44,874 bases of DNA from Dokdonia sinensis. GTDB taxonomy: Bacteria; Bacteroidota; Bacteroidia; Flavobacteriales; Flavobacteriaceae. Each line of letters starts with the position of its first letter. Within the stretch, counting starts at the first letter, position 1. This document shows positions 1 to 44,874 of the stretch, one piece after another. Made by a program: the position numbers and the translations under genes. The stretch covers positions 1-44,874 of the forward strand of contig NZ_REFV01000021.1 of assembly GCF_003688895.1 (NCBI RefSeq). The letters run 5' to 3'. The notes under the pieces are model-generated. The model searched no databases. It saw nothing but the letters and a program-made list of their open reading frames with translations, and was not told the DNA's origin.

Positions 1-2
1 TT

Positions 3-65
3 GGTGGGAGAAGACTCAACTGGGACTGGTTGTTGGTCTTCCAGACAGGACTGGCTTTCATACCA
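3..65 (+). CDS. possible 3' end of a gene cut by the window edge
   Basis: One frame is open from the left edge to a TGA at 63-65 and reads a short hydrophobic, Trp-rich tail (GGRRLNWDWLLVFQTGLAFI). This would fit the C-terminus of a membrane protein running toward the MATE gene. There is too little sequence to assign a family, and it may equally be non-coding. Confidence 0.25.
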
Positions 66-96
66 TGAAGATACGAAATACTGAAAAGTATTCAAA

Positions 97-129
97 AAAA
101 AGAGACTGCCTTTTAAGACAGCCTCTTTT
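97..129 (-). terminator. Rho-independent terminator of the MATE gene
   Basis: On the minus strand an AAAAGAG-GCTGTC stem pairs with GGCAGT-CTCTTTT and runs into eight T residues. The stem begins inside the last codons of the MATE gene, so stop codon and terminator overlap. Confidence 0.7.
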
Positions 130-1474
130 GATTTTTAATGATGAGCTTCTTAGTTAAGTAATTAAATCGCCAGTACATCAATATAGCAGAGACTGTGAGC
201 CCAGCCAAAAGACCTAACCATATTCCCTGACTACCTAACTGCTTTGCTTTACCTAAATACCAACTCACGGGAAATCCTATAATCCAATAAGCTACAAAAC
301 AGATAGCTGTAGGAATATTTACATCTTGAAGTCCTCTGAGCGCCCCAAGTATGGTAACTTGTATACCATCACTTAATTGGAATAGTGCAGCAACCACAAG
401 TAGTTGTGAGGCAAGAAGTATCACTTCTGGGTTATCAATATAAAATGGAGGAAGAAAATCTTTAAGTAAAATAAAACCTACTGCAAATAAAGCCTCGATA
501 AGGAAAACTTGCAAAAAGATAGAAAAAGCGATACGGCGCAGATTAATAAAATCTCCTTTACCCTTTTGATTTCCTACCCTAATTGTAGCTGTAACGCCAA
601 GCCCTACCGCAATCATAAATGTCATAGAGGCAAGGTTTAATGCGATTTGGTTTGCTGCTTGGGCATTTGTGCCTAAAATACCAGATAAAAATATAGCAGC
701 TGTAAAAATTGCTACTTCAAAAAGCATCTGTAAAGCCGTAGGAAACCCTAATTTGAAAAGTACTTTAAACTCCTCAAGTCTTATATGTTCATTATTACCC
801 CAATAAAAATAAGACGCAAACTTCTCTTGTTTTCTAAGCATTACAACTAACAATACGACCATAAAAAACCTAGAAATCAAAGTACCCCACGCAGCTCCCT
901 CTACTTCAAGTCTTGGGAAACCCCATATTCCGTAAATGAGAATGTAATTAAAAATTACGTTGACAATATTTGCCAGAAGCGTAGCGTACATTGCGGGTCT
1001 CGTCTGTGAAAGTCCATCTGCAAATTGTTTGAATCCCTGAAAAATCATTAATGGAATCATAGATAACGCTACAATTTCAAGGTAGGGAATGGCAAGAGCC
1101 ACCACTTCCTCAGGCTGATCGAGCATATATAAAATGGGCTTTGCGAGAAGCAGTATCACAAAAAGCAACAATCCATTTACGGCACACATAATCACTCCAT
1201 GATGAAAATGAAGTCTACCTTTCTCTATATCTGCCGCACCATCTGCTTCTGCAACTAAGGGCGTTATAGCAAATGAGAATCCTATTCCTAAGGAAAGTGC
1301 AATAAATACTAGACTGTTTCCTAAACTCACAGCAGCAAGTTGTGCCGCACCTAATTGTCCCACCATGAGATTATCTGCCAGCGCAACAAGGATATGACCT
1401 AACTGCCCCAGCATTATAGGTAGAGCAATTATGGTATTAGTACGAAACTCTTTGGTGTATTTAGAAAATTGCAT
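113..1474 (-). CDS. MATE family efflux transporter (NorM-like)
   Basis: A multidrug/toxin extrusion antiporter of the inner membrane, which exports cationic compounds in exchange for Na+ or H+ (family knowledge). The protein is almost entirely hydrophobic, with about 12 predicted membrane segments in two halves. The N-terminal half has the typical DNLMVGQLG stretch and the GFSFAITPLVAEADGA segment of the NorM branch. I chose ATG 1474 (453 aa, starting MQFSKYTKEF). An in-frame ATG at 1525 would add 17 residues, part of which (TLSRKR) is encoded by the dispersed palindrome at 1491-1506. A promoter-like TACTTTTG box at 1538-1545 would put the transcript start almost on the 1525 ATG but leave a normal leader for 1474. 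It is transcribed alone. The substrate cannot be told from sequence. Confidence 0.9.
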   Translation of the reverse strand: MQFSKYTKEFRTNTIIALPIMLGQLGHILVALADNLMVGQLGAAQLAAVSLGNSLVFIALSLGIGFSFAITPLVAEADGAADIEKGRLHFHHGVIMCAVNGLLLFVILLLAKPILYMLDQPEEVVALAIPYLEIVALSMIPLMIFQGFKQFADGLSQTRPAMYATLLANIVNVIFNYILIYGIWGFPRLEVEGAAWGTLISRFFMVVLLVVMLRKQEKFASYFYWGNNEHIRLEEFKVLFKLGFPTALQMLFEVAIFTAAIFLSGILGTNAQAANQIALNLASMTFMIAVGLGVTATIRVGNQKGKGDFINLRRIAFSIFLQVFLIEALFAVGFILLKDFLPPFYIDNPEVILLASQLLVVAALFQLSDGIQVTILGALRGLQDVNIPTAICFVAYWIIGFPVSWYLGKAKQLGSQGIWLGLLAGLTVSAILMYWRFNYLTKKLIIKNQKRLS

Positions 1475-1537
1475 TAACCAGTAATTATTACGCTTTCGCG
1501 AAAGCGTATATATGACATCATTCATTTAGAAGCAGAG

Positions 1538-1545
1538 CAAAAGTA
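1538..1545 (-). promoter_or_regulatory. putative -7 box for the MATE gene
   Basis: TACTTTTG on the minus strand matches the Bacteroidota consensus TAnnTTTG. Its position favours translation from ATG 1474, which leaves a leader of roughly 55 nt carrying the 16-bp palindrome. Confidence 0.45.
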
Positions 1546-1622
1546 CTTTATCCCTTAGTATTTTAATGCACTCTAATCACGACTTTTCTGTATCTTGAAT
1601 ATCATTAAACAACTGAACTTAC

Positions 1623-2006
1623 ATGCTAACTAACCCTATAGAAATTGATCTCTCGTTAAGAGCTATTTTAAAAAAACATCTAGGACCTCTAAAATTGCGC
1701 AAAGACGATAGCAGCGGTATGGAAGTATCTGGTACCATCCCGACAATGCAAGGAAAACAAAAAGTAGACGGTTTTTATTTTGCGTCAGTTATTCCGAAAC
1801 CTAAAGACACAAGGCTTTACTTTTTTCCCATATACACAGACGCTGAAGCCTTTAATGACATTGCTCCAGAGCTACGTAAGTGTTTGAAAGGAAAAAGTTG
1901 TTTTCACTTCAAGAAAGTAGATGACAATCTCAAAAACTCCATTACGGATATGATTGCAAGAGGCATTAAACGCTATCAAAACAAAGGCCTCCTAGACAAG
2001 TCTTAA
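1623..2006 (+). CDS. DUF1801-like (YdhG/YjbR-type) small protein
   Basis: A 127-aa soluble protein of unknown function. The C-terminal half has the pattern seen in DUF1801/YdhG-like proteins: a PELRKCLKGKSCFHFKKVD stretch (about residues 80-98) followed by a helix ending in RGIKRYQNKG. No signal peptide, membrane segment or catalytic motif is evident. It stands alone. Its stop codon overlaps the stop of the convergent M28 peptidase by 4 nt, so the two transcripts must run into each other. The family call rests on overall pattern only. Confidence 0.6.
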   Translation: MLTNPIEIDLSLRAILKKHLGPLKLRKDDSSGMEVSGTIPTMQGKQKVDGFYFASVIPKPKDTRLYFFPIYTDAEAFNDIAPELRKCLKGKSCFHFKKVDDNLKNSITDMIARGIKRYQNKGLLDKS

Positions 2007-3424
2007 TCCTTAAGAGGTGCTTCAATTATTTGAGCGGGCTTCATAATATAGTTATCCATTAAGTAAACCAGACTGGTCATAGTTGCAGCTCCGAGCTCTA
2101 ATTCCCTTTTATTTACAGCATCAAACGTGTCATTTGCAGCGTGGTGATAATCAAAATATCGTTGCGAGTCAGGTCTCAATCCGGCTAATACCGTTCCATC
2201 TCCCTTAAGTGGCCCAATGTCTGCTCCACTACCTCCTCTCGTAAATGAGTGAATTAGGTATGGTTCAAAAAGTGTTTTCCATTGTAGTACTAGGTTAAAA
2301 TTACGGTCGTCACTATCAAAAGAAAATCCGCGAGGCGTAAATCCTCCAGAATCACTCTCTAGGGCAAAGACGTGTTTTTCTCCTTTGGCACGGGCTACCG
2401 CCGCATATTTATTACCGCCACGTAAACCATTTTCTTCATTCATAAACAAGACCACGCGTATGCTATGCTTGGGTCGATATCCTACTGCTTTCATTAGTCT
2501 AAGCACCTCCATACTTTGTACCACTCCAGCACCATCATCGTGGGAGCCATCTCCAAGATCCCAAGAATCTAAATGTCCTCCTACAACCATAAATTTATCT
2601 GAAAACTGTGTTCCTGTAATTTCTCCTATAACATTGTAGGATTGTACATCTGCATAATTTTTACAAGACATACTGTAAAAAAACTTTGTTTCTTTATTGA
2701 GCTTTAACAATGTGCTGAGCAGCTCTGCTCCCTTAGTACTTATAGCGGCAGCTGGGATTCGTTTTGAGTTAGGAAGATCACCATAAGACATTGAGCCCGT
2801 ATGTGGGTAGTCATCAATACTATGTGTTACAGAACGTACTAATACTCCTGCTGCGCCTAATTTTGCAGCTTCCATTGCCCCAGCATATCGCTGGTCTACG
2901 CATCCTCCGTAAGCCTGAAAGGTGAGAATTAATTCATCTTGCATCGGTCTATTAAAAAAGACAATTTTATCTTTTACCACCTCAATTCCTAATTGCTTTA
3001 ACTCCTCGATTCCCTGAACTTCTACTACTTGGGCTTTTATACCTCCATTAGGTGTCGCTACAGATCCTCCGAGTGCGCAAATAGGTACTTGGGTAGTGTT
3101 CCCTAGCCCTGATTCTATAAATGCATATTCTGGCGTACCTCTTACCCACTTGGGTACCATCACGGGTTGTAACCAGACTTTGTCCAGCCCTATACTATCC
3201 AGCTGTTCTTTGGTCCATTGTACAGCCTCTTCTGCACCGGAGCTTCCGCTTAGTCTAGATCCTATTTGATTAGATAAGTAGTCTAGCCATTGATAACTAT
3301 GCCCATTTTTTAAGGCTTCATCGTATATTTTACGGATTTGAATGGAGTCTTGTTGCGCTTTCGCGAAAGCGTAACCTCCTAAAAGAAATAGGAATAGTAA
3401 AAAGTGTTTGAGTACTTTATTCAT
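2003..3424 (-). CDS. secreted M28 family zinc aminopeptidase
   Basis: A 473-aa exported peptidase of the M28 (aminopeptidase Y/S) type with an N-terminal signal peptide. Co-catalytic two-zinc ligands are visible in order: GGHLDSWD (His about 283), HDDGAG (Asp about 295), MNEENG (catalytic and ligand Glu about 328-329), ESDSGG (Asp about 358) and YHHAANDT (His about 426). A protease-associated (PA)-like region lies between the signal and the catalytic domain, around the segment LGAAGVLVRSVT. ATG 3424 gives a clean signal peptide; an earlier in-frame start at 3499 lies inside the PPK2 gene. The start overlaps the PPK2 stop by 8 nt (ATGAATAA), so the two are probably translationally coupled. The signal-peptide end (AFAKA-Q) is encoded by a copy of the dispersed palindrome at 3356-3371. 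Confidence 0.9.
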   Translation of the reverse strand: MNKVLKHFLLFLFLLGGYAFAKAQQDSIQIRKIYDEALKNGHSYQWLDYLSNQIGSRLSGSSGAEEAVQWTKEQLDSIGLDKVWLQPVMVPKWVRGTPEYAFIESGLGNTTQVPICALGGSVATPNGGIKAQVVEVQGIEELKQLGIEVVKDKIVFFNRPMQDELILTFQAYGGCVDQRYAGAMEAAKLGAAGVLVRSVTHSIDDYPHTGSMSYGDLPNSKRIPAAAISTKGAELLSTLLKLNKETKFFYSMSCKNYADVQSYNVIGEITGTQFSDKFMVVGGHLDSWDLGDGSHDDGAGVVQSMEVLRLMKAVGYRPKHSIRVVLFMNEENGLRGGNKYAAVARAKGEKHVFALESDSGGFTPRGFSFDSDDRNFNLVLQWKTLFEPYLIHSFTRGGSGADIGPLKGDGTVLAGLRPDSQRYFDYHHAANDTFDAVNKRELELGAATMTSLVYLMDNYIMKPAQIIEAPLKD

Positions 3425-4277
3425 TATTAAGTTGTTTCTTGTAAAGGTCGATATTTGCTTTTGTTTTATCATCCAGTTCTGGCTCCTGAATATCTTCATA
3501 TTTACTTAGCGCTTCTAATAAGGTAGATGCGACCATTAATCGCGCGGCCGGTTTATTATCTGCTGGAATAACATACCAAGGTGCGTGGGGTTTTGACGTA
3601 CGATTTATGGCTTCCTCATAGTACTTTTGATAATCATCCCAGTGTTTGCGTTCTTTTAAATCACCCGCTGAAAATTTCCAATTTTTCTCTTTTTTATTTA
3701 ATCTACGTAGTAGCCTATTCTTTTGTTCATCCTTAGAAAGATGAAGAAAAAATTTAAAGATTATAGTTCCATTGTCAGCGAGATGTTTTTCAAAATTATT
3801 TATCTGCTCAAAGCGTTTGTCCCAAAATGCATCGTTAACATCATCTATACTATTTATGCCAGGAAGACTTTCTCCTAAAATATACTCAGGATGAACCCTT
3901 GTAACTAAAACATTCTCGTAATGTGTCCTATTGTGAACACCGAATTTCCCACGTTCGGGCAATGCTATATAATGTCTCCATAAGTAATCGTGACTTTTTT
4001 CTAACTCTGTAGGCACTTTAAAACTATGTACTACAACACCGCGCGCATTAAAATCTTTAAATACCTCACGTATTAAACTATCTTTTCCAGAAGTATCCAT
4101 CCCTTGTAGGCACACTAGGACACTATACTTGTCGTGAGCATAAAGCGTGTCTTGAAGTTTACCTAGTTTTTTTCTGATTTTTTTGAGCTTTTTTTCCAGT
4201 TCTTCTTTTTCAAACGCTTCAGGAGGATTCGTTTGTAGAGTTTTAAGCGAAACTTTTTTATTCATTGCTTTGACCAT
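3417..4277 (-). CDS. polyphosphate kinase 2 family protein (PPK2)
   Basis: A cytosolic PPK2-family phosphotransferase moving phosphate between polyphosphate and nucleotides. A P-loop, GMDTSGKDS, lies at residues 59-67. A lid-type HNRTHYENVLVTRVHPE segment follows, then the FKFFLHLSKDEQKNRLLRR strand-helix after Walker B. The length of 286 aa is normal for a one-domain PPK2. The wording of the lid region resembles the class whose members phosphorylate AMP and ADP from polyphosphate, but class assignment needs a tree. An ATG at 4265 is an equally good start. It is first in a two-gene transcript with the M28 peptidase; no functional link between the two is obvious. Confidence 0.88.
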   Translation of the reverse strand: MVKAMNKKVSLKTLQTNPPEAFEKEELEKKLKKIRKKLGKLQDTLYAHDKYSVLVCLQGMDTSGKDSLIREVFKDFNARGVVVHSFKVPTELEKSHDYLWRHYIALPERGKFGVHNRTHYENVLVTRVHPEYILGESLPGINSIDDVNDAFWDKRFEQINNFEKHLADNGTIIFKFFLHLSKDEQKNRLLRRLNKKEKNWKFSAGDLKERKHWDDYQKYYEEAINRTSKPHAPWYVIPADNKPAARLMVASTLLEALSKYEDIQEPELDDKTKANIDLYKKQLNNE

Positions 4278-4406
4278 TTTTTTTACAATATAGAGCTAGT
4301 ATTTAAATTAGGTTTATATTGAATTCAGAAAATTTTAATAATAAAGAGTAAATCTTTAATACAATTCAATATATTTATTAAAATCTAACAACAAAATATA
4401 TAAATT

Positions 4407-5345
4407 ATGAAAAAAATTACTTTATCACTATTTTTATTATTGACGGGAGCTGTATGTACGGCTCAAGATATTATCGTCGATCAACCTGTGGATACTGGGG
4501 CTACGGGCCTCATATCATTTGAAGGAAATAACGACGTTGGTGTTTACTGTGCTGATGATTTTGAACTCACAGAGACCACGATGTTGGGATCTCTCGACGT
4601 TTATGGTTTTACAGGTTCCAATGCTAACCCAACATCAGATTTTACGGCCCTTACGGGTATTAGTGTTTACATTTACGAAGATGACAATGGCCTTCCTGCT
4701 GGAGACCCTTCTCAAGATGGTACTGGCGTAATTGAACTTTCTAATATACCCTCATCTTCATTTGAACTTGTAGAGGCTGATGATAGCCGTTTAGCAGATT
4801 TTATTAATATAAACCTTACAGAGGCAAATGGTGGTACACCATTATCATTAGATGCTGGTGTTTATTGGCTTGCTGTTTTTCCAAATGTAGATGAAACTTT
4901 TGACACTGCAGGAGCAAACCGCTGGAACTGGTTAGCATCATCTGCCGCAAATACTGGCACAGAACCGGTTCTCATTGATCCAGATGATGTCTTTGCTGGT
5001 GGATTTACATCTTGGTCTAACATAAGCACTTTGATAGATGCTTCATTTCCTAGTTTTGCCTTTACCTTGCGTGATGATCAAGAATTATCAGTAACTGATA
5101 ATGTATTAGCAGATAATATTTCTGTGTATCCAAACCCTACAAATGGTGATCTAAACATTTCTTCGTCAAGAAGTTTTGGTCGACTAAATATTAGTGTTAT
5201 TAATGTTGCTGGACAACAAGTTCTTTCTACTACGATCGAAGGAGTTAACGGCACATTGAACTCCACCAAATTGCCATCTGGCATCTACTTTGCTGAGATT
5301 TCATCTAATCAAGGTTCAACTGTGATTAAGTTTATTAAAAACTAA
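4407..5345 (+). CDS. secreted protein with type IX (Por) sorting domain
   Basis: A 312-aa exported protein. It begins with a signal peptide (MKKITLSLFLLLTGAVCTAQ) and ends with a type-A T9SS sorting domain of about 75 residues. That domain has the hallmark VYPNPTNGDLNI, a central GQQVLS strand, LPSGIYFAEI and a terminal VIKFIKN. The middle part is Asp/Gly/Thr-rich and predicted to be beta-rich, with no catalytic motif. It resembles surface or released beta-sandwich proteins of flavobacteria, but I cannot name a family. The protein should be carried through the outer membrane by the T9SS and attached to the surface or released. It is monocistronic and followed by a strong terminator. Confidence 0.85.
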   Translation: MKKITLSLFLLLTGAVCTAQDIIVDQPVDTGATGLISFEGNNDVGVYCADDFELTETTMLGSLDVYGFTGSNANPTSDFTALTGISVYIYEDDNGLPAGDPSQDGTGVIELSNIPSSSFELVEADDSRLADFININLTEANGGTPLSLDAGVYWLAVFPNVDETFDTAGANRWNWLASSAANTGTEPVLIDPDDVFAGGFTSWSNISTLIDASFPSFAFTLRDDQELSVTDNVLADNISVYPNPTNGDLNISSSRSFGRLNISVINVAGQQVLSTTIEGVNGTLNSTKLPSGIYFAEISSNQGSTVIKFIKN

Positions 5346-5367
5346 ATTTCTTAGTGGAATAATATAG

Positions 5368-5402
5368 AAAAAGGCTATCTGCAATTGCAGGTAGCCTTTT
5401 TT
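5368..5402. terminator. bidirectional terminator between convergent genes
   Basis: An A5-GGCTA-CTGCA stem with its complement, flanked by A and T runs on both sides, lies between the sorting-domain gene (+) and the response-regulator gene (-). Confidence 0.85.
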
Positions 5403-5430
5403 ATTTGATTTAAGGAGCGTTCGGTTATTT

Positions 5431-6594
5431 TTACTTACTTGCAAACATGGTAACATCCTTATCTGTAACCTCCGGTCCACTTAAAATGATGAGTCGCTCC
5501 ACAACGTTGCGTAACTCTCTTATATTCCCAGTCCAGTCATACTCTTGCAGTTGTTTTATGGCTTTTTCGGAGAAGCTCTTGATTACTGTTCCTTGCTCTT
5601 GTGAGATTTTGTTTGCAAAATGAGCAATGAGTAAAGGAATATCCTCTCGTCTATCGTTAAGTGCAGGCACCTTAATAAGAATTACTGCGAGACGATGATA
5701 TAAATCTTCTCTAAATCGTCCTTCTGCAATTTCTTTCTTTAAATTTTTATTTGTGGCCGCGACTACCCGAACATCAACTTTAATGTCCTTATCACTACCT
5801 ACACGCTGTACTCTGCTTTCTTGCAGAGCTCTTAATACCTTTGCTTGAGCAGAAAGACTCATATCGCCTATTTCATCTAAGAATATAGTACCTCCATTTG
5901 CTGCTTCAAATTTTCCTGCTCTGTCCTTATTTGCGCTGGTAAATGCACCTTTTACGTGACCAAATAGCTCACTCTCAATAAGCTCAGATGGTATTGCAGC
6001 ACAATTTACTTCAATAAGTGCACCTTTAGAACGGTCACTCTTCTCGTGTAGCCAATGGGCAACTAGTTCTTTTCCAGTACCATTAGGCCCCGTAATAAGG
6101 ACTCTAGCATCTGTTGCAGCTACTTTCTCGATCATATCCTTTATTTGAGCAATAGAAGGACTTTCACCTATCATCTCATATTTCTTGCTTACTTTCTTCT
6201 TAAGCATTGTATTCTCAACGACAAGGTGTTTTCTGTCTAAGGCATTTCTTACTGTGTTGAGTAATCTATTGAGGTCAGGTGGTTTCGAAATGTAGTCAAA
6301 GGCACCTAAGCGCATGGTATTTACAGCGGTATCAAGATCTCCGTGACCAGATATCATCACCATAGGCACTTCTGGTTTTAACTTACGAGCTGCTTCTAGT
6401 ACTTCCACACCATCCATTTTAGGCATTTTGATATCACAAAGTACAAGGTCATAATCACCTTCCTTAATTTTATTTATTCCTTCCAGACCATCCTGAGCTT
6501 CCTCTACTTCATAGTCTTTACTCTCTTCCGAAAGAATTTTTGTAAGCACTCTTCGTATTGCGGCTTCATCTTCTATAATCAGTATCTTAGGCAT
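5431..6594 (-). CDS. NtrC-family sigma-54 response regulator lacking a DNA-binding domain
   Basis: A 387-aa two-component regulator. The receiver domain is at residues 1-120 with phospho-acceptor D54, switch S82 and K104. The AAA+ activator domain runs from about 142 to the end, with Walker A GPNGTGKE (169-176), the sigma-54 contact loop GAFTSA (216-221) and Walker B TIFLDE (236-241). The protein stops just after the AAA+ helical subdomain: there is no Fis-type helix-turn-helix, which such proteins normally carry in another 50-60 residues. The loop is GAFTSA rather than the usual GAFTGA. It is last in the operon, 3 nt after the outer-membrane barrel gene. No partner histidine kinase is present in the window. 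It could activate from solution or act by protein contact; either is inference. Confidence 0.9.
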   Translation of the reverse strand: MPKILIIEDEAAIRRVLTKILSEESKDYEVEEAQDGLEGINKIKEGDYDLVLCDIKMPKMDGVEVLEAARKLKPEVPMVMISGHGDLDTAVNTMRLGAFDYISKPPDLNRLLNTVRNALDRKHLVVENTMLKKKVSKKYEMIGESPSIAQIKDMIEKVAATDARVLITGPNGTGKELVAHWLHEKSDRSKGALIEVNCAAIPSELIESELFGHVKGAFTSANKDRAGKFEAANGGTIFLDEIGDMSLSAQAKVLRALQESRVQRVGSDKDIKVDVRVVAATNKNLKKEIAEGRFREDLYHRLAVILIKVPALNDRREDIPLLIAHFANKISQEQGTVIKSFSEKAIKQLQEYDWTGNIRELRNVVERLIILSGPEVTDKDVTMFASK

Positions 6595-6597
6595 AGC

Positions 6598-7503
6598 TTA
6601 TATTTTAAATTTTAACCCAGAACGGGCGTAAAATGAATTTTTATCATTTATCGTAAAAATATCGTCGTCGTTTGCGTCCCTTAACCGTATATCATTAAGT
6701 ACGGTGTATCCAGCATAAACATAAAACACCAAGTGCTTTGTAAATTGATACTCGTACCCCAATCCTGATAGCACTATAGTCATTGATATATTTTCTGCGA
6801 TAGCGGCATTTCCATTTCCTTGAGGTATTAACTCTGTATTTTCTTGAATATTTGCAAAAAAACCATCGAGTGTAATAAAAGCTTGAAGCACGTGCTGATT
6901 CTTAGAGCCTAAATACCTTCTGAGATTCATCTTAGGAATTCCAACGGTGTACGACCAGTCGGGATGAAACTCTCTGTAATAATTAATAAAAGGTAGTGGA
7001 AAAGGACGCCCCGAGGCTGTGTTATATTGAGCGCCCATGATAAGACGCCAAGGTTTTGACGCTCGTTCATCGGTCCTATCTTTTATAAAGTAAACTCCAC
7101 CTGTGTAAAGTATATCATCGCTTATAAAACCTCCTCCGGGCTGACTGAAATTAGATGTTGCTCTCACTGCTCCCTGAGCACCAAAACGCCAATCTTCACT
7201 CATTTTAAATGTATAGCCCAGACTTATTTTAAACGATTGAAATCTATCAAGATTTTCCTTACTAAAAGGAACATTATCGTTAAACTTAAGATTTACGTTA
7301 CGATACTCAAATCCAGGAACCAAATAACGATCCTCACCCACTTTAAAAGGAACATTTACAAAAGTCCTGAATCTCCTGAAAGAGTTATCAGATGATTCTT
7401 GAGGAAAATAAGTGTATTCTAGACGAGCTAAATCTGTAAGCTGTGCAAAGCCCTCAGAAAAGATGAAAAGAACAAGTAGAAATACACAGACTTTTTTAAT
7501 CAT
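6598..7503 (-). CDS. outer-membrane beta-barrel protein, DUF6268-like
   Basis: A 301-aa exported protein. The signal peptide (MIKKVCVFLLVLFIFSEGFAQ) is followed by alternating amphipathic strands rich in Tyr and Phe, ending in an aromatic-terminated strand (FYARSGLKFKI) typical of outer-membrane barrels. I recognise the general look of the DUF6268 family from flavobacteria but cannot confirm it. ATG 7503 overlaps the mscS stop by 8 nt (ATGATTAA); ATG 7515 is an alternative. It sits between the MscS channel gene and the response regulator in one tightly packed transcript, so it may serve the same envelope function. Confidence 0.7.
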   Translation of the reverse strand: MIKKVCVFLLVLFIFSEGFAQLTDLARLEYTYFPQESSDNSFRRFRTFVNVPFKVGEDRYLVPGFEYRNVNLKFNDNVPFSKENLDRFQSFKISLGYTFKMSEDWRFGAQGAVRATSNFSQPGGGFISDDILYTGGVYFIKDRTDERASKPWRLIMGAQYNTASGRPFPLPFINYYREFHPDWSYTVGIPKMNLRRYLGSKNQHVLQAFITLDGFFANIQENTELIPQGNGNAAIAENISMTIVLSGLGYEYQFTKHLVFYVYAGYTVLNDIRLRDANDDDIFTINDKNSFYARSGLKFKI

Positions 7504-8476
7504 CAAGTAAGTCATTTTTAGGATTTACCTGAATTTCTGCTCCTGGCAAAGGTGTATGATTCGGATTAAAAAAATGAACATCGCGTTGTGGGAAAGGAAT
7601 GGTAATTCCGTTTTCGCGAAAGCTATTATCTATACAAAAACGCAACGCACTTTTTATTCTTGGGTCAACGAAACTATTTGTCACAAAAAAATAGATCCCA
7701 AAGTCCAGCGATGAGTCACCAAAGTTTTCAAAAAGCACAAATGGTTTAGGATGTTTCATTATTTCTTTTTGAGCAGCTGCACATTTAAGTAATATTTCTT
7801 CCACTTTTCTCGTATCACTTCCATATGCTACCCCTACCTGAACGCTCTCTCTGGTAGTTTTATGATTTTGAGTATAATTATAAACGGTATCTGTTATAAA
7901 TTTATGATTAGGTATTATAATCACTTTATCGTCTCGTGTTAATGCTCGTGTTGTTCTCAATTTAATTTCAAAAACTCGACCTACACGACCATCAGTTTCT
8001 ATAATATCTCCAGCAGTAATACTCTTATCTACCATTATTAAAATCCCACCTATTACATCTTGAAAAATTTCTTGCAACGCTAGTCCTAAACCTACAAATA
8101 ATGCCGCAGATGCTGTTATTAATACGGTTATGTTAATACCTGAAGCGCTCATCGTAAGCAATATGACAATAATGTAAACGATGTATTTTATAAACTTAAA
8201 AACGCTCACAAATTTGAGCTTATCATCACCCTCCATTTTACGAGTGTAAATCTGTCTAATCCATCGTAGCACAAAACTCGCTACCATAAATGCCACAACG
8301 ACGAGTAATAAATGCCCAACTGTAAGTCCTATATGCTTTTCTCCCTCGCCAGTACTTATGACCTCAAATGCCAGGATATCTTTAATAATTCCCCAAACAT
8401 CTTCCTCAATGACTTCTTTAACCTTATCTACTGCTTGTTCCTGAAACAAGAAAAGCAAACCTAATATTTTAACCAT
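7496..8476 (-). CDS. MscS family mechanosensitive channel
   Basis: A 326-aa small-conductance mechanosensitive channel of the inner membrane, opening on membrane tension to release solutes. Several transmembrane helices occupy residues 55-150. The last is the pore-lining TM3 (LITASAALFVGLGLALQEIF), followed by the diagnostic beta-domain segment ITAGDIIETDGRVGRVFEIKLRTTR and the cytoplasmic alpha/beta domain. An extra N-terminal hydrophobic start precedes the core. It overlaps the upstream permease gene by 16 nt and the downstream barrel gene by 8 nt. Confidence 0.92.
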   Translation of the reverse strand: MVKILGLLFLFQEQAVDKVKEVIEEDVWGIIKDILAFEVISTGEGEKHIGLTVGHLLLVVVAFMVASFVLRWIRQIYTRKMEGDDKLKFVSVFKFIKYIVYIIVILLTMSASGINITVLITASAALFVGLGLALQEIFQDVIGGILIMVDKSITAGDIIETDGRVGRVFEIKLRTTRALTRDDKVIIIPNHKFITDTVYNYTQNHKTTRESVQVGVAYGSDTRKVEEILLKCAAAQKEIMKHPKPFVLFENFGDSSLDFGIYFFVTNSFVDPRIKSALRFCIDNSFRENGITIPFPQRDVHFFNPNHTPLPGAEIQVNPKNDLLDD

Positions 8477-9762
8477 TTGAATAACTCTTTATAAGTTGGC
8501 TTCTTACCATACATTAAAATACCTACACGATATATTTTTGACCCAAACCACACCGTAAATATAAAAGATCCTACTAGCAGGCTTACCGATAATATAAGTT
8601 GCCATAAGGGCACGTCAAAGGGAATACGCATTAACATCACAATGGGAGATGTAAGCGGTATGATAGAAAAAATGGTTGCTACCGTCCCGTGAGGATTATC
8701 TATTACCGCAAAGAATCCCACATATATGGCCAACATAAGCGGCATTATAATAGGGAGCATAAATTGTTGAGTATCTGTCTCGTTATCTACCGCGGCGCCT
8801 ATGGCTGCATAGATAGAACTATAAAGAAAATACCCTCCTATAAAGTAAACAAAAAATCCTATGACCAGTTGCGTTAGAGGAAGATTGCGCACCTCATCAA
8901 TGATTTGCACTAATTTATCTGGATTATTTGCAATTTCTTGAGCCTCTGGACTCATATTTCCTGCAGGGTTTCCTGTCGCGTCTATACCAAAAATCGCACT
9001 AACGGCTGTAAGTAAAACAGCTCCCAAGACAACCCAAATCGCAAACTGTGTGATTCCAGCAAGTGTGGTTCCTAATATTTTACCCATCATAAGCTGGAAA
9101 GGTTTTACTGAAGATATAATGACCTCGATAATACGGTTTGTTTTTTCTTCTATAACAGAACGCATTACCATATTACCATAAATAATAATAAACATCATCA
9201 GTAAATAGCCGGCCGCACCACCGAAAGCTGCTTTAATCCAGTTACTCATCTTAGACGACTTCTCGCCAGAAAAATTTTCGATTGTTAGTTCTATTTCAGT
9301 TTTTGAACTTTCTATGAGATTTAAGTCTACTCCTTGGTCTATAAGATTTTTATCTGTAAGCTTCTTTTCAAGTCGTTTTTCAACATCACCTATAAGGGTA
9401 AAAGATGGGGTTTCATCTCCGTAAAAGGTAACACCATTTACAATTAAGTCACGATTTGCCGGTATATGTATAAGACCATAGTACCCCTCGTTTGCAGCAA
9501 TACTTTTCCCAGCCTCCAGACCTTGGGCGCTCATATTGAGGTAAGTAGTTTGTTCGGTATTAAAAAACTCAGTATCAAAGAGCCCTGACTCGTCTACAAT
9601 CACAATAGTGCGTTCTGTATCGCTATTGAGCTGAGTGAGATATGTGATGAGCATTATCATCCCCACTAATATAAGCGGACTCAAAAAAGTCATTATCAGA
9701 AAAGACTTATTGCGCACTCTCGCTATATACTCTCTACGTATAATTAAAGGTAAGACACTCAT
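8461..9762 (-). CDS. ABC-2 type transporter permease (NatB-like)
   Basis: A 433-aa membrane subunit of an ABC exporter. It has one N-terminal transmembrane helix (about residues 23-43), a large extracytoplasmic region of about 130 residues, and then five or so transmembrane helices in the C-terminal half. The VIEEKTNRIIEVIISSVKPFQLMMGKILG segment is the conserved cytoplasmic coupling region of the NatB/ABC-2 family. The ATP-binding gene overlaps its start by 4 nt (ATGA). Family members export Na+ or unknown substrates; the substrate here is not known. Confidence 0.9.
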   Translation of the reverse strand: MSVLPLIIRREYIARVRNKSFLIMTFLSPLILVGMIMLITYLTQLNSDTERTIVIVDESGLFDTEFFNTEQTTYLNMSAQGLEAGKSIAANEGYYGLIHIPANRDLIVNGVTFYGDETPSFTLIGDVEKRLEKKLTDKNLIDQGVDLNLIESSKTEIELTIENFSGEKSSKMSNWIKAAFGGAAGYLLMMFIIIYGNMVMRSVIEEKTNRIIEVIISSVKPFQLMMGKILGTTLAGITQFAIWVVLGAVLLTAVSAIFGIDATGNPAGNMSPEAQEIANNPDKLVQIIDEVRNLPLTQLVIGFFVYFIGGYFLYSSIYAAIGAAVDNETDTQQFMLPIIMPLMLAIYVGFFAVIDNPHGTVATIFSIIPLTSPIVMLMRIPFDVPLWQLILSVSLLVGSFIFTVWFGSKIYRVGILMYGKKPTYKELFKWLKY

Positions 9763-10700
9763 ACGTTTTTATTTACTGTTTGAATAAATATGTCATTCAC
9801 ACTTGGGATTACCTCTACAAAGTGATTTATTTGTCCAAACTGCCTGAGCTCTGCAAATAAATCGTTGGGTTGTGCTTTATCACCTATTTCAATTTTTAAT
9901 TTTAAATCTGTACTTAGCGATTTAAAATGAGCAGGACTTATGTTGAATTTTTGAGAAAGGTGGGTTCTCGCTTTCGCGAAAGCGGCCTCCTCCATCTCTA
10001 CCCCTACCTCGAAAGTATTGTTCTTATACTCGCGTTTTATTGTCGTGATCTCACCATCTAGCACCTTATTAGACTTATGAATCAATGCAATATGATCGCA
10101 CATCTCCTCTACAGACTCCATACGGTGCGTGCTAAAGATGATAGTAGCACCCTCATCACGTAGCTGCAGGATTTCATCCTTAATTAAATTTGCATTAATA
10201 GGATCAAAACCACTAAATGGTTCGTCAAAAATGAGAAGCTTAGGGTTGTGCATTACGGTAACCACAAATTGTATTTTCTGCGCTTGTCCTTTAGAAAGCT
10301 CTTGTATTTTTTTATTCCACCAGGCGCCTATATCAAGTTTCTCAAACCAGTATTTTGCTCGCTTATTTGCGTTTTCTTTAGATAGCCCTTTGAGCTGAGC
10401 GAGATAGAGTACCTGTTCTCCTACTTTCATAGATTTATAAAGTCCACGCTCCTCTGGCATATACCCTATATCGCTTATGTGGTGTTGTTCTAAAGGTTGA
10501 CCATCTAACAGAACACTACCTGTATCTGGCATCGTGATTTGATTAATAATACGGATAAGCGTGGTTTTTCCTGCTCCATTGGGACCAAGAAGTCCAAATA
10601 TACTTCCTTTAGGTACAGCTATGGAAACTCCGTTAAGAGCAGTAAAATTTCCAAATTTTTTAGAAACCGAATCTGCTACAAGTAATGCATTCATAGACAT
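9759..10700 (-). CDS. ABC transporter ATP-binding protein (NatA-like)
   Basis: A 313-aa ATPase subunit of the exporter. Walker A GPNGAGKT is at 39-46, a shortened signature LSKGQ at 134-138, Walker B LLIFDEP at 154-160 and the switch His in FSTHRMES. A C-terminal DUF4162-like extension of about 80 residues follows, as in NatA-type ATPases. This is the first gene of a five-gene run with 3-nt gaps or short overlaps. A TATCTTTA box about 15-20 nt upstream is a near match to the promoter consensus. A palindrome copy at 9969-9984 encodes AFAKA in the C-terminal extension. Confidence 0.93.
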   Translation of the reverse strand: MSMNALLVADSVSKKFGNFTALNGVSIAVPKGSIFGLLGPNGAGKTTLIRIINQITMPDTGSVLLDGQPLEQHHISDIGYMPEERGLYKSMKVGEQVLYLAQLKGLSKENANKRAKYWFEKLDIGAWWNKKIQELSKGQAQKIQFVVTVMHNPKLLIFDEPFSGFDPINANLIKDEILQLRDEGATIIFSTHRMESVEEMCDHIALIHKSNKVLDGEITTIKREYKNNTFEVGVEMEEAAFAKARTHLSQKFNISPAHFKSLSTDLKLKIEIGDKAQPNDLFAELRQFGQINHFVEVIPSVNDIFIQTVNKNV

Positions 10701-10810
10701 TTTTTAGTGGGTTAAAGATAGGAATATGAGGGTACAGAAACTTTAACATTACGAATAATTTAGGATAGATTAAATAATCCCGCACGAAACAGAATGCTAT
10801 AAAAGCAAAA

Positions 10811-10838
10811 CCCACCCTAAGCGGAAGCCTAGGATGGG
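10811..10838. other. hairpin with GGAA loop between natA-like gene and dnaJ
   Basis: CCCACCCTAAGC and GCCTAGGATGGG pair (two mismatches) around a GGAA loop. On the plus strand the hairpin is followed by seven A residues and, at 10851-10913, a 20-codon reading frame beginning MKKKNNAKH. It may be a second terminator of the dnaJ transcript or part of an uncharacterised plus-strand leader or small RNA. Confidence 0.4.
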
Positions 10839-10861
10839 AAAAAAATTGCTATGAAAAAGAA

Positions 10862-10892
10862 AAATAACGCTAAACATTGTTTAACGTTATTC
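10862..10892 (-). terminator. terminator of the grpE-dnaJ transcript
   Basis: On the minus strand AATAACGTTAAAC pairs with GTTTAGCGTTATT and is followed by a T-rich run, about 60 nt past the dnaJ stop. Confidence 0.65.
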
Positions 10893-10951
10893 AAATATAA
10901 CTTTTTTTTATGAACCCTTTAACAATGGTTTCATAAAATTTGAAACTTATT

Positions 10952-12067
10952 TTAGGAAAACATATCTTTTACTTTCTCAAAGAAGGATTTATCATCATTC
11001 TCAGGGCTTGGAGAGAAGTTTTCATCGTTCGCCATTTTTTCAAAAAATTGCTTTTGCTCTTTATTTAAGGTCTTAGGTGTCCACACATTTACGTGTACCA
11101 ATAAGTCTCCTTTACCATATCCATTTATCGATGGGATACCTTTACCACGTAGTCGCAAGATTTTACCACTCTGTACTCCTTCTTCTATCTTAATACGTAC
11201 TTTACCAGTTACTGTCTCTATTTCTTTAGAGGTTCCTAGTACTGCCTCACTTATGCTCACGTAAAGATCATAATGCAGATTATCACCCTCGCGCTGTAAT
11301 TGTGGATGCTCTTTCTCTTCGATAGCAACAAGTAAATCTCCTGCAATTCCATTTCCAGGGGCCTCATTTCCTTTTCCAGTTACCTTAAGTTGCATACCAT
11401 CTACCACTCCAGCAGGAATCTTGATACTTACTGTTTCCTCATCTATAATAAGTCCTTGAGCATCTGCACCAGCAGGCTTTTTATCCATCATTTGTCCCGC
11501 ACCACCGCAGGATGTACATGGAGCACTCGTTTGCATACGACCTAAAATGGTATTTTGTATTCTCGTTACCTGACCAGCACCGTTACAAGTTGTACACGTT
11601 TTATAAGTAACTCCTGGTGCTTGTTTCTTACGTTTTACTTTAATCTTTTTTTCAACACCGTTTGCAATTTCTTCTAACGTGAGTTTTACACGTATACGCA
11701 AGTTGCTTCCCTTCACACGACGTTGTCCTCCACCTCCGAAGCCGCCGCCAAAACCGCCACCGCCAAATGCACCACCAAAAATATCTCCAAACTGGCTAAA
11801 TATGTCGTCCATATTCATACCACCGCCACCGAAGCCACCGCCACCTTCAAAGGCCTGATGTCCATACTGGTCATAGCGTGCCCGCTTTTGATCGTCGCTC
11901 AAAACTTCATAAGCCTCAGCTGCTTTTTTAAAATTTGCTTCAGCCGTCTCGTCCCCGGGATTTTTATCTGGGTGGTATTGAACCGCTTTCTTGCGATAAG
12001 CTTTCTTAATTTCTGCAGCAGACGCACCCTTAGAAATGCCTAATATGTCGTAAAAATCTTCTTTCAT
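10952..12067 (-). CDS. dnaJ: DnaJ (Hsp40) co-chaperone with half a zinc-binding domain
   Basis: A 371-aa type-I-like Hsp40 that stimulates the DnaK ATPase and delivers unfolded clients. The J domain is at 1-68 with HPD at 32-34, followed by a Gly/Phe-rich linker (75-117). The cysteine-rich region has only two CxxCxGxG motifs, at C158/C161 and C184/C187. The outer two of the usual four are replaced by ordinary sequence (around APGVTYKT and KKPAGADAQG). C-terminal substrate-binding beta domains follow. One zinc site can therefore form instead of two. It is downstream of grpE with a 68-nt gap; dnaK is not in the window. Confidence 0.95.
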   Translation of the reverse strand: MKEDFYDILGISKGASAAEIKKAYRKKAVQYHPDKNPGDETAEANFKKAAEAYEVLSDDQKRARYDQYGHQAFEGGGGFGGGGMNMDDIFSQFGDIFGGAFGGGGFGGGFGGGGQRRVKGSNLRIRVKLTLEEIANGVEKKIKVKRKKQAPGVTYKTCTTCNGAGQVTRIQNTILGRMQTSAPCTSCGGAGQMMDKKPAGADAQGLIIDEETVSIKIPAGVVDGMQLKVTGKGNEAPGNGIAGDLLVAIEEKEHPQLQREGDNLHYDLYVSISEAVLGTSKEIETVTGKVRIKIEEGVQSGKILRLRGKGIPSINGYGKGDLLVHVNVWTPKTLNKEQKQFFEKMANDENFSPSPENDDKSFFEKVKDMFS

Positions 12068-12135
12068 TTTGATGCCCAGTTGAACTGGGTTACTTTTAAA
12101 TTATATTAATGCTTTTGAGAATGTTGAGCTACAAA

Positions 12136-12714
12136 TTATTGTCCAGTAACAACTTTAGGAAAACGAATTACCTTGTCTCCTAGTTTGTATCCCTTCTCAA
12201 TGACATCTACGATTTTCCCTTTAAGCTTCTTACTAGGCGCTGGAATTTGTGTAATTGCCTCGTGTATATCTGCATTAAAAGTGTCTCCTGATCTTACAGA
12301 AACTTCTTCGAGACCTTTTGATTTGAGCGTTTCTTTGAGCTTGCTGGCAATAAGACCTACTCCTTTAGCAAGTTCCTTATCTTTTGCCTTCTCAATCTCA
12401 TTCATAGCACGATCAAAATCATCTACCACCGGTAATAAAGACTGAATTACCTCTTGTCCGGCTGTCTTATACAATTCTATACGTTCTTTTGTAGTACGAC
12501 GCTTATAGTTTTCAAATTCGGCAAAAAGACGTAAAAATTTATCCTTTTCGGCAGCGAGCTCGTCTTGAGCAATTTCTAGCTCCGTACGTTCGTCTTTACT
12601 TTCTGCCTGATTTTCATCTGTATCTGCCTCCTGCACAAGCTGATCCTGTGCCGCGTCTTGTAATTCTTTATCGTTTACTTCTTGTGTGTTATCTTCTGTT
12701 GCCATATCGGTCAA
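12136..12714 (-). CDS. grpE: GrpE nucleotide exchange factor
   Basis: A 192-aa cofactor that releases ADP from DnaK. The N-terminal third is acidic and low-complexity and leads into a long coiled coil (FAEFENYKRRTTKERIELYK). The conserved GrpE head follows (LLPVVDDFDRA, FNADIHEAITQIP, VIEKGYKLGDKVIRFPKVVV-like end). In-frame ATGs at 12714 and 12705 are both possible. A well-placed promoter lies just upstream, and grpE-dnaJ form one transcript. I see no heat-shock-type operator such as CIRCE. Confidence 0.95.
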   Translation of the reverse strand: MTDMATEDNTQEVNDKELQDAAQDQLVQEADTDENQAESKDERTELEIAQDELAAEKDKFLRLFAEFENYKRRTTKERIELYKTAGQEVIQSLLPVVDDFDRAMNEIEKAKDKELAKGVGLIASKLKETLKSKGLEEVSVRSGDTFNADIHEAITQIPAPSKKLKGKIVDVIEKGYKLGDKVIRFPKVVTGQ

Positions 12715-12738
12715 TAATTCAATTTTTCATTCAGGTGG

Positions 12739-12770
12739 CAAAAGTACTGCCATTTAAGATAAAATGTCAA
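12739..12770 (-). promoter_or_regulatory. promoter of grpE-dnaJ
   Basis: On the minus strand a TTG (-33 element, 12768-12770) is followed after 21 nt by TACTTTTG (12739-12746), matching the primary-sigma consensus of Bacteroidota. The transcript would start about 18-20 nt before the grpE ATG. Confidence 0.6.
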
Positions 12771-12857
12771 AATGTCATTGGAAAAAGATAACGTCTTCTA
12801 CCTATGACATCACTTAACAAAGCAAGAAGTCTTGCAGAGATGGGGGGTGTTAATTAT

Positions 12858-12871
12858 GCTTTCGCGAAAGC
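12858..12871. repeat. dispersed palindrome GCTTTCGCGAAAGC (intergenic copy)
   Basis: A perfect 14-bp palindrome about 90 nt upstream of the yceI-type lipoprotein gene, in the divergent promoter region with grpE. Confidence 0.9.
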
Positions 12872-12958
12872 GCAAGAGACGCAATATTTAATATAACATT
12901 AAGAACTCTATAACTGTTAAATATTAATTTTGCATTCTAATAAATTAAAACCATTAAA

Positions 12959-13624
12959 ATGAAAAAACAAATTATAGGAGTATTTGCAATCGCTCTTGCA
13001 CTATCTACAGTTGCTTGTAAGGATGCAAAAAATGAAACTGAAGGAACAGATGCAAAGGCAGTTGCAGAGGTAACAGCCGAAGCTGTAAAGTATAAGGTAG
13101 ATGCAGATGCGTCTACTATAAGATGGGTAGGTAAAAAGCCTACAGGAGAACACTCTGGAACGATCGCCATAGAGAGTGGTGTAGTAAATGTGGACGGAGA
13201 TAACGTTTCTGGAACTTTTCTTATAGATATGACATCTATCGAGGTTACTGATCTTAAGCCTGGCGAAGGCAAAGAAGATCTAGAAAGCCACTTAAAAGGC
13301 ACATCCGAAGGAAAGGAAGACCATTTCTTTAATGTAGCACAATACCCTACAGCTGCCTTTGAAGTAACTGGAATTACGGAAAAAGATGGTATGAAAATGC
13401 TACAAGGTAATCTTACAATTAAAGGGATTAAGAAAAATATCGAGTTTCCTGTAGAGATGGATACAACTAGTGATATGATGGGAATAAGATCTAAAGCATT
13501 TACTATAGACCGTACAGATTGGAACGTTAATTATAATTCAAAGTCTGTTTTTGAAAATTTAGGAGACAAGTTCATTAATGATGATATCCAATTGCAAGTA
13601 ACTCTAAAAGCAACAAAAGCTTAA
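12959..13624 (+). CDS. YceI family lipoprotein
   Basis: A 221-aa lipid-anchored YceI-domain protein. The signal peptide ends in a lipobox with Cys20 (LSTVAC), followed by a short charged linker. The YceI lipocalin-like barrel occupies about residues 45-220 (STIRWVGKKPTGEHSGTI, the DFEV-like AAFEVTGI strand, FTIDRTDWNVNYNS). YceI barrels bind polyisoprenoid or other amphipathic molecules (family knowledge); the ligand here is unknown. It is a paralogue of the YceI protein at 28022-28594, sharing WVGKK, GTIA and VTDL blocks. It is monocistronic and divergent from grpE. Confidence 0.9.
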   Translation: MKKQIIGVFAIALALSTVACKDAKNETEGTDAKAVAEVTAEAVKYKVDADASTIRWVGKKPTGEHSGTIAIESGVVNVDGDNVSGTFLIDMTSIEVTDLKPGEGKEDLESHLKGTSEGKEDHFFNVAQYPTAAFEVTGITEKDGMKMLQGNLTIKGIKKNIEFPVEMDTTSDMMGIRSKAFTIDRTDWNVNYNSKSVFENLGDKFINDDIQLQVTLKATKA

Positions 13625-13645
13625 GAATATTTTGTCATAATTTAT

Positions 13646-13677
13646 AAAAATCCGTCTCTAATTAGAGACGGATTTTT
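13646..13677. terminator. bidirectional terminator
   Basis: AAAAATCCGTCTCTAAT pairs with its perfect complement and is flanked by A and T runs. It separates the yceI gene from the convergent epimerase gene, whose stop codon touches its edge. Confidence 0.88.
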
Positions 13678-14594
13678 TATGCTAGAATTTCTGCTATTGC
13701 GTGTGATATATTAGACTGATCAAAGACGAATCCTGTTTCCCGAATCTTATCTGCACTTACTTTCTGGCTTTCCAAAACTATTGTAGCCATATCTCCTAGC
13801 ATTAATTTAAGCGCAAACTCAGGAACGTTAGGCAGAAACATTGACTTGTTTAATGTCTCTGCAATGGTCTTTGTAAGTTTTTCATTTGTAACTGGGTTTG
13901 GCGCTACACCATTATATACTCCAGCTAACCCTTTTTGTAGGATATGAAAATAAATCCTACTCATATCATCTATATGAATCCACGATTGCCATTGTTTGCC
14001 TGATCCTAGTGGTGCTCCCGCTCCATATTTTATGGGTTGCATCATTTTGGGTAATGCGCCTTCCTCTTTATCTAGAATAATACCCGTGCGCACTCTGGCT
14101 GTTTTCATATCCAGTTTCTGAAACTCAACTATGACTTCCTCCCACTCCTGAACGACTTCTCCTAAAAAACCTTCGGCGTAGTCTGGATAGTTTTCATCAT
14201 AATATTTTGTGAGGGAAGATGGATAGCCACCTATGGCGCTTGCAGATATGATGTGAGCAGGAATGGGAAGGTTGTTTTTACGCTTTCGCGAAAGCGCATC
14301 AAAAATCAATCGCGCACTTTTTATTCGACTATCCTTAATTATTTTTTTATTCTCGTCTGTCCAGCGCTGCGCAATGGTAGCCCCAGAAAGGTGAATAATG
14401 GCATCTACACCATCAAAACATTGCTCATCCAGTTCTCCCTCTGACGGGTTCCAGAGATAGCCTTGATAATTGGGTTGTGATTTTATTTTATCTTGAGATG
14501 TTGTGAGATAATTTACCGTTATCCCTTCCTCGTGACATAATGAAGTTAATGAAGTACCTACGAGACCTGTTGCTCCGGTAATTAAGACTTTCAT
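13677..14594 (-). CDS. TIGR01777 family NAD(P)-dependent epimerase
   Basis: A 305-aa short-chain dehydrogenase of the extended type. The Rossmann dinucleotide motif GATGLVG is at the N-terminus, followed by the DAIIHLSGA segment and the HIDDMSRIYFHIL block typical of TIGR01777 (YfcH/SDR39U1) proteins; a C-terminal DUF1731-like segment follows. The usual SDR YxxxK is not obvious: the site reads KYYDENYPDY. The reaction of this family is unknown. ATG 14594 (MKVLITGATG) is the natural start; ATG 14624 would add ten residues upstream of the Rossmann strand. A palindrome copy at 14281-14296 encodes ALSRKR in a surface helix. The next gene upstream ends 71 nt away. Confidence 0.88.
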   Translation of the reverse strand: MKVLITGATGLVGTSLTSLCHEEGITVNYLTTSQDKIKSQPNYQGYLWNPSEGELDEQCFDGVDAIIHLSGATIAQRWTDENKKIIKDSRIKSARLIFDALSRKRKNNLPIPAHIISASAIGGYPSSLTKYYDENYPDYAEGFLGEVVQEWEEVIVEFQKLDMKTARVRTGIILDKEEGALPKMMQPIKYGAGAPLGSGKQWQSWIHIDDMSRIYFHILQKGLAGVYNGVAPNPVTNEKLTKTIAETLNKSMFLPNVPEFALKLMLGDMATIVLESQKVSADKIRETGFVFDQSNISHAIAEILA

Positions 14595-14665
14595 AGCGTG
14601 TTTTCCTATAAAGATACAGCTCAAATTATGAGTCTTACGTCACTTTAGAACAACTTTAACGCCAG

Positions 14666-15871
14666 CTATTCTTTACCCTCCACGTAATCTTGAAGGTATG
14701 CATACCTTGGCGTGAGTTTGCCGTTTTGAGTCATACGTGCACGCTCTAAAATACCGTCCTTATCGTTATTAAAGAACGAGGGGATAACGAATTTTAGGAA
14801 CATCTCGCCAAAACCTTCGCTAGCGTCTTTGGGCAATTCGCAGGGTAAATTATCTACCGCCATTACCGCGATGACTCCTTCCTTATTACAATTGTCCTCC
14901 TTTTCTGTGTGCGGATTATATCCATAAAACGGATTTGCAATGGTGGAAGGTCTTATCGTGCTCGCTACGGGGCCGTCAATATCGCAAGAAACATCTGCTA
15001 CCAGATTGATCTTGAAGTCGGGATGTTTTGCATCTTCCCTTGTAAACAAATAAGGCGCTCCATCCCCATAGAAATGTCCCGCGATAAAATAATCTGTAAC
15101 TCGAGCATATTTCATAAAGTCACTCTCATAGTCGGACGGATCTTTGTAAAATTCGCTTTTTAGTCCTTTGCCTCCGTCCTTGCGTTTATTGTACTCAAGC
15201 ACATCTATAAGACAATACACGGGCTCATCAAAAGTCTTTTTCATGTACGCACCATCTGGAACTTCCTTAATATTAAGGTGGTCCAAGATTTCCTTGGCTC
15301 CCTTTGCTACTTTACCCGTACCCGATAGACAGATTTTGATAGTGGGCAATTCTATTTTATCGAGCTCGCGTTTTACCTCATCTAGGTCTGCAAGGGTTTC
15401 TACTTTAGGTAGATCAAAAAGTCTATCGCGCTTTCCCATTAACCTAAAACCATTATATGCCCCAACGAGGCCTGCATAACGCCCAAAGCCTATCAACCTT
15501 GCGCCCGAAGCTCTGGTTATCACTTCGTGGTCGTACATCTCGATGTTCTTATCGAGCATTGCCTTGAGCAAGTCGCGGTTATAGGGTTGTTTCTTTATGG
15601 TATGGCTAAAAAAGAAATATTTCTTATTAGGAATCAAAGCTTCTATGGGCACTTCCTTCACGCCTATCATTACATCTGCATCTGAAACATCGTCTACCAC
15701 ATCAAAACCATCTACCGTGTATGCCAAATCAGGAAAAATCCTGATATCTGAACTTTCGACTATAAAATCTGCATCGCCAAATTTTTGTCGTGCCTCGCTC
15801 AATTTTTCGGGTGAGAAAACGACTCTTCTATCTGGCGGATTTTTACGTTCTTTTATAATGGCAAATTTCAT
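14666..15871 (-). CDS. NAD(P)-dependent oxidoreductase, AlaDH/PNT and saccharopine dehydrogenase-like
   Basis: A 401-aa cytosolic oxidoreductase. The N-terminal domain matches the alanine dehydrogenase/transhydrogenase N-terminal family (MKFAIIKERKNPPDRRVVFSP). The central stretch (FFSHTIKKQ, EMYDHEVIT, ARLIGFGRYAGLVGAYNG) resembles lysine-forming saccharopine dehydrogenase and the lysine-ketoglutarate reductase half of the plant bifunctional enzyme. A Rossmann segment, LSGTGKVAKGAKEIL, follows at about residue 180. The exact substrate (saccharopine/lysine or another amino acid) cannot be settled from sequence. No saccharopine-cleaving partner lies next to it. Confidence 0.75.
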   Translation of the reverse strand: MKFAIIKERKNPPDRRVVFSPEKLSEARQKFGDADFIVESSDIRIFPDLAYTVDGFDVVDDVSDADVMIGVKEVPIEALIPNKKYFFFSHTIKKQPYNRDLLKAMLDKNIEMYDHEVITRASGARLIGFGRYAGLVGAYNGFRLMGKRDRLFDLPKVETLADLDEVKRELDKIELPTIKICLSGTGKVAKGAKEILDHLNIKEVPDGAYMKKTFDEPVYCLIDVLEYNKRKDGGKGLKSEFYKDPSDYESDFMKYARVTDYFIAGHFYGDGAPYLFTREDAKHPDFKINLVADVSCDIDGPVASTIRPSTIANPFYGYNPHTEKEDNCNKEGVIAVMAVDNLPCELPKDASEGFGEMFLKFVIPSFFNNDKDGILERARMTQNGKLTPRYAYLQDYVEGKE

Positions 15872-15930
15872 AGGGTGTGCAGTTTTGACAGTCAGAAAAA
15901 TTGGTATAGGTTTTGACTTATAATTAACAA

Positions 15931-15938
15931 CAAAGATA
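15931..15938 (-). promoter_or_regulatory. putative -7 box for the oxidoreductase gene
   Basis: TATCTTTG on the minus strand matches TAnnTTTG and lies about 60 nt upstream of the ATG at 15871. I see no clear TTG at the -33 spacing. A plus-strand TATATTTG at 15950-15957 could serve a divergent transcript. Confidence 0.4.
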
Positions 15939-16009
15939 TAGATTCGTTATATATTTGTGGTTCTGCTTTTGGAAAGCAAAATTGGAGGTTTTAATAGAAT
16001 TGAGACTTA

Positions 16010-16030
16010 CCCTTCGACTTCGCTCAGGGG
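16010..16030. repeat. dispersed repeat CCCTTCGACTTCGCTCAGGG
   Basis: A short GC-rich repeat of the family that recurs at 38042-38063 and inside trpF (33785-33874). It lies in the 350-bp non-coding stretch before tmRNA; the only other thing I see there is the composite repeat at 16106-16144. Confidence 0.6.
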
Positions 16031-16105
16031 ACGTCAGATTTTCTCAAACACCTTGGATTGCTAATTTTAATTAAAGTATTAATTGTAAATCTTTGGTTTT
16101 GGTTA

Positions 16106-16144
16106 CGCTTTCGCGATTTATTCTGGATTTGTTTCAGGAAAGCG
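16106..16144. repeat. palindrome CGCTTTCGCG/AAAGCG split by a 23-nt insert
   Basis: CGCTTTCGCG (16106-16115) and AAAGCG (16139-16144) are the two parts of the common palindrome. They are separated by 23 nt (16116-16138) ending TGGATTTGTTTCAGG. A diverged inverted copy of the insert (CCTGAATCAAATTCGGG) lies about 30 nt further on. The split point is the same as in four other composite copies. Confidence 0.75.
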
Positions 16145-16227
16145 GAAAAAGTTTAAATACATTTCCTGAATCAAATTCGGGATTTAATTTGATAGCGGTG
16201 CGCTTAAGGCGTCACTATCTCATTGAA

Positions 16228-16623
16228 GGGGTCGACTGGTTTTGACAGCGAGACCAATGGTATTGTAAGCGTGTCGAGCGCTGGAAAACAGCTCGTAAAT
16301 CTCATTTTTCATCTTTTTAAACGGCGAGAATAACTACGCCCTAGCTGCATAATCCGAATTATAGTAGGATTACGCCTCGGTCTACAAGGTAGACAAGCAG
16401 GAAGTCACTCAAAGGCCTTGGTTTACGGCATTTGATATAGTGACTTCGTAAAAGTAAACCTATCCCTCGCAGGGCTTTGATGCAGGGGAGACATTTAATC
16501 GAAGATAAGGGGTGCGTTGGTAGTTTCTGACCGGCAATCTCACGAAAATCTAAACAGATACTACACACGTAGAAAGCAGTAACATTGCTTGTTTGGACGA
16601 GGGTTCGAATCCCTCCGACTCCA
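16228..16623 (+). ncRNA. ssrA: transfer-messenger RNA (tmRNA)
   Basis: Rescues stalled ribosomes with SmpB and tags the unfinished protein for proteolysis. The 5' end GGGGTCG pairs with CGACTCC at the 3' end. The T arm reads GGGTTCGAATCCC. The reading frame at 16323-16352 encodes the tag GENNYALAA followed by TAA. The length of 396 nt is normal for a one-piece tmRNA. The final CCA is not encoded: after the discriminator A at 16623 the DNA reads CT, so CCA must be added after transcription. A terminator hairpin follows directly. Confidence 0.96.
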
Positions 16624-16627
16624 CTTT

Positions 16628-16652
16628 AAAAGCCACCTTCGGGTGGCTTTCT
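16628..16652 (+). terminator. tmRNA terminator
   Basis: AAAGCCACC-TTC-GGGTGGCTTT hairpin ending in T-rich sequence, 5 nt after the mature tmRNA end. A diverged copy with one deletion in the stem is found at 16752-16774. Confidence 0.75.
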
Positions 16653-16699
16653 TGCGTATTCGGGGAATTCGCCCAGCGCGGCAGGCTCGCTCCTTGCTA

Positions 16700-16720
16700 A
16701 AAATGTCCACTGGACATTTT
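16700..16720. other. perfect short inverted repeat
   Basis: AAAATGTCCA, one C, then TGGACATTTT: a 10-bp perfect stem with a 1-nt centre, lying between the two tmRNA-end copies. It could be a binding site or a terminator remnant. Confidence 0.6.
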
Positions 16721-16935
16721 CTTAACGCGCGGACGTCTCCGACTCCACTTCAAAAGCCACCTTCGGGTGCTTTCTTACGTATTAGAGGGATTAGGCCGGT
16801 GCGTTAAGCTGGACCTTACGCTACAAAGAGCTAGTAGATTTTGCTTAACACTGCGGCCATCTCCCGCTCTACTTTACATGAAGATTTGCAATGGGAATTT
16901 CTAGTTGACAAATGGGTTGACAAAATTGCGAGTCA

Positions 16936-17721
16936 TTAACTCATCTTTTGCCACTCTGGACTAAAGTAAGTCGTCCTACCGCCTACTTTTATTTTCTCAA
17001 GCTCTTTCCCTGTATGATAACAAAACTCACGACCCTTTCGATTATGAATTAAAAAATAATCAGGAAAATCATTATAATGCGCTTCTAGATCTATGGCGAC
17101 TTCTATAACGTGCTGTAGTTTGTCGTAAATCGTTTTTAACTCTTTTTCGTTGAGAGCATTTGCCTTCTTGAGCGGATGGATTTGAGCTTGATACAAAACA
17201 TCGTCTGCGATCCAGTTACCGACACCTGTGGTGACGCTTTGGTTCATTAGGACGTTTTTAATAGCCGTTTTACGGTGGGCAACTGCTTCTTTAAATTGGT
17301 CAAAAGTGAGGTCACGAGCATCTATGTTGAGTTTGTGCTCCTTACGATAATTCTCAACAGAGTCTGTGATGTCCCACCAGCCAAACTTACGCTTATTCTC
17401 AAAAGCAAAGTGATACCCGTTTTCAAAACCAATATCGATATGCCCAAACCGCGGTCGATCTGCTGACTCATGGTAGTAATTAGGCCTTCCAGTCATCCCA
17501 AAATGTACTACCAAAATAGCACCATTACTAATGTGAATGAATAGATATTTTCCAATACGCTCAGTACGCAATAAACTGTTACCTAAAAGTATCTCCTTAA
17601 AATCCTTAAGCGGTTTTTTGATGAGACGTTCATCACGTACATCCATCGCCACGATAATATGGTCAAGACAAGTTTTATTTATGTATTGCTGGTATCCGTG
17701 TACTTCTGGTAATTCTGGCAT
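16936..17721 (-). CDS. Fpg/Nei family DNA glycosylase with a zincless finger
   Basis: A base-excision repair glycosylase/AP lyase. The catalytic N-terminus MPELPEV (Pro2 nucleophile, Glu3) and the conserved Lys58 (RIGKYL) are present, as is the H2TH region with TGVGNWIADDVLYQAQIHP. The C-terminal finger has the fold-defining VGGRTTYF hairpin (Arg249). However, its four zinc cysteines are largely gone: C234-Y-H-T237 where CxxC should be, and SPEW (254-257) where CPxC should be. This is like the zincless finger of the NEIL1 type. Preferred lesions (8-oxoG or oxidised pyrimidines) cannot be told. It is monocistronic. Confidence 0.9.
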   Translation of the reverse strand: MPELPEVHGYQQYINKTCLDHIIVAMDVRDERLIKKPLKDFKEILLGNSLLRTERIGKYLFIHISNGAILVVHFGMTGRPNYYHESADRPRFGHIDIGFENGYHFAFENKRKFGWWDITDSVENYRKEHKLNIDARDLTFDQFKEAVAHRKTAIKNVLMNQSVTTGVGNWIADDVLYQAQIHPLKKANALNEKELKTIYDKLQHVIEVAIDLEAHYNDFPDYFLIHNRKGREFCYHTGKELEKIKVGGRTTYFSPEWQKMS

Positions 17722-17804
17722 TAAATCTATTTGTAAAGTTTTGAAAATTGATCCTTAAAAATAAGCATAAGCTAAAGTATCAATAATTAAAAGATTTAGA
17801 AGTC

Positions 17805-17820
17805 CGCTTTCGCGAAAGCG
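17805..17820. repeat. dispersed palindrome CGCTTTCGCGAAAGCG (intergenic copy)
   Basis: A perfect 16-bp palindrome between the divergent glycosylase and EcsC genes. Confidence 0.95.
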
Positions 17821-17929
17821 TAACAAACCGTTTCCCCCTGAGACTGATTACAATAGAAATATACATCTCTTAATCCTTGGACATTCTTCCCAATAATGTC
17901 TTAGTTTTACTAAAAGTCAATTTCCAGCT

Positions 17930-18796
17930 ATGAGCTCACTTCCTGAAAAGACATCTCCATTTACATCACAAATCTCTAAAGAAGACGTTGCGCTGTTGCA
18001 CAAGTCAAAAAAAGACCTTACCAAAGTACCATTTGCAATGCGAGCATTAAACACTTTAGGCACTCCTATCGAAAAAAGCATCACACTCATACCAGAAAAA
18101 TATCAAGATAAAATTACTGAAACAGTTAAGAAAGCTTTACAACTGAGCGTAAAAGCTAATTTGAAAACCTTTCAAAATGATAAAACTAAATTAAAAGCTT
18201 CTAACAGGATGTATAAGGCTGTTACTACAGGAACAGGGTTTGTTGGTGGCTTTTTTGGCATTGCAGGTTTTACTGCAGATATACTGCTGAGCACAAAATT
18301 CTTGATGCGATCCATAATGGATATTGCTCGCAGTCAAGGCGAAGATATTACCGACCCTGAAGTGCAGTTACAATGTTTGCAAGTGTTTGCTCTAGGGGGA
18401 ACTTCTCCAGATGATGATTCTCTAGATAGTAGTTATTATGGGACAAGAATCGCATTAGACCAAGCACTATCCCAGATAGCGTCTACAGTTGCAACACAGG
18501 GAGCAAAAAAATTCTTACAGTCCATCGCATCGAGCGCACCAGGAGCGATGGGCGGATTTATGAGCAAGATTATTTCCAGATATAGCGTACAGGTGCTGGA
18601 TAAGTTTGCAGCTCAGGCTATTCCCATTGTAGGAGCAGCTTCTGGAGCAGGGCTTAATCTAATATTCTTGCATCACTTTCAACGGGTGGCTACGGCACAT
18701 TTTACAATCAGAAGATTAGAAAAACAATATGGAAAGGATGCTGTTATGGAAATGTATAATACAATTGATATACCGTCTACAGATGATCATAAATGA
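17930..18796 (+). CDS. EcsC family protein
   Basis: A 288-aa protein matching the EcsC family. It has a helical N-terminus, a Gly-rich membrane-associated segment (VTTGTGFVGGFFGIAGFTADILLSTKFLMRSIMDIA, about residues 100-135), a GTSPDDDSLDSSYYGTR block and a second hydrophobic stretch (AIPIVGAASGAGLNLIFLHHFQ) near the end. The family is named after the third gene of the Bacillus ecs locus and has no settled biochemical function. It may associate with the inner membrane. No close neighbours share its strand: the next gene is 231 nt on. Confidence 0.85.
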   Translation: MSSLPEKTSPFTSQISKEDVALLHKSKKDLTKVPFAMRALNTLGTPIEKSITLIPEKYQDKITETVKKALQLSVKANLKTFQNDKTKLKASNRMYKAVTTGTGFVGGFFGIAGFTADILLSTKFLMRSIMDIARSQGEDITDPEVQLQCLQVFALGGTSPDDDSLDSSYYGTRIALDQALSQIASTVATQGAKKFLQSIASSAPGAMGGFMSKIISRYSVQVLDKFAAQAIPIVGAASGAGLNLIFLHHFQRVATAHFTIRRLEKQYGKDAVMEMYNTIDIPSTDDHK

Positions 18797-19027
18797 TCAA
18801 AATTATGCTTGACTTACTCTATATAAATAGCAGATGCATATCATTGCCTCCTATGATCCATCTAGAAAGAATTTAAGATTTTTTTATCGTTTGTATGCAT
18901 ATGTTTTTACCAATTTGAACGTTTTTGCTCTAATCGGGGGAAATTTAAAATACGTATAGTTTGCGCATTATTAGATATTTAACTCATAATTTGGAGAATT
19001 TAGGATGTTAAACACTATTTTAATGTA

Positions 19028-19513
19028 ATGAGGAAGTTAACAAGGATATATACATTAATACTAGTAGAAATGGTAATCGTATTATCTTTTCTATTACTCA
19101 ATTCTTGCGAAGAAGCTCATAAAGAGAACCACAAAACTTTAGACACTCAATCCAAGAATAAGGTGACAATAAACGTTACTGCTACCGCATATAATTCGGT
19201 CGAGAGTCAAACTAAAAATGATAACATTGGTCGTGCCGCTTGGGGAGACTGGTTACAACCCGGCGAACGCGCCATTGCGGTATCACGAGATCTCATTGCA
19301 CTAGGTCTTGATCACAACGAGAAAGTAACCATAGAAGGTTTACCTGGCACCTACATCGTAAAAGATAAAATGAATAAACGCTGGAAAAAGAAAATTGATA
19401 TCTACATGGGACTTGACGTTCAGGCGGCACGGCAATGGGGTAAAAAAGATTTAGCCATTACTTTCAACAAAAAAGATAACCCTAACGATAAGTTTTCTGT
19501 GAAGACGCAATAA
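19028..19513 (+). CDS. lipoprotein with 3D (Asp-Asp-Asp) domain
   Basis: A 161-aa exported protein. The signal peptide ends in a lipobox (LLLNSC). A double-psi beta-barrel of the 3D type follows: ATAYNSVESQT at its start, then WLQPGERAIAVSRDL, and YIVKDKMNKRWKKKIDIYMG with the acidic residues that give the domain its name. 3D domains occur in MltA-type lytic transglycosylases and resuscitation factors, so a cell-wall role is plausible. The MltA catalytic insert is absent, so activity is unproven. It lies 55 nt upstream of the TrkA-C protein gene on the same strand. Confidence 0.82.
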   Translation: MRKLTRIYTLILVEMVIVLSFLLLNSCEEAHKENHKTLDTQSKNKVTINVTATAYNSVESQTKNDNIGRAAWGDWLQPGERAIAVSRDLIALGLDHNEKVTIEGLPGTYIVKDKMNKRWKKKIDIYMGLDVQAARQWGKKDLAITFNKKDNPNDKFSVKTQ

Positions 19514-19568
19514 ATTGGGTATTAAACGGCAATAAATACTAGCTTTGTGATCCATTTAATACTATGTT

Positions 19569-20345
19569 ATGATTGCTGCGGTATCTCTCTTTCTCATAAT
19601 TACCTTCTCCGTACTAATTACAAAAATTTGTACCATAGCCTTGGTGCATACAGGGTTATCTGAGGAGAGCGCAAAGTTTCAATCGCGATCTGCGTACACA
19701 GGTGCTGGCCTCAGCACTTCAGAAACGGAGAATATCATGAATCATCCTGTGCGCCGTAAGATTATTTATAACTTAATGCTTATTGGTAATGCGGGTATCG
19801 TCACCGCGATGTCTTCGCTCATTTTGACTTTTGTTTTGCCAGAATCTAATGCTTCACGCTTGTATGGGCTGCTTATTATTGTGGGTGGAATGCTGTTATT
19901 ATGGTTTGGGATACGTAGTTCGTGGGTTAACAGAGGTTTGTCGCGCATCATAAATAGAATGCTCAAAAAATATACAGACCTAGACATACACGACTACGCT
20001 GCTGTTCTCCACCTTAAAGATGATTTTAAAGTCATTGAGGCAAATGTAGATAGTGATGGCTGGATGTGCAATCGCACACTCCAAGAACTGAATTTAAGAG
20101 AGGAAGGCATAACAATATTAGGAGTACATAGAAAGGGTTCTGGATATTTTGGGTCTCCGTCTGGTACTTTTATGATGCTTCCTAATGATGTTGTAACCAT
20201 TTATGGTAAATCCGATGGCATACAGAGTCTTTACAATCGCAAGAAAGATTATTATGCCCAGCTGGAACACGACAAATTTGTAGAAAAAGAAGAAGAGCGC
20301 ATTGTCTCTGATAAGGAAAAGCTTAAAACACAGGCTGACGAATAA
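19569..20345 (+). CDS. membrane protein with cytoplasmic TrkA-C (RCK_C) domain
   Basis: A 258-aa protein with three transmembrane segments (about 1-24, 65-87, 95-113). A TrkA-C regulatory domain (about 135-225; VIEANVDSDGWMCNRTLQEL, ITILGVHRKG, MMLPNDVVTIYG) and a charged tail follow. TrkA-C domains bind ligands and gate potassium channels or other ion transporters. The loop SAYTGAGLSTSETE between TM1 and TM2 recalls the filter loops of Trk/Ktr proteins, but a complete pore unit is not present. A multimeric channel or a regulator are both possible. Probably co-transcribed with the 3D lipoprotein. Confidence 0.7.
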   Translation: MIAAVSLFLIITFSVLITKICTIALVHTGLSEESAKFQSRSAYTGAGLSTSETENIMNHPVRRKIIYNLMLIGNAGIVTAMSSLILTFVLPESNASRLYGLLIIVGGMLLLWFGIRSSWVNRGLSRIINRMLKKYTDLDIHDYAAVLHLKDDFKVIEANVDSDGWMCNRTLQELNLREEGITILGVHRKGSGYFGSPSGTFMMLPNDVVTIYGKSDGIQSLYNRKKDYYAQLEHDKFVEKEEERIVSDKEKLKTQADE

Positions 20346-20386
20346 CTATATTTTCTTTCTTTAGCTTGATTTAGATTTTTTTGTTA

Positions 20387-20402
20387 CGCTTTCGCGAAAG
20401 CG
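20387..20402. repeat. dispersed palindrome CGCTTTCGCGAAAGCG (intergenic copy)
   Basis: A perfect copy between the convergent TrkA-C protein gene and the tail-like cluster. No standard terminator is seen here. Confidence 0.95.
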
Positions 20403-20451
20403 TACTACCCAATACTGATAATAAGACGAATTACAATTAAGTTTTAAATAA

Positions 20452-20964
20452 CTAAATCCAATCGACATACAAAGGCATCTGCATCCACAAGAGTTTAATA
20501 GCAGAAAAAGACCACGAGATGTCGTGCATCAGTACATCTATTGTTGTAGATTCTACCTTGAAGCTGTATCCATTTTCTGAGCGCGAAAGTGATCCATCTC
20601 TTTGCATAAAATTCTCCTGCACAGCAGCTAGGCTAGAGTTTTCCAGTTTAGACCAATTTGCCTTGAACCCGTTTAACAAACTTTCTGATATTTCTATTTC
20701 TACCGTTGTCAGGGATGCAACAGGAGTTACGGGTTGAACAAGAGGCATACCAACCAAAATTTTATTGAGCGGCAACCTATACTCAGAAAAATCTATCTCG
20801 TTATAAACAAGGTATTGCAAGAGGTAGACCGCCCTATGCTGACTCTCTGAATCTTTAAAATTATCTCCATCCAGCATTCCCAACTGCTCAAAATAAGACC
20901 TTAAAAATGGCCAGACTAAAATAAGCCCGGCATTTTCTACCCGTATCAATTCTGTTTCTTCCAT
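20452..20964 (-). CDS. short contractile-injection-system tape-measure C-terminal domain protein
   Basis: A 170-aa protein. It matches the conserved C-terminal module of tape-measure-type proteins in extracellular contractile injection systems (Afp14-like): AGLILVWPFLRSYFEQLGMLDG, AVYLLQYLVYNEIDFSEYRLPLNKILVG, an ENSSLAAVQENFMQRDGSL block and a final IKLLWMQMPLYVDW. The long N-terminal helical ruler present in full tape measures is missing. The start follows the upstream tube gene by 21 nt, with its own ATG, so this looks like a stand-alone domain and not a frameshifted remnant. It is last in the four-gene cluster. Confidence 0.72.
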   Translation of the reverse strand: MEETELIRVENAGLILVWPFLRSYFEQLGMLDGDNFKDSESQHRAVYLLQYLVYNEIDFSEYRLPLNKILVGMPLVQPVTPVASLTTVEIEISESLLNGFKANWSKLENSSLAAVQENFMQRDGSLSRSENGYSFKVESTTIDVLMHDISWSFSAIKLLWMQMPLYVDWI

Positions 20965-20985
20965 CGCTTATATGCACTATACTTA

Positions 20986-21444
20986 TTACCGCTCTCTTTT
21001 GAAATGTCTATACTTGAGCTCTAACGCTTCTATAGCCAGTTCATTTAAGTTGCTATGTAACGTTGACAGTTCCCAGGAAATAGGATAAGCACTATCGAAA
21101 TGCCAGGAGGCGAGCGAACCTTCATTTTTGTTCATCAAGGATATCCTAATATTCATTGGGTCAAAAATAGATTTCTCCAGAGCATCTTTACACCACTTTT
21201 CTAAATGTGAATTTAAAATCAAGCATCGTTTTAGTACCAAGTTAGAAAAAGTGGGCTGGGTAGGTAGCTCGTGCACAAAGCGATTCTCTACTCTCTCAAT
21301 TACGGGTTGTGTTTCCAATGTTACGTTTAAACCCGAAACCTCTTGAAAGCTACTATCCATATCGCTTCTCCCTTCAAATGATACCTTGAAATAGAACTCG
21401 GTAGACGGTGTAGCATTTTGCGTCATAAAATTAGTATCTGCCAT
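20986..21444 (-). CDS. phage tail tube-like protein (gp19/Afp1-Afp5 family), copy 2
   Basis: A 152-aa member of the T4 gp19-like tail-tube family. It has FYFKVSFEGRSDMDSSFQEVSGLNV, a LVLKRCLILNSHLEKWCKD segment, ISLMNKNEGSLASWHFDSAYPISWELS and a terminal EALELKYRHF strand. These proteins stack as hexameric rings to build the inner tube of contractile tails and injection systems. It begins 5 nt after the other tube gene and differs from it strongly, as Afp1 and Afp5 differ, so it could be a baseplate-proximal tube initiator. Confidence 0.85.
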   Translation of the reverse strand: MADTNFMTQNATPSTEFYFKVSFEGRSDMDSSFQEVSGLNVTLETQPVIERVENRFVHELPTQPTFSNLVLKRCLILNSHLEKWCKDALEKSIFDPMNIRISLMNKNEGSLASWHFDSAYPISWELSTLHSNLNELAIEALELKYRHFKRER

Positions 21445-21449
21445 TAATC

Positions 21450-21902
21450 CTAGGCATACGTAATAACTAAACCCTCGTGTGCAATCACTATACTTTCTAT
21501 CGCAACCTCGCTGCCATCTGCATTAAGATCTGTCGCGCTTATTTTTACAGGCCACGCATTACTTAGTGTCCAGGTCATTGTGGGATTTCCGACCTCATCT
21601 AGTAGTTTTATGACAACGGTCTGACGCTCTATGGTGTTCATTTTTATCCTATCATACCAATCCCAGAAACTACTGTCTTTTGTTAAGACCGCTTTCCTCA
21701 TCGTCACTATGCTATTTTTTTCTAATCCTGGCATATTGATCTCAGAAAACACAGGACTGTTCCCGTGCCTATAGATTATGGGTTGTGCCTCTATATCTAA
21801 ACCACTCACTTCCTGAAACGGAATATTAGTCACGCTTCCCCAGTCTACCATAAAATAGAACTTAGATAGTGGCCAGTTTTGATCTTGTGCTTCTCCTGCC
21901 AT
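21450..21902 (-). CDS. phage tail tube-like protein (gp19/Afp1-Afp5 family), copy 1
   Basis: A 150-aa tail-tube protein. It has WPLSKFYFMVDWGSVTNIPFQEVSGLDIE, NMPGLEKNSIVTMRKAVLTKDSSFWDWYDR, VVIKLLDEVGNPTMTWTLSNAWPVKI and a final VAIESIVIAHEGL strand. This is the complete gp19-like fold at normal length, with all the landmarks of an intact protein. The upstream gene (346-codon frame) ends 65 nt away. No sheath gene is adjacent, although a sheath gene normally neighbours such tube genes. Confidence 0.88.
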   Translation of the reverse strand: MAGEAQDQNWPLSKFYFMVDWGSVTNIPFQEVSGLDIEAQPIIYRHGNSPVFSEINMPGLEKNSIVTMRKAVLTKDSSFWDWYDRIKMNTIERQTVVIKLLDEVGNPTMTWTLSNAWPVKISATDLNADGSEVAIESIVIAHEGLVITYA

Positions 21903-21967
21903 TGTAGTATGTTTTTAAGTATTGTTGCCTTCCTAATTTAATCTATGATTAAAGTAGTTTCATAGGA

Positions 21968-22999
21968 TTAGAGATGTAAATAAATATGAGAAAAATATGC
22001 CTCGTACGAATTATCTTCTGGAGGATACAGTTGATTCGGGGAAGCAATCGGTAAGGTTGCGATTATAGTCTTGTCCCCTTCATTTTCAACGATAGATTTT
22101 TGAATTAGTTGATACGCGTTTTTAGGACTTTCTGAAAGGGCAATGGGTAGTTTTGAAATAAATATCATAGTGTCACCCGCAACAGACATTTTAAAATTAT
22201 CTTCGATGGTATCCTGCTTAATCACTAGGTTTTTCAAGTAGGGCTCTCTGTTATGATTACAGATATACTTCCAATGGGTTTTTCGTGCCTTGAATTCAAC
22301 ATTATTAATGATAGCTGTATTATGTGTTACATACTGTTGCAGCATAATCGCAGGAGTAAGTTCTATTATTCCCAAAGGCTTGTTCCAAACACCGTTAGGT
22401 TGATAGTAAAACATATCAAACAAAACATCATCCTTATATACCCAGATAATTCCTTCTGGAACATCGTAAAATTTAAATGCATTGACCATATTATCCCTTT
22501 GCTCAATAAAATTCCAAGGGATCGTTTCATCATTTCCTATGGAGAATCTATAGGTTATACCTTCCTGAAAACTTACCAATGATACCACACCTTGCTCTAC
22601 ACGCAATATTTCTGAAGTACCCAAAAAGGTCTCATTTTTTAAAAGGTATTTTGGGGAATCTGAAGTATTAATCGCATTGAGGTTATTATAATATAGAAGC
22701 GCTGTTGCTGGTTGAAAATTTTGAAGTTCCGTATAGTTTATAAAATAAGGATCCGAGCTATCTAGATAAAATCTTAAAGGTTCTTCAGCTACTTGTGCAC
22801 TTGAAAAATGATGCTCAGAAATAAGTAGATGCGCACCTCCAGATATTGGTTTAACAACAATACCTAAATTGCCTAACATCGCTAGTGTAGCAAGGGTAGG
22901 TTTGATGGACAGAGGGCGAAACAATCCATCTTCAAAATACTCGTGTCGGAATGATAAGGTTGCTAAATGATAAAAACGCTCTTCCATAAGTTCAAACAT
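21968..22999 (-). CDS. uncharacterised protein heading the tail-tube cluster
   Basis: I do not recognise a family in this 344-aa protein. It has no signal peptide or membrane helix. It looks like a mixed alpha/beta protein with many aromatic residues: an N-terminal helix (MFELMEERFYHLATLSFRHEYF), then repeated short strands such as GGAHLLISEHHF, LRFYLDSSDPYFINYT and MSVAGDTMIFISKLPIALS. It ends with a PEDNSYEAYFSHIYLHL tail. ATG 22999 is chosen; GTG 23008 and ATG 22987 are also in frame. By position it is the first gene of the cluster. A baseplate, cap, adaptor or cargo role for the tube is inference only. Confidence 0.55.
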   Translation of the reverse strand: MFELMEERFYHLATLSFRHEYFEDGLFRPLSIKPTLATLAMLGNLGIVVKPISGGAHLLISEHHFSSAQVAEEPLRFYLDSSDPYFINYTELQNFQPATALLYYNNLNAINTSDSPKYLLKNETFLGTSEILRVEQGVVSLVSFQEGITYRFSIGNDETIPWNFIEQRDNMVNAFKFYDVPEGIIWVYKDDVLFDMFYYQPNGVWNKPLGIIELTPAIMLQQYVTHNTAIINNVEFKARKTHWKYICNHNREPYLKNLVIKQDTIEDNFKMSVAGDTMIFISKLPIALSESPKNAYQLIQKSIVENEGDKTIIATLPIASPNQLYPPEDNSYEAYFSHIYLHL

Positions 23000-23258
23000 A
23001 TTGATCACCGTAAGACAGGCAATCTCTATATATAAATATGATTTGAAAATATAGATTTATCTTGAATTACAACATAAATTGTTATAAATAAGATACTTAT
23101 GTAGTATACTTCCTACTTTTAATAACAAGCAAAATCAATCTTATTGGAGTTATGGGCGTTTTAAATGCTTCCTATAAAGACAGGGACATTTCAATAAACA
23201 ACACTTCAAAAAGCATTTTATCTTACTACATTTAGAAAATAAGAATGAAGACTACTTA

Positions 23259-23708
23259 TTAAACCAGTACATAGGCATTATCAATTTCTCTCTCAAAAAC
23301 AGCGGTATAATTCATCACGTCTGTTACGTTATCGAGAGCGCATAAATAAGAAATCACAGCACAAAGCCCTTCAAAGAGCGTTTGATTAGTAAATTGATCT
23401 GGTTTAAAATTCCCTCGTCGTATGGGGAGTTCAAATCCGCAGGCTTCTAAAAATACGGCTTCTGTTTTGAGCAATTCTGAGGGAAGATATCCATTAATTC
23501 GTTTCCCAAAAGCCTCATTAACCTGACCCACGTAGTTCAGTTTTGTAGATCCGTGCGCATCTGTAAAATGTTTCCAAGCATCTATCTGATCACAGATATT
23601 ACCTACGGCGCAGGCTGTACAACATTGTGGGTTTAGTTCTCCTTTTGTAAAGGCCGCATATAGTTTTGATAAAGCGGCGTCTAGTCGGTGTGGAATATTC
23701 TGTTTCAT
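23259..23708 (-). CDS. uncharacterised cysteine-cluster protein
   Basis: A 149-aa soluble protein with a conspicuous cysteine motif, CCTACAVGNIC (residues about 29-39), followed by a WKHFTDAHGS block, a GQVNEAFGKRINGYLPSELLKTEAVFLEACGFELP segment and a helical C-terminus. I recall similar short flavobacterial proteins being labelled NADH-quinone reductase subunit F in databases. This sequence has neither the 2Fe-2S ferredoxin nor the FAD/NAD domain of NqrF, so that label would be wrong. The four cysteines could bind a metal or an Fe-S cluster. It lies between the tail-like cluster and the sulfur operon, about 210 nt from each of its neighbours' ends or more. Confidence 0.6.
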   Translation of the reverse strand: MKQNIPHRLDAALSKLYAAFTKGELNPQCCTACAVGNICDQIDAWKHFTDAHGSTKLNYVGQVNEAFGKRINGYLPSELLKTEAVFLEACGFELPIRRGNFKPDQFTNQTLFEGLCAVISYLCALDNVTDVMNYTAVFEREIDNAYVLV

Positions 23709-23800
23709 AGCCTTCTAAAGTTAAATAAAATGCTGGTATATTTTTAATATCAGGATAGATTTAACAAAACCTCTAGAAATAATTTTTAGAAAGAGGAGCA

Positions 23801-23838
23801 CGCTTTTGCGATAGGCTGAAGACGTATTTATAAAAAGC
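23801..23838. repeat. composite repeat: split palindrome with CTGAAGACGTATTTATAA insert
   Basis: CGCTTTTGCG and AAAGC flank a 23-nt insert (23811-23833) ending CTGAAGACGTATTTATAA. The same insert, at the same point, occurs at 41562-41598 and, inverted, at 44552-44590. Confidence 0.85.
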
Positions 23839-23840
23839 AT

Positions 23841-23871
23841 AAAAAAACCTGACTTTTTTCAAAACCAGGTC
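23841..23871 (-). terminator. terminator of the cstB-rhodanese operon
   Basis: On the minus strand ACCTGGTTTTG pairs with the GTCAGGT side and is followed by seven T residues, about 50 nt past the last rhodanese gene. Confidence 0.7.
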
Positions 23872-23919
23872 TATTTATTGTCTAATAGTTTTCAAACTTC
23901 TACTTGATAAAGTGCAGTT

Positions 23920-24324
23920 CTAATTTTCAATAGGCTTGCCTTCACCTTGCCACTCCATAATCCCACCGTTAAGATCATAAACGGTAGTAAAGCCAGCCTC
24001 TTCTAGCAGGCTAGCACATTTTGCGCTTCGCCCTCCTTTTTTACAATACACATAAACTGGTTTGGACTTGTCCAATTTCTCAATAGATGAGTTCCACGCT
24101 TCGCTATTATATACAATATTCTTAGCACCTTTTATGTGACCGCTCTCATATTCGACCACGGTGCGCACGTCAATAAGTTGAGTATTAGTATCTTTAATAT
24201 CACTCTCAAACTGCGCGACAGGAATCACCTGAACAACAGGGGTATCTTGAGCTTTTGATTCCTTACATCCTGAAAAAAAAACAAGCCCTATAAAAGCAAA
24301 TGCTATAATTAACTTTCTCATCAT
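23920..24324 (-). CDS. rhodanese-domain lipoprotein
   Basis: A 134-aa exported single-domain sulfurtransferase. The signal peptide ends in a lipobox with Cys20 (FFSGC). The rhodanese fold follows, with DVRTVVEYESGHIKGAKNI and the active-site loop CKKGGRS. It should sit in the envelope and transfer sulfane sulfur, or act in thiol chemistry there. ATG 24324 (or the adjacent 24321) gives a proper signal peptide; an earlier frame start at 24363 overlaps the upstream rhodanese gene and would spoil the signal. It starts 1 nt after that gene's stop and is last in the operon. Confidence 0.9.
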   Translation of the reverse strand: MMRKLIIAFAFIGLVFFSGCKESKAQDTPVVQVIPVAQFESDIKDTNTQLIDVRTVVEYESGHIKGAKNIVYNSEAWNSSIEKLDKSKPVYVYCKKGGRSAKCASLLEEAGFTTVYDLNGGIMEWQGEGKPIEN

Positions 24325-24325
24325 A

Positions 24326-24637
24326 TTATTTATTTTCTTGTTCACTCCATCCATTATATCCACCTAGAAGATTATAGGTTGTATGGAAACCCTTTTGTGC
24401 CATAACAGCGCAAGCCTGAGCACTACGGGCACCAGAGCGACAATAGACGTAATAGTTTTTTGCGGTATCCAGCTTCTCTATTTCATCTAGAAAACCTTGT
24501 CCTAAATAAATATCGATGTGCTTTGCTCCTGCTATCATCCCATTCTCAATTTCTTCTTGAGTACGAACGTCTAGAATCACGGCATTATCGTCTTGAGCAA
24601 TTTTCTCTTTCCATTGTGGAATTGTTAAGTCTGTCAT
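24326..24637 (-). CDS. cytoplasmic single-domain rhodanese
   Basis: A 103-aa thiosulfate/persulfide sulfurtransferase-type protein with no signal peptide. It has DVRTQEEIENGMIAGAKHID, the active-site loop CRSGARS and the closing LLGGYNGW. It is the size of GlpE/PspE-type rhodaneses. Second gene in the operon, about 90 nt after the CstB-like gene and directly coupled to the rhodanese lipoprotein gene, which gives a cytoplasm/envelope pair. Confidence 0.92.
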   Translation of the reverse strand: MTDLTIPQWKEKIAQDDNAVILDVRTQEEIENGMIAGAKHIDIYLGQGFLDEIEKLDTAKNYYVYCRSGARSAQACAVMAQKGFHTTYNLLGGYNGWSEQENK

Positions 24638-24729
24638 TTCTAATTTAATTTCTGCAAAGGCGTAAATCTGCTACCACCATCACAATTTATAATTCTATTA
24701 AAAACCTACTGCACTGAGGTTCATTTTTC

Positions 24730-26118
24730 TTATGTCAAAGTTATCTGAGATGTATCTGCTTTCTTAATCGCACCATAACCACCCAGCACGTTCACTACAT
24801 TTTCTATACCGTAGGACCTTGCTATAGATGCATAAATGAGGGAACGATATCCACCTGCGCAATGTATGTGGTACTTTTTATTTCCATCAAGTTCTCTCAC
24901 ATTATGATGAATTTCATCTAGTGAAAAATGGGGTACACCCTCTATATGGCTAGTTTTATACTCTCCAGGCTTACGGACATCGAGTGGGTTTACTATTGTT
25001 CCTTCGGCAATGCCATTAATAAATTCTTGAGCAGTTACTTCGGCAATAGATACGGTTTCTTTTCCTGCCGCCTCCCAAGCTTCGACTCCGCCTTTGAGAT
25101 ATCCCAGACTGTTATCATAACCTACTCTCGCGAGACGAGTAACGACTTCTTCTTCTGTTCCAGGTTCGGCGAGAAAGATGATTTTTTGATGAATATCTGG
25201 CATTAATGCTCCTACCCAGGGAGCAAACTGCCCCTTGAGTCCTATAAACCAAGCGGAAGGGATGGACGCTTTCGCGAAAGCGGAAACACCTCGAGTGTCA
25301 AGAACAAGAACATCATCTTGTATTGAAAGCTTCTCAAAATCATCTACCGAAAGTGCGGAAGTGCCCCGTTTTATAATGTCTCCAAATTCTGTATTTACTT
25401 GTTTATTCATCGCTACATTCTCTGGGAAATATGCCGGTGGCATCTCAAGACCTGTAGTGAGCTCTTTTATAAATTCTTGTTTCGTAAGATTAAACGCATA
25501 GTTTGTTTTCTTCTGGTTACCTAAAGTGTCGCTGGTCTCACTACTCATATTTTTTCCACAAGCAGAGCCAGCACCGTGGGCAGGATAAATAATAATGTTG
25601 TCGTCTAGTGGAGCAATACGGTTGTGTAAACTATCGTAAAGATGTCCGGCAAGATCCTCGGTAGTGAGGGTAGACTTTGCCGCAAGGTCTGGACGGCCTA
25701 CGTCGCCTATAAAAAGTGTGTCTCCTGTAAATAGCGCCTCAGCTTTCCCAACGTCATCTTTTAATAAATAACACGTAGATTCCATAGTATGGCCAGGAGT
25801 ATGAATAGTCGTAATAGATAACTTACCGATTTGAAACACCTCATTATCCTTTGCACTATGGTAATCATAACCTGCCTTTGCATTAGGACCTAGTATTACT
25901 GTAGCTCCAGTCGCTCTTGCAAGATCTACTTGACCGCTCACAAAATCTGCGTGAAAATGAGTCAGAAAAATATACTTAATCTTACTATCATTTTCTGCCG
26001 CAAGGTCAAGGTAAGGCTGCACCTCTCTTAGCGGATCTATAATTGCTGCCTCTCCTTCAGAGCTTATAAAGTAGGCTCCTTGAGCTAGGCATTTTGTATA
26101 TAATTGCTTTAAAATCAT
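24730..26118 (-). CDS. CstB-like persulfide dioxygenase-rhodanese fusion
   Basis: A 462-aa cytosolic protein with three parts. (1) A metallo-beta-lactamase-fold persulfide dioxygenase (ETHE1 type), residues 1-240, has THFHADF (His54, His56, Asp58; Phe59 where hydrolases have His, fitting a single-iron site), HTPGH and FTGDTLFIGDVGRPDL. (2) A rhodanese-like domain, about 260-355, has no active-site Cys (loop LAEPGTEEE). (3) A C-terminal rhodanese has Cys420 in HCAGGYRS. This order (dioxygenase, pseudo-rhodanese, rhodanese) is that of CstB, which turns persulfides into thiosulfate and removes excess sulfide. The ATG at 26118 is preferred over a TTG at 26124. A palindrome copy at 25267-25282 encodes AFAKA in the pseudo-rhodanese domain. 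Confidence 0.9.
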   Translation of the reverse strand: MILKQLYTKCLAQGAYFISSEGEAAIIDPLREVQPYLDLAAENDSKIKYIFLTHFHADFVSGQVDLARATGATVILGPNAKAGYDYHSAKDNEVFQIGKLSITTIHTPGHTMESTCYLLKDDVGKAEALFTGDTLFIGDVGRPDLAAKSTLTTEDLAGHLYDSLHNRIAPLDDNIIIYPAHGAGSACGKNMSSETSDTLGNQKKTNYAFNLTKQEFIKELTTGLEMPPAYFPENVAMNKQVNTEFGDIIKRGTSALSVDDFEKLSIQDDVLVLDTRGVSAFAKASIPSAWFIGLKGQFAPWVGALMPDIHQKIIFLAEPGTEEEVVTRLARVGYDNSLGYLKGGVEAWEAAGKETVSIAEVTAQEFINGIAEGTIVNPLDVRKPGEYKTSHIEGVPHFSLDEIHHNVRELDGNKKYHIHCAGGYRSLIYASIARSYGIENVVNVLGGYGAIKKADTSQITLT

Positions 26119-26135
26119 AACCAAATTCTAAGTGA

Positions 26136-26143
26136 CAAATTTA
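26136..26143 (-). promoter_or_regulatory. putative -7 box of the cstB-like operon
   Basis: TAAATTTG on the minus strand matches TAnnTTTG and lies 17 nt before the ATG at 26118. A possible TTG lies 24 nt further upstream (26168-26170), a little beyond usual spacing. Confidence 0.4.
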
Positions 26144-26167
26144 CTATTTTCTACTGAGGTTTATAAA

Positions 26168-26196
26168 CAAAAAATCCACGGAACTACCGTGGACTT
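26168..26196 (-). terminator. terminator of the tlpA-redoxin transcript
   Basis: On the minus strand GTCCACGG-TAGTT-CCGTGGAT is followed by a run of T residues, 25 nt past the redoxin stop. Confidence 0.8.
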
Positions 26197-26218
26197 TAAT
26201 AATTGTATGTAAACTACT

Positions 26219-26839
26219 CTATGATTTTATAGAACAGCCTATCGCTTTTGTATTTGTCACAGGGACTTCTTTGTTTGCAAGAAGTGCATCTATAGCGTCT
26301 TCTACATATTTTGAAGAAACGGCGCTCTCATCTCTAGAACTGTCGTCTATGCTTCCTATATATCTTACAACGTTTCCTTTGTCAGTTTTTTGAAGTACGT
26401 AGGTATGTGGCGTTTTCGTCGCACCATATTGAGGATATATTTCTTGACCTTCGTCAAATAAATAAGGAAAAGTAAAATTCTTGCTTGAAGCCCTTTTCTT
26501 CATATTTTCAAAACTATCCTCGGGTTTCAACTCTGGATTATTAGGATTAATAGCAATTACTGGATAACCTTGGTTTTTGTATTTTTTATCTAATGCAATG
26601 ATTCTGTCTTCATTTGCGACTGAGAATGGACAGCTATTACACGTAAAAATTACCACAAAGCCTTTCGCTTTCGGATAATCGGCTAGGGAGACCATTTTCC
26701 CATCTACATTCTTAAGAGAGAAGTCCGTGGCAGTATCCCCCACTTTATAACCATCAACAACGGCATCTATGGTGTTTACAGCAAAAGCTGAAACTACTAC
26801 AATCATTGCCAGCAAAGTCAAAACCTTTAAAGTTTTCAT
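26219..26839 (-). CDS. exported redoxin/thioredoxin-family protein
   Basis: A 206-aa periplasmic protein with a signal peptide (MKTLKVLTLLAMIVVVSAFA) and an AhpC/TSA-redoxin type thioredoxin fold. The redox site is FTCNSCPFS, a C-x-x-C (CNSC) unlike the CGPC of thioredoxin or the single peroxidatic Cys of peroxiredoxins. Downstream features are IAINPNNPELKPEDSFENMKKRA, FPYLFDEGQ and the cis-Pro site TKTPHTYVL. It probably reduces or oxidises envelope thiols. It starts 11 nt after the TlpA-like gene and shares its transcript. Confidence 0.85.
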   Translation of the reverse strand: MKTLKVLTLLAMIVVVSAFAVNTIDAVVDGYKVGDTATDFSLKNVDGKMVSLADYPKAKGFVVIFTCNSCPFSVANEDRIIALDKKYKNQGYPVIAINPNNPELKPEDSFENMKKRASSKNFTFPYLFDEGQEIYPQYGATKTPHTYVLQKTDKGNVVRYIGSIDDSSRDESAVSSKYVEDAIDALLANKEVPVTNTKAIGCSIKS

Positions 26840-26850
26840 TTTTATTCTGT

Positions 26851-27360
26851 TTAAATATTTTTAAGTGCTTCTTCGAGTTCTTCATAACTAAATGATTGCT
26901 CGTAGAAGATTTGTTTACTTCCTTTTTTAATTACCGTTGCAGGAATTGCTCCCGACCAACTCTGACTCACTTTAGGGAGCCATTCATTCTCCTTTGAATC
27001 ATCCATTAGAACAACTCTAGATGCTATGTTTTTCTTTTTGATAAATGGTTTCAATTTAGAGTCAACCTGCGTTTTAAAATCCAAGCTTACTAAAATAACT
27101 TCAACATTCTTATCGCTATACGCTTCGTTTAACTTTTCAAAAGCGGGTAATTCCTGAATACAAGGCTTGCACCAAGTTGCCCAGAAATTTACTACATAAG
27201 TCTTATCAGCGTCCTCACTTATCATCTTCTCATATCCCTCAAAATCTACAATCTCAATAGATGAAGATTCTGCTTGAACATTTAGAGCCTCATCCTTTTT
27301 AGTATCGTCTCCGCAGGAAAAAGCAAAAAATACCGTGAGTATGAACATCAATTTTTTCAT
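26851..27360 (-). CDS. TlpA-like thioredoxin lipoprotein
   Basis: A 169-aa membrane-anchored thioredoxin. The lipobox is FAFSC right after a short signal, followed by a linker and a thioredoxin fold with the active site WATWCKPC and a cis-Pro SGAIPATVI. TlpA/ResA-type proteins keep envelope cysteines reduced, for instance in cytochrome c maturation. ATG 27360 (MKKLMFILTVFF) is the right start; upstream in-frame codons would hide the signal peptide. First gene of a two-gene transcript with the redoxin, divergent from marR. Confidence 0.9.
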   Translation of the reverse strand: MKKLMFILTVFFAFSCGDDTKKDEALNVQAESSSIEIVDFEGYEKMISEDADKTYVVNFWATWCKPCIQELPAFEKLNEAYSDKNVEVILVSLDFKTQVDSKLKPFIKKKNIASRVVLMDDSKENEWLPKVSQSWSGAIPATVIKKGSKQIFYEQSFSYEELEEALKNI

Positions 27361-27364
27361 CGGG

Positions 27365-27394
27365 CAAATATAATTGAGATCCCTTTTGACACAA
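27365..27394 (-). promoter_or_regulatory. promoter of the tlpA-redoxin transcript
   Basis: Minus-strand TTG (27392-27394), 19 nt, then TATATTTG (27365-27372): a close match to the Bacteroidota consensus. It ends only 4 nt before the ATG at 27360, so the message would have almost no leader, unless translation starts at the second in-frame ATG (27348). Confidence 0.5.
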
Positions 27395-27501
27395 ATCAAA
27401 TTAACGAACTTTAATACAAAACTGTTAAGGTTTTTGCACTCTATTTTATAGTAACCCAGCACATTCATTGAACACATAATTTAAAACTATGTTAAAATTT
27501 A

Positions 27502-27531
27502 TTGCTTGAAACTTAAAATCCTATACATTTG
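27502..27531 (+). promoter_or_regulatory. promoter of the marR-yceI operon
   Basis: TTG (27502-27504), 19 nt, then TACATTTG (27524-27531). The transcript would begin about 10 nt before the marR ATG. The box overlaps the palindromic operator. Confidence 0.6.
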
Positions 27532-27540
27532 TATATACAA
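27529..27540. promoter_or_regulatory. likely MarR autoregulatory operator
   Basis: TTGTATATACAA is a perfect 12-bp palindrome that starts inside the -7 box and covers the expected transcription start. This is the classic arrangement for repression by the MarR-family regulator encoded 9 nt downstream. Confidence 0.6.
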
Positions 27541-27548
27541 CAATTGTA

Positions 27549-28010
27549 ATGACAATAGAGGATCAAATTCAAACGGCACCATTACCGCTTTCGCGAAAGC
27601 TGTCTATTAACCTTTTATACACCGCAAACTGGGCAAACGACATCCTCGCCGAGGCCCTGAAACCTCACGACCTATCCCTACAGCAGTTTAACGTGTTAAG
27701 AATACTGCGCGGTCAGAAGGGAAAACCGGCAAATCTATCGACTATAAATGATAGGATGGTTACAAAAATGAGCAACACCACTCGCCTTGTAGATAAACTC
27801 ATAAAAAAAGAATTTGTAGTACGTGAAGTGTGCCCTTCTAACAGACGTAAAGTCGAAATATTGATCACCGCAAAAGGTCTAGAATCCCTTCAGAAAATGG
27901 ACGAAGCAGTAGCAACTGCCGAAGATAAAATAACCGCACAACTCAACTCAAATGAGCTCGAGCATCTCAATAACTTGCTCAATACATTAAGAACAGAAAC
28001 AAATAATTAA
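27549..28010 (+). CDS. MarR family transcriptional regulator
   Basis: A 153-aa winged-helix regulator. A dimerising N-terminal helix is followed by the helix-turn-helix (LSTINDRMVTKMSNTTRLVDKLIKKEFVVRE, about residues 62-93) and the wing with the conserved acidic/basic turn (CPSNRRKVEILITAKG). No cysteine suggests an OhrR-type redox switch near the N-terminus. It lies 11 nt upstream of a YceI gene in the same operon and probably represses both. The N-terminal residues LPLSRKLS are encoded by a palindrome copy (27586-27600). Confidence 0.92.
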   Translation: MTIEDQIQTAPLPLSRKLSINLLYTANWANDILAEALKPHDLSLQQFNVLRILRGQKGKPANLSTINDRMVTKMSNTTRLVDKLIKKEFVVREVCPSNRRKVEILITAKGLESLQKMDEAVATAEDKITAQLNSNELEHLNNLLNTLRTETNN

Positions 28011-28021
28011 ATTAAAACACA

Positions 28022-28594
28022 ATGAAAAAGAAAATGTTAACCACAGTATTTGCACTCGCCGTAGTATTAGGAACAAGCGCAACCACAAACCCTATTAAAA
28101 AAACCGTTAAGGTAGAAAGTAGCACCATTACGTGGGTAGGAAAAAAAGTCCTCGGACAACACACAGGAACTATCGCCCTTAAAGACGGTGAGATTGAAAT
28201 GGAAGATGGAAAACTCGTAGGAGGAAACTTCACCGTAGATATGAGCACCATAACCGTCACTGACCTCGAGGCTGGAAAAGGAAAAGAAAAACTGGAAGGG
28301 CACCTTAATTCTGAAGATTTCTTTGGTGTAGAAGCACATCCTACAGCAACATTTGTAATCACAGACGTGGCGCAAAGTGGCGATGGCTACAGCGTCGTGG
28401 GTGACCTGACTATAAAAGGTATTACAGAAAGTATAAAGGTAAAAATGAATGCAAATGACACGAGTGCCTCAACGACATTTGCCGTAGACCGCACAAAGTT
28501 TGGCATCAAATACGGTTCTGCATCATTTATAGATGGTTTAAAAGACAAAGCTATAAACGATGAGTTCGAACTTACGGTAAATCTGAATTACTAG
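28022..28594 (+). CDS. periplasmic YceI family protein
   Basis: A 190-aa exported YceI barrel with a signal peptide (MKKKMLTTVFALAVVLGTSA) but no lipobox, unlike its paralogue at 12959-13624. Barrel landmarks are STITWVGKKVLGQHTGTIAL, FTVDMSTITVTDL, the ATFVITDV strand and FAVDRTKFGIKYGS. It binds an amphipathic ligand in family members of known structure. Being paired with a MarR regulator suggests induction by a small aromatic or lipid-like compound, which is inference. Confidence 0.9.
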   Translation: MKKKMLTTVFALAVVLGTSATTNPIKKTVKVESSTITWVGKKVLGQHTGTIALKDGEIEMEDGKLVGGNFTVDMSTITVTDLEAGKGKEKLEGHLNSEDFFGVEAHPTATFVITDVAQSGDGYSVVGDLTIKGITESIKVKMNANDTSASTTFAVDRTKFGIKYGSASFIDGLKDKAINDEFELTVNLNY

Positions 28595-28622
28595 GTTTTA
28601 AAAATTGCTTTGAAAAAGAAAG

Positions 28623-28661
28623 AAAAGTCTGCTCAAAAATAATGGAGCGGGCTTTTTTTAT
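28623..28661 (+). terminator. terminator of marR-yceI
   Basis: AGTCTGCTC pairs with GAGCGGGCT (with G-U pairs) and is followed by seven T residues. It ends just before the trp promoter. Confidence 0.7.
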
Positions 28662-28675
28662 TTCGTCTGGGTTGC

Positions 28676-28683
28676 TATCTTTG
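28676..28683 (+). promoter_or_regulatory. putative -7 box of the trp operon
   Basis: TATCTTTG matches TAnnTTTG. The expected start falls within a few nucleotides of the leader-peptide ATG at 28692. A clear -33 TTG is not seen; that region is occupied by the preceding terminator. Confidence 0.5.
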
Positions 28684-28691
28684 AGGCTCAA

Positions 28692-28748
28692 ATGAAAAAT
28701 AACACAGTACATACTTGGTGGTGGAACATACAACGTAACCCGTCGTAA
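28692..28748 (+). CDS. trpL: trp operon leader peptide (attenuator peptide)
   Basis: An 18-codon reading frame, MKNNTVHTWWWNIQRNPS, with three consecutive Trp codons at 28716-28724. It is followed 28 nt after its stop by a strong terminator and then by trpE. This is the classic layout for ribosome-mediated attenuation: with little charged tRNA-Trp the ribosome stalls on the Trp codons and the terminator is not formed. The segment GTCGTAAG over the stop codon (28742-28749) is complementary to CTTACGAC (28786-28793), in the terminator loop and 3' arm, and could be the antiterminator partner. Confidence 0.88.
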   Translation: MKNNTVHTWWWNIQRNPS

Positions 28749-28776
28749 GCCACGCCCGTATGTCTATATCATATTA

Positions 28777-28804
28777 AAGCCTGTCCTTACGACAGGCTTT
28801 TTTT
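28777..28804 (+). terminator. trp attenuator terminator
   Basis: AAAGCCTGTC-CTTAC-GACAGGCTTT followed by a T run, 137 nt before the trpE start. It is the terminating half of the attenuation switch with trpL. Confidence 0.9.
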
Positions 28805-28813
28805 AGTGAAATA

Positions 28814-28921
28814 CTGTTTTGAAAAATTGCGTAGCAATGCATTCAAAACAGCATATTGAACTAACCCCGCGGGCATCGCGGGGTCCGTTAAATGAATGAG
28901 CATTTCTTTATGTAAATGCTC
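28814..28921 (+). other. three consecutive hairpins in the trpE leader
   Basis: Beyond the attenuator the untranslated leader holds three perfect-stem hairpins: CTGTTTTGAA with its complement (28814-28851), CCCCGCG/CGCGGGG (28864-28882) and GAGCATTT/AAATGCTC (28898-28921). None has a T tail, so they are unlikely terminators. They may stabilise the message, pause RNA polymerase or hold a second control element. Confidence 0.65.
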
Positions 28922-28940
28922 AAATAAGTATTCAAAAACA

Positions 28941-30338
28941 ATGAAATACAACTTAAAAACACACGCAAAAAAGCTCTTAGCAGACACCATCACGCCCGTG
29001 TCTGTGTACCTGAGATTGCGCGACCGTTTTCCTAATAGCCTCTTGCTGGAAAGTAGCGACTACCACGCAAACGATAACAGCTTTAGCTATATCTGTTGCA
29101 ATCCTATTGCTTCCATAAAAGTGGCAAATGGCACCATCGTTCAGCAGTTTCCAGACGGGACGGGTAAGGAAATCACGATGGATAAAGAAACAAATGTTGT
29201 GGGGATTTTGGACGCTTTCGCGAAAGCGTTCTCCGCCACCACCACCGCGCATAAATTCATAAATAATGGTTTGTTTGGGTACTTATCCTATGATGCCGTG
29301 CAGTATTTTGAAGACATTGACATTGCCAAAAAAGAAGGTGATCTCGAAATTCCAGATGTGTATTATGCGGTGTATCAAAACATCATTGCGATAAACCATT
29401 TTAATAACGAGGCTTACATTTTTTGCCACAACACCACAGGCGAAAACAACATTGCCGAAATCGAGCAACTCCTTAAATCAAAAAACTTTGCCGAGTATAA
29501 TTTTGCAAAATCCGGCGCCCCGGAGAGCAACATTACAGACGAAGATTATAAGAGCCTGGTAGACACCTGCAAAAAACATTGCCAGCGTGGCGATGTGTTC
29601 CAGATTGTGCCCAGCAAGCGATTCTCACAGAAGTTTACTGGAGACGAATTCAATGTTTATCGAGCATTGCGGTCTGTAAATCCCTCTCCTTATTTGTTTT
29701 ACTTTGATTATGGGGACTTTAAAATCTTTGGTTCATCACCAGAAGCTCAACTAGTAGTAAAAGAAGGAAAAGCCGAAATCCACCCCATTGCTGGCACCTT
29801 TAAACGTACTGGAAATGATGAGCAAGATGCCATCCTAGCCAAAGAACTCGCCAAAGACGAAAAAGAAAACTCAGAACACGTGATGCTGGTAGACCTTGCT
29901 CGCAATGACTTATCCAGAAATGGACATAGCGTTCAGGTAGAAACCTATCGCGAAGTGCAATTTTTCTCCCACGTGATACACCTAGTAAGTAAAGTGACGG
30001 GTACAATGCACAAAGACAGCAATACCCTGCAAGTAGTGGCAGATACGTTTCCTGCAGGAACCCTAAGTGGAGCGCCTAAACATAATGCAATGCAATTACT
30101 GGAGAAATACGAAAACCGAAACCGTACCTTTTATGGTGGAGCGATTGGGTTTATGGATTTTAGCGGTAATTTTAATCACGCGATAATTATCAGGTCTTTT
30201 CTAAGTAAAAACCACGCCCTGCACTTTCAAGCAGGCGCAGGAGTAGTATCGGGAAGTGACCCGTCTAAAGAATTACAAGAAGTGTACAACAAACTAGGAG
30301 CTTTGCAAAAAGCCCTCGAACTCGCAGAAGCAATCTAA
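28941..30338 (+). CDS. trpE: anthranilate synthase component I
   Basis: 465 aa. With TrpG it makes anthranilate from chorismate, the first committed step to tryptophan. The feedback-binding LLESS element is near residue 33, and the chorismate-binding core holds IAGTFKRTG, LVDLARNDLSRNG, FPAGTLSGAPKHNAMQLL and QAGAGVVSGSDP. The start at 28941 (MKYNLKTHAKKLL) is chosen over an earlier in-frame ATG at 28896 that lies in the leader hairpins. A palindrome copy at 29213-29228 encodes DAFAKAF. First structural gene of the trp operon. Confidence 0.96.
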   Translation: MKYNLKTHAKKLLADTITPVSVYLRLRDRFPNSLLLESSDYHANDNSFSYICCNPIASIKVANGTIVQQFPDGTGKEITMDKETNVVGILDAFAKAFSATTTAHKFINNGLFGYLSYDAVQYFEDIDIAKKEGDLEIPDVYYAVYQNIIAINHFNNEAYIFCHNTTGENNIAEIEQLLKSKNFAEYNFAKSGAPESNITDEDYKSLVDTCKKHCQRGDVFQIVPSKRFSQKFTGDEFNVYRALRSVNPSPYLFYFDYGDFKIFGSSPEAQLVVKEGKAEIHPIAGTFKRTGNDEQDAILAKELAKDEKENSEHVMLVDLARNDLSRNGHSVQVETYREVQFFSHVIHLVSKVTGTMHKDSNTLQVVADTFPAGTLSGAPKHNAMQLLEKYENRNRTFYGGAIGFMDFSGNFNHAIIIRSFLSKNHALHFQAGAGVVSGSDPSKELQEVYNKLGALQKALELAEAI

Positions 30339-30359
30339 AAACAGCTACAGGATTATAAA

Positions 30360-30995
30360 ATGAAAGATACATTTAAAGAAAATTACGCATCTGTTCCCTC
30401 TCCTCATAGGAGAGGGCTAGGGAGAGGTAAGAAGATATTAGTCATCGATAATTACGACAGCTTTGTATATAATCTTGTTCATTATCTGGAAGAACTAGAC
30501 TGCGAAGTCACTGTAAAGCGCAACGACCAGTTTAACTTAGACGAATGTGAGGCCTACGATAAGATATTACTTTCCCCAGGACCTGGAATTCCAGACGAAG
30601 CAGGATTGCTCAAGGAAGTGATTAAAAAATATGCGACAACCAAGCCTATTCTGGGTGTATGTCTAGGCCAACAAGCCATTGGCGAAGTGTTCGGCGGAAC
30701 GATTATTAACTTAGACCGCGTTTTTCACGGTGTAGCAACTTCTATTGATATAACTCGAGAAGATACCGTACTTTTTAAAGGACTTGGCTCAAAAATAGAC
30801 GTGGGACGTTATCACAGTTGGGTGGTTGCTCCAGAGAACTTCCCTCCGATGCTCGAAGTTACAGCAGTAGATGAGAACGGTCAAATAATGGCACTACGCC
30901 ATCGTGAGTTTGATATCGAAGCAGTACAATTCCACCCAGAATCTGTGCTCACGCCAGACGGGAAGAAAATGATTGCAAACTGGATAAATCACTAA
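30360..30995 (+). CDS. trpG: anthranilate synthase component II (glutamine amidotransferase)
   Basis: 211 aa; supplies ammonia to TrpE. The class-I amidotransferase triad is visible: GVCLGQQAIGE (nucleophile Cys) and the C-terminal QFHPESV (His, Glu). The normal family start is a Met directly before KKILVIDNYDSF. Here that Met codon is missing and a 23-residue extension precedes the Lys, much of it (SVPSPHRRGLGRG) encoded by a GC-rich palindromic repeat (30394-30428). The reading frame starts at 30360, 21 nt after trpE. The extension is therefore a likely repeat insertion that captured a new start codon. Confidence 0.95.
   Translation: MKDTFKENYASVPSPHRRGLGRGKKILVIDNYDSFVYNLVHYLEELDCEVTVKRNDQFNLDECEAYDKILLSPGPGIPDEAGLLKEVIKKYATTKPILGVCLGQQAIGEVFGGTIINLDRVFHGVATSIDITREDTVLFKGLGSKIDVGRYHSWVVAPENFPPMLEVTAVDENGQIMALRHREFDIEAVQFHPESVLTPDGKKMIANWINH
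30394..30428 (+). repeat. palindromic repeat inside the trpG 5' coding end
   Basis: CCCTCTCCT-CAT-AGGAGAGGG followed by CTAGGGAGAGG. It resembles GC-rich repeats common between genes in this phylum and here is translated as part of the TrpG extension. Confidence 0.7.
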
Positions 30996-30997
30996 TT

Positions 30998-31528
30998 ATG
31001 AAACTAATCATCATCAGTATAACAGCAATGCTACTCTTCTTAGGATGCGGTAGTAATAACGCTACAAATGAGGAACCTGTAATAGCAAAACCTCTAGAGG
31101 AAACCTCAGAAATCATAGAAGAAGTAGAAGAAATCGCCGAAGAAGTTGTCGAGAAAAAGGATTATTCATCGCTCATTTTTAGCGTTCAGTTAGGTATCAG
31201 TAAACAGCGTCCTAATTGGGTGCTTTTTGAAAATGGAACGTACGCCATTTTTAAGAAAAGCGGTTCAGACACTCAGATGACTGCAAATGCAAAAGACTTA
31301 CTTCGCGACGTGGTAGATGAAAATAAAGTCCAAGGAAAAGGAACGGTTAAAAAAGCACAATTTGCTAAGGGTTGGGTAGTCACCTTCGGCAATAGCGGGA
31401 TTTATAATTATGTGGATCACAAAACACTCCCTGAGGGCATTAATAGTAAAACAATAATTTTAGAAAGAGCCCGTCTCAATGTTGCCAGAGATTACAATGA
31501 TTTAAATGTTGTCAAGGTGCATAAATAA
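30998..31528 (+). CDS. uncharacterised lipoprotein within the trp operon
   Basis: A 176-aa exported lipoprotein (lipobox LLFLGC, Cys about 17). A very acidic Glu-rich linker (about residues 25-53) is followed by a compact C-terminal domain (SVQLGISKQRPNWVLFENGT, KAQFAKGWVVTFGNSGIYNYV). I do not recognise the family. It sits 2 nt after the trpG stop and 35 nt before trpD, so it is co-transcribed with the pathway, but nothing suggests a role in tryptophan synthesis. It may be a passenger. Confidence 0.75.
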   Translation: MKLIIISITAMLLFLGCGSNNATNEEPVIAKPLEETSEIIEEVEEIAEEVVEKKDYSSLIFSVQLGISKQRPNWVLFENGTYAIFKKSGSDTQMTANAKDLLRDVVDENKVQGKGTVKKAQFAKGWVVTFGNSGIYNYVDHKTLPEGINSKTIILERARLNVARDYNDLNVVKVHK

Positions 31529-31539
31529 TAGTTTAATTG

Positions 31540-31555
31540 CGCTTCCGCGAAAGCG
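31540..31555. repeat. variant palindrome GCGCTTCCGCGAAAGC (intergenic copy)
   Basis: A one-base variant of the dispersed palindrome, 9 nt before the trpD start. Confidence 0.8.
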
Positions 31556-31563
31556 AACACTCT

Positions 31564-32556
31564 ATGAAACAAATACTCAACAGACTTATAAATCACGACA
31601 TTCTCACAAAAGCCGAGAGTCGTGAGATTCTCGTAAATATCTCTGAGGGAAAATACAATTCTAGCCAGATAGCCTCATTCCTGACGGTATATATGATGCG
31701 TAGCATTACGGTGGAAGAACTAGAAGGTTTCCGCGATGCATTGTTGGATTTATGCCACGCCGTAGACTTTTCCGACTACAACGCTATAGACCTGTGCGGT
31801 ACGGGCGGTGATGGAAAAGACACGTTCAATATCTCTACGCTGTCCAGCTTTATAACTGCGGGAGCAGGTGTAAATGTTACTAAACACGGTAATTATGGCG
31901 TAAGTTCTGTCTCTGGAAGTAGTAATGTGATGGAGCATTTGGGGATTAAATTTAGCAACGATAAGGATTTCCTTAAGCGCTCGATGGAGGAGATCGGGAT
32001 GTGCGTGTTGCACGCTCCCCTATTCCACCCTGCGATGAAAAACGTTGCACCCATACGCCGAGAATTAGGCGTGAAAACCTTTTTTAATATGTTGGGCCCT
32101 ATGGTAAATCCTGCGTTCCCGAGCAATCAGCTCGTTGGAGTTTTTAATCTTGAGTTGGCGAGAATGTACGGTTATCTCTACCAGAAAGGAGAAAAAAACT
32201 TCACGATTCTACACGCGTTGGATGGATACGATGAGATATCACTTACAGGAGCAACAAAAGCAATTACAAATAAAACGGAGTTGATGCTCACTCCAGCAGA
32301 TTTTGGGGTGACGGGACATACACAACAAGATATTTATGGTGGAGATAGTGTTTCCGCTTCCGCGAAAATTTTTGTTGATGTCATCTCTGGCAACGGAACA
32401 GAACCACAGAATAATGTTGTTTGTGCCAATGCTGGGATGGCGATTGCGACTGTCAAAGGTCTGACGCCGAAAGAAGGATTTGAAGAGGCAAAAGAGAGTT
32501 TACAGAGTGGGAAGGCAAAAAGGAAGTTAGAGCAGTTGATTGCGTTGAGTAGATAA
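31564..32556 (+). CDS. trpD: anthranilate phosphoribosyltransferase
   Basis: 330 aa; joins anthranilate to PRPP. The diagnostic CGTGGDGKDTFNIST loop (about residue 78), KHGNYGVSSVSGSSNVMEHLGI, the anthranilate-binding APLFHPAMKNVAPIRRELG and FFNMLGPMVNPA are all present. ATG 31564 (MKQILNRLINHD) is the start; an upstream ATG at 31537 would translate the palindrome as RFRES. A second palindrome-like variant (32353-32365) encodes SASAK. Confidence 0.95.
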   Translation: MKQILNRLINHDILTKAESREILVNISEGKYNSSQIASFLTVYMMRSITVEELEGFRDALLDLCHAVDFSDYNAIDLCGTGGDGKDTFNISTLSSFITAGAGVNVTKHGNYGVSSVSGSSNVMEHLGIKFSNDKDFLKRSMEEIGMCVLHAPLFHPAMKNVAPIRRELGVKTFFNMLGPMVNPAFPSNQLVGVFNLELARMYGYLYQKGEKNFTILHALDGYDEISLTGATKAITNKTELMLTPADFGVTGHTQQDIYGGDSVSASAKIFVDVISGNGTEPQNNVVCANAGMAIATVKGLTPKEGFEEAKESLQSGKAKRKLEQLIALSR

Positions 32557-32558
32557 AA

Positions 32559-32716
32559 TCGGAGGTTTCGATACAATCCCGATAGCTATCTGGATCACTC
32601 AACCACCTTAGAGAGTGCCGATGATTATAAATTTGAAACAGTATAACAGTTTAAGGTGGTTGAGTGATTTATTTACGGAGCATAGCACAGAAAATAAATT
32701 GTATCGAAACCTCCGA
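32559..32716. repeat. 158-bp nested inverted-repeat element between trpD and trpC
   Basis: The outer arms TCGGAGGTTTCGATACAAT (32559-32577) and its perfect complement (32698-32716) enclose a second perfect inverted pair (ATCACTCAACCACCTTA, 32594-32610 and 32652-32668). There is no reading frame inside. It begins right at the trpD stop and ends 14 nt before trpC, so the trp mRNA must contain this large hairpin. The shape is that of a REP/MITE-type non-autonomous element. Confidence 0.88.
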
Positions 32717-32730
32717 ATGAAAATTGATAA

Positions 32731-33510
32731 ATGACAATATTAGATAAAATAACATCAGATAAAATAAAGGAGGTAGCTTTACGCAAAAGCCTCATTCCCC
32801 TGAGCCAATTAGAACAATCTCTTCTTTTCGGAAGACAAACGGTTTCTCTGGCGACGGCCGTAAAAAATGGCTCTGGCATCATTGCAGAACATAAACGCCG
32901 TAGCCCTAGCAAGTCGGTTATCAATCATAACCTGAGCGTTGAAGATGTGGCGCGTGGTTATGAGAAAGCAGGAGTGAGTGGGATGTCTGTTTTGACGGAC
33001 GGAAAGTATTTTGGCGGTTCGCTGGATGATTTGATTTTGGCGAGGGCTTCGGCTTCCTTTCCGCTGTTGCGCAAGGAATTTATTGTAGACGAGTACCAGA
33101 TTATCGAGGCAAAAGCTCACGGAGCAGACGCGATATTGCTGATTTCGGCTACGCTTTCGCGAAAGCAAATAGAAACATTTTCAAAATTGGCTAAAAGCTT
33201 GAATCTCGATGTACTTTGCGAATCTCATAACGAAGATGAATTGCACAAATCCGTTATGCCATCAGTAGATTTACTAGGGATAAATAATCGGAATCTAAAG
33301 ACCTTTGAAGTGAGCTTAGAAACCAGTAAAACGCTTATCAAGCAAATTCCAGATGAGTTTATAAAAGTTTCTGAAAGTGGCATTTCCTCGGTGGAAGCGA
33401 TTAAAGAATTAAGGCCTCACGGTTTTCAAGGATTTCTCATAGGCGAGAATTTTATGAAGACGGATGATCCTGGGAAGAGTGCAAAGGAGTTTATAAATGA
33501 ACTGAAATAG
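32731..33510 (+). CDS. trpC: indole-3-glycerol phosphate synthase
   Basis: 259 aa TIM barrel that closes the indole ring. Catalytic landmarks are AEHKRRSPSKSVI (Lys, the KRRSPS loop), GVSGMSVLTDGKYFGG, LRKEFIVDEYQI (catalytic Lys), GINNRNLKTFEV and SESGISSVEAI. A palindrome copy at 33152-33166 encodes TLSRKQ between the Ala-Ile-Leu-Leu-Ile-Ser strand and the following helix. It is separate from trpF, not fused as in enterobacteria. Confidence 0.96.
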   Translation: MTILDKITSDKIKEVALRKSLIPLSQLEQSLLFGRQTVSLATAVKNGSGIIAEHKRRSPSKSVINHNLSVEDVARGYEKAGVSGMSVLTDGKYFGGSLDDLILARASASFPLLRKEFIVDEYQIIEAKAHGADAILLISATLSRKQIETFSKLAKSLNLDVLCESHNEDELHKSVMPSVDLLGINNRNLKTFEVSLETSKTLIKQIPDEFIKVSESGISSVEAIKELRPHGFQGFLIGENFMKTDDPGKSAKEFINELK

Positions 33511-33528
33511 ACATCTGAAATCTATACT

Positions 33529-34224
33529 ATGAAACTCAAAATCTGCGGAATGAAATTTAACACTCAAGAAGTCGCTGTACTACAGCCAGACTATTTGGGC
33601 TTTATATTTTATGGTAAGAGCAAGCGAGATTTTGAAGGTATGGAGATTCCTGATCTGCCTGTAGGAATTAAAAAGGTAGGCGTTTTTGTAGATGCTGAGT
33701 TAGCTTTTGCGAAAGCGCAAATAGAAAAATATAAATTAGACATCGTACAATTGCACGGTGACGAGTCACCAGCTTATGTTAACGCCCTTCGGCTACGCTC
33801 AGAGCTTGGTAAACCAGACGAGGACCCGGATCCTAGTCGAAAGGTTGAAGTTCCCGCACTGAGCGGAGTCGAAGTGTGGAAAGTCTTCGGAATTAAGGAC
33901 ACTTTTGACTTCAACAGACTAAAGCCTTATGAGGGAATCGTAAACGCTTTCTTGTTTGATACAAAAGGTAAAGAAAAAGGAGGAAATGGATATACCTTTA
34001 ACTGGGAGGTTTTAATGAATTACACGTCTAAAACTCCGATGATCTTAAGCGGGGGAATAGGATTAGATGAAATTGAAAAAATAAAAGACATTCTAGCTAC
34101 GGACTTACCTATTATTGCACTCGATGTAAATAGTAAGTTTGAGAAAGAACCGGGAATGAAGGATATCAAGAATTTAGAAAAATTTAAACAAGCAATGGCG
34201 GAGATTACCCCGCTACGCTCGTAA
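33529..34224 (+). CDS. trpF: phosphoribosylanthranilate isomerase with a repeat-encoded insertion
   Basis: 231 aa; Amadori rearrangement of phosphoribosylanthranilate. The barrel motifs KICGMKF (catalytic Cys), [23 protein letters not shown] and LSGGIGL are intact. Between [12 protein letters not shown] and VWKVFGIKD there are about 30 residues not expected in the family (normal length near 205). They are encoded by a 90-nt stretch (33785-33874) whose ends are inverted repeats. The insertion is in frame and contains no stop. A palindrome-like stretch at 33703-33717 encodes AFAKAQ. Confidence 0.93.
33785..33874. repeat. in-frame repeat insertion within trpF
   Basis: The arms CTTCGGCTACGCTCAGAGC (33787-33805) and GCACTGAGCGGAGTCGAAG (33856-33874) are imperfect inverted repeats. 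The same arm sequence occurs between genes at 38042-38063 and 16010-16030. The 90-nt length keeps the frame. Confidence 0.75.
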
Positions 34225-34234
34225 TATTATTGCT

Positions 34235-35437
34235 ATGAATACACTAGAAAGAGAGACAAGCTATCAAGCCGATGAAAGAGGCTATTACGGAGATTTTGGC
34301 GGAGCATTCATTCCAGAAATGCTTTACCCAAATGTGGAAGAACTCCGCTCGCAATATATTCAGATTATGGAGGAGCCTTCTTTTCAGGAAGAGTTCCATC
34401 AGTTATTGAAGGATTATGTGGGGCGACCTACTCCGCTTTACTATGCAGAGCGTTTCAGTAAAAAATATGGCGCTAAAGTTTATCTAAAACGAGAAGATTT
34501 GTGTCACACGGGTGCTCATAAAGTAAATAATACTATCGGGCAAATCTTGATGGCACAGCGATTAGGGAAAACCAGAATCATCGCCGAAACTGGTGCAGGA
34601 CAACACGGTGTTGCTACTGCAACGGTTTGCGCATTAATGGGACTTGAGTGCATCGTGTATATGGGGGCGATAGACATTGAGCGTCAAGCGCCTAATGTTG
34701 CCCGAATGAAAATGCTGGGCGCAACGGTCAAGCCAGCAGAGTCTGGAAGTAAGACCCTAAAGGATGCGACTAACGAGGCCATACGCGACTGGATCAACAA
34801 TCCCGTAGATACTCATTATATCATAGGTTCCGTGGTAGGACCTCATCCATATCCAGATATGGTAGCACGTTTTCAGGCGGTTATTTCTAAAGAAACCAAA
34901 GCACAGCTTCTAGAAAAAGAAGGTAGAGAAAATCCTGATTATGTGGTCGCCTGCGTGGGTGGCGGTAGCAATGCGGCTGGACTGTACTATCACTATCTCG
35001 ACCAGCCAGAAGTAGGCATCATCGCTGTAGAAGCTGCAGGAAAGGGAATAGACTCTGGAGAGAGCGCGGCAACATCTGCACTAGGCCGTGAGGGAATTAT
35101 ACACGGAAGCAAAACATTATTAATGCAAACCGATGATGGGCAGATTACAGAACCCTACTCTATTTCGGCGGGGCTGGACTACCCTGGTGTTGGCCCCATG
35201 CACGCACATTTGTTCCGCTCTGGTCGTGGTGAATTTATTTCGGTTACAGATGACGCTGCGATGCAAGCTGGATTGCAACTTAGCAAACTGGAAGGGATCA
35301 TTCCAGCTATCGAGACCAGTCACGCCCTCGCCATTTTTGAAACCCGCAAGTTTAAGGAAGATGACGTTGTAGTGATTAATCTTTCTGGGCGCGGGGATAA
35401 GGATTTGAATACGTATATCGAGTACTTTGGGCTTTAA
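34235..35437 (+). CDS. trpB: tryptophan synthase beta subunit
   Basis: 400 aa PLP enzyme joining indole and serine. The PLP lysine is in [15 protein letters not shown]. Also present are [20 protein letters not shown], the phosphate-binding [31 protein letters not shown] and SHALAIFET near the end. It lies 10 nt after trpF. The TrpA partner gene is displaced about 380 bp downstream by an inserted GIY-YIG element. Confidence 0.97.
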
Positions 35438-35478
35438 TTAAACCTCCGCGAAGGCGGTGGTCTCATCGAGTTATAACG
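35438..35478. repeat. left inverted repeat of the GIY-YIG element
   Basis: It carries CTCCGCGAAGGCGG (35444-35457) plus flanking TTAAA and GGTCTCATC stretches. These match, inverted and with a few changes, the right flank at 35784-35818. Confidence 0.75.
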
Positions 35479-35480
35479 AT

Positions 35481-35765
35481 ATGACATACTACACCTACAT
35501 TCTAACTAATAAATACAATAAGGTTATTTATGTAGGTTTCACAAACGATCTCAAAAAACGTATCCTAGAACATAAAAACAAAAAGTACAAAAACAGTTTT
35601 TCTGGTAAATACAATGTAGACAAGTTAGTTTACTTTGAATCCCATAAGACTGCACAAGCAGCTCGTAAAAGAGAAATTCTTATTAAGAATTGGAATAGAG
35701 AATGGAAAAATAATTTAGTTAATGATATGAATCCAGATTGGAATGATTTGGGTTGGATGTTATAA
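35481..35765 (+). CDS. small GIY-YIG nuclease family protein
   Basis: 94 aa, one domain. It has YTYILTNKYNKVIYVGFT (the GIY and YIG strands), the catalytic-Arg helix LKKRILEHK, and VYFESHKTAQAARKRE carrying the Glu that would bind metal. It is the size of UvrC-N/YhbQ-type stand-alone domains. An earlier in-frame ATG at 35457 lies in the flanking repeat, so ATG 35481 is chosen. It is inserted between trpB and trpA and flanked by inverted repeats, as expected for a mobile or repeat-associated nuclease. It has no link to tryptophan synthesis. Confidence 0.85.
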   Translation: MTYYTYILTNKYNKVIYVGFTNDLKKRILEHKNKKYKNSFSGKYNVDKLVYFESHKTAQAARKREILIKNWNREWKNNLVNDMNPDWNDLGWML

Positions 35766-35783
35766 TATTACTAATTGCTAGGG

Positions 35784-35818
35784 TGGACGAGATCTCCGCC
35801 TTCGCGGAGATTAAATTA
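35784..35818. repeat. right inverted repeat of the GIY-YIG element
   Basis: CCGCCTTCGCGGAG (35796-35809), with GACGAGATC before and TTAAAT after, is the inverted counterpart of the left flank. It ends 2 nt before the trpA ATG. Confidence 0.75.
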
Positions 35819-35820
35819 AA

Positions 35821-36585
35821 ATGAATAGAATAAACCAAAAATTAAGCGAAGACAAAAAAATGTTATCGTTATACTTCACAGCGGGCTATCCAGCCATAAA
35901 TGACACCGTTTCCATACTTACTCAATTGCAAGAAAGTGGCGTGGATATGGTAGAAATAGGACTCCCCTTTTCTGACCCGCTGGCAGATGGGCCTACCATC
36001 CAGGAGAGCAGTACGGCTGCACTTAAAAACGGAATGACGACACAACTGCTTTTTGATCAGTTGAAAGATATTCGGAATACCATTCACATTCCACTTATTG
36101 TGATGGGGTATTTCAATCCTATGTTACAATATGGGGTTGAAAAGTTCTGTGCGCAATGTCAAGAGGTAGGTATAGATGGCATCATAATGCCAGACCTCCC
36201 ACTCGCCGAATACGAAGCGGAGTACAAAGCCATTTTTGAAAATTACGGCTTGATTAATATTTTCCTAATCACACCACAAACTACGGATGACCGCATTAAA
36301 CAAATAGATGCTGCCAGCGATGGTTTTATCTATATGGTAAGCAGCGCAAGTACAACTGGTAATATTTCAGGCTTTGGGAATATACAGTCAGATTACTTTA
36401 AACGCATTGCCGCAATGAATCTTAACAATCCTCAAGTTGTAGGTTTTGGGATTAAGGATAGTGAGACGTTTATCGCTGCTACTGAGTATCAAAAGGGAGC
36501 TATTATAGGTAGCGCTTTTATTAAGCATATCACAGAAAATGGGGCGGATAGTGTTGCCGATTTTGTTAAAACCATTAGAAAATAA
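35821..36585 (+). CDS. trpA: tryptophan synthase alpha subunit
   Basis: 254 aa TIM barrel that releases indole from indole-glycerol phosphate. The catalytic Glu is in MVEIGLPFSDPLADGP and the catalytic Asp in IIMPDLPLAEY. The phosphate-binding loops are YMVSSASTTGNISG and GFGIKD. Last pathway gene of the operon. Confidence 0.97.
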   Translation: MNRINQKLSEDKKMLSLYFTAGYPAINDTVSILTQLQESGVDMVEIGLPFSDPLADGPTIQESSTAALKNGMTTQLLFDQLKDIRNTIHIPLIVMGYFNPMLQYGVEKFCAQCQEVGIDGIIMPDLPLAEYEAEYKAIFENYGLINIFLITPQTTDDRIKQIDAASDGFIYMVSSASTTGNISGFGNIQSDYFKRIAAMNLNNPQVVGFGIKDSETFIAATEYQKGAIIGSAFIKHITENGADSVADFVKTIRK

Positions 36586-36588
36586 CCA

Positions 36589-37104
36589 TTGGTAGCATTT
36601 CTAGCAACACTTGCCACAACAGTCATTACCGCAGTTCTCGTTTGGTATTTTTCTAAATACAAAAACGAGGTTGTACATAAAACCCTGAACGGAGCTATCG
36701 TTTATAGAATGAACAAGGCGCCCTTATATTTTTTTATAGGCTTTGGAGTTGTAGGGATGTTCCTTTGTTTTGTTGCTTTCTTGAGAATCACGGATAAAGG
36801 TGAAATGACCGACCTTATCATAGGTTTAGTATTTACATTTTTTCTGTCATTTGTAATCTTTTGTAGTTATAGCTTTGATAAACACAAAACGATAATTAGA
36901 GAAGGCTCCATAGAGGTGATTTCCTATTTTGGAAAATCAAATGTGATTTCGTGGAACGCCATTGAAAAAATAAAATTTAATGCTTCAATAGGAGAACTTA
37001 TCATATCTTCAGATAAAAAGCAAAAAGTAAAAATTAATTATTTTACCGTCGGTTTTAACATCATTGTAAATACCATTCAAGAAAAAACTGGGCTAAATAT
37101 TTAA
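36589..37104 (+). CDS. membrane protein with PH-like C-terminal domain
   Basis: 171 aa starting with TTG 3 nt after the trpA stop. It has one transmembrane helix at residues 2-19 and two more at about 47-67 and 74-98. A beta-rich domain follows (REGSIEVISYFGKSNVISWNAIEKIKF, GELIISSDKKQKVKI, ending NTIQEKTGLNI) that looks like the bacterial PH-like domain (bPH) often found after membrane helices. The function is unknown. It is probably read through from the trp operon. Confidence 0.6.
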   Translation: MVAFLATLATTVITAVLVWYFSKYKNEVVHKTLNGAIVYRMNKAPLYFFIGFGVVGMFLCFVAFLRITDKGEMTDLIIGLVFTFFLSFVIFCSYSFDKHKTIIREGSIEVISYFGKSNVISWNAIEKIKFNASIGELIISSDKKQKVKINYFTVGFNIIVNTIQEKTGLNI

Positions 37105-37184
37105 AGGTAGTTTGATAGGTTAGTCCTGATGTATCACTCATTATAAAGTTATCACTTTACCGAAAATAATCACAAGCCTATCCC

Positions 37185-37290
37185 CTCGCCCCGATTGTAG
37201 TGAAAATCCCGCAATAAAGCGATAGCGAAATGAGAGCTTGTACCGAATATACTTCGGGAAATTGAAGCGGAAAGCGGGAAATTGCTCCTG
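37185..37290. other. possibly structured non-coding stretch
   Basis: The 280-bp gap after the PH-like gene contains CCCGC (37208-37212) complementary to GCGGG (37274-37278), enclosing the hairpin CCGAA-TATAC-TTCGG (37243-37257). The base composition is much richer in G and C than the rest of the gap. No reading frame is convincing. It may be a structured RNA or a degenerate repeat. Confidence 0.35.
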
Positions 37291-37384
37291 CTGAAAATAC
37301 TTTAACCCAAAACTAACATTGCCTTAAGAGCAATTAACACCTTGTAATTCTATCTTTATATGAATTTAAAAAAGAAGAAAGACT

Positions 37385-37513
37385 ATGGAACGTAAATTTG
37401 AAAGTAAAGTAGAACAGAAAAATCCAACAAACCCAACTGGAAACACGAATCAAAAAACCAACAAATTTGATATCGACGAAAAAACAATTAAGGACCAACA
37501 GAATAAAAAGTAG
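37385..37513 (+). CDS. small hydrophilic protein of 42 residues
   Basis: The short frame MERKFESKVEQKNPTNPTGN... ends in KDQQNKK. It has a purine-rich ribosome-binding stretch (AAGAAGAAAG) just upstream and a terminator 25 nt downstream. It is strongly charged, Asn/Lys-rich and probably disordered. Coding is inferred from these signals and from codon content; no family is recognised. Confidence 0.5.
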   Translation: MERKFESKVEQKNPTNPTGNTNQKTNKFDIDEKTIKDQQNKK

Positions 37514-37536
37514 GCTTGATTGTAATAAGAATAAAA

Positions 37537-37563
37537 AAAATCGCTCTCTCGAGCGATTTTTTT
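37537..37563. terminator. bidirectional terminator between the small ORF and coaD
   Basis: AAAATCGCTC-TCTC-GAGCGATTTT with A and T runs on both sides. It ends on the coaD stop codon. Confidence 0.88.
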
Positions 37564-38020
37564 ACTTTTCTACGCGAACTGCTTCTGGCACAAGCTCCGT
37601 ATAATCACCGCCGTGACGTATCACATCACGTACGATGCTGGAAGAAATATAACTCTTTCCTGAGCTGGTTAGGAGGAAAACAGTTTCAATCCCGGAAAGC
37701 TTTCGATTAGTATGTGCAATGGCTTTTTCAAATTCAAAATCGGCGGGATTTCTTAGGCCTCTTAGGATGTATTCGGCCTGTTGTTCCTTACAGAAGTCAA
37801 TCGTTAAGCCTTGATACGTCATAACCGTGATGCGCTTCTCCCCCGCAAATGAATCTTCAAGAAACTTCTTGCGTTGCTCGAGAGAGAACATATATTTTTT
37901 GGTGGAGTTCACTCCTATGGCAAGAATCACCTCATCAAAAAGTGTAAGACCACGCTCTATAATATCATAGTGTCCTAATGTAATGGGGTCAAAAGACCCT
38001 GGGAATACTGCTCTTCTCAT
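37562..38020 (-). CDS. coaD: pantetheine-phosphate adenylyltransferase
   Basis: 152 aa nucleotidyltransferase for the fourth step of coenzyme A synthesis. It has FPGSFDPITLGHYDII (nucleotide-binding H/TxGH type), LRGLRNPADFEFEKAIAHTNRKL and SSGKSYISSSIVRDVIRHGGD. The length is normal. It follows ddl on the same strand with a 66-nt gap that holds a repeat. Confidence 0.96.
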   Translation of the reverse strand: MRRAVFPGSFDPITLGHYDIIERGLTLFDEVILAIGVNSTKKYMFSLEQRKKFLEDSFAGEKRITVMTYQGLTIDFCKEQQAEYILRGLRNPADFEFEKAIAHTNRKLSGIETVFLLTSSGKSYISSSIVRDVIRHGGDYTELVPEAVRVEK

Positions 38021-38041
38021 AATATTTTTTTTGTCATTTCC

Positions 38042-38063
38042 GCACTTCGGCTACGCTCAGTGC
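38042..38063. repeat. dispersed repeat GCACTTCGGCTACGCTCAGTGC
   Basis: The ends GCACT/AGTGC are complementary and the core TTCGGCTACGCTCAG is the same as the left arm of the trpF insertion. It lies between ddl and coaD. Confidence 0.75.
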
Positions 38064-38086
38064 AAGCTCGGGCGAGAATCTTACTA

Positions 38087-39106
38087 TTAATTTCCTAATC
38101 GCTTCATGCAATCTTCAACCGCCTGCCCTAAAACTTGGGTAAGTGTTTGTCCAGATGCTTTTATCTGTCTCGGTATAATACTTTCTTTTGACAATCCAGG
38201 GTTTGTATTCACCTCAACAAAATGGGGTTTCCCTTTGTGAAAGATAAAGTCGATCCTACAAATACCCTTGAGATTCATTATTTCATAAATTCCGCTAGTG
38301 AGCGACTGTACGGCTTGCGTATCTTCATCACTTAGTCTTGCGGGTACAATTTCTTGTGATTTTCCAGAATATTTTGCGGTGAGGTCAAAGAAATCTCCGT
38401 CCGGAACAATTTCGCATACAGGCAAAACCTTAGTTCCATCTCCAAAATTAAAAACTCCCACAGATACTTCAGTACCGCTTAGGAATGATTCTATGAGCAC
38501 TTCACTGTCTTCTGCAAATGCTTTATTTAGTGCGTCCTCGAGGTCACCCTCCTTGTATACTTTGCTCACACCGTAACTGGACCCGGCACGGTTAGGTTTT
38601 ACAAAACAGGGATAACCGATGTTTACAGCCACACCATTTTTAAATTCCATCGTTATATCATCTCCTTCATTAACATAGACAGATGATGCCATAGGCACGC
38701 CATACGATTTTAACACACTGAGGGTATCCTTTTTATTAAAGGTAAGTGCACTCTCGTAAAAGTTACAACTCGTTTGGGGAATGCCCAAAAGTTCAAGATA
38801 AGCTTGCAGTTTACCATCTTCTCCCGGTGTCCCGTGTATGGTGTTGTAGCAGGCAGAGAAAGTCACTCTTTTCGCGCCCGCCTGTCCGGCCGGCAGGAAA
38901 GCGTCCTTAAAACTAAAGTCACTTTTATCTATTTCAAACTCCTGACCGTCGACCACGGCAAACCAGCCCCGTTTTAAAATATGAACGGGATAGACATTGT
39001 ATAGATCATCGTTCAGTGATTGTACGACGGTGGCGCCACTTTGGAGCGAGATTTCGAATTCGCTACTGTAGCCACCCATTAAAACGGCAATATTCTTTTT
39101 GTGCAC
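38087..39106 (-). CDS. ddl: D-alanine--D-alanine ligase
   Basis: 339 aa ATP-grasp enzyme making the D-Ala-D-Ala dipeptide for peptidoglycan. It has VLMGGYSSEFEISLQSG, the HGTPGEDGKLQAYLEL substrate loop, the FVKPNRAGSSYGVSKV ATP-binding strand, RIDFIFHKG and FVEVNTNPGLSKESI. A seven-residue stretch, LPAGQAG (about residue 70), interrupts an otherwise expected DAFAKRV. It is encoded by a GC-rich palindrome that split a copy of the common 16-bp palindrome. It is transcribed divergently from the PASTA/rluD genes and upstream of coaD. Confidence 0.95.
   Translation of the reverse strand: MHKKNIAVLMGGYSSEFEISLQSGATVVQSLNDDLYNVYPVHILKRGWFAVVDGQEFEIDKSDFSFKDAFLPAGQAGAKRVTFSACYNTIHGTPGEDGKLQAYLELLGIPQTSCNFYESALTFNKKDTLSVLKSYGVPMASSVYVNEGDDITMEFKNGVAVNIGYPCFVKPNRAGSSYGVSKVYKEGDLEDALNKAFAEDSEVLIESFLSGTEVSVGVFNFGDGTKVLPVCEIVPDGDFFDLTAKYSGKSQEIVPARLSDEDTQAVQSLTSGIYEIMNLKGICRIDFIFHKGKPHFVEVNTNPGLSKESIIPRQIKASGQTLTQVLGQAVEDCMKRLGN
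38868..38903. repeat. GC-rich palindrome nested in the common palindrome, inside ddl
   Basis: CTTTTCGCG and AAAGCG (38898-38903) are separated by 21 nt (38877-38897) containing CCTGTCCGGCCGGCAGG. The insert keeps the ddl frame, adding seven codons. Confidence 0.85.
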
Positions 39107-39187
39107 TTTCGTGAAAATTTATACAGCCCAAAACAAATGGACTGGCATTACGTTAAGGTAAAAATAGGGGTTTCTTTTAATATCCTA

Positions 39188-39195
39188 TATCTTTG
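39188..39195 (+). promoter_or_regulatory. putative -7 box of the PASTA-rluD operon
   Basis: TATCTTTG matches TAnnTTTG, 22 nt before the PASTA-protein ATG at 39218. This supports that start over earlier in-frame codons. Confidence 0.5.
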
Positions 39196-39217
39196 TAACA
39201 CTAACCACTATCTATTT

Positions 39218-39817
39218 ATGAGTATTATCAAATTCATTTTTAGCAAGACATTTGTCAAACAACTTGTACTTGCGTTTATATTCCTTATTCTATTAATTTT
39301 TCTTGTAAAATGGTGGCTGGGAAGCACTACAAACCACGATGAGCGTATTGCGGTACCAAACATCAAAGGGATGACACTAGACCTTGTAGATCAAGAACTA
39401 AGCAATGTAGATCTGCGTTATTTCATCATAGACAGCGCAAATTATAATCCAAATTATCCTAAATATTCTGTAATAGAGCAAGACCCAGAAGCGGGAAAGT
39501 TTGTAAAGGAAAATAGACAGATCTATCTGGTACTCAATCCGTCAGGATTTAGAAAAATTACAGTTCCCGAGAACTTGATAGGACGCACAAGGCGCCAAGT
39601 AGAACCGACACTCAAGGCGTTAGGCTTTGAAGTGGGTACGATTACCTATATAGATCACATAGGTGAAGATGAAGTACGTGGCTTGCGCCACAAAGGAAAA
39701 TCTGTAAGTCCTGGCGATAGACTAGAGAAAACATCTGTCATTGACCTTGTGTTAGGAAATGGAAAAGGGAGCTACCGCGACGCTTTTAACGATGATAATG
39801 ATGACACCGATGGATGA
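39218..39817 (+). CDS. membrane-anchored PASTA domain protein
   Basis: 199 aa. It has a short cytoplasmic N-terminus, one transmembrane helix (about residues 15-34) and two PASTA domains outside the cytoplasmic membrane (starting at VPNIKGMTLDLV and VPENLIGRTRRQV). An acidic tail follows. PASTA modules bind peptidoglycan fragments, mostly in serine/threonine kinases and penicillin-binding proteins; here there is no kinase or transpeptidase domain. Next to ddl, a cell-wall sensing role is plausible. The end overlaps the rluD start by 8 nt. Confidence 0.87.
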   Translation: MSIIKFIFSKTFVKQLVLAFIFLILLIFLVKWWLGSTTNHDERIAVPNIKGMTLDLVDQELSNVDLRYFIIDSANYNPNYPKYSVIEQDPEAGKFVKENRQIYLVLNPSGFRKITVPENLIGRTRRQVEPTLKALGFEVGTITYIDHIGEDEVRGLRHKGKSVSPGDRLEKTSVIDLVLGNGKGSYRDAFNDDNDDTDG

Positions 39818-40853
39818 AAATAAAGTGATGGGTCCTGAGGAAGAGGGAGACGACGAATTGTATGAGCATTATAGTTTTACCGCAAGCAAAGGACAGGAAC
39901 CTTTGCGCGTGGATAAGTTCCTGATGAACTTTGTCGAAAATGCTACCCGAAATAAAATACAGAAAGCTGCAAAAAACGGAAGCATACAAGTAAATGACGT
40001 TGTTGTAAAACAAAATTACAAAGTCAAAGCTGGAGATGTAGTGCGCGCTTTATTTGAATACCCAAAACCTGAGAACCTTCTCACGCCACAGAATATCCCA
40101 CTAGATATTGTTTATGAAGATGATACGTTACTCGTGGTAAACAAGCCGGCGGGAATGGTGGTTCATCCTGGTCACGGGAATTATGATGGGACGCTCATTA
40201 ATGGTCTCATTTACCACTTTGACAATCTGCCTAACAACAGTAGTGAGCGCCCAGGACTCGTACACCGCATAGATAAAGACACTTCTGGCCTGCTGGTGAT
40301 TGCCAAAACCGAACACGCCATGGCACATCTATCCAAGCAATTCTTTAATAAAACCACGGAGCGGGAATATGTCGCTATCGTTTGGGGAAATGTAGTGGAC
40401 GATGAAGGTACGATTGAAGGCAATATAGGACGGCATCCTAAAAACAGATTACAGAATACAGTTTTCTTTGGCGATGAGGCTGATAATGGAAAACCTGCGG
40501 TTACACACTATAAAGTCATTGAACGTTTGGGCTATGTAACGTTAGTGTCCTGCAAATTGGAAACTGGTCGAACTCACCAGATACGGGTGCATATGAAACA
40601 CATAGGTCACACACTTTTTAACGATGAGCGCTACGGTGGAGATGCCATCTTAAAAGGAACCTCGTTTACTAAATACAAACAGTTTGTAGATAATTGTCTT
40701 AAAGTGCTCCCGAGACAAGCCCTACACGCCAAAACTTTAGGCTTCGTACATCCTATTTCTGGAGAATACAAACGTTTTGAGACCGAAATCCCAGAAGATA
40801 TGACGGCTTGTATTGAGAAATGGCGTAATTATGCTACGCACGTGCAGGAGTAA
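39810..40853 (+). CDS. 23S rRNA pseudouridine synthase, RluD/RluA family
   Basis: 347 aa. It has an N-terminal S4 RNA-binding domain (RVDKFLMNFVENATRNKIQKAAKNGSI) and a catalytic domain with the HRIDKDTSGLLVIAK motif carrying the catalytic Asp, LETGRTHQIRVH and ALHAKTLGFVHP. It isomerises uridines of large-subunit rRNA, in E. coli RluD those of helix 69. I chose ATG 39810 (MDENKVMGPEEE), which overlaps the PASTA stop (ATGGATGA). Positional class RluD is likely but not proven. Confidence 0.92.
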   Translation: MDENKVMGPEEEGDDELYEHYSFTASKGQEPLRVDKFLMNFVENATRNKIQKAAKNGSIQVNDVVVKQNYKVKAGDVVRALFEYPKPENLLTPQNIPLDIVYEDDTLLVVNKPAGMVVHPGHGNYDGTLINGLIYHFDNLPNNSSERPGLVHRIDKDTSGLLVIAKTEHAMAHLSKQFFNKTTEREYVAIVWGNVVDDEGTIEGNIGRHPKNRLQNTVFFGDEADNGKPAVTHYKVIERLGYVTLVSCKLETGRTHQIRVHMKHIGHTLFNDERYGGDAILKGTSFTKYKQFVDNCLKVLPRQALHAKTLGFVHPISGEYKRFETEIPEDMTACIEKWRNYATHVQE

Positions 40854-40933
40854 TTAAATATTTCTGTTGTATTTCATTAGTTAATGGTCAAGACAATTAG
40901 ACGTAGTTTTTATATAATGTATCTATTAATAAA

Positions 40934-41446
40934 TTGAAAAAAGTCACTTACACATTCTTTTTAATTGCGTTTGGATTTAGAATTTCAGCTCAAAATTGGA
41001 AGATTAACCCTGATATTCAAGTTGACTCAACCATAATAAAGATTAAAAAATCAAATTTTGAATACTTTGCTTATAGTTCGTATGACAATGGTAAATCTGA
41101 TTCACTAGTTGTGGTAATAGGATCTGTTGGTACGAGCGTTACTGCATTTGGTATTAATTTACAGGAGAAACCAGAAGCATATATTACCCTCTACTCTGAC
41201 TACCCTGAATATAATGGAAAAAATATCTTAAACGTAGAGTTTGAGTTTTACGATTTAGAAATTAACAGCAGTAAATTTGAGAAAGGTGATCAAATAATGG
41301 GAAGAATCTCAGGTAAATCAAAACCGATCATAAATGATTCAAAAGAAAGTTATATTGAAATTGAGGGAGAATTTAATCATCGAATTGGAAAAATAATGAT
41401 TAAGAGAGAGGCAAAGGAAAAATATAGAATAATCGATGATCATTAA
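40934..41446 (+). CDS. uncharacterised secreted protein
   Basis: A 170-aa frame beginning with TTG. It has a signal peptide (KKVTYTFFLIAFGFRISAQ) and a polar, beta-rich mature part with no cysteines that suggest disulfides. I recognise no domain. Base composition is more AT-rich than its neighbours. Upstream is an 80-nt gap; downstream, a terminator. The TTG start and AT-richness leave some doubt, but the signal peptide is convincing. Confidence 0.6.
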   Translation: MKKVTYTFFLIAFGFRISAQNWKINPDIQVDSTIIKIKKSNFEYFAYSSYDNGKSDSLVVVIGSVGTSVTAFGINLQEKPEAYITLYSDYPEYNGKNILNVEFEFYDLEINSSKFEKGDQIMGRISGKSKPIINDSKESYIEIEGEFNHRIGKIMIKREAKEKYRIIDDH

Positions 41447-41515
41447 GAGCTACATAATAAAATATGTAACAATTACTACTAATTGTATCTTGACCATTTC
41501 AAAATGAATAGAGAT

Positions 41516-41546
41516 AAAGCCAGAACAAATAAAAGTTCTGGCTTTT
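41516..41546 (+). terminator. terminator after the secreted protein gene
   Basis: AAAGCCAGAAC-AAATAAAA-GTTCTGGCTTTTT, about 70 nt past the stop. It may also catch the convergent rny transcript. Confidence 0.75.
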
Positions 41547-41561
41547 TATATTTCCAATAAA

Positions 41562-41598
41562 CCTTTCGCGATACGCTGAAGACGTATTTATAAAAAGT
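41562..41598. repeat. composite repeat with CTGAAGACGTATTTATAA insert
   Basis: CCTTTCGCG and AAAGTG flank a 23-nt insert (41571-41593) almost identical to those at 23811-23833 and 44558-44580. It lies just beyond the rny stop. Confidence 0.85.
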
Positions 41599-41607
41599 GA
41601 AACAATT

Positions 41608-43173
41608 CTACTTCGCAATATTCACCGCACGTGTCTCACGTATTACGGTTACTTTTACTTGCCCTGGGTAGGTCATATCGGTTTGAATTTTCTGCGAAAT
41701 CTCGAAGGATAATGCTCCTGCTTTATCATCACTCACTTTCTCACTCTCGACAATTACTCGGAGTTCGCGACCGGCTTGTATGGCGTACGCCTTCTGTACT
41801 CCCTGGAAGCCAAAAGCAATATCCTCTAGATCCTTTAAACGCTGGATGTATGAATCTAATACCTGACGTCTCGCCCCTGGACGTGCACCGCTTATGGCGT
41901 CACATACCTGAACTATAGGAGATAGTAAACTCGTCATTTCTATTTCATCGTGGTGCGCTCCTATGGCGTTGCATACTTCTGGTTTTTCGCCATATTTCTC
42001 TGCCCACTGCATTCCTAGGATTGCGTGAGGGGTTTCTGTATCTGTTTCTGGTACTTTTCCTATATCGTGCAATAATCCCGCGCGACGCGCTAGCTTTGCA
42101 TTTACGCCAAGTTCTGCAGCCATAACGCTACAAAGCTTTGCCACTTCCCTACTGTGTTGTAAGAGGTTCTGACCGTATGAGGAACGATATTTCATCCTTC
42201 CTACGGCCTTTATAAGTTCTGGATGTAACCCGTGAATCCCTAAATCAATTACGGTGCGTTTACCTACCTCAACAATTTCTTGCTCGATTTGCTTAGTCGT
42301 TTTATTTACAACTTCCTCAATACGTGCAGGGTGAATACGTCCATCAGTCACTAATTTGTGCAAAGATAATCGTGCAACCTCACGACGTACGCTGTCAAAA
42401 CAAGAAAGGATAATCGCCTCTGGGGTATCATCTACAATGATCTCTACGCCCGTTGCTGCTTCAATGGCGCGTATATTACGTCCCTCACGGCCTATGATAC
42501 GACCTTTTACATCGTCACTTTCTAAGTTAAATACAGAGACACAGTTTTCGACTGCCTCCTCTGTTCCGATACGTTGTATGGTGTTTATGATTATTTTCTT
42601 TGCTTCTTGCTCTGCCGTCATTTTTGCCTCTTCCATTGCGGTCTGGATGTGTGCCATCGCATCTGTTTTAGCCTGATCTTTTAGCGTTTCTACGAGTTGT
42701 GATTTTGCTTCTTCGGCAGAGAGTCCCGAGATTACTTCGAGCTGTTTTACAGAGCTAGCGTGCATTTTCTCAGCTTCGGCAGTTTTCTTGTCTACGTATT
42801 CTAGACGCTTATCGTAATCCTTAAGCTTGTCTTCTAAGGACTGGTTGAGTTTTTTATTTCGCGAAAGCTCACTACTCACCTGTGACTCTTTATCCCGTAC
42901 ACGCTTTTCTGACTCTGATATTTTCTTGTCACGGCTCAAGATGACCTTCTCGTGCTCAGATTTGAGCTCGATAAATTTTTCTTTGGCCTGTAGTATCTTA
43001 TCTTTTTTGAGTGCTTCTCCTTCTGACTTTGCTTCTTTAAGAATGCCTTGGGCACTTTTCTTTGCGCGTTGTATGAGTTTTGAGGCGTTGTTGCGTTCTA
43101 GCAACTTTGCTGCAAGAAAGCCTATTGCTAGTGCAATCACACCTACAATAAACAAGAGTGCGGTATGTTCCAT
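41608..43173 (-). CDS. rny: ribonuclease Y
   Basis: 521 aa membrane-anchored endoribonuclease that starts mRNA decay. An N-terminal transmembrane helix ([20 protein letters not shown]) is followed by a long charged coiled coil to about residue 190. The KH domain ([31 protein letters not shown]) and the HD domain with [10 protein letters not shown] and AHHDEIE follow. ATG 43173 (MEHTALLF) puts the anchor at the N-terminus; a farther in-frame start at 43236 is unlikely. A palindrome-like stretch at 42857-42869 encodes ELSRNK in the coiled coil. Confidence 0.96.
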
Positions 43174-43328
43174 AATTAAGTTAAGTATTAAGACGCCCTT
43201 CGGCGATCTAGTGGTTGATGGTGTGGTATTACCCACAAAGCAACTCGCTATGAGTGCTTTTTTAATATTCGTCTAATGACGAGGGTTTTAGATATAGCAA
43301 TTATTTTACGTAGTTGCATTATCTAAAA

Positions 43329-43622
43329 GATCCTGACCTGCGTCGGGAATTGTCTGACCAGCGCATCATTAAAAAGCATTAGTCTTACAAATGGATCCCG
43401 ACCTGCGTCGGGATTTGTTCGACCAGCACTTTATTAAGAACTTCGATCTTACAAATAGATCCCGACCTGCTTCGGGATTTGTTCGACCAGCGCATCATTA
43501 AAAAGCATTAGTCTTACAAATGGATCCCGACCTGCGTCGGGATTTGTTCGACCAGCGCATCATTAAAAAGCATTAGTCTTACAAATGGATCCCGACCTGC
43601 GTCGGGATTTGTTCGACCAGCA
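43329..43622. repeat. tandem repeat, five units of 64-65 bp
   Basis: Units begin GATCC(C/T)GACC at 43329, 43394, 43458, 43523 and 43588; the last is cut short. Each has the hairpin ATCCCGAC-CTGC-GTCGGGAT, then TTGTTCGACCAGC and an AT-rich tail ending CTTACAAAT. Units 2, 4 and 5 are nearly identical; units 1 and 3 differ. The array lies between rny and the 6S RNA gene and fills most of that 490-bp gap. Confidence 0.9.
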
Positions 43623-43664
43623 GTATTATGTGCGCCCTGCGGGCTTCATAGTACTGGGTCTCAC

Positions 43665-43843
43665 AAAAAAAAGCCTGCATTAGTCTGGGTTCTGTATAAA
43701 CTCCTAAAAAAAGGATTTGAGCTATAAGGCTGATCAAGAGTCCCTCTACCTAGTCAAGCTAGTAAGGGCGTTCTTTTACAGTCTAGAGTCGCTCGGTTAT
43801 AAAATAACTGTTGAGTTTATCAAAAAAATAACCAATGCAGGCA
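43665..43843 (-). ncRNA. ssrS: 6S RNA (flavobacterial type)
   Basis: Minus-strand transcript about 175 nt long, folding into a rod. The ends GCCTGCATT (43834-43842, read on minus) and AATGCAGGC (43673-43681) pair. A second stem, ATAAACTC/GAGTTTAT (43813-43820 with 43696-43703), follows inside. The middle is a large purine/pyrimidine-mixed bulge, as in 6S RNA. The 3' strand runs straight into eight T residues. It lies about 30 nt downstream of zapA, the same neighbour that 6S RNA has in gammaproteobacteria. 6S RNA binds the housekeeping RNA polymerase in stationary phase. The call rests on structure and context. Confidence 0.75.
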
Positions 43844-43872
43844 GTAATATGCTTGTTGTATGTAAAGAACGT

Positions 43873-44163
43873 CTATGTTAAGCTCTGTTCGAGTAATTCT
43901 GACAGCCGTTGTAATCTGGCTGCTGTTTTTTCACTTACAGAGTCTTCATCTATAGTTTTTTGGGTAACCTGAGAGGCAAATTGTAAGGCACACATGGCCA
44001 GTACATCTTGCTTATCTCTAACGGCGTAACTCTGCTCAAATTGCTTGACCATTGCTTCTATATCCTTTGTTGCCTTGCGCAACCCCTCTTCTTGGGCAGG
44101 ATTTATCGTGAGCGGATACACTCGATCTGCAATAGACAACTTGATTTTGAGCTTGTCTGCCAT
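43873..44163 (-). CDS. zapA: cell division protein ZapA
   Basis: 96 aa; bundles FtsZ filaments at the division site. It has the N-terminal LSIADRVYPLTINPAQEEGLRKATKDIEAMV beta-alpha domain and a C-terminal coiled coil (SEKTAARLQRLSELLEQ). It starts 6 nt after a small coiled-coil gene and precedes the 6S RNA. Confidence 0.9.
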   Translation of the reverse strand: MADKLKIKLSIADRVYPLTINPAQEEGLRKATKDIEAMVKQFEQSYAVRDKQDVLAMCALQFASQVTQKTIDEDSVSEKTAARLQRLSELLEQSLT

Positions 44164-44169
44164 AAAATA

Positions 44170-44460
44170 TTATTCTGCAAGGGATGCGATACACGCATCT
44201 ATCTCACGTACTAAAGCGTTTATCTTCAGTTTGGTTTCCCGTTTGTAATCATTACTGCCTAGTAGTGCATTTGCGGTTTTGAGCGTCTTGATCTGTCCTT
44301 CGTGTGTTTCGACGATTGCTTTAAGTTGTTTGTTCTCCTGTTGCGTGGCGGTAAGTTCTTGTTCTAAAACTACCCGCATTTGCTTCACATCTTCGTATTT
44401 TTTCAACAAAGCAGCGATTCTAATTTCCAGTGAATCAACAACTTCAGAAAGAGAACTCAT
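44170..44460 (-). CDS. small coiled-coil protein upstream of zapA
   Basis: 96 aa from ATG 44460 (MSSLSEVVDSLEI), nearly all alpha-helical coiled coil with heptads (IAALLKKYEDVKQMRVVLEQEL, ENKQLKAIVETHEGQIKTLK) and a C-terminal INALVREIDACIASL helix. By size, shape and place it recalls ZapB-type ZapA partners, but no sequence identity is claimed. Translation is probably coupled to zapA. Confidence 0.7.
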   Translation of the reverse strand: MSSLSEVVDSLEIRIAALLKKYEDVKQMRVVLEQELTATQQENKQLKAIVETHEGQIKTLKTANALLGSNDYKRETKLKINALVREIDACIASLAE

Positions 44461-44551
44461 AACACAAGTGCATTTACTACGTCTCACAAAGTTAACGTTT
44501 CATTAATATTCTAGCAATGGATACAGGTTAAAATTTAAAGGATGTTTTTTA

Positions 44552-44590
44552 CGCTTTTTATAAATACGTCTTCAGCTTATCGCGAAAAAG
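44552..44590. repeat. composite repeat (inverted copy) with CTGAAGACGTATTTATAA insert
   Basis: Read on the minus strand: CTTTTTCGCG, then the 23-nt insert (44558-44580), then AAAGCG. Third copy of this insert in the window, in the opposite orientation to the other two. Confidence 0.85.
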
Positions 44591-44747
44591 GTTACAGCCC
44601 CATTGTAATCTGTTGAACATAAATATTATGAGGCTCTCAGATTTGTCTATAGTTCTATCTGTTACCTCTAAATTTACATCCTTGGCTCCACATCAACTTC
44701 CTTCTATTAATTAGATAGTAATTTTAGATTTCTGGTTTCAGTCTTGG

Positions 44748-44874
44748 TGTAGACTTCCCCATAAATAGGACAGTTACTAATTCGAATTTACTAACTTTAA
44801 ATTCAAACTGTCATTATGAAAAGCAGCAAATTTAGTGAGAGTCAGATTATCAAAGCTCTCAAAGAAAATGAACA
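44748..44874 (+). mobile_element. left end of an IS3-family insertion sequence (cut by window edge)
   Basis: A TGTAGACTTCCCCATAAATA-type end with GGACAG lies 68 nt before a transposase orfA start, as in IS3-family elements. The start of the inverted repeat at 44748 is estimated by its TG. Confidence 0.65.
44816..44874 (+). CDS. IS3-family transposase OrfA, N-terminal fragment
   Basis: The frame reads MKSSKFSESQIIKALKENE and continues past the window. KFSESQIIKAL is the start of the HTH domain of IS3-type OrfA, which binds the element ends. Only 19 residues are visible. Confidence 0.8.
   Translation, partial: MKSSKFSESQIIKALKENE

Follow-up and report, generated by a model that had tools for sequence, protein, structure and literature searches.

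On the evidence of orthologous sites with and without inserts, unrelated hairpin elements have been inserted repeatedly into pre-existing palindromes, mostly at CGCGAA^AGCG and with no visible target duplication. The palindrome, CGCTTTCGCGAAAGCG, is of 16 bp and occurs throughout the genus at even spacing, and it is very probable that the insertion takes place at a fixed point within it. The window, as the term is used below, is the whole stretch of DNA that was analysed, i.e., 44,874 nucleotides of Dokdonia sinensis.

Filled and empty sites

All of the five split palindromes claimed in a preliminary description of the window are present. The one at 16106..16144 (plus strand) lies upstream of the tmRNA gene (16228..16626, plus strand, RF00023), which was used as its anchor, and holds a 23-nt insert of family e containing TTTATTCTGGATTTGTTTCAGGA. 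The D9 insert, beginning with TATAAATACGTCTTCAGC, is held by the intergenic site at 23801..23838 (minus strand), by the intergenic site at 44552..44590 (plus strand) and by the site at 41562..41598 (minus strand), which is directly 3' of its anchor, the RNase Y gene (41608..43236, minus strand; PF12072, HD, KH). The site at 38868..38903 (minus strand) is within ddl, the gene of D-alanine-D-alanine ligase (38087..39106, minus strand; PF01820, PF07478), and its 21-nt in-frame insert resembles family b. Because three of the five inserts are of one family, the window holds three unrelated inserts rather than five, and it is in this narrower form that the claim of several unrelated inserts stands. 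Four of the five sites have imperfect arms: site 23801 reads CGCTTTTGCGA, site 41562 begins with CCTTTCGCG, site 38868 begins with CTTTTCGCG and site 44552, on the other strand, ends with GCGAAAAAGG. The word CTGAAGACGTATTTATAA has three exact occurrences, and none of 100 dinucleotide shuffles gave three matches with up to three mismatches. The RNA folding of four split forms, with z-scores from 0.39 to −1.65, is not persuasive, and a search of Rfam at gathering thresholds gave no family at the split sites.

The site-specific insertion that had been suggested is supported by filled and empty orthologous sites in ddl, a luxC-like gene and a CoA-binding gene, and by the corresponding intergenic places. 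At four of the window sites (23801 not being among the four) some congeners have the uninterrupted palindrome at the corresponding place. Upstream of the tmRNA gene the core TTTCGCGAAA is uninterrupted in 13 of 17 congeners, while the place corresponding to site 41562 has the exact intact palindrome in 3 of 16 congener loci, and the region corresponding to site 44552 has an intact one in 6 of 16 (five exact, one with one mismatch). The 21-nt insert of ddl codes for LPAGQAG between AF and AKR and is absent from all 17 other aligned genomes; at the same codons the intact core CGCTTTCGCGAAAA is present in three congeners and a one-base variant of it in three more, in a comparison that used 22 of 30 loci, with 4 of the 22 having no anchor motif.

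In both the luxC-like and the CoA-binding gene, a single orthologous palindrome is found uninterrupted in some species, while in others it is filled, and with different inserts. The luxC-like gene, compared in 18 genomes, has nine uninterrupted palindromes (seven exact, two with one mismatch) and five cases without the palindrome, and is filled by family c in D. sinensis, by c in the opposite orientation in congener G015 and by the 45-nt family g in congeners G014 and G007. For the CoA-binding gene (17 genomes), where the palindrome was gained by substitution, the core is uninterrupted in five, c is present in D. sinensis and g in G017, and ten are without. Where genes were compared with their orthologs, the inserts have lengths of 21, 24 or 45 nt, each a multiple of three, and in each of the three genes the filled site minus the empty site leaves the insert alone, with no target-site duplication such as marks the IS elements and MITEs.

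The palindrome, the insert families and the break point

The palindrome has 630 copies in the D. sinensis genome and 138–711 per genome in the 17 congeners examined. Intact copies in the window, located by sequence match, lie at 1491..1506, 3356..3371, 9969..9984, 14281..14296, 17805..17820, 20387..20402, 25267..25282 and 29213..29228. In a 400-kb sample CTTTCGCGAAAG was seen 96 times versus 0.06 times expected from an order-4 model, i.e., with the strong over-representation of a short motif by which uptake sequences are recognised. The spacing is more even than random, with coefficients of variation (CV) of 0.66, 0.63 and 0.49 versus 0.99, 0.97 and 0.95 for random placement, in samples of three genomes, where the fraction of 2000 simulations that were as even as the real spacing was 0.000; the 12-bp core has a mean spacing of 3.5–6.4 kb, with close pairs strongly excluded. 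Among 81 sampled exact copies, 54 are in genes and 27 between genes, the genes being those predicted by a simple ORF rule. The palindrome also has 18-nt G-poor outer flanks, the background G being 0.197. If it is an uptake or spacing signal, we know of no earlier palindromic one in Bacteroidota. It is noted that the palindrome word is also present in 41 stretches of viral contigs. In the open-licence PMC literature no paper was found for CGCTTTCGCGAAAGCG, GCTTTCGCGAAAGC or the family b words, and none on the subject, judged by titles, for TTTCGCGAAA; the available part of PMC12306157, which deals with the detection of REPs, has nothing on the palindrome or insert words.

The inserts are hairpin elements of 20–24 nt, with one family (g) of 45 nt, and at least five unrelated families were seen. 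As with REPs, these are short hairpin repeats in many copies, the D. sinensis genome having 17 of b, 12 of D9 and 29 of the c composite. The break had been described as TTTCGCG^AAAG. This is partly correct, since CGCG^AAAG does occur in ddl and in one of the 17 b copies and the break is thus not one exact bond, but most often the break falls two bases to the right of that, at CGCGAA^AGCG (CGCT^TTCG by symmetry). The check proposed with that description, a search for TTTCGCG-N(15-30)-AAAG, gave no enrichment: it had 33 matches in 445 kb, and the four words used as controls had 31, 31, 32 and 34; when the full arm AAAGCG is required, there is a small peak at a gap of 23 (4 of the 7 matches at gaps of 15–30). 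A scan for the break point with arms of up to eight bases is informative only after the inserts are grouped. The junctions of 16 of the 17 own b copies adjoin GCGAA^[AG]GC and that of the other one CGCG^AAAGC, with the left arm full in 11 copies, present in its inner part only in three and replaced by a related hairpin in three. One A of the arm is missing at the D9 copies, at site 16106 and at the split palindrome in the neighbourhood of the Y1 gene. In a sample, 33 of 42 half-palindromes have no recognised insert, and a half copy alone is therefore no sign of insertion. By eye, there is no GTAG/CGTC end tag on b, which joins as CGCGAA[b]AGCG, or on e, which ends as CAGA|AGCG; among b, c and e only c gives GT|AG, and it does so across its junction.

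In other genera and in viral contigs the b copies seen occupy other sequences, in the other genera at many unrelated sites, and the b junctions outside D. sinensis favour purine^pyrimidine (36 of 66 versus 3 of 66 for the reverse). The idea that b targets hairpin loops in general was rejected, the mean number of pairs spanning the junction at 67 foreign sites being 6.54 versus 6.59 in controls. That b interrupts functional tRNAs was likewise set aside: after the flanks were joined, ARAGORN recognised a tRNA at one locus only. The c composite word had no match in the viral contigs searched.

The filled sites keep the G-poor flanks, with G of 0.061 on both sides of 10 full-arm b copies versus the background of 0.197. 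For the 12 D9 copies, G is 0.042 on the CGCT side and 0.153, which is not clearly G-poor, in the flank away from CGCT. The split sites also obey the wide spacing: by a fixed motif rule, which passed over the b copy at C1 49086 (counting it would give 2 of 18), 1 of 17 is less than 1.5 kb from an intact copy, versus 61% of random positions (P 2.7e-6).

Possible mechanism and alternatives

Taken as a whole, the explanation that we consider the probable one is that insertion takes place at a preferred point and that REP-like units are joined there, perhaps by HUH/Y1-like nicking. The elements would be REP-like non-autonomous units, and the palindrome, where the DNA is single-stranded, would be extruded to form a hairpin. 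The extruded hairpin would then be nicked at the preferred bond and the element joined in there, in the manner of HUH/Y1 (IS200/IS605-TnpAREP) enzymes. The insertions that break genes or the palindrome function would be lost, with the intergenic and in-frame ones remaining. One strand of the insertion site reads CGCT^TT, which contains CT, and the accessible part of PMC8266576 reports that TnpAREP of E. coli cuts at the dinucleotide CT.

An HUH-type enzyme as the responsible agent is considered less likely than not. The expectation of a Y1/HUH transposase gene flanked by the same repeats was not borne out, the one PF01797 (Y1/RAYT-like) gene of the D. sinensis genome (locus L105) being directly flanked on both sides by a different repeat family. 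At a distance of about 1.1 kb from it there is a split palindrome of the c type, and a pattern search at eight other Y1 loci found no b, c or e, the patterns being ones that missed the c-type copy of L105. In the genus, PF01797 is found in 4 of 18 genomes and c composites in 6 of 18; c composites occur with no PF01797 match in G001, G014 and G017 (G001 is 85% complete, and an earlier loss may have occurred), and congener G010 has five PF01797 matches and no c. A RAYT as the agent is not supported: by these matches the distribution of Y1 genes does not follow that of the inserts, and none of the Y1 genes examined is directly flanked by inserts. It is conceivable, if somewhat unlikely, that the palindrome is a chromosome-wide signal of the genus, for uptake or spacing, which mixed unrelated mini-elements exploit as a common integration socket, with an undescribed mechanism by which various hairpins can each be joined in at a single point, also in frame within a gene such as ddl.

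The same data can be read in other ways. Each insert might have entered one palindrome once and then spread between palindromes by template switching or gene conversion, so that the break point would be fixed because the palindrome arms supply the homology. No dedicated enzyme would be necessary. In favour of it, the copies of one family share almost the same break point, with little variation in their arms, and D9 is amplified in D. sinensis only (12 copies versus 0 in 17 congeners). However, it is left unexplained why five or more unrelated families should first have entered so close to one point, the homology amounts to just about 12 + 4 bp while the flanks vary between copies, and at one orthologous site two species have c in orientations opposite to each other. 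We regard such copying as rather unlikely.

That the elements insert anywhere, and that within palindromes only the inserts sparing CGCTTTCGCGAA and one G-poor flank persist, since this half would remain functional as a signal, appears improbable. The commonest break does spare 12 of the 16 bases and one G-poor flank, the split sites still follow the wide spacing and the in-gene inserts with ortholog comparison are all in frame. Yet each of the 17 b copies in the D. sinensis genome abuts GCGAA^ or GCG^ in a hairpin of this kind, and the palindrome covers well below 1% of the genome, so that an extreme rate of loss would be needed if the removal of misplaced inserts were the only cause; b at many unrelated sites in other genera also speaks against it. 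Scarcely credible is coincidence, or common descent from one degenerate repeat without any insertion: the loose split pattern at background and the single family behind three of the five window inserts are in its favour, but it is contradicted already by the filled and empty orthologous sites, both in genes and intergenic, and all of the 17 b copies are at one kind of place.

In the movement of very small gene-less repeats the choice of target is usually invisible. As the target here is a defined word of 16 bp, and its hundreds of empty copies serve as controls, the insertions become countable and datable. The way in which the word is spaced and flanked also makes it a testable candidate for a signal of DNA uptake or of chromosome organisation in marine Flavobacteriia.

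Comparison with known systems

Insertion into a palindrome has a published precedent in the REPs of T. roseum target palindromes. In the available text of Di Nocera et al. 2013 (PMC3733652), REPs are within target palindromes for GTAG-23 of T. roseum, GTAG-15 of A. variabilis and CGTC-1 of H. neapolitanus, and T. roseum has hundreds of empty target palindromes. The inserts studied here are likewise small repeats regularly within a palindrome. In contrast to those systems, for which a single REP family is named for each target, one genus-wide 16-bp target is shared here by at least five unrelated families, the majority of the sampled intact copies (54 of 81) are in predicted genes, and orthologous empty sites are shown. 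As in the REP/RAYT (TnpAREP) system, in so far as it is covered by the available parts of PMC8266576 and PMC6006769, the elements are short hairpins and no target duplication is seen here, and in-frame REP insertions within tnpAREP genes are reported in the latter source. Unlike in that system, b and e have no GTAG foot and the presence of Y1 does not match that of the inserts. The Rickettsial RPE, as mentioned in PMC3733652, are palindromic elements inserted in frame in genes. Unlike them, the inserts here sit in a palindrome target.

Small dispersed repeats in cyanobacteria were reportedly the subject of work by Elhai in 2008. DNA uptake sequences are known, for example, as DUS in Neisseriaceae and USS in Pasteurellaceae. 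By analogy, the palindrome studied here resembles a DNA uptake sequence or a HIP motif. Like HIP1 of cyanobacteria as presented in the accessible part of PMC4390886, it is highly iterated and lineage-wide, in coding as well as non-coding DNA here; unlike HIP1 as presented there, it is of 16 bp, with 18-nt G-poor outer flanks, a core spacing of 3.5–6.4 kb and close pairs excluded. With DUS and USS (see also PMC7965970) it shares the hundreds of copies, the even spacing, the gain by substitution inside a gene and the extended flanking preference. It differs from them in being fully palindromic, in its host being one of the Flavobacteriaceae and in the occurrence of the word in the 41 viral-contig stretches as well, and its uptake role is putative.

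Filled and empty sites of the palindrome

The preliminary description held that the palindrome CGCTTTCGCGAAAGCG is split at one fixed point by unrelated inserts, and all five split copies are present, at 16106-16144 (upstream of tmRNA), 23801-23838 and 44552-44590 (both intergenic), 38868-38903 (inside ddl) and 41562-41598 (3' of the RNase Y gene). Insertion at a fixed point is borne out by the orthologous sites with and without the insert that were found in ddl, a luxC-like gene and a CoA-binding gene, which show that insertion occurs at a preferred point in the palindrome. In ddl, the 21-nt, b-like insert is in frame (AF LPAGQAG AKR) and is present in none of 17 other aligned genomes, the same codons reading CGCTTTCGCGAAAA in three congeners and CGCTTCCGCGAAA in three. 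The luxC-like gene, compared in 18 genomes, has the palindrome uninterrupted in nine, bears an insert in four (c in D. sinensis, reversed c in G015, g in G014 and G007) and has no palindrome in five, while among 17 genomes the CoA-binding gene has the core in five, an insert in two (c in D. sinensis, g in G017) and no palindrome in ten. In 9 of these 10 palindrome-less genomes the residue number is unchanged, and therefore the palindrome arose there by substitution. The palindrome predates the insert.

Upstream of tmRNA, where no base-for-base alignment around the palindrome is possible across congeners, the core is intact in 13 of 17 (exact 16-mer in six of the 13), absent from three and not assessable in one. 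For the site 3' of the RNase Y gene, 16 congeners gave an exact palindrome in 3, a half or variant in 2, none in 10 and one not assessable; for the 44552 region, 16 congeners gave a palindrome in 6 (five exact, one with a single mismatch), a half or variant in 5 and none in 4, with one not readable.

It is noted that the tmRNA 3' end (16613-16645) is duplicated at 16737-16769, 124 bases downstream (97% over 33 nt), which looks like attachment-site duplication by an integrated element, and that directly upstream of the RNase Y gene a 116-nt unit occurs four times in 64-65-nt steps (43325-43634). Rfam matches barely above thresholds are a Bacteroid-trp leader (28672-28785) and a Flavo-1 RNA (37183-37285).

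Insert families and the break point

Family b (CCTGCCTGNCGNCAGGCAGG) has 17 copies in the D. sinensis genome. Family c (ACYTGTGCTGAGCGNAGTCGAAGT) forms a composite with the palindrome 29 times there (<=3 mismatches), and 6, 5, 2, 1 and 1 times in the congeners G017, G015, G014, G007 and G001, with none in the 12 others. D9 (stem TACG..CGTA) has 12 copies (<=3 mismatches) and none in 17 congeners; e contains ..CTGAACTTGTTTCAG..; and g is a 45-nt family seen in G014, G007 and G017.

The junction of b is GCGAA^[AG]GC in 16 of 17 copies and CGCG^AAAGC in the other; its left arm CGCTTT[CT]GCG is complete in 11 copies and reduced to the inner part in three, and three copies sit in a related hairpin, TTTCYGCGAA^GGCGGA. 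Families c and g break at CGCGAA^AGCG, or CGCT^TTCG on the other strand, and there is a one-A difference in D9 and in the e copy of site 16106. Outside the D. sinensis genome, b occurs in 22 of 119 genomes, of other genera of the family, and in 33 stretches of viral contigs; the copies inspected there are embedded in quite different sequences, and therefore the palindrome is the target in D. sinensis rather than a part of b. Note also that a 20-nt palindrome, CCTGCCTGCCGGCAGGCAGG, recurs across many genera and viral contigs (L118-L137, L151-L160, L179-L211), sometimes at fixed points of other repeats and tRNA-like D-arms (GGTTA^GAGC).

The loose split pattern proposed for a genome-wide check did not rise above background (33 vs 31-34), and the full-arm pattern gave a small gap-23 peak that was traced to real repeat families. 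Half-palindromes (CGCTTTCGCGAA, <=1 mismatch, without AGCG directly after) were surveyed across the window and C1:1-400000 (445 kb together), giving 42 half sites and 228 uninterrupted palindromes (strand-counted); by a simple rule, an insert was recognised at nine half sites (three e, four c, two b) but at none of the other 33.

A palindrome of the genus

Eight exact copies lie in the window, together with variants differing by one to four bases, and 630 in the whole 3.65-Mb genome, of whose 43 contigs the window is contig 14. All 17 congeners examined have it, with 138 to 711 copies apiece, and among 41 genomes outside the genus it has 495 copies in one and 4 in another and was not found in 39. 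The 495 copies of the 16-mer belong to G027, of another genus of the same family, for which independent gain, transfer or a taxonomy needing revision are alternatives; another 17 genomes sampled from outside the genus but within the family gave 4 copies in one and none in 16. L025, which bears the title Uncultured Dokdonia sp. and matches G014 without a difference over 170 bases 3' of the RNase Y gene, has two copies in 20 kb, and 41 viral-contig stretches contain the word.

The 18-nt flanks are G-poor on both sides, reading outward (about 7% vs 20%), both within predicted genes and in between, and likewise in two congeners sampled (6.4% and 9.2% vs 19.3% and 16.5%). Since flank G is 6.1% on either side of full-arm b copies (n=10) and 4.2% on the CGCT side of D9 (15.3% opposite), filled sites keep this feature. 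The 12-bp core is evenly spaced (CV 0.66, 0.63 and 0.49 vs 0.95-0.99 for random; G000:C1:1-400000, G016:C1:1-200000, G011:C10:1-200000), with 2 gaps below 1 kb in C1 against 20 expected. The split sites follow the same rule, with 1 of 17 (fixed motif rule) within 1.5 kb of an intact copy vs 61% expected, and 0 of 13 in an earlier hand-picked set, intergenic control positions likewise giving 61%. With such spacing and flanks, the palindrome qualifies in this genus as a candidate signal, either for DNA uptake or for the chromosome.

Mechanism and comparison with known repeats

The lack of duplication, the hairpin inserts and the CT at the bond are consistent with HUH enzymes, as described in PMC8266576, and an HUH-type chemistry may be at work, although we hold it to be less likely than not. 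That the inserts spread by template switching, i.e. ectopic copying between palindromes, seems doubtful to us, and that they land anywhere, with survival only of those preserving a half-palindrome, appears improbable as the origin of the fixed break point. As regards an enzyme for HUH-type insertion, a single RAYT-like Y1 gene (PF01797, 187 aa) adjoins hemF (G000:C43:60595-60933; 1300-1863 of locus L105). The expectation that such a gene would be bordered by the same repeats failed, as an unrelated repeat, cctcgcaggtc..ttgtaggtctg, borders it immediately on either side in direct copies; the nearest feature akin to the inserts is a c-type split palindrome ~1.1 kb off, which lies two genes along and seems to keep the reading frame of that gene. 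PF01797 is matched in 4 of 18 genomes (G000, G007, G010, G015). The Y1-negative G016 and G011 have no insert at 10 and 8 half sites (200 kb each), but G001, G014 and G017 have composites without a Y1 match.

REPs within target palindromes are already reported in a part of Di Nocera et al. 2013 (PMC3733652). Beyond that report, what is new here is one target common to several unrelated families, the orthologous empty sites, the in-frame inserts and a target that bears marks of an uptake-like signal.
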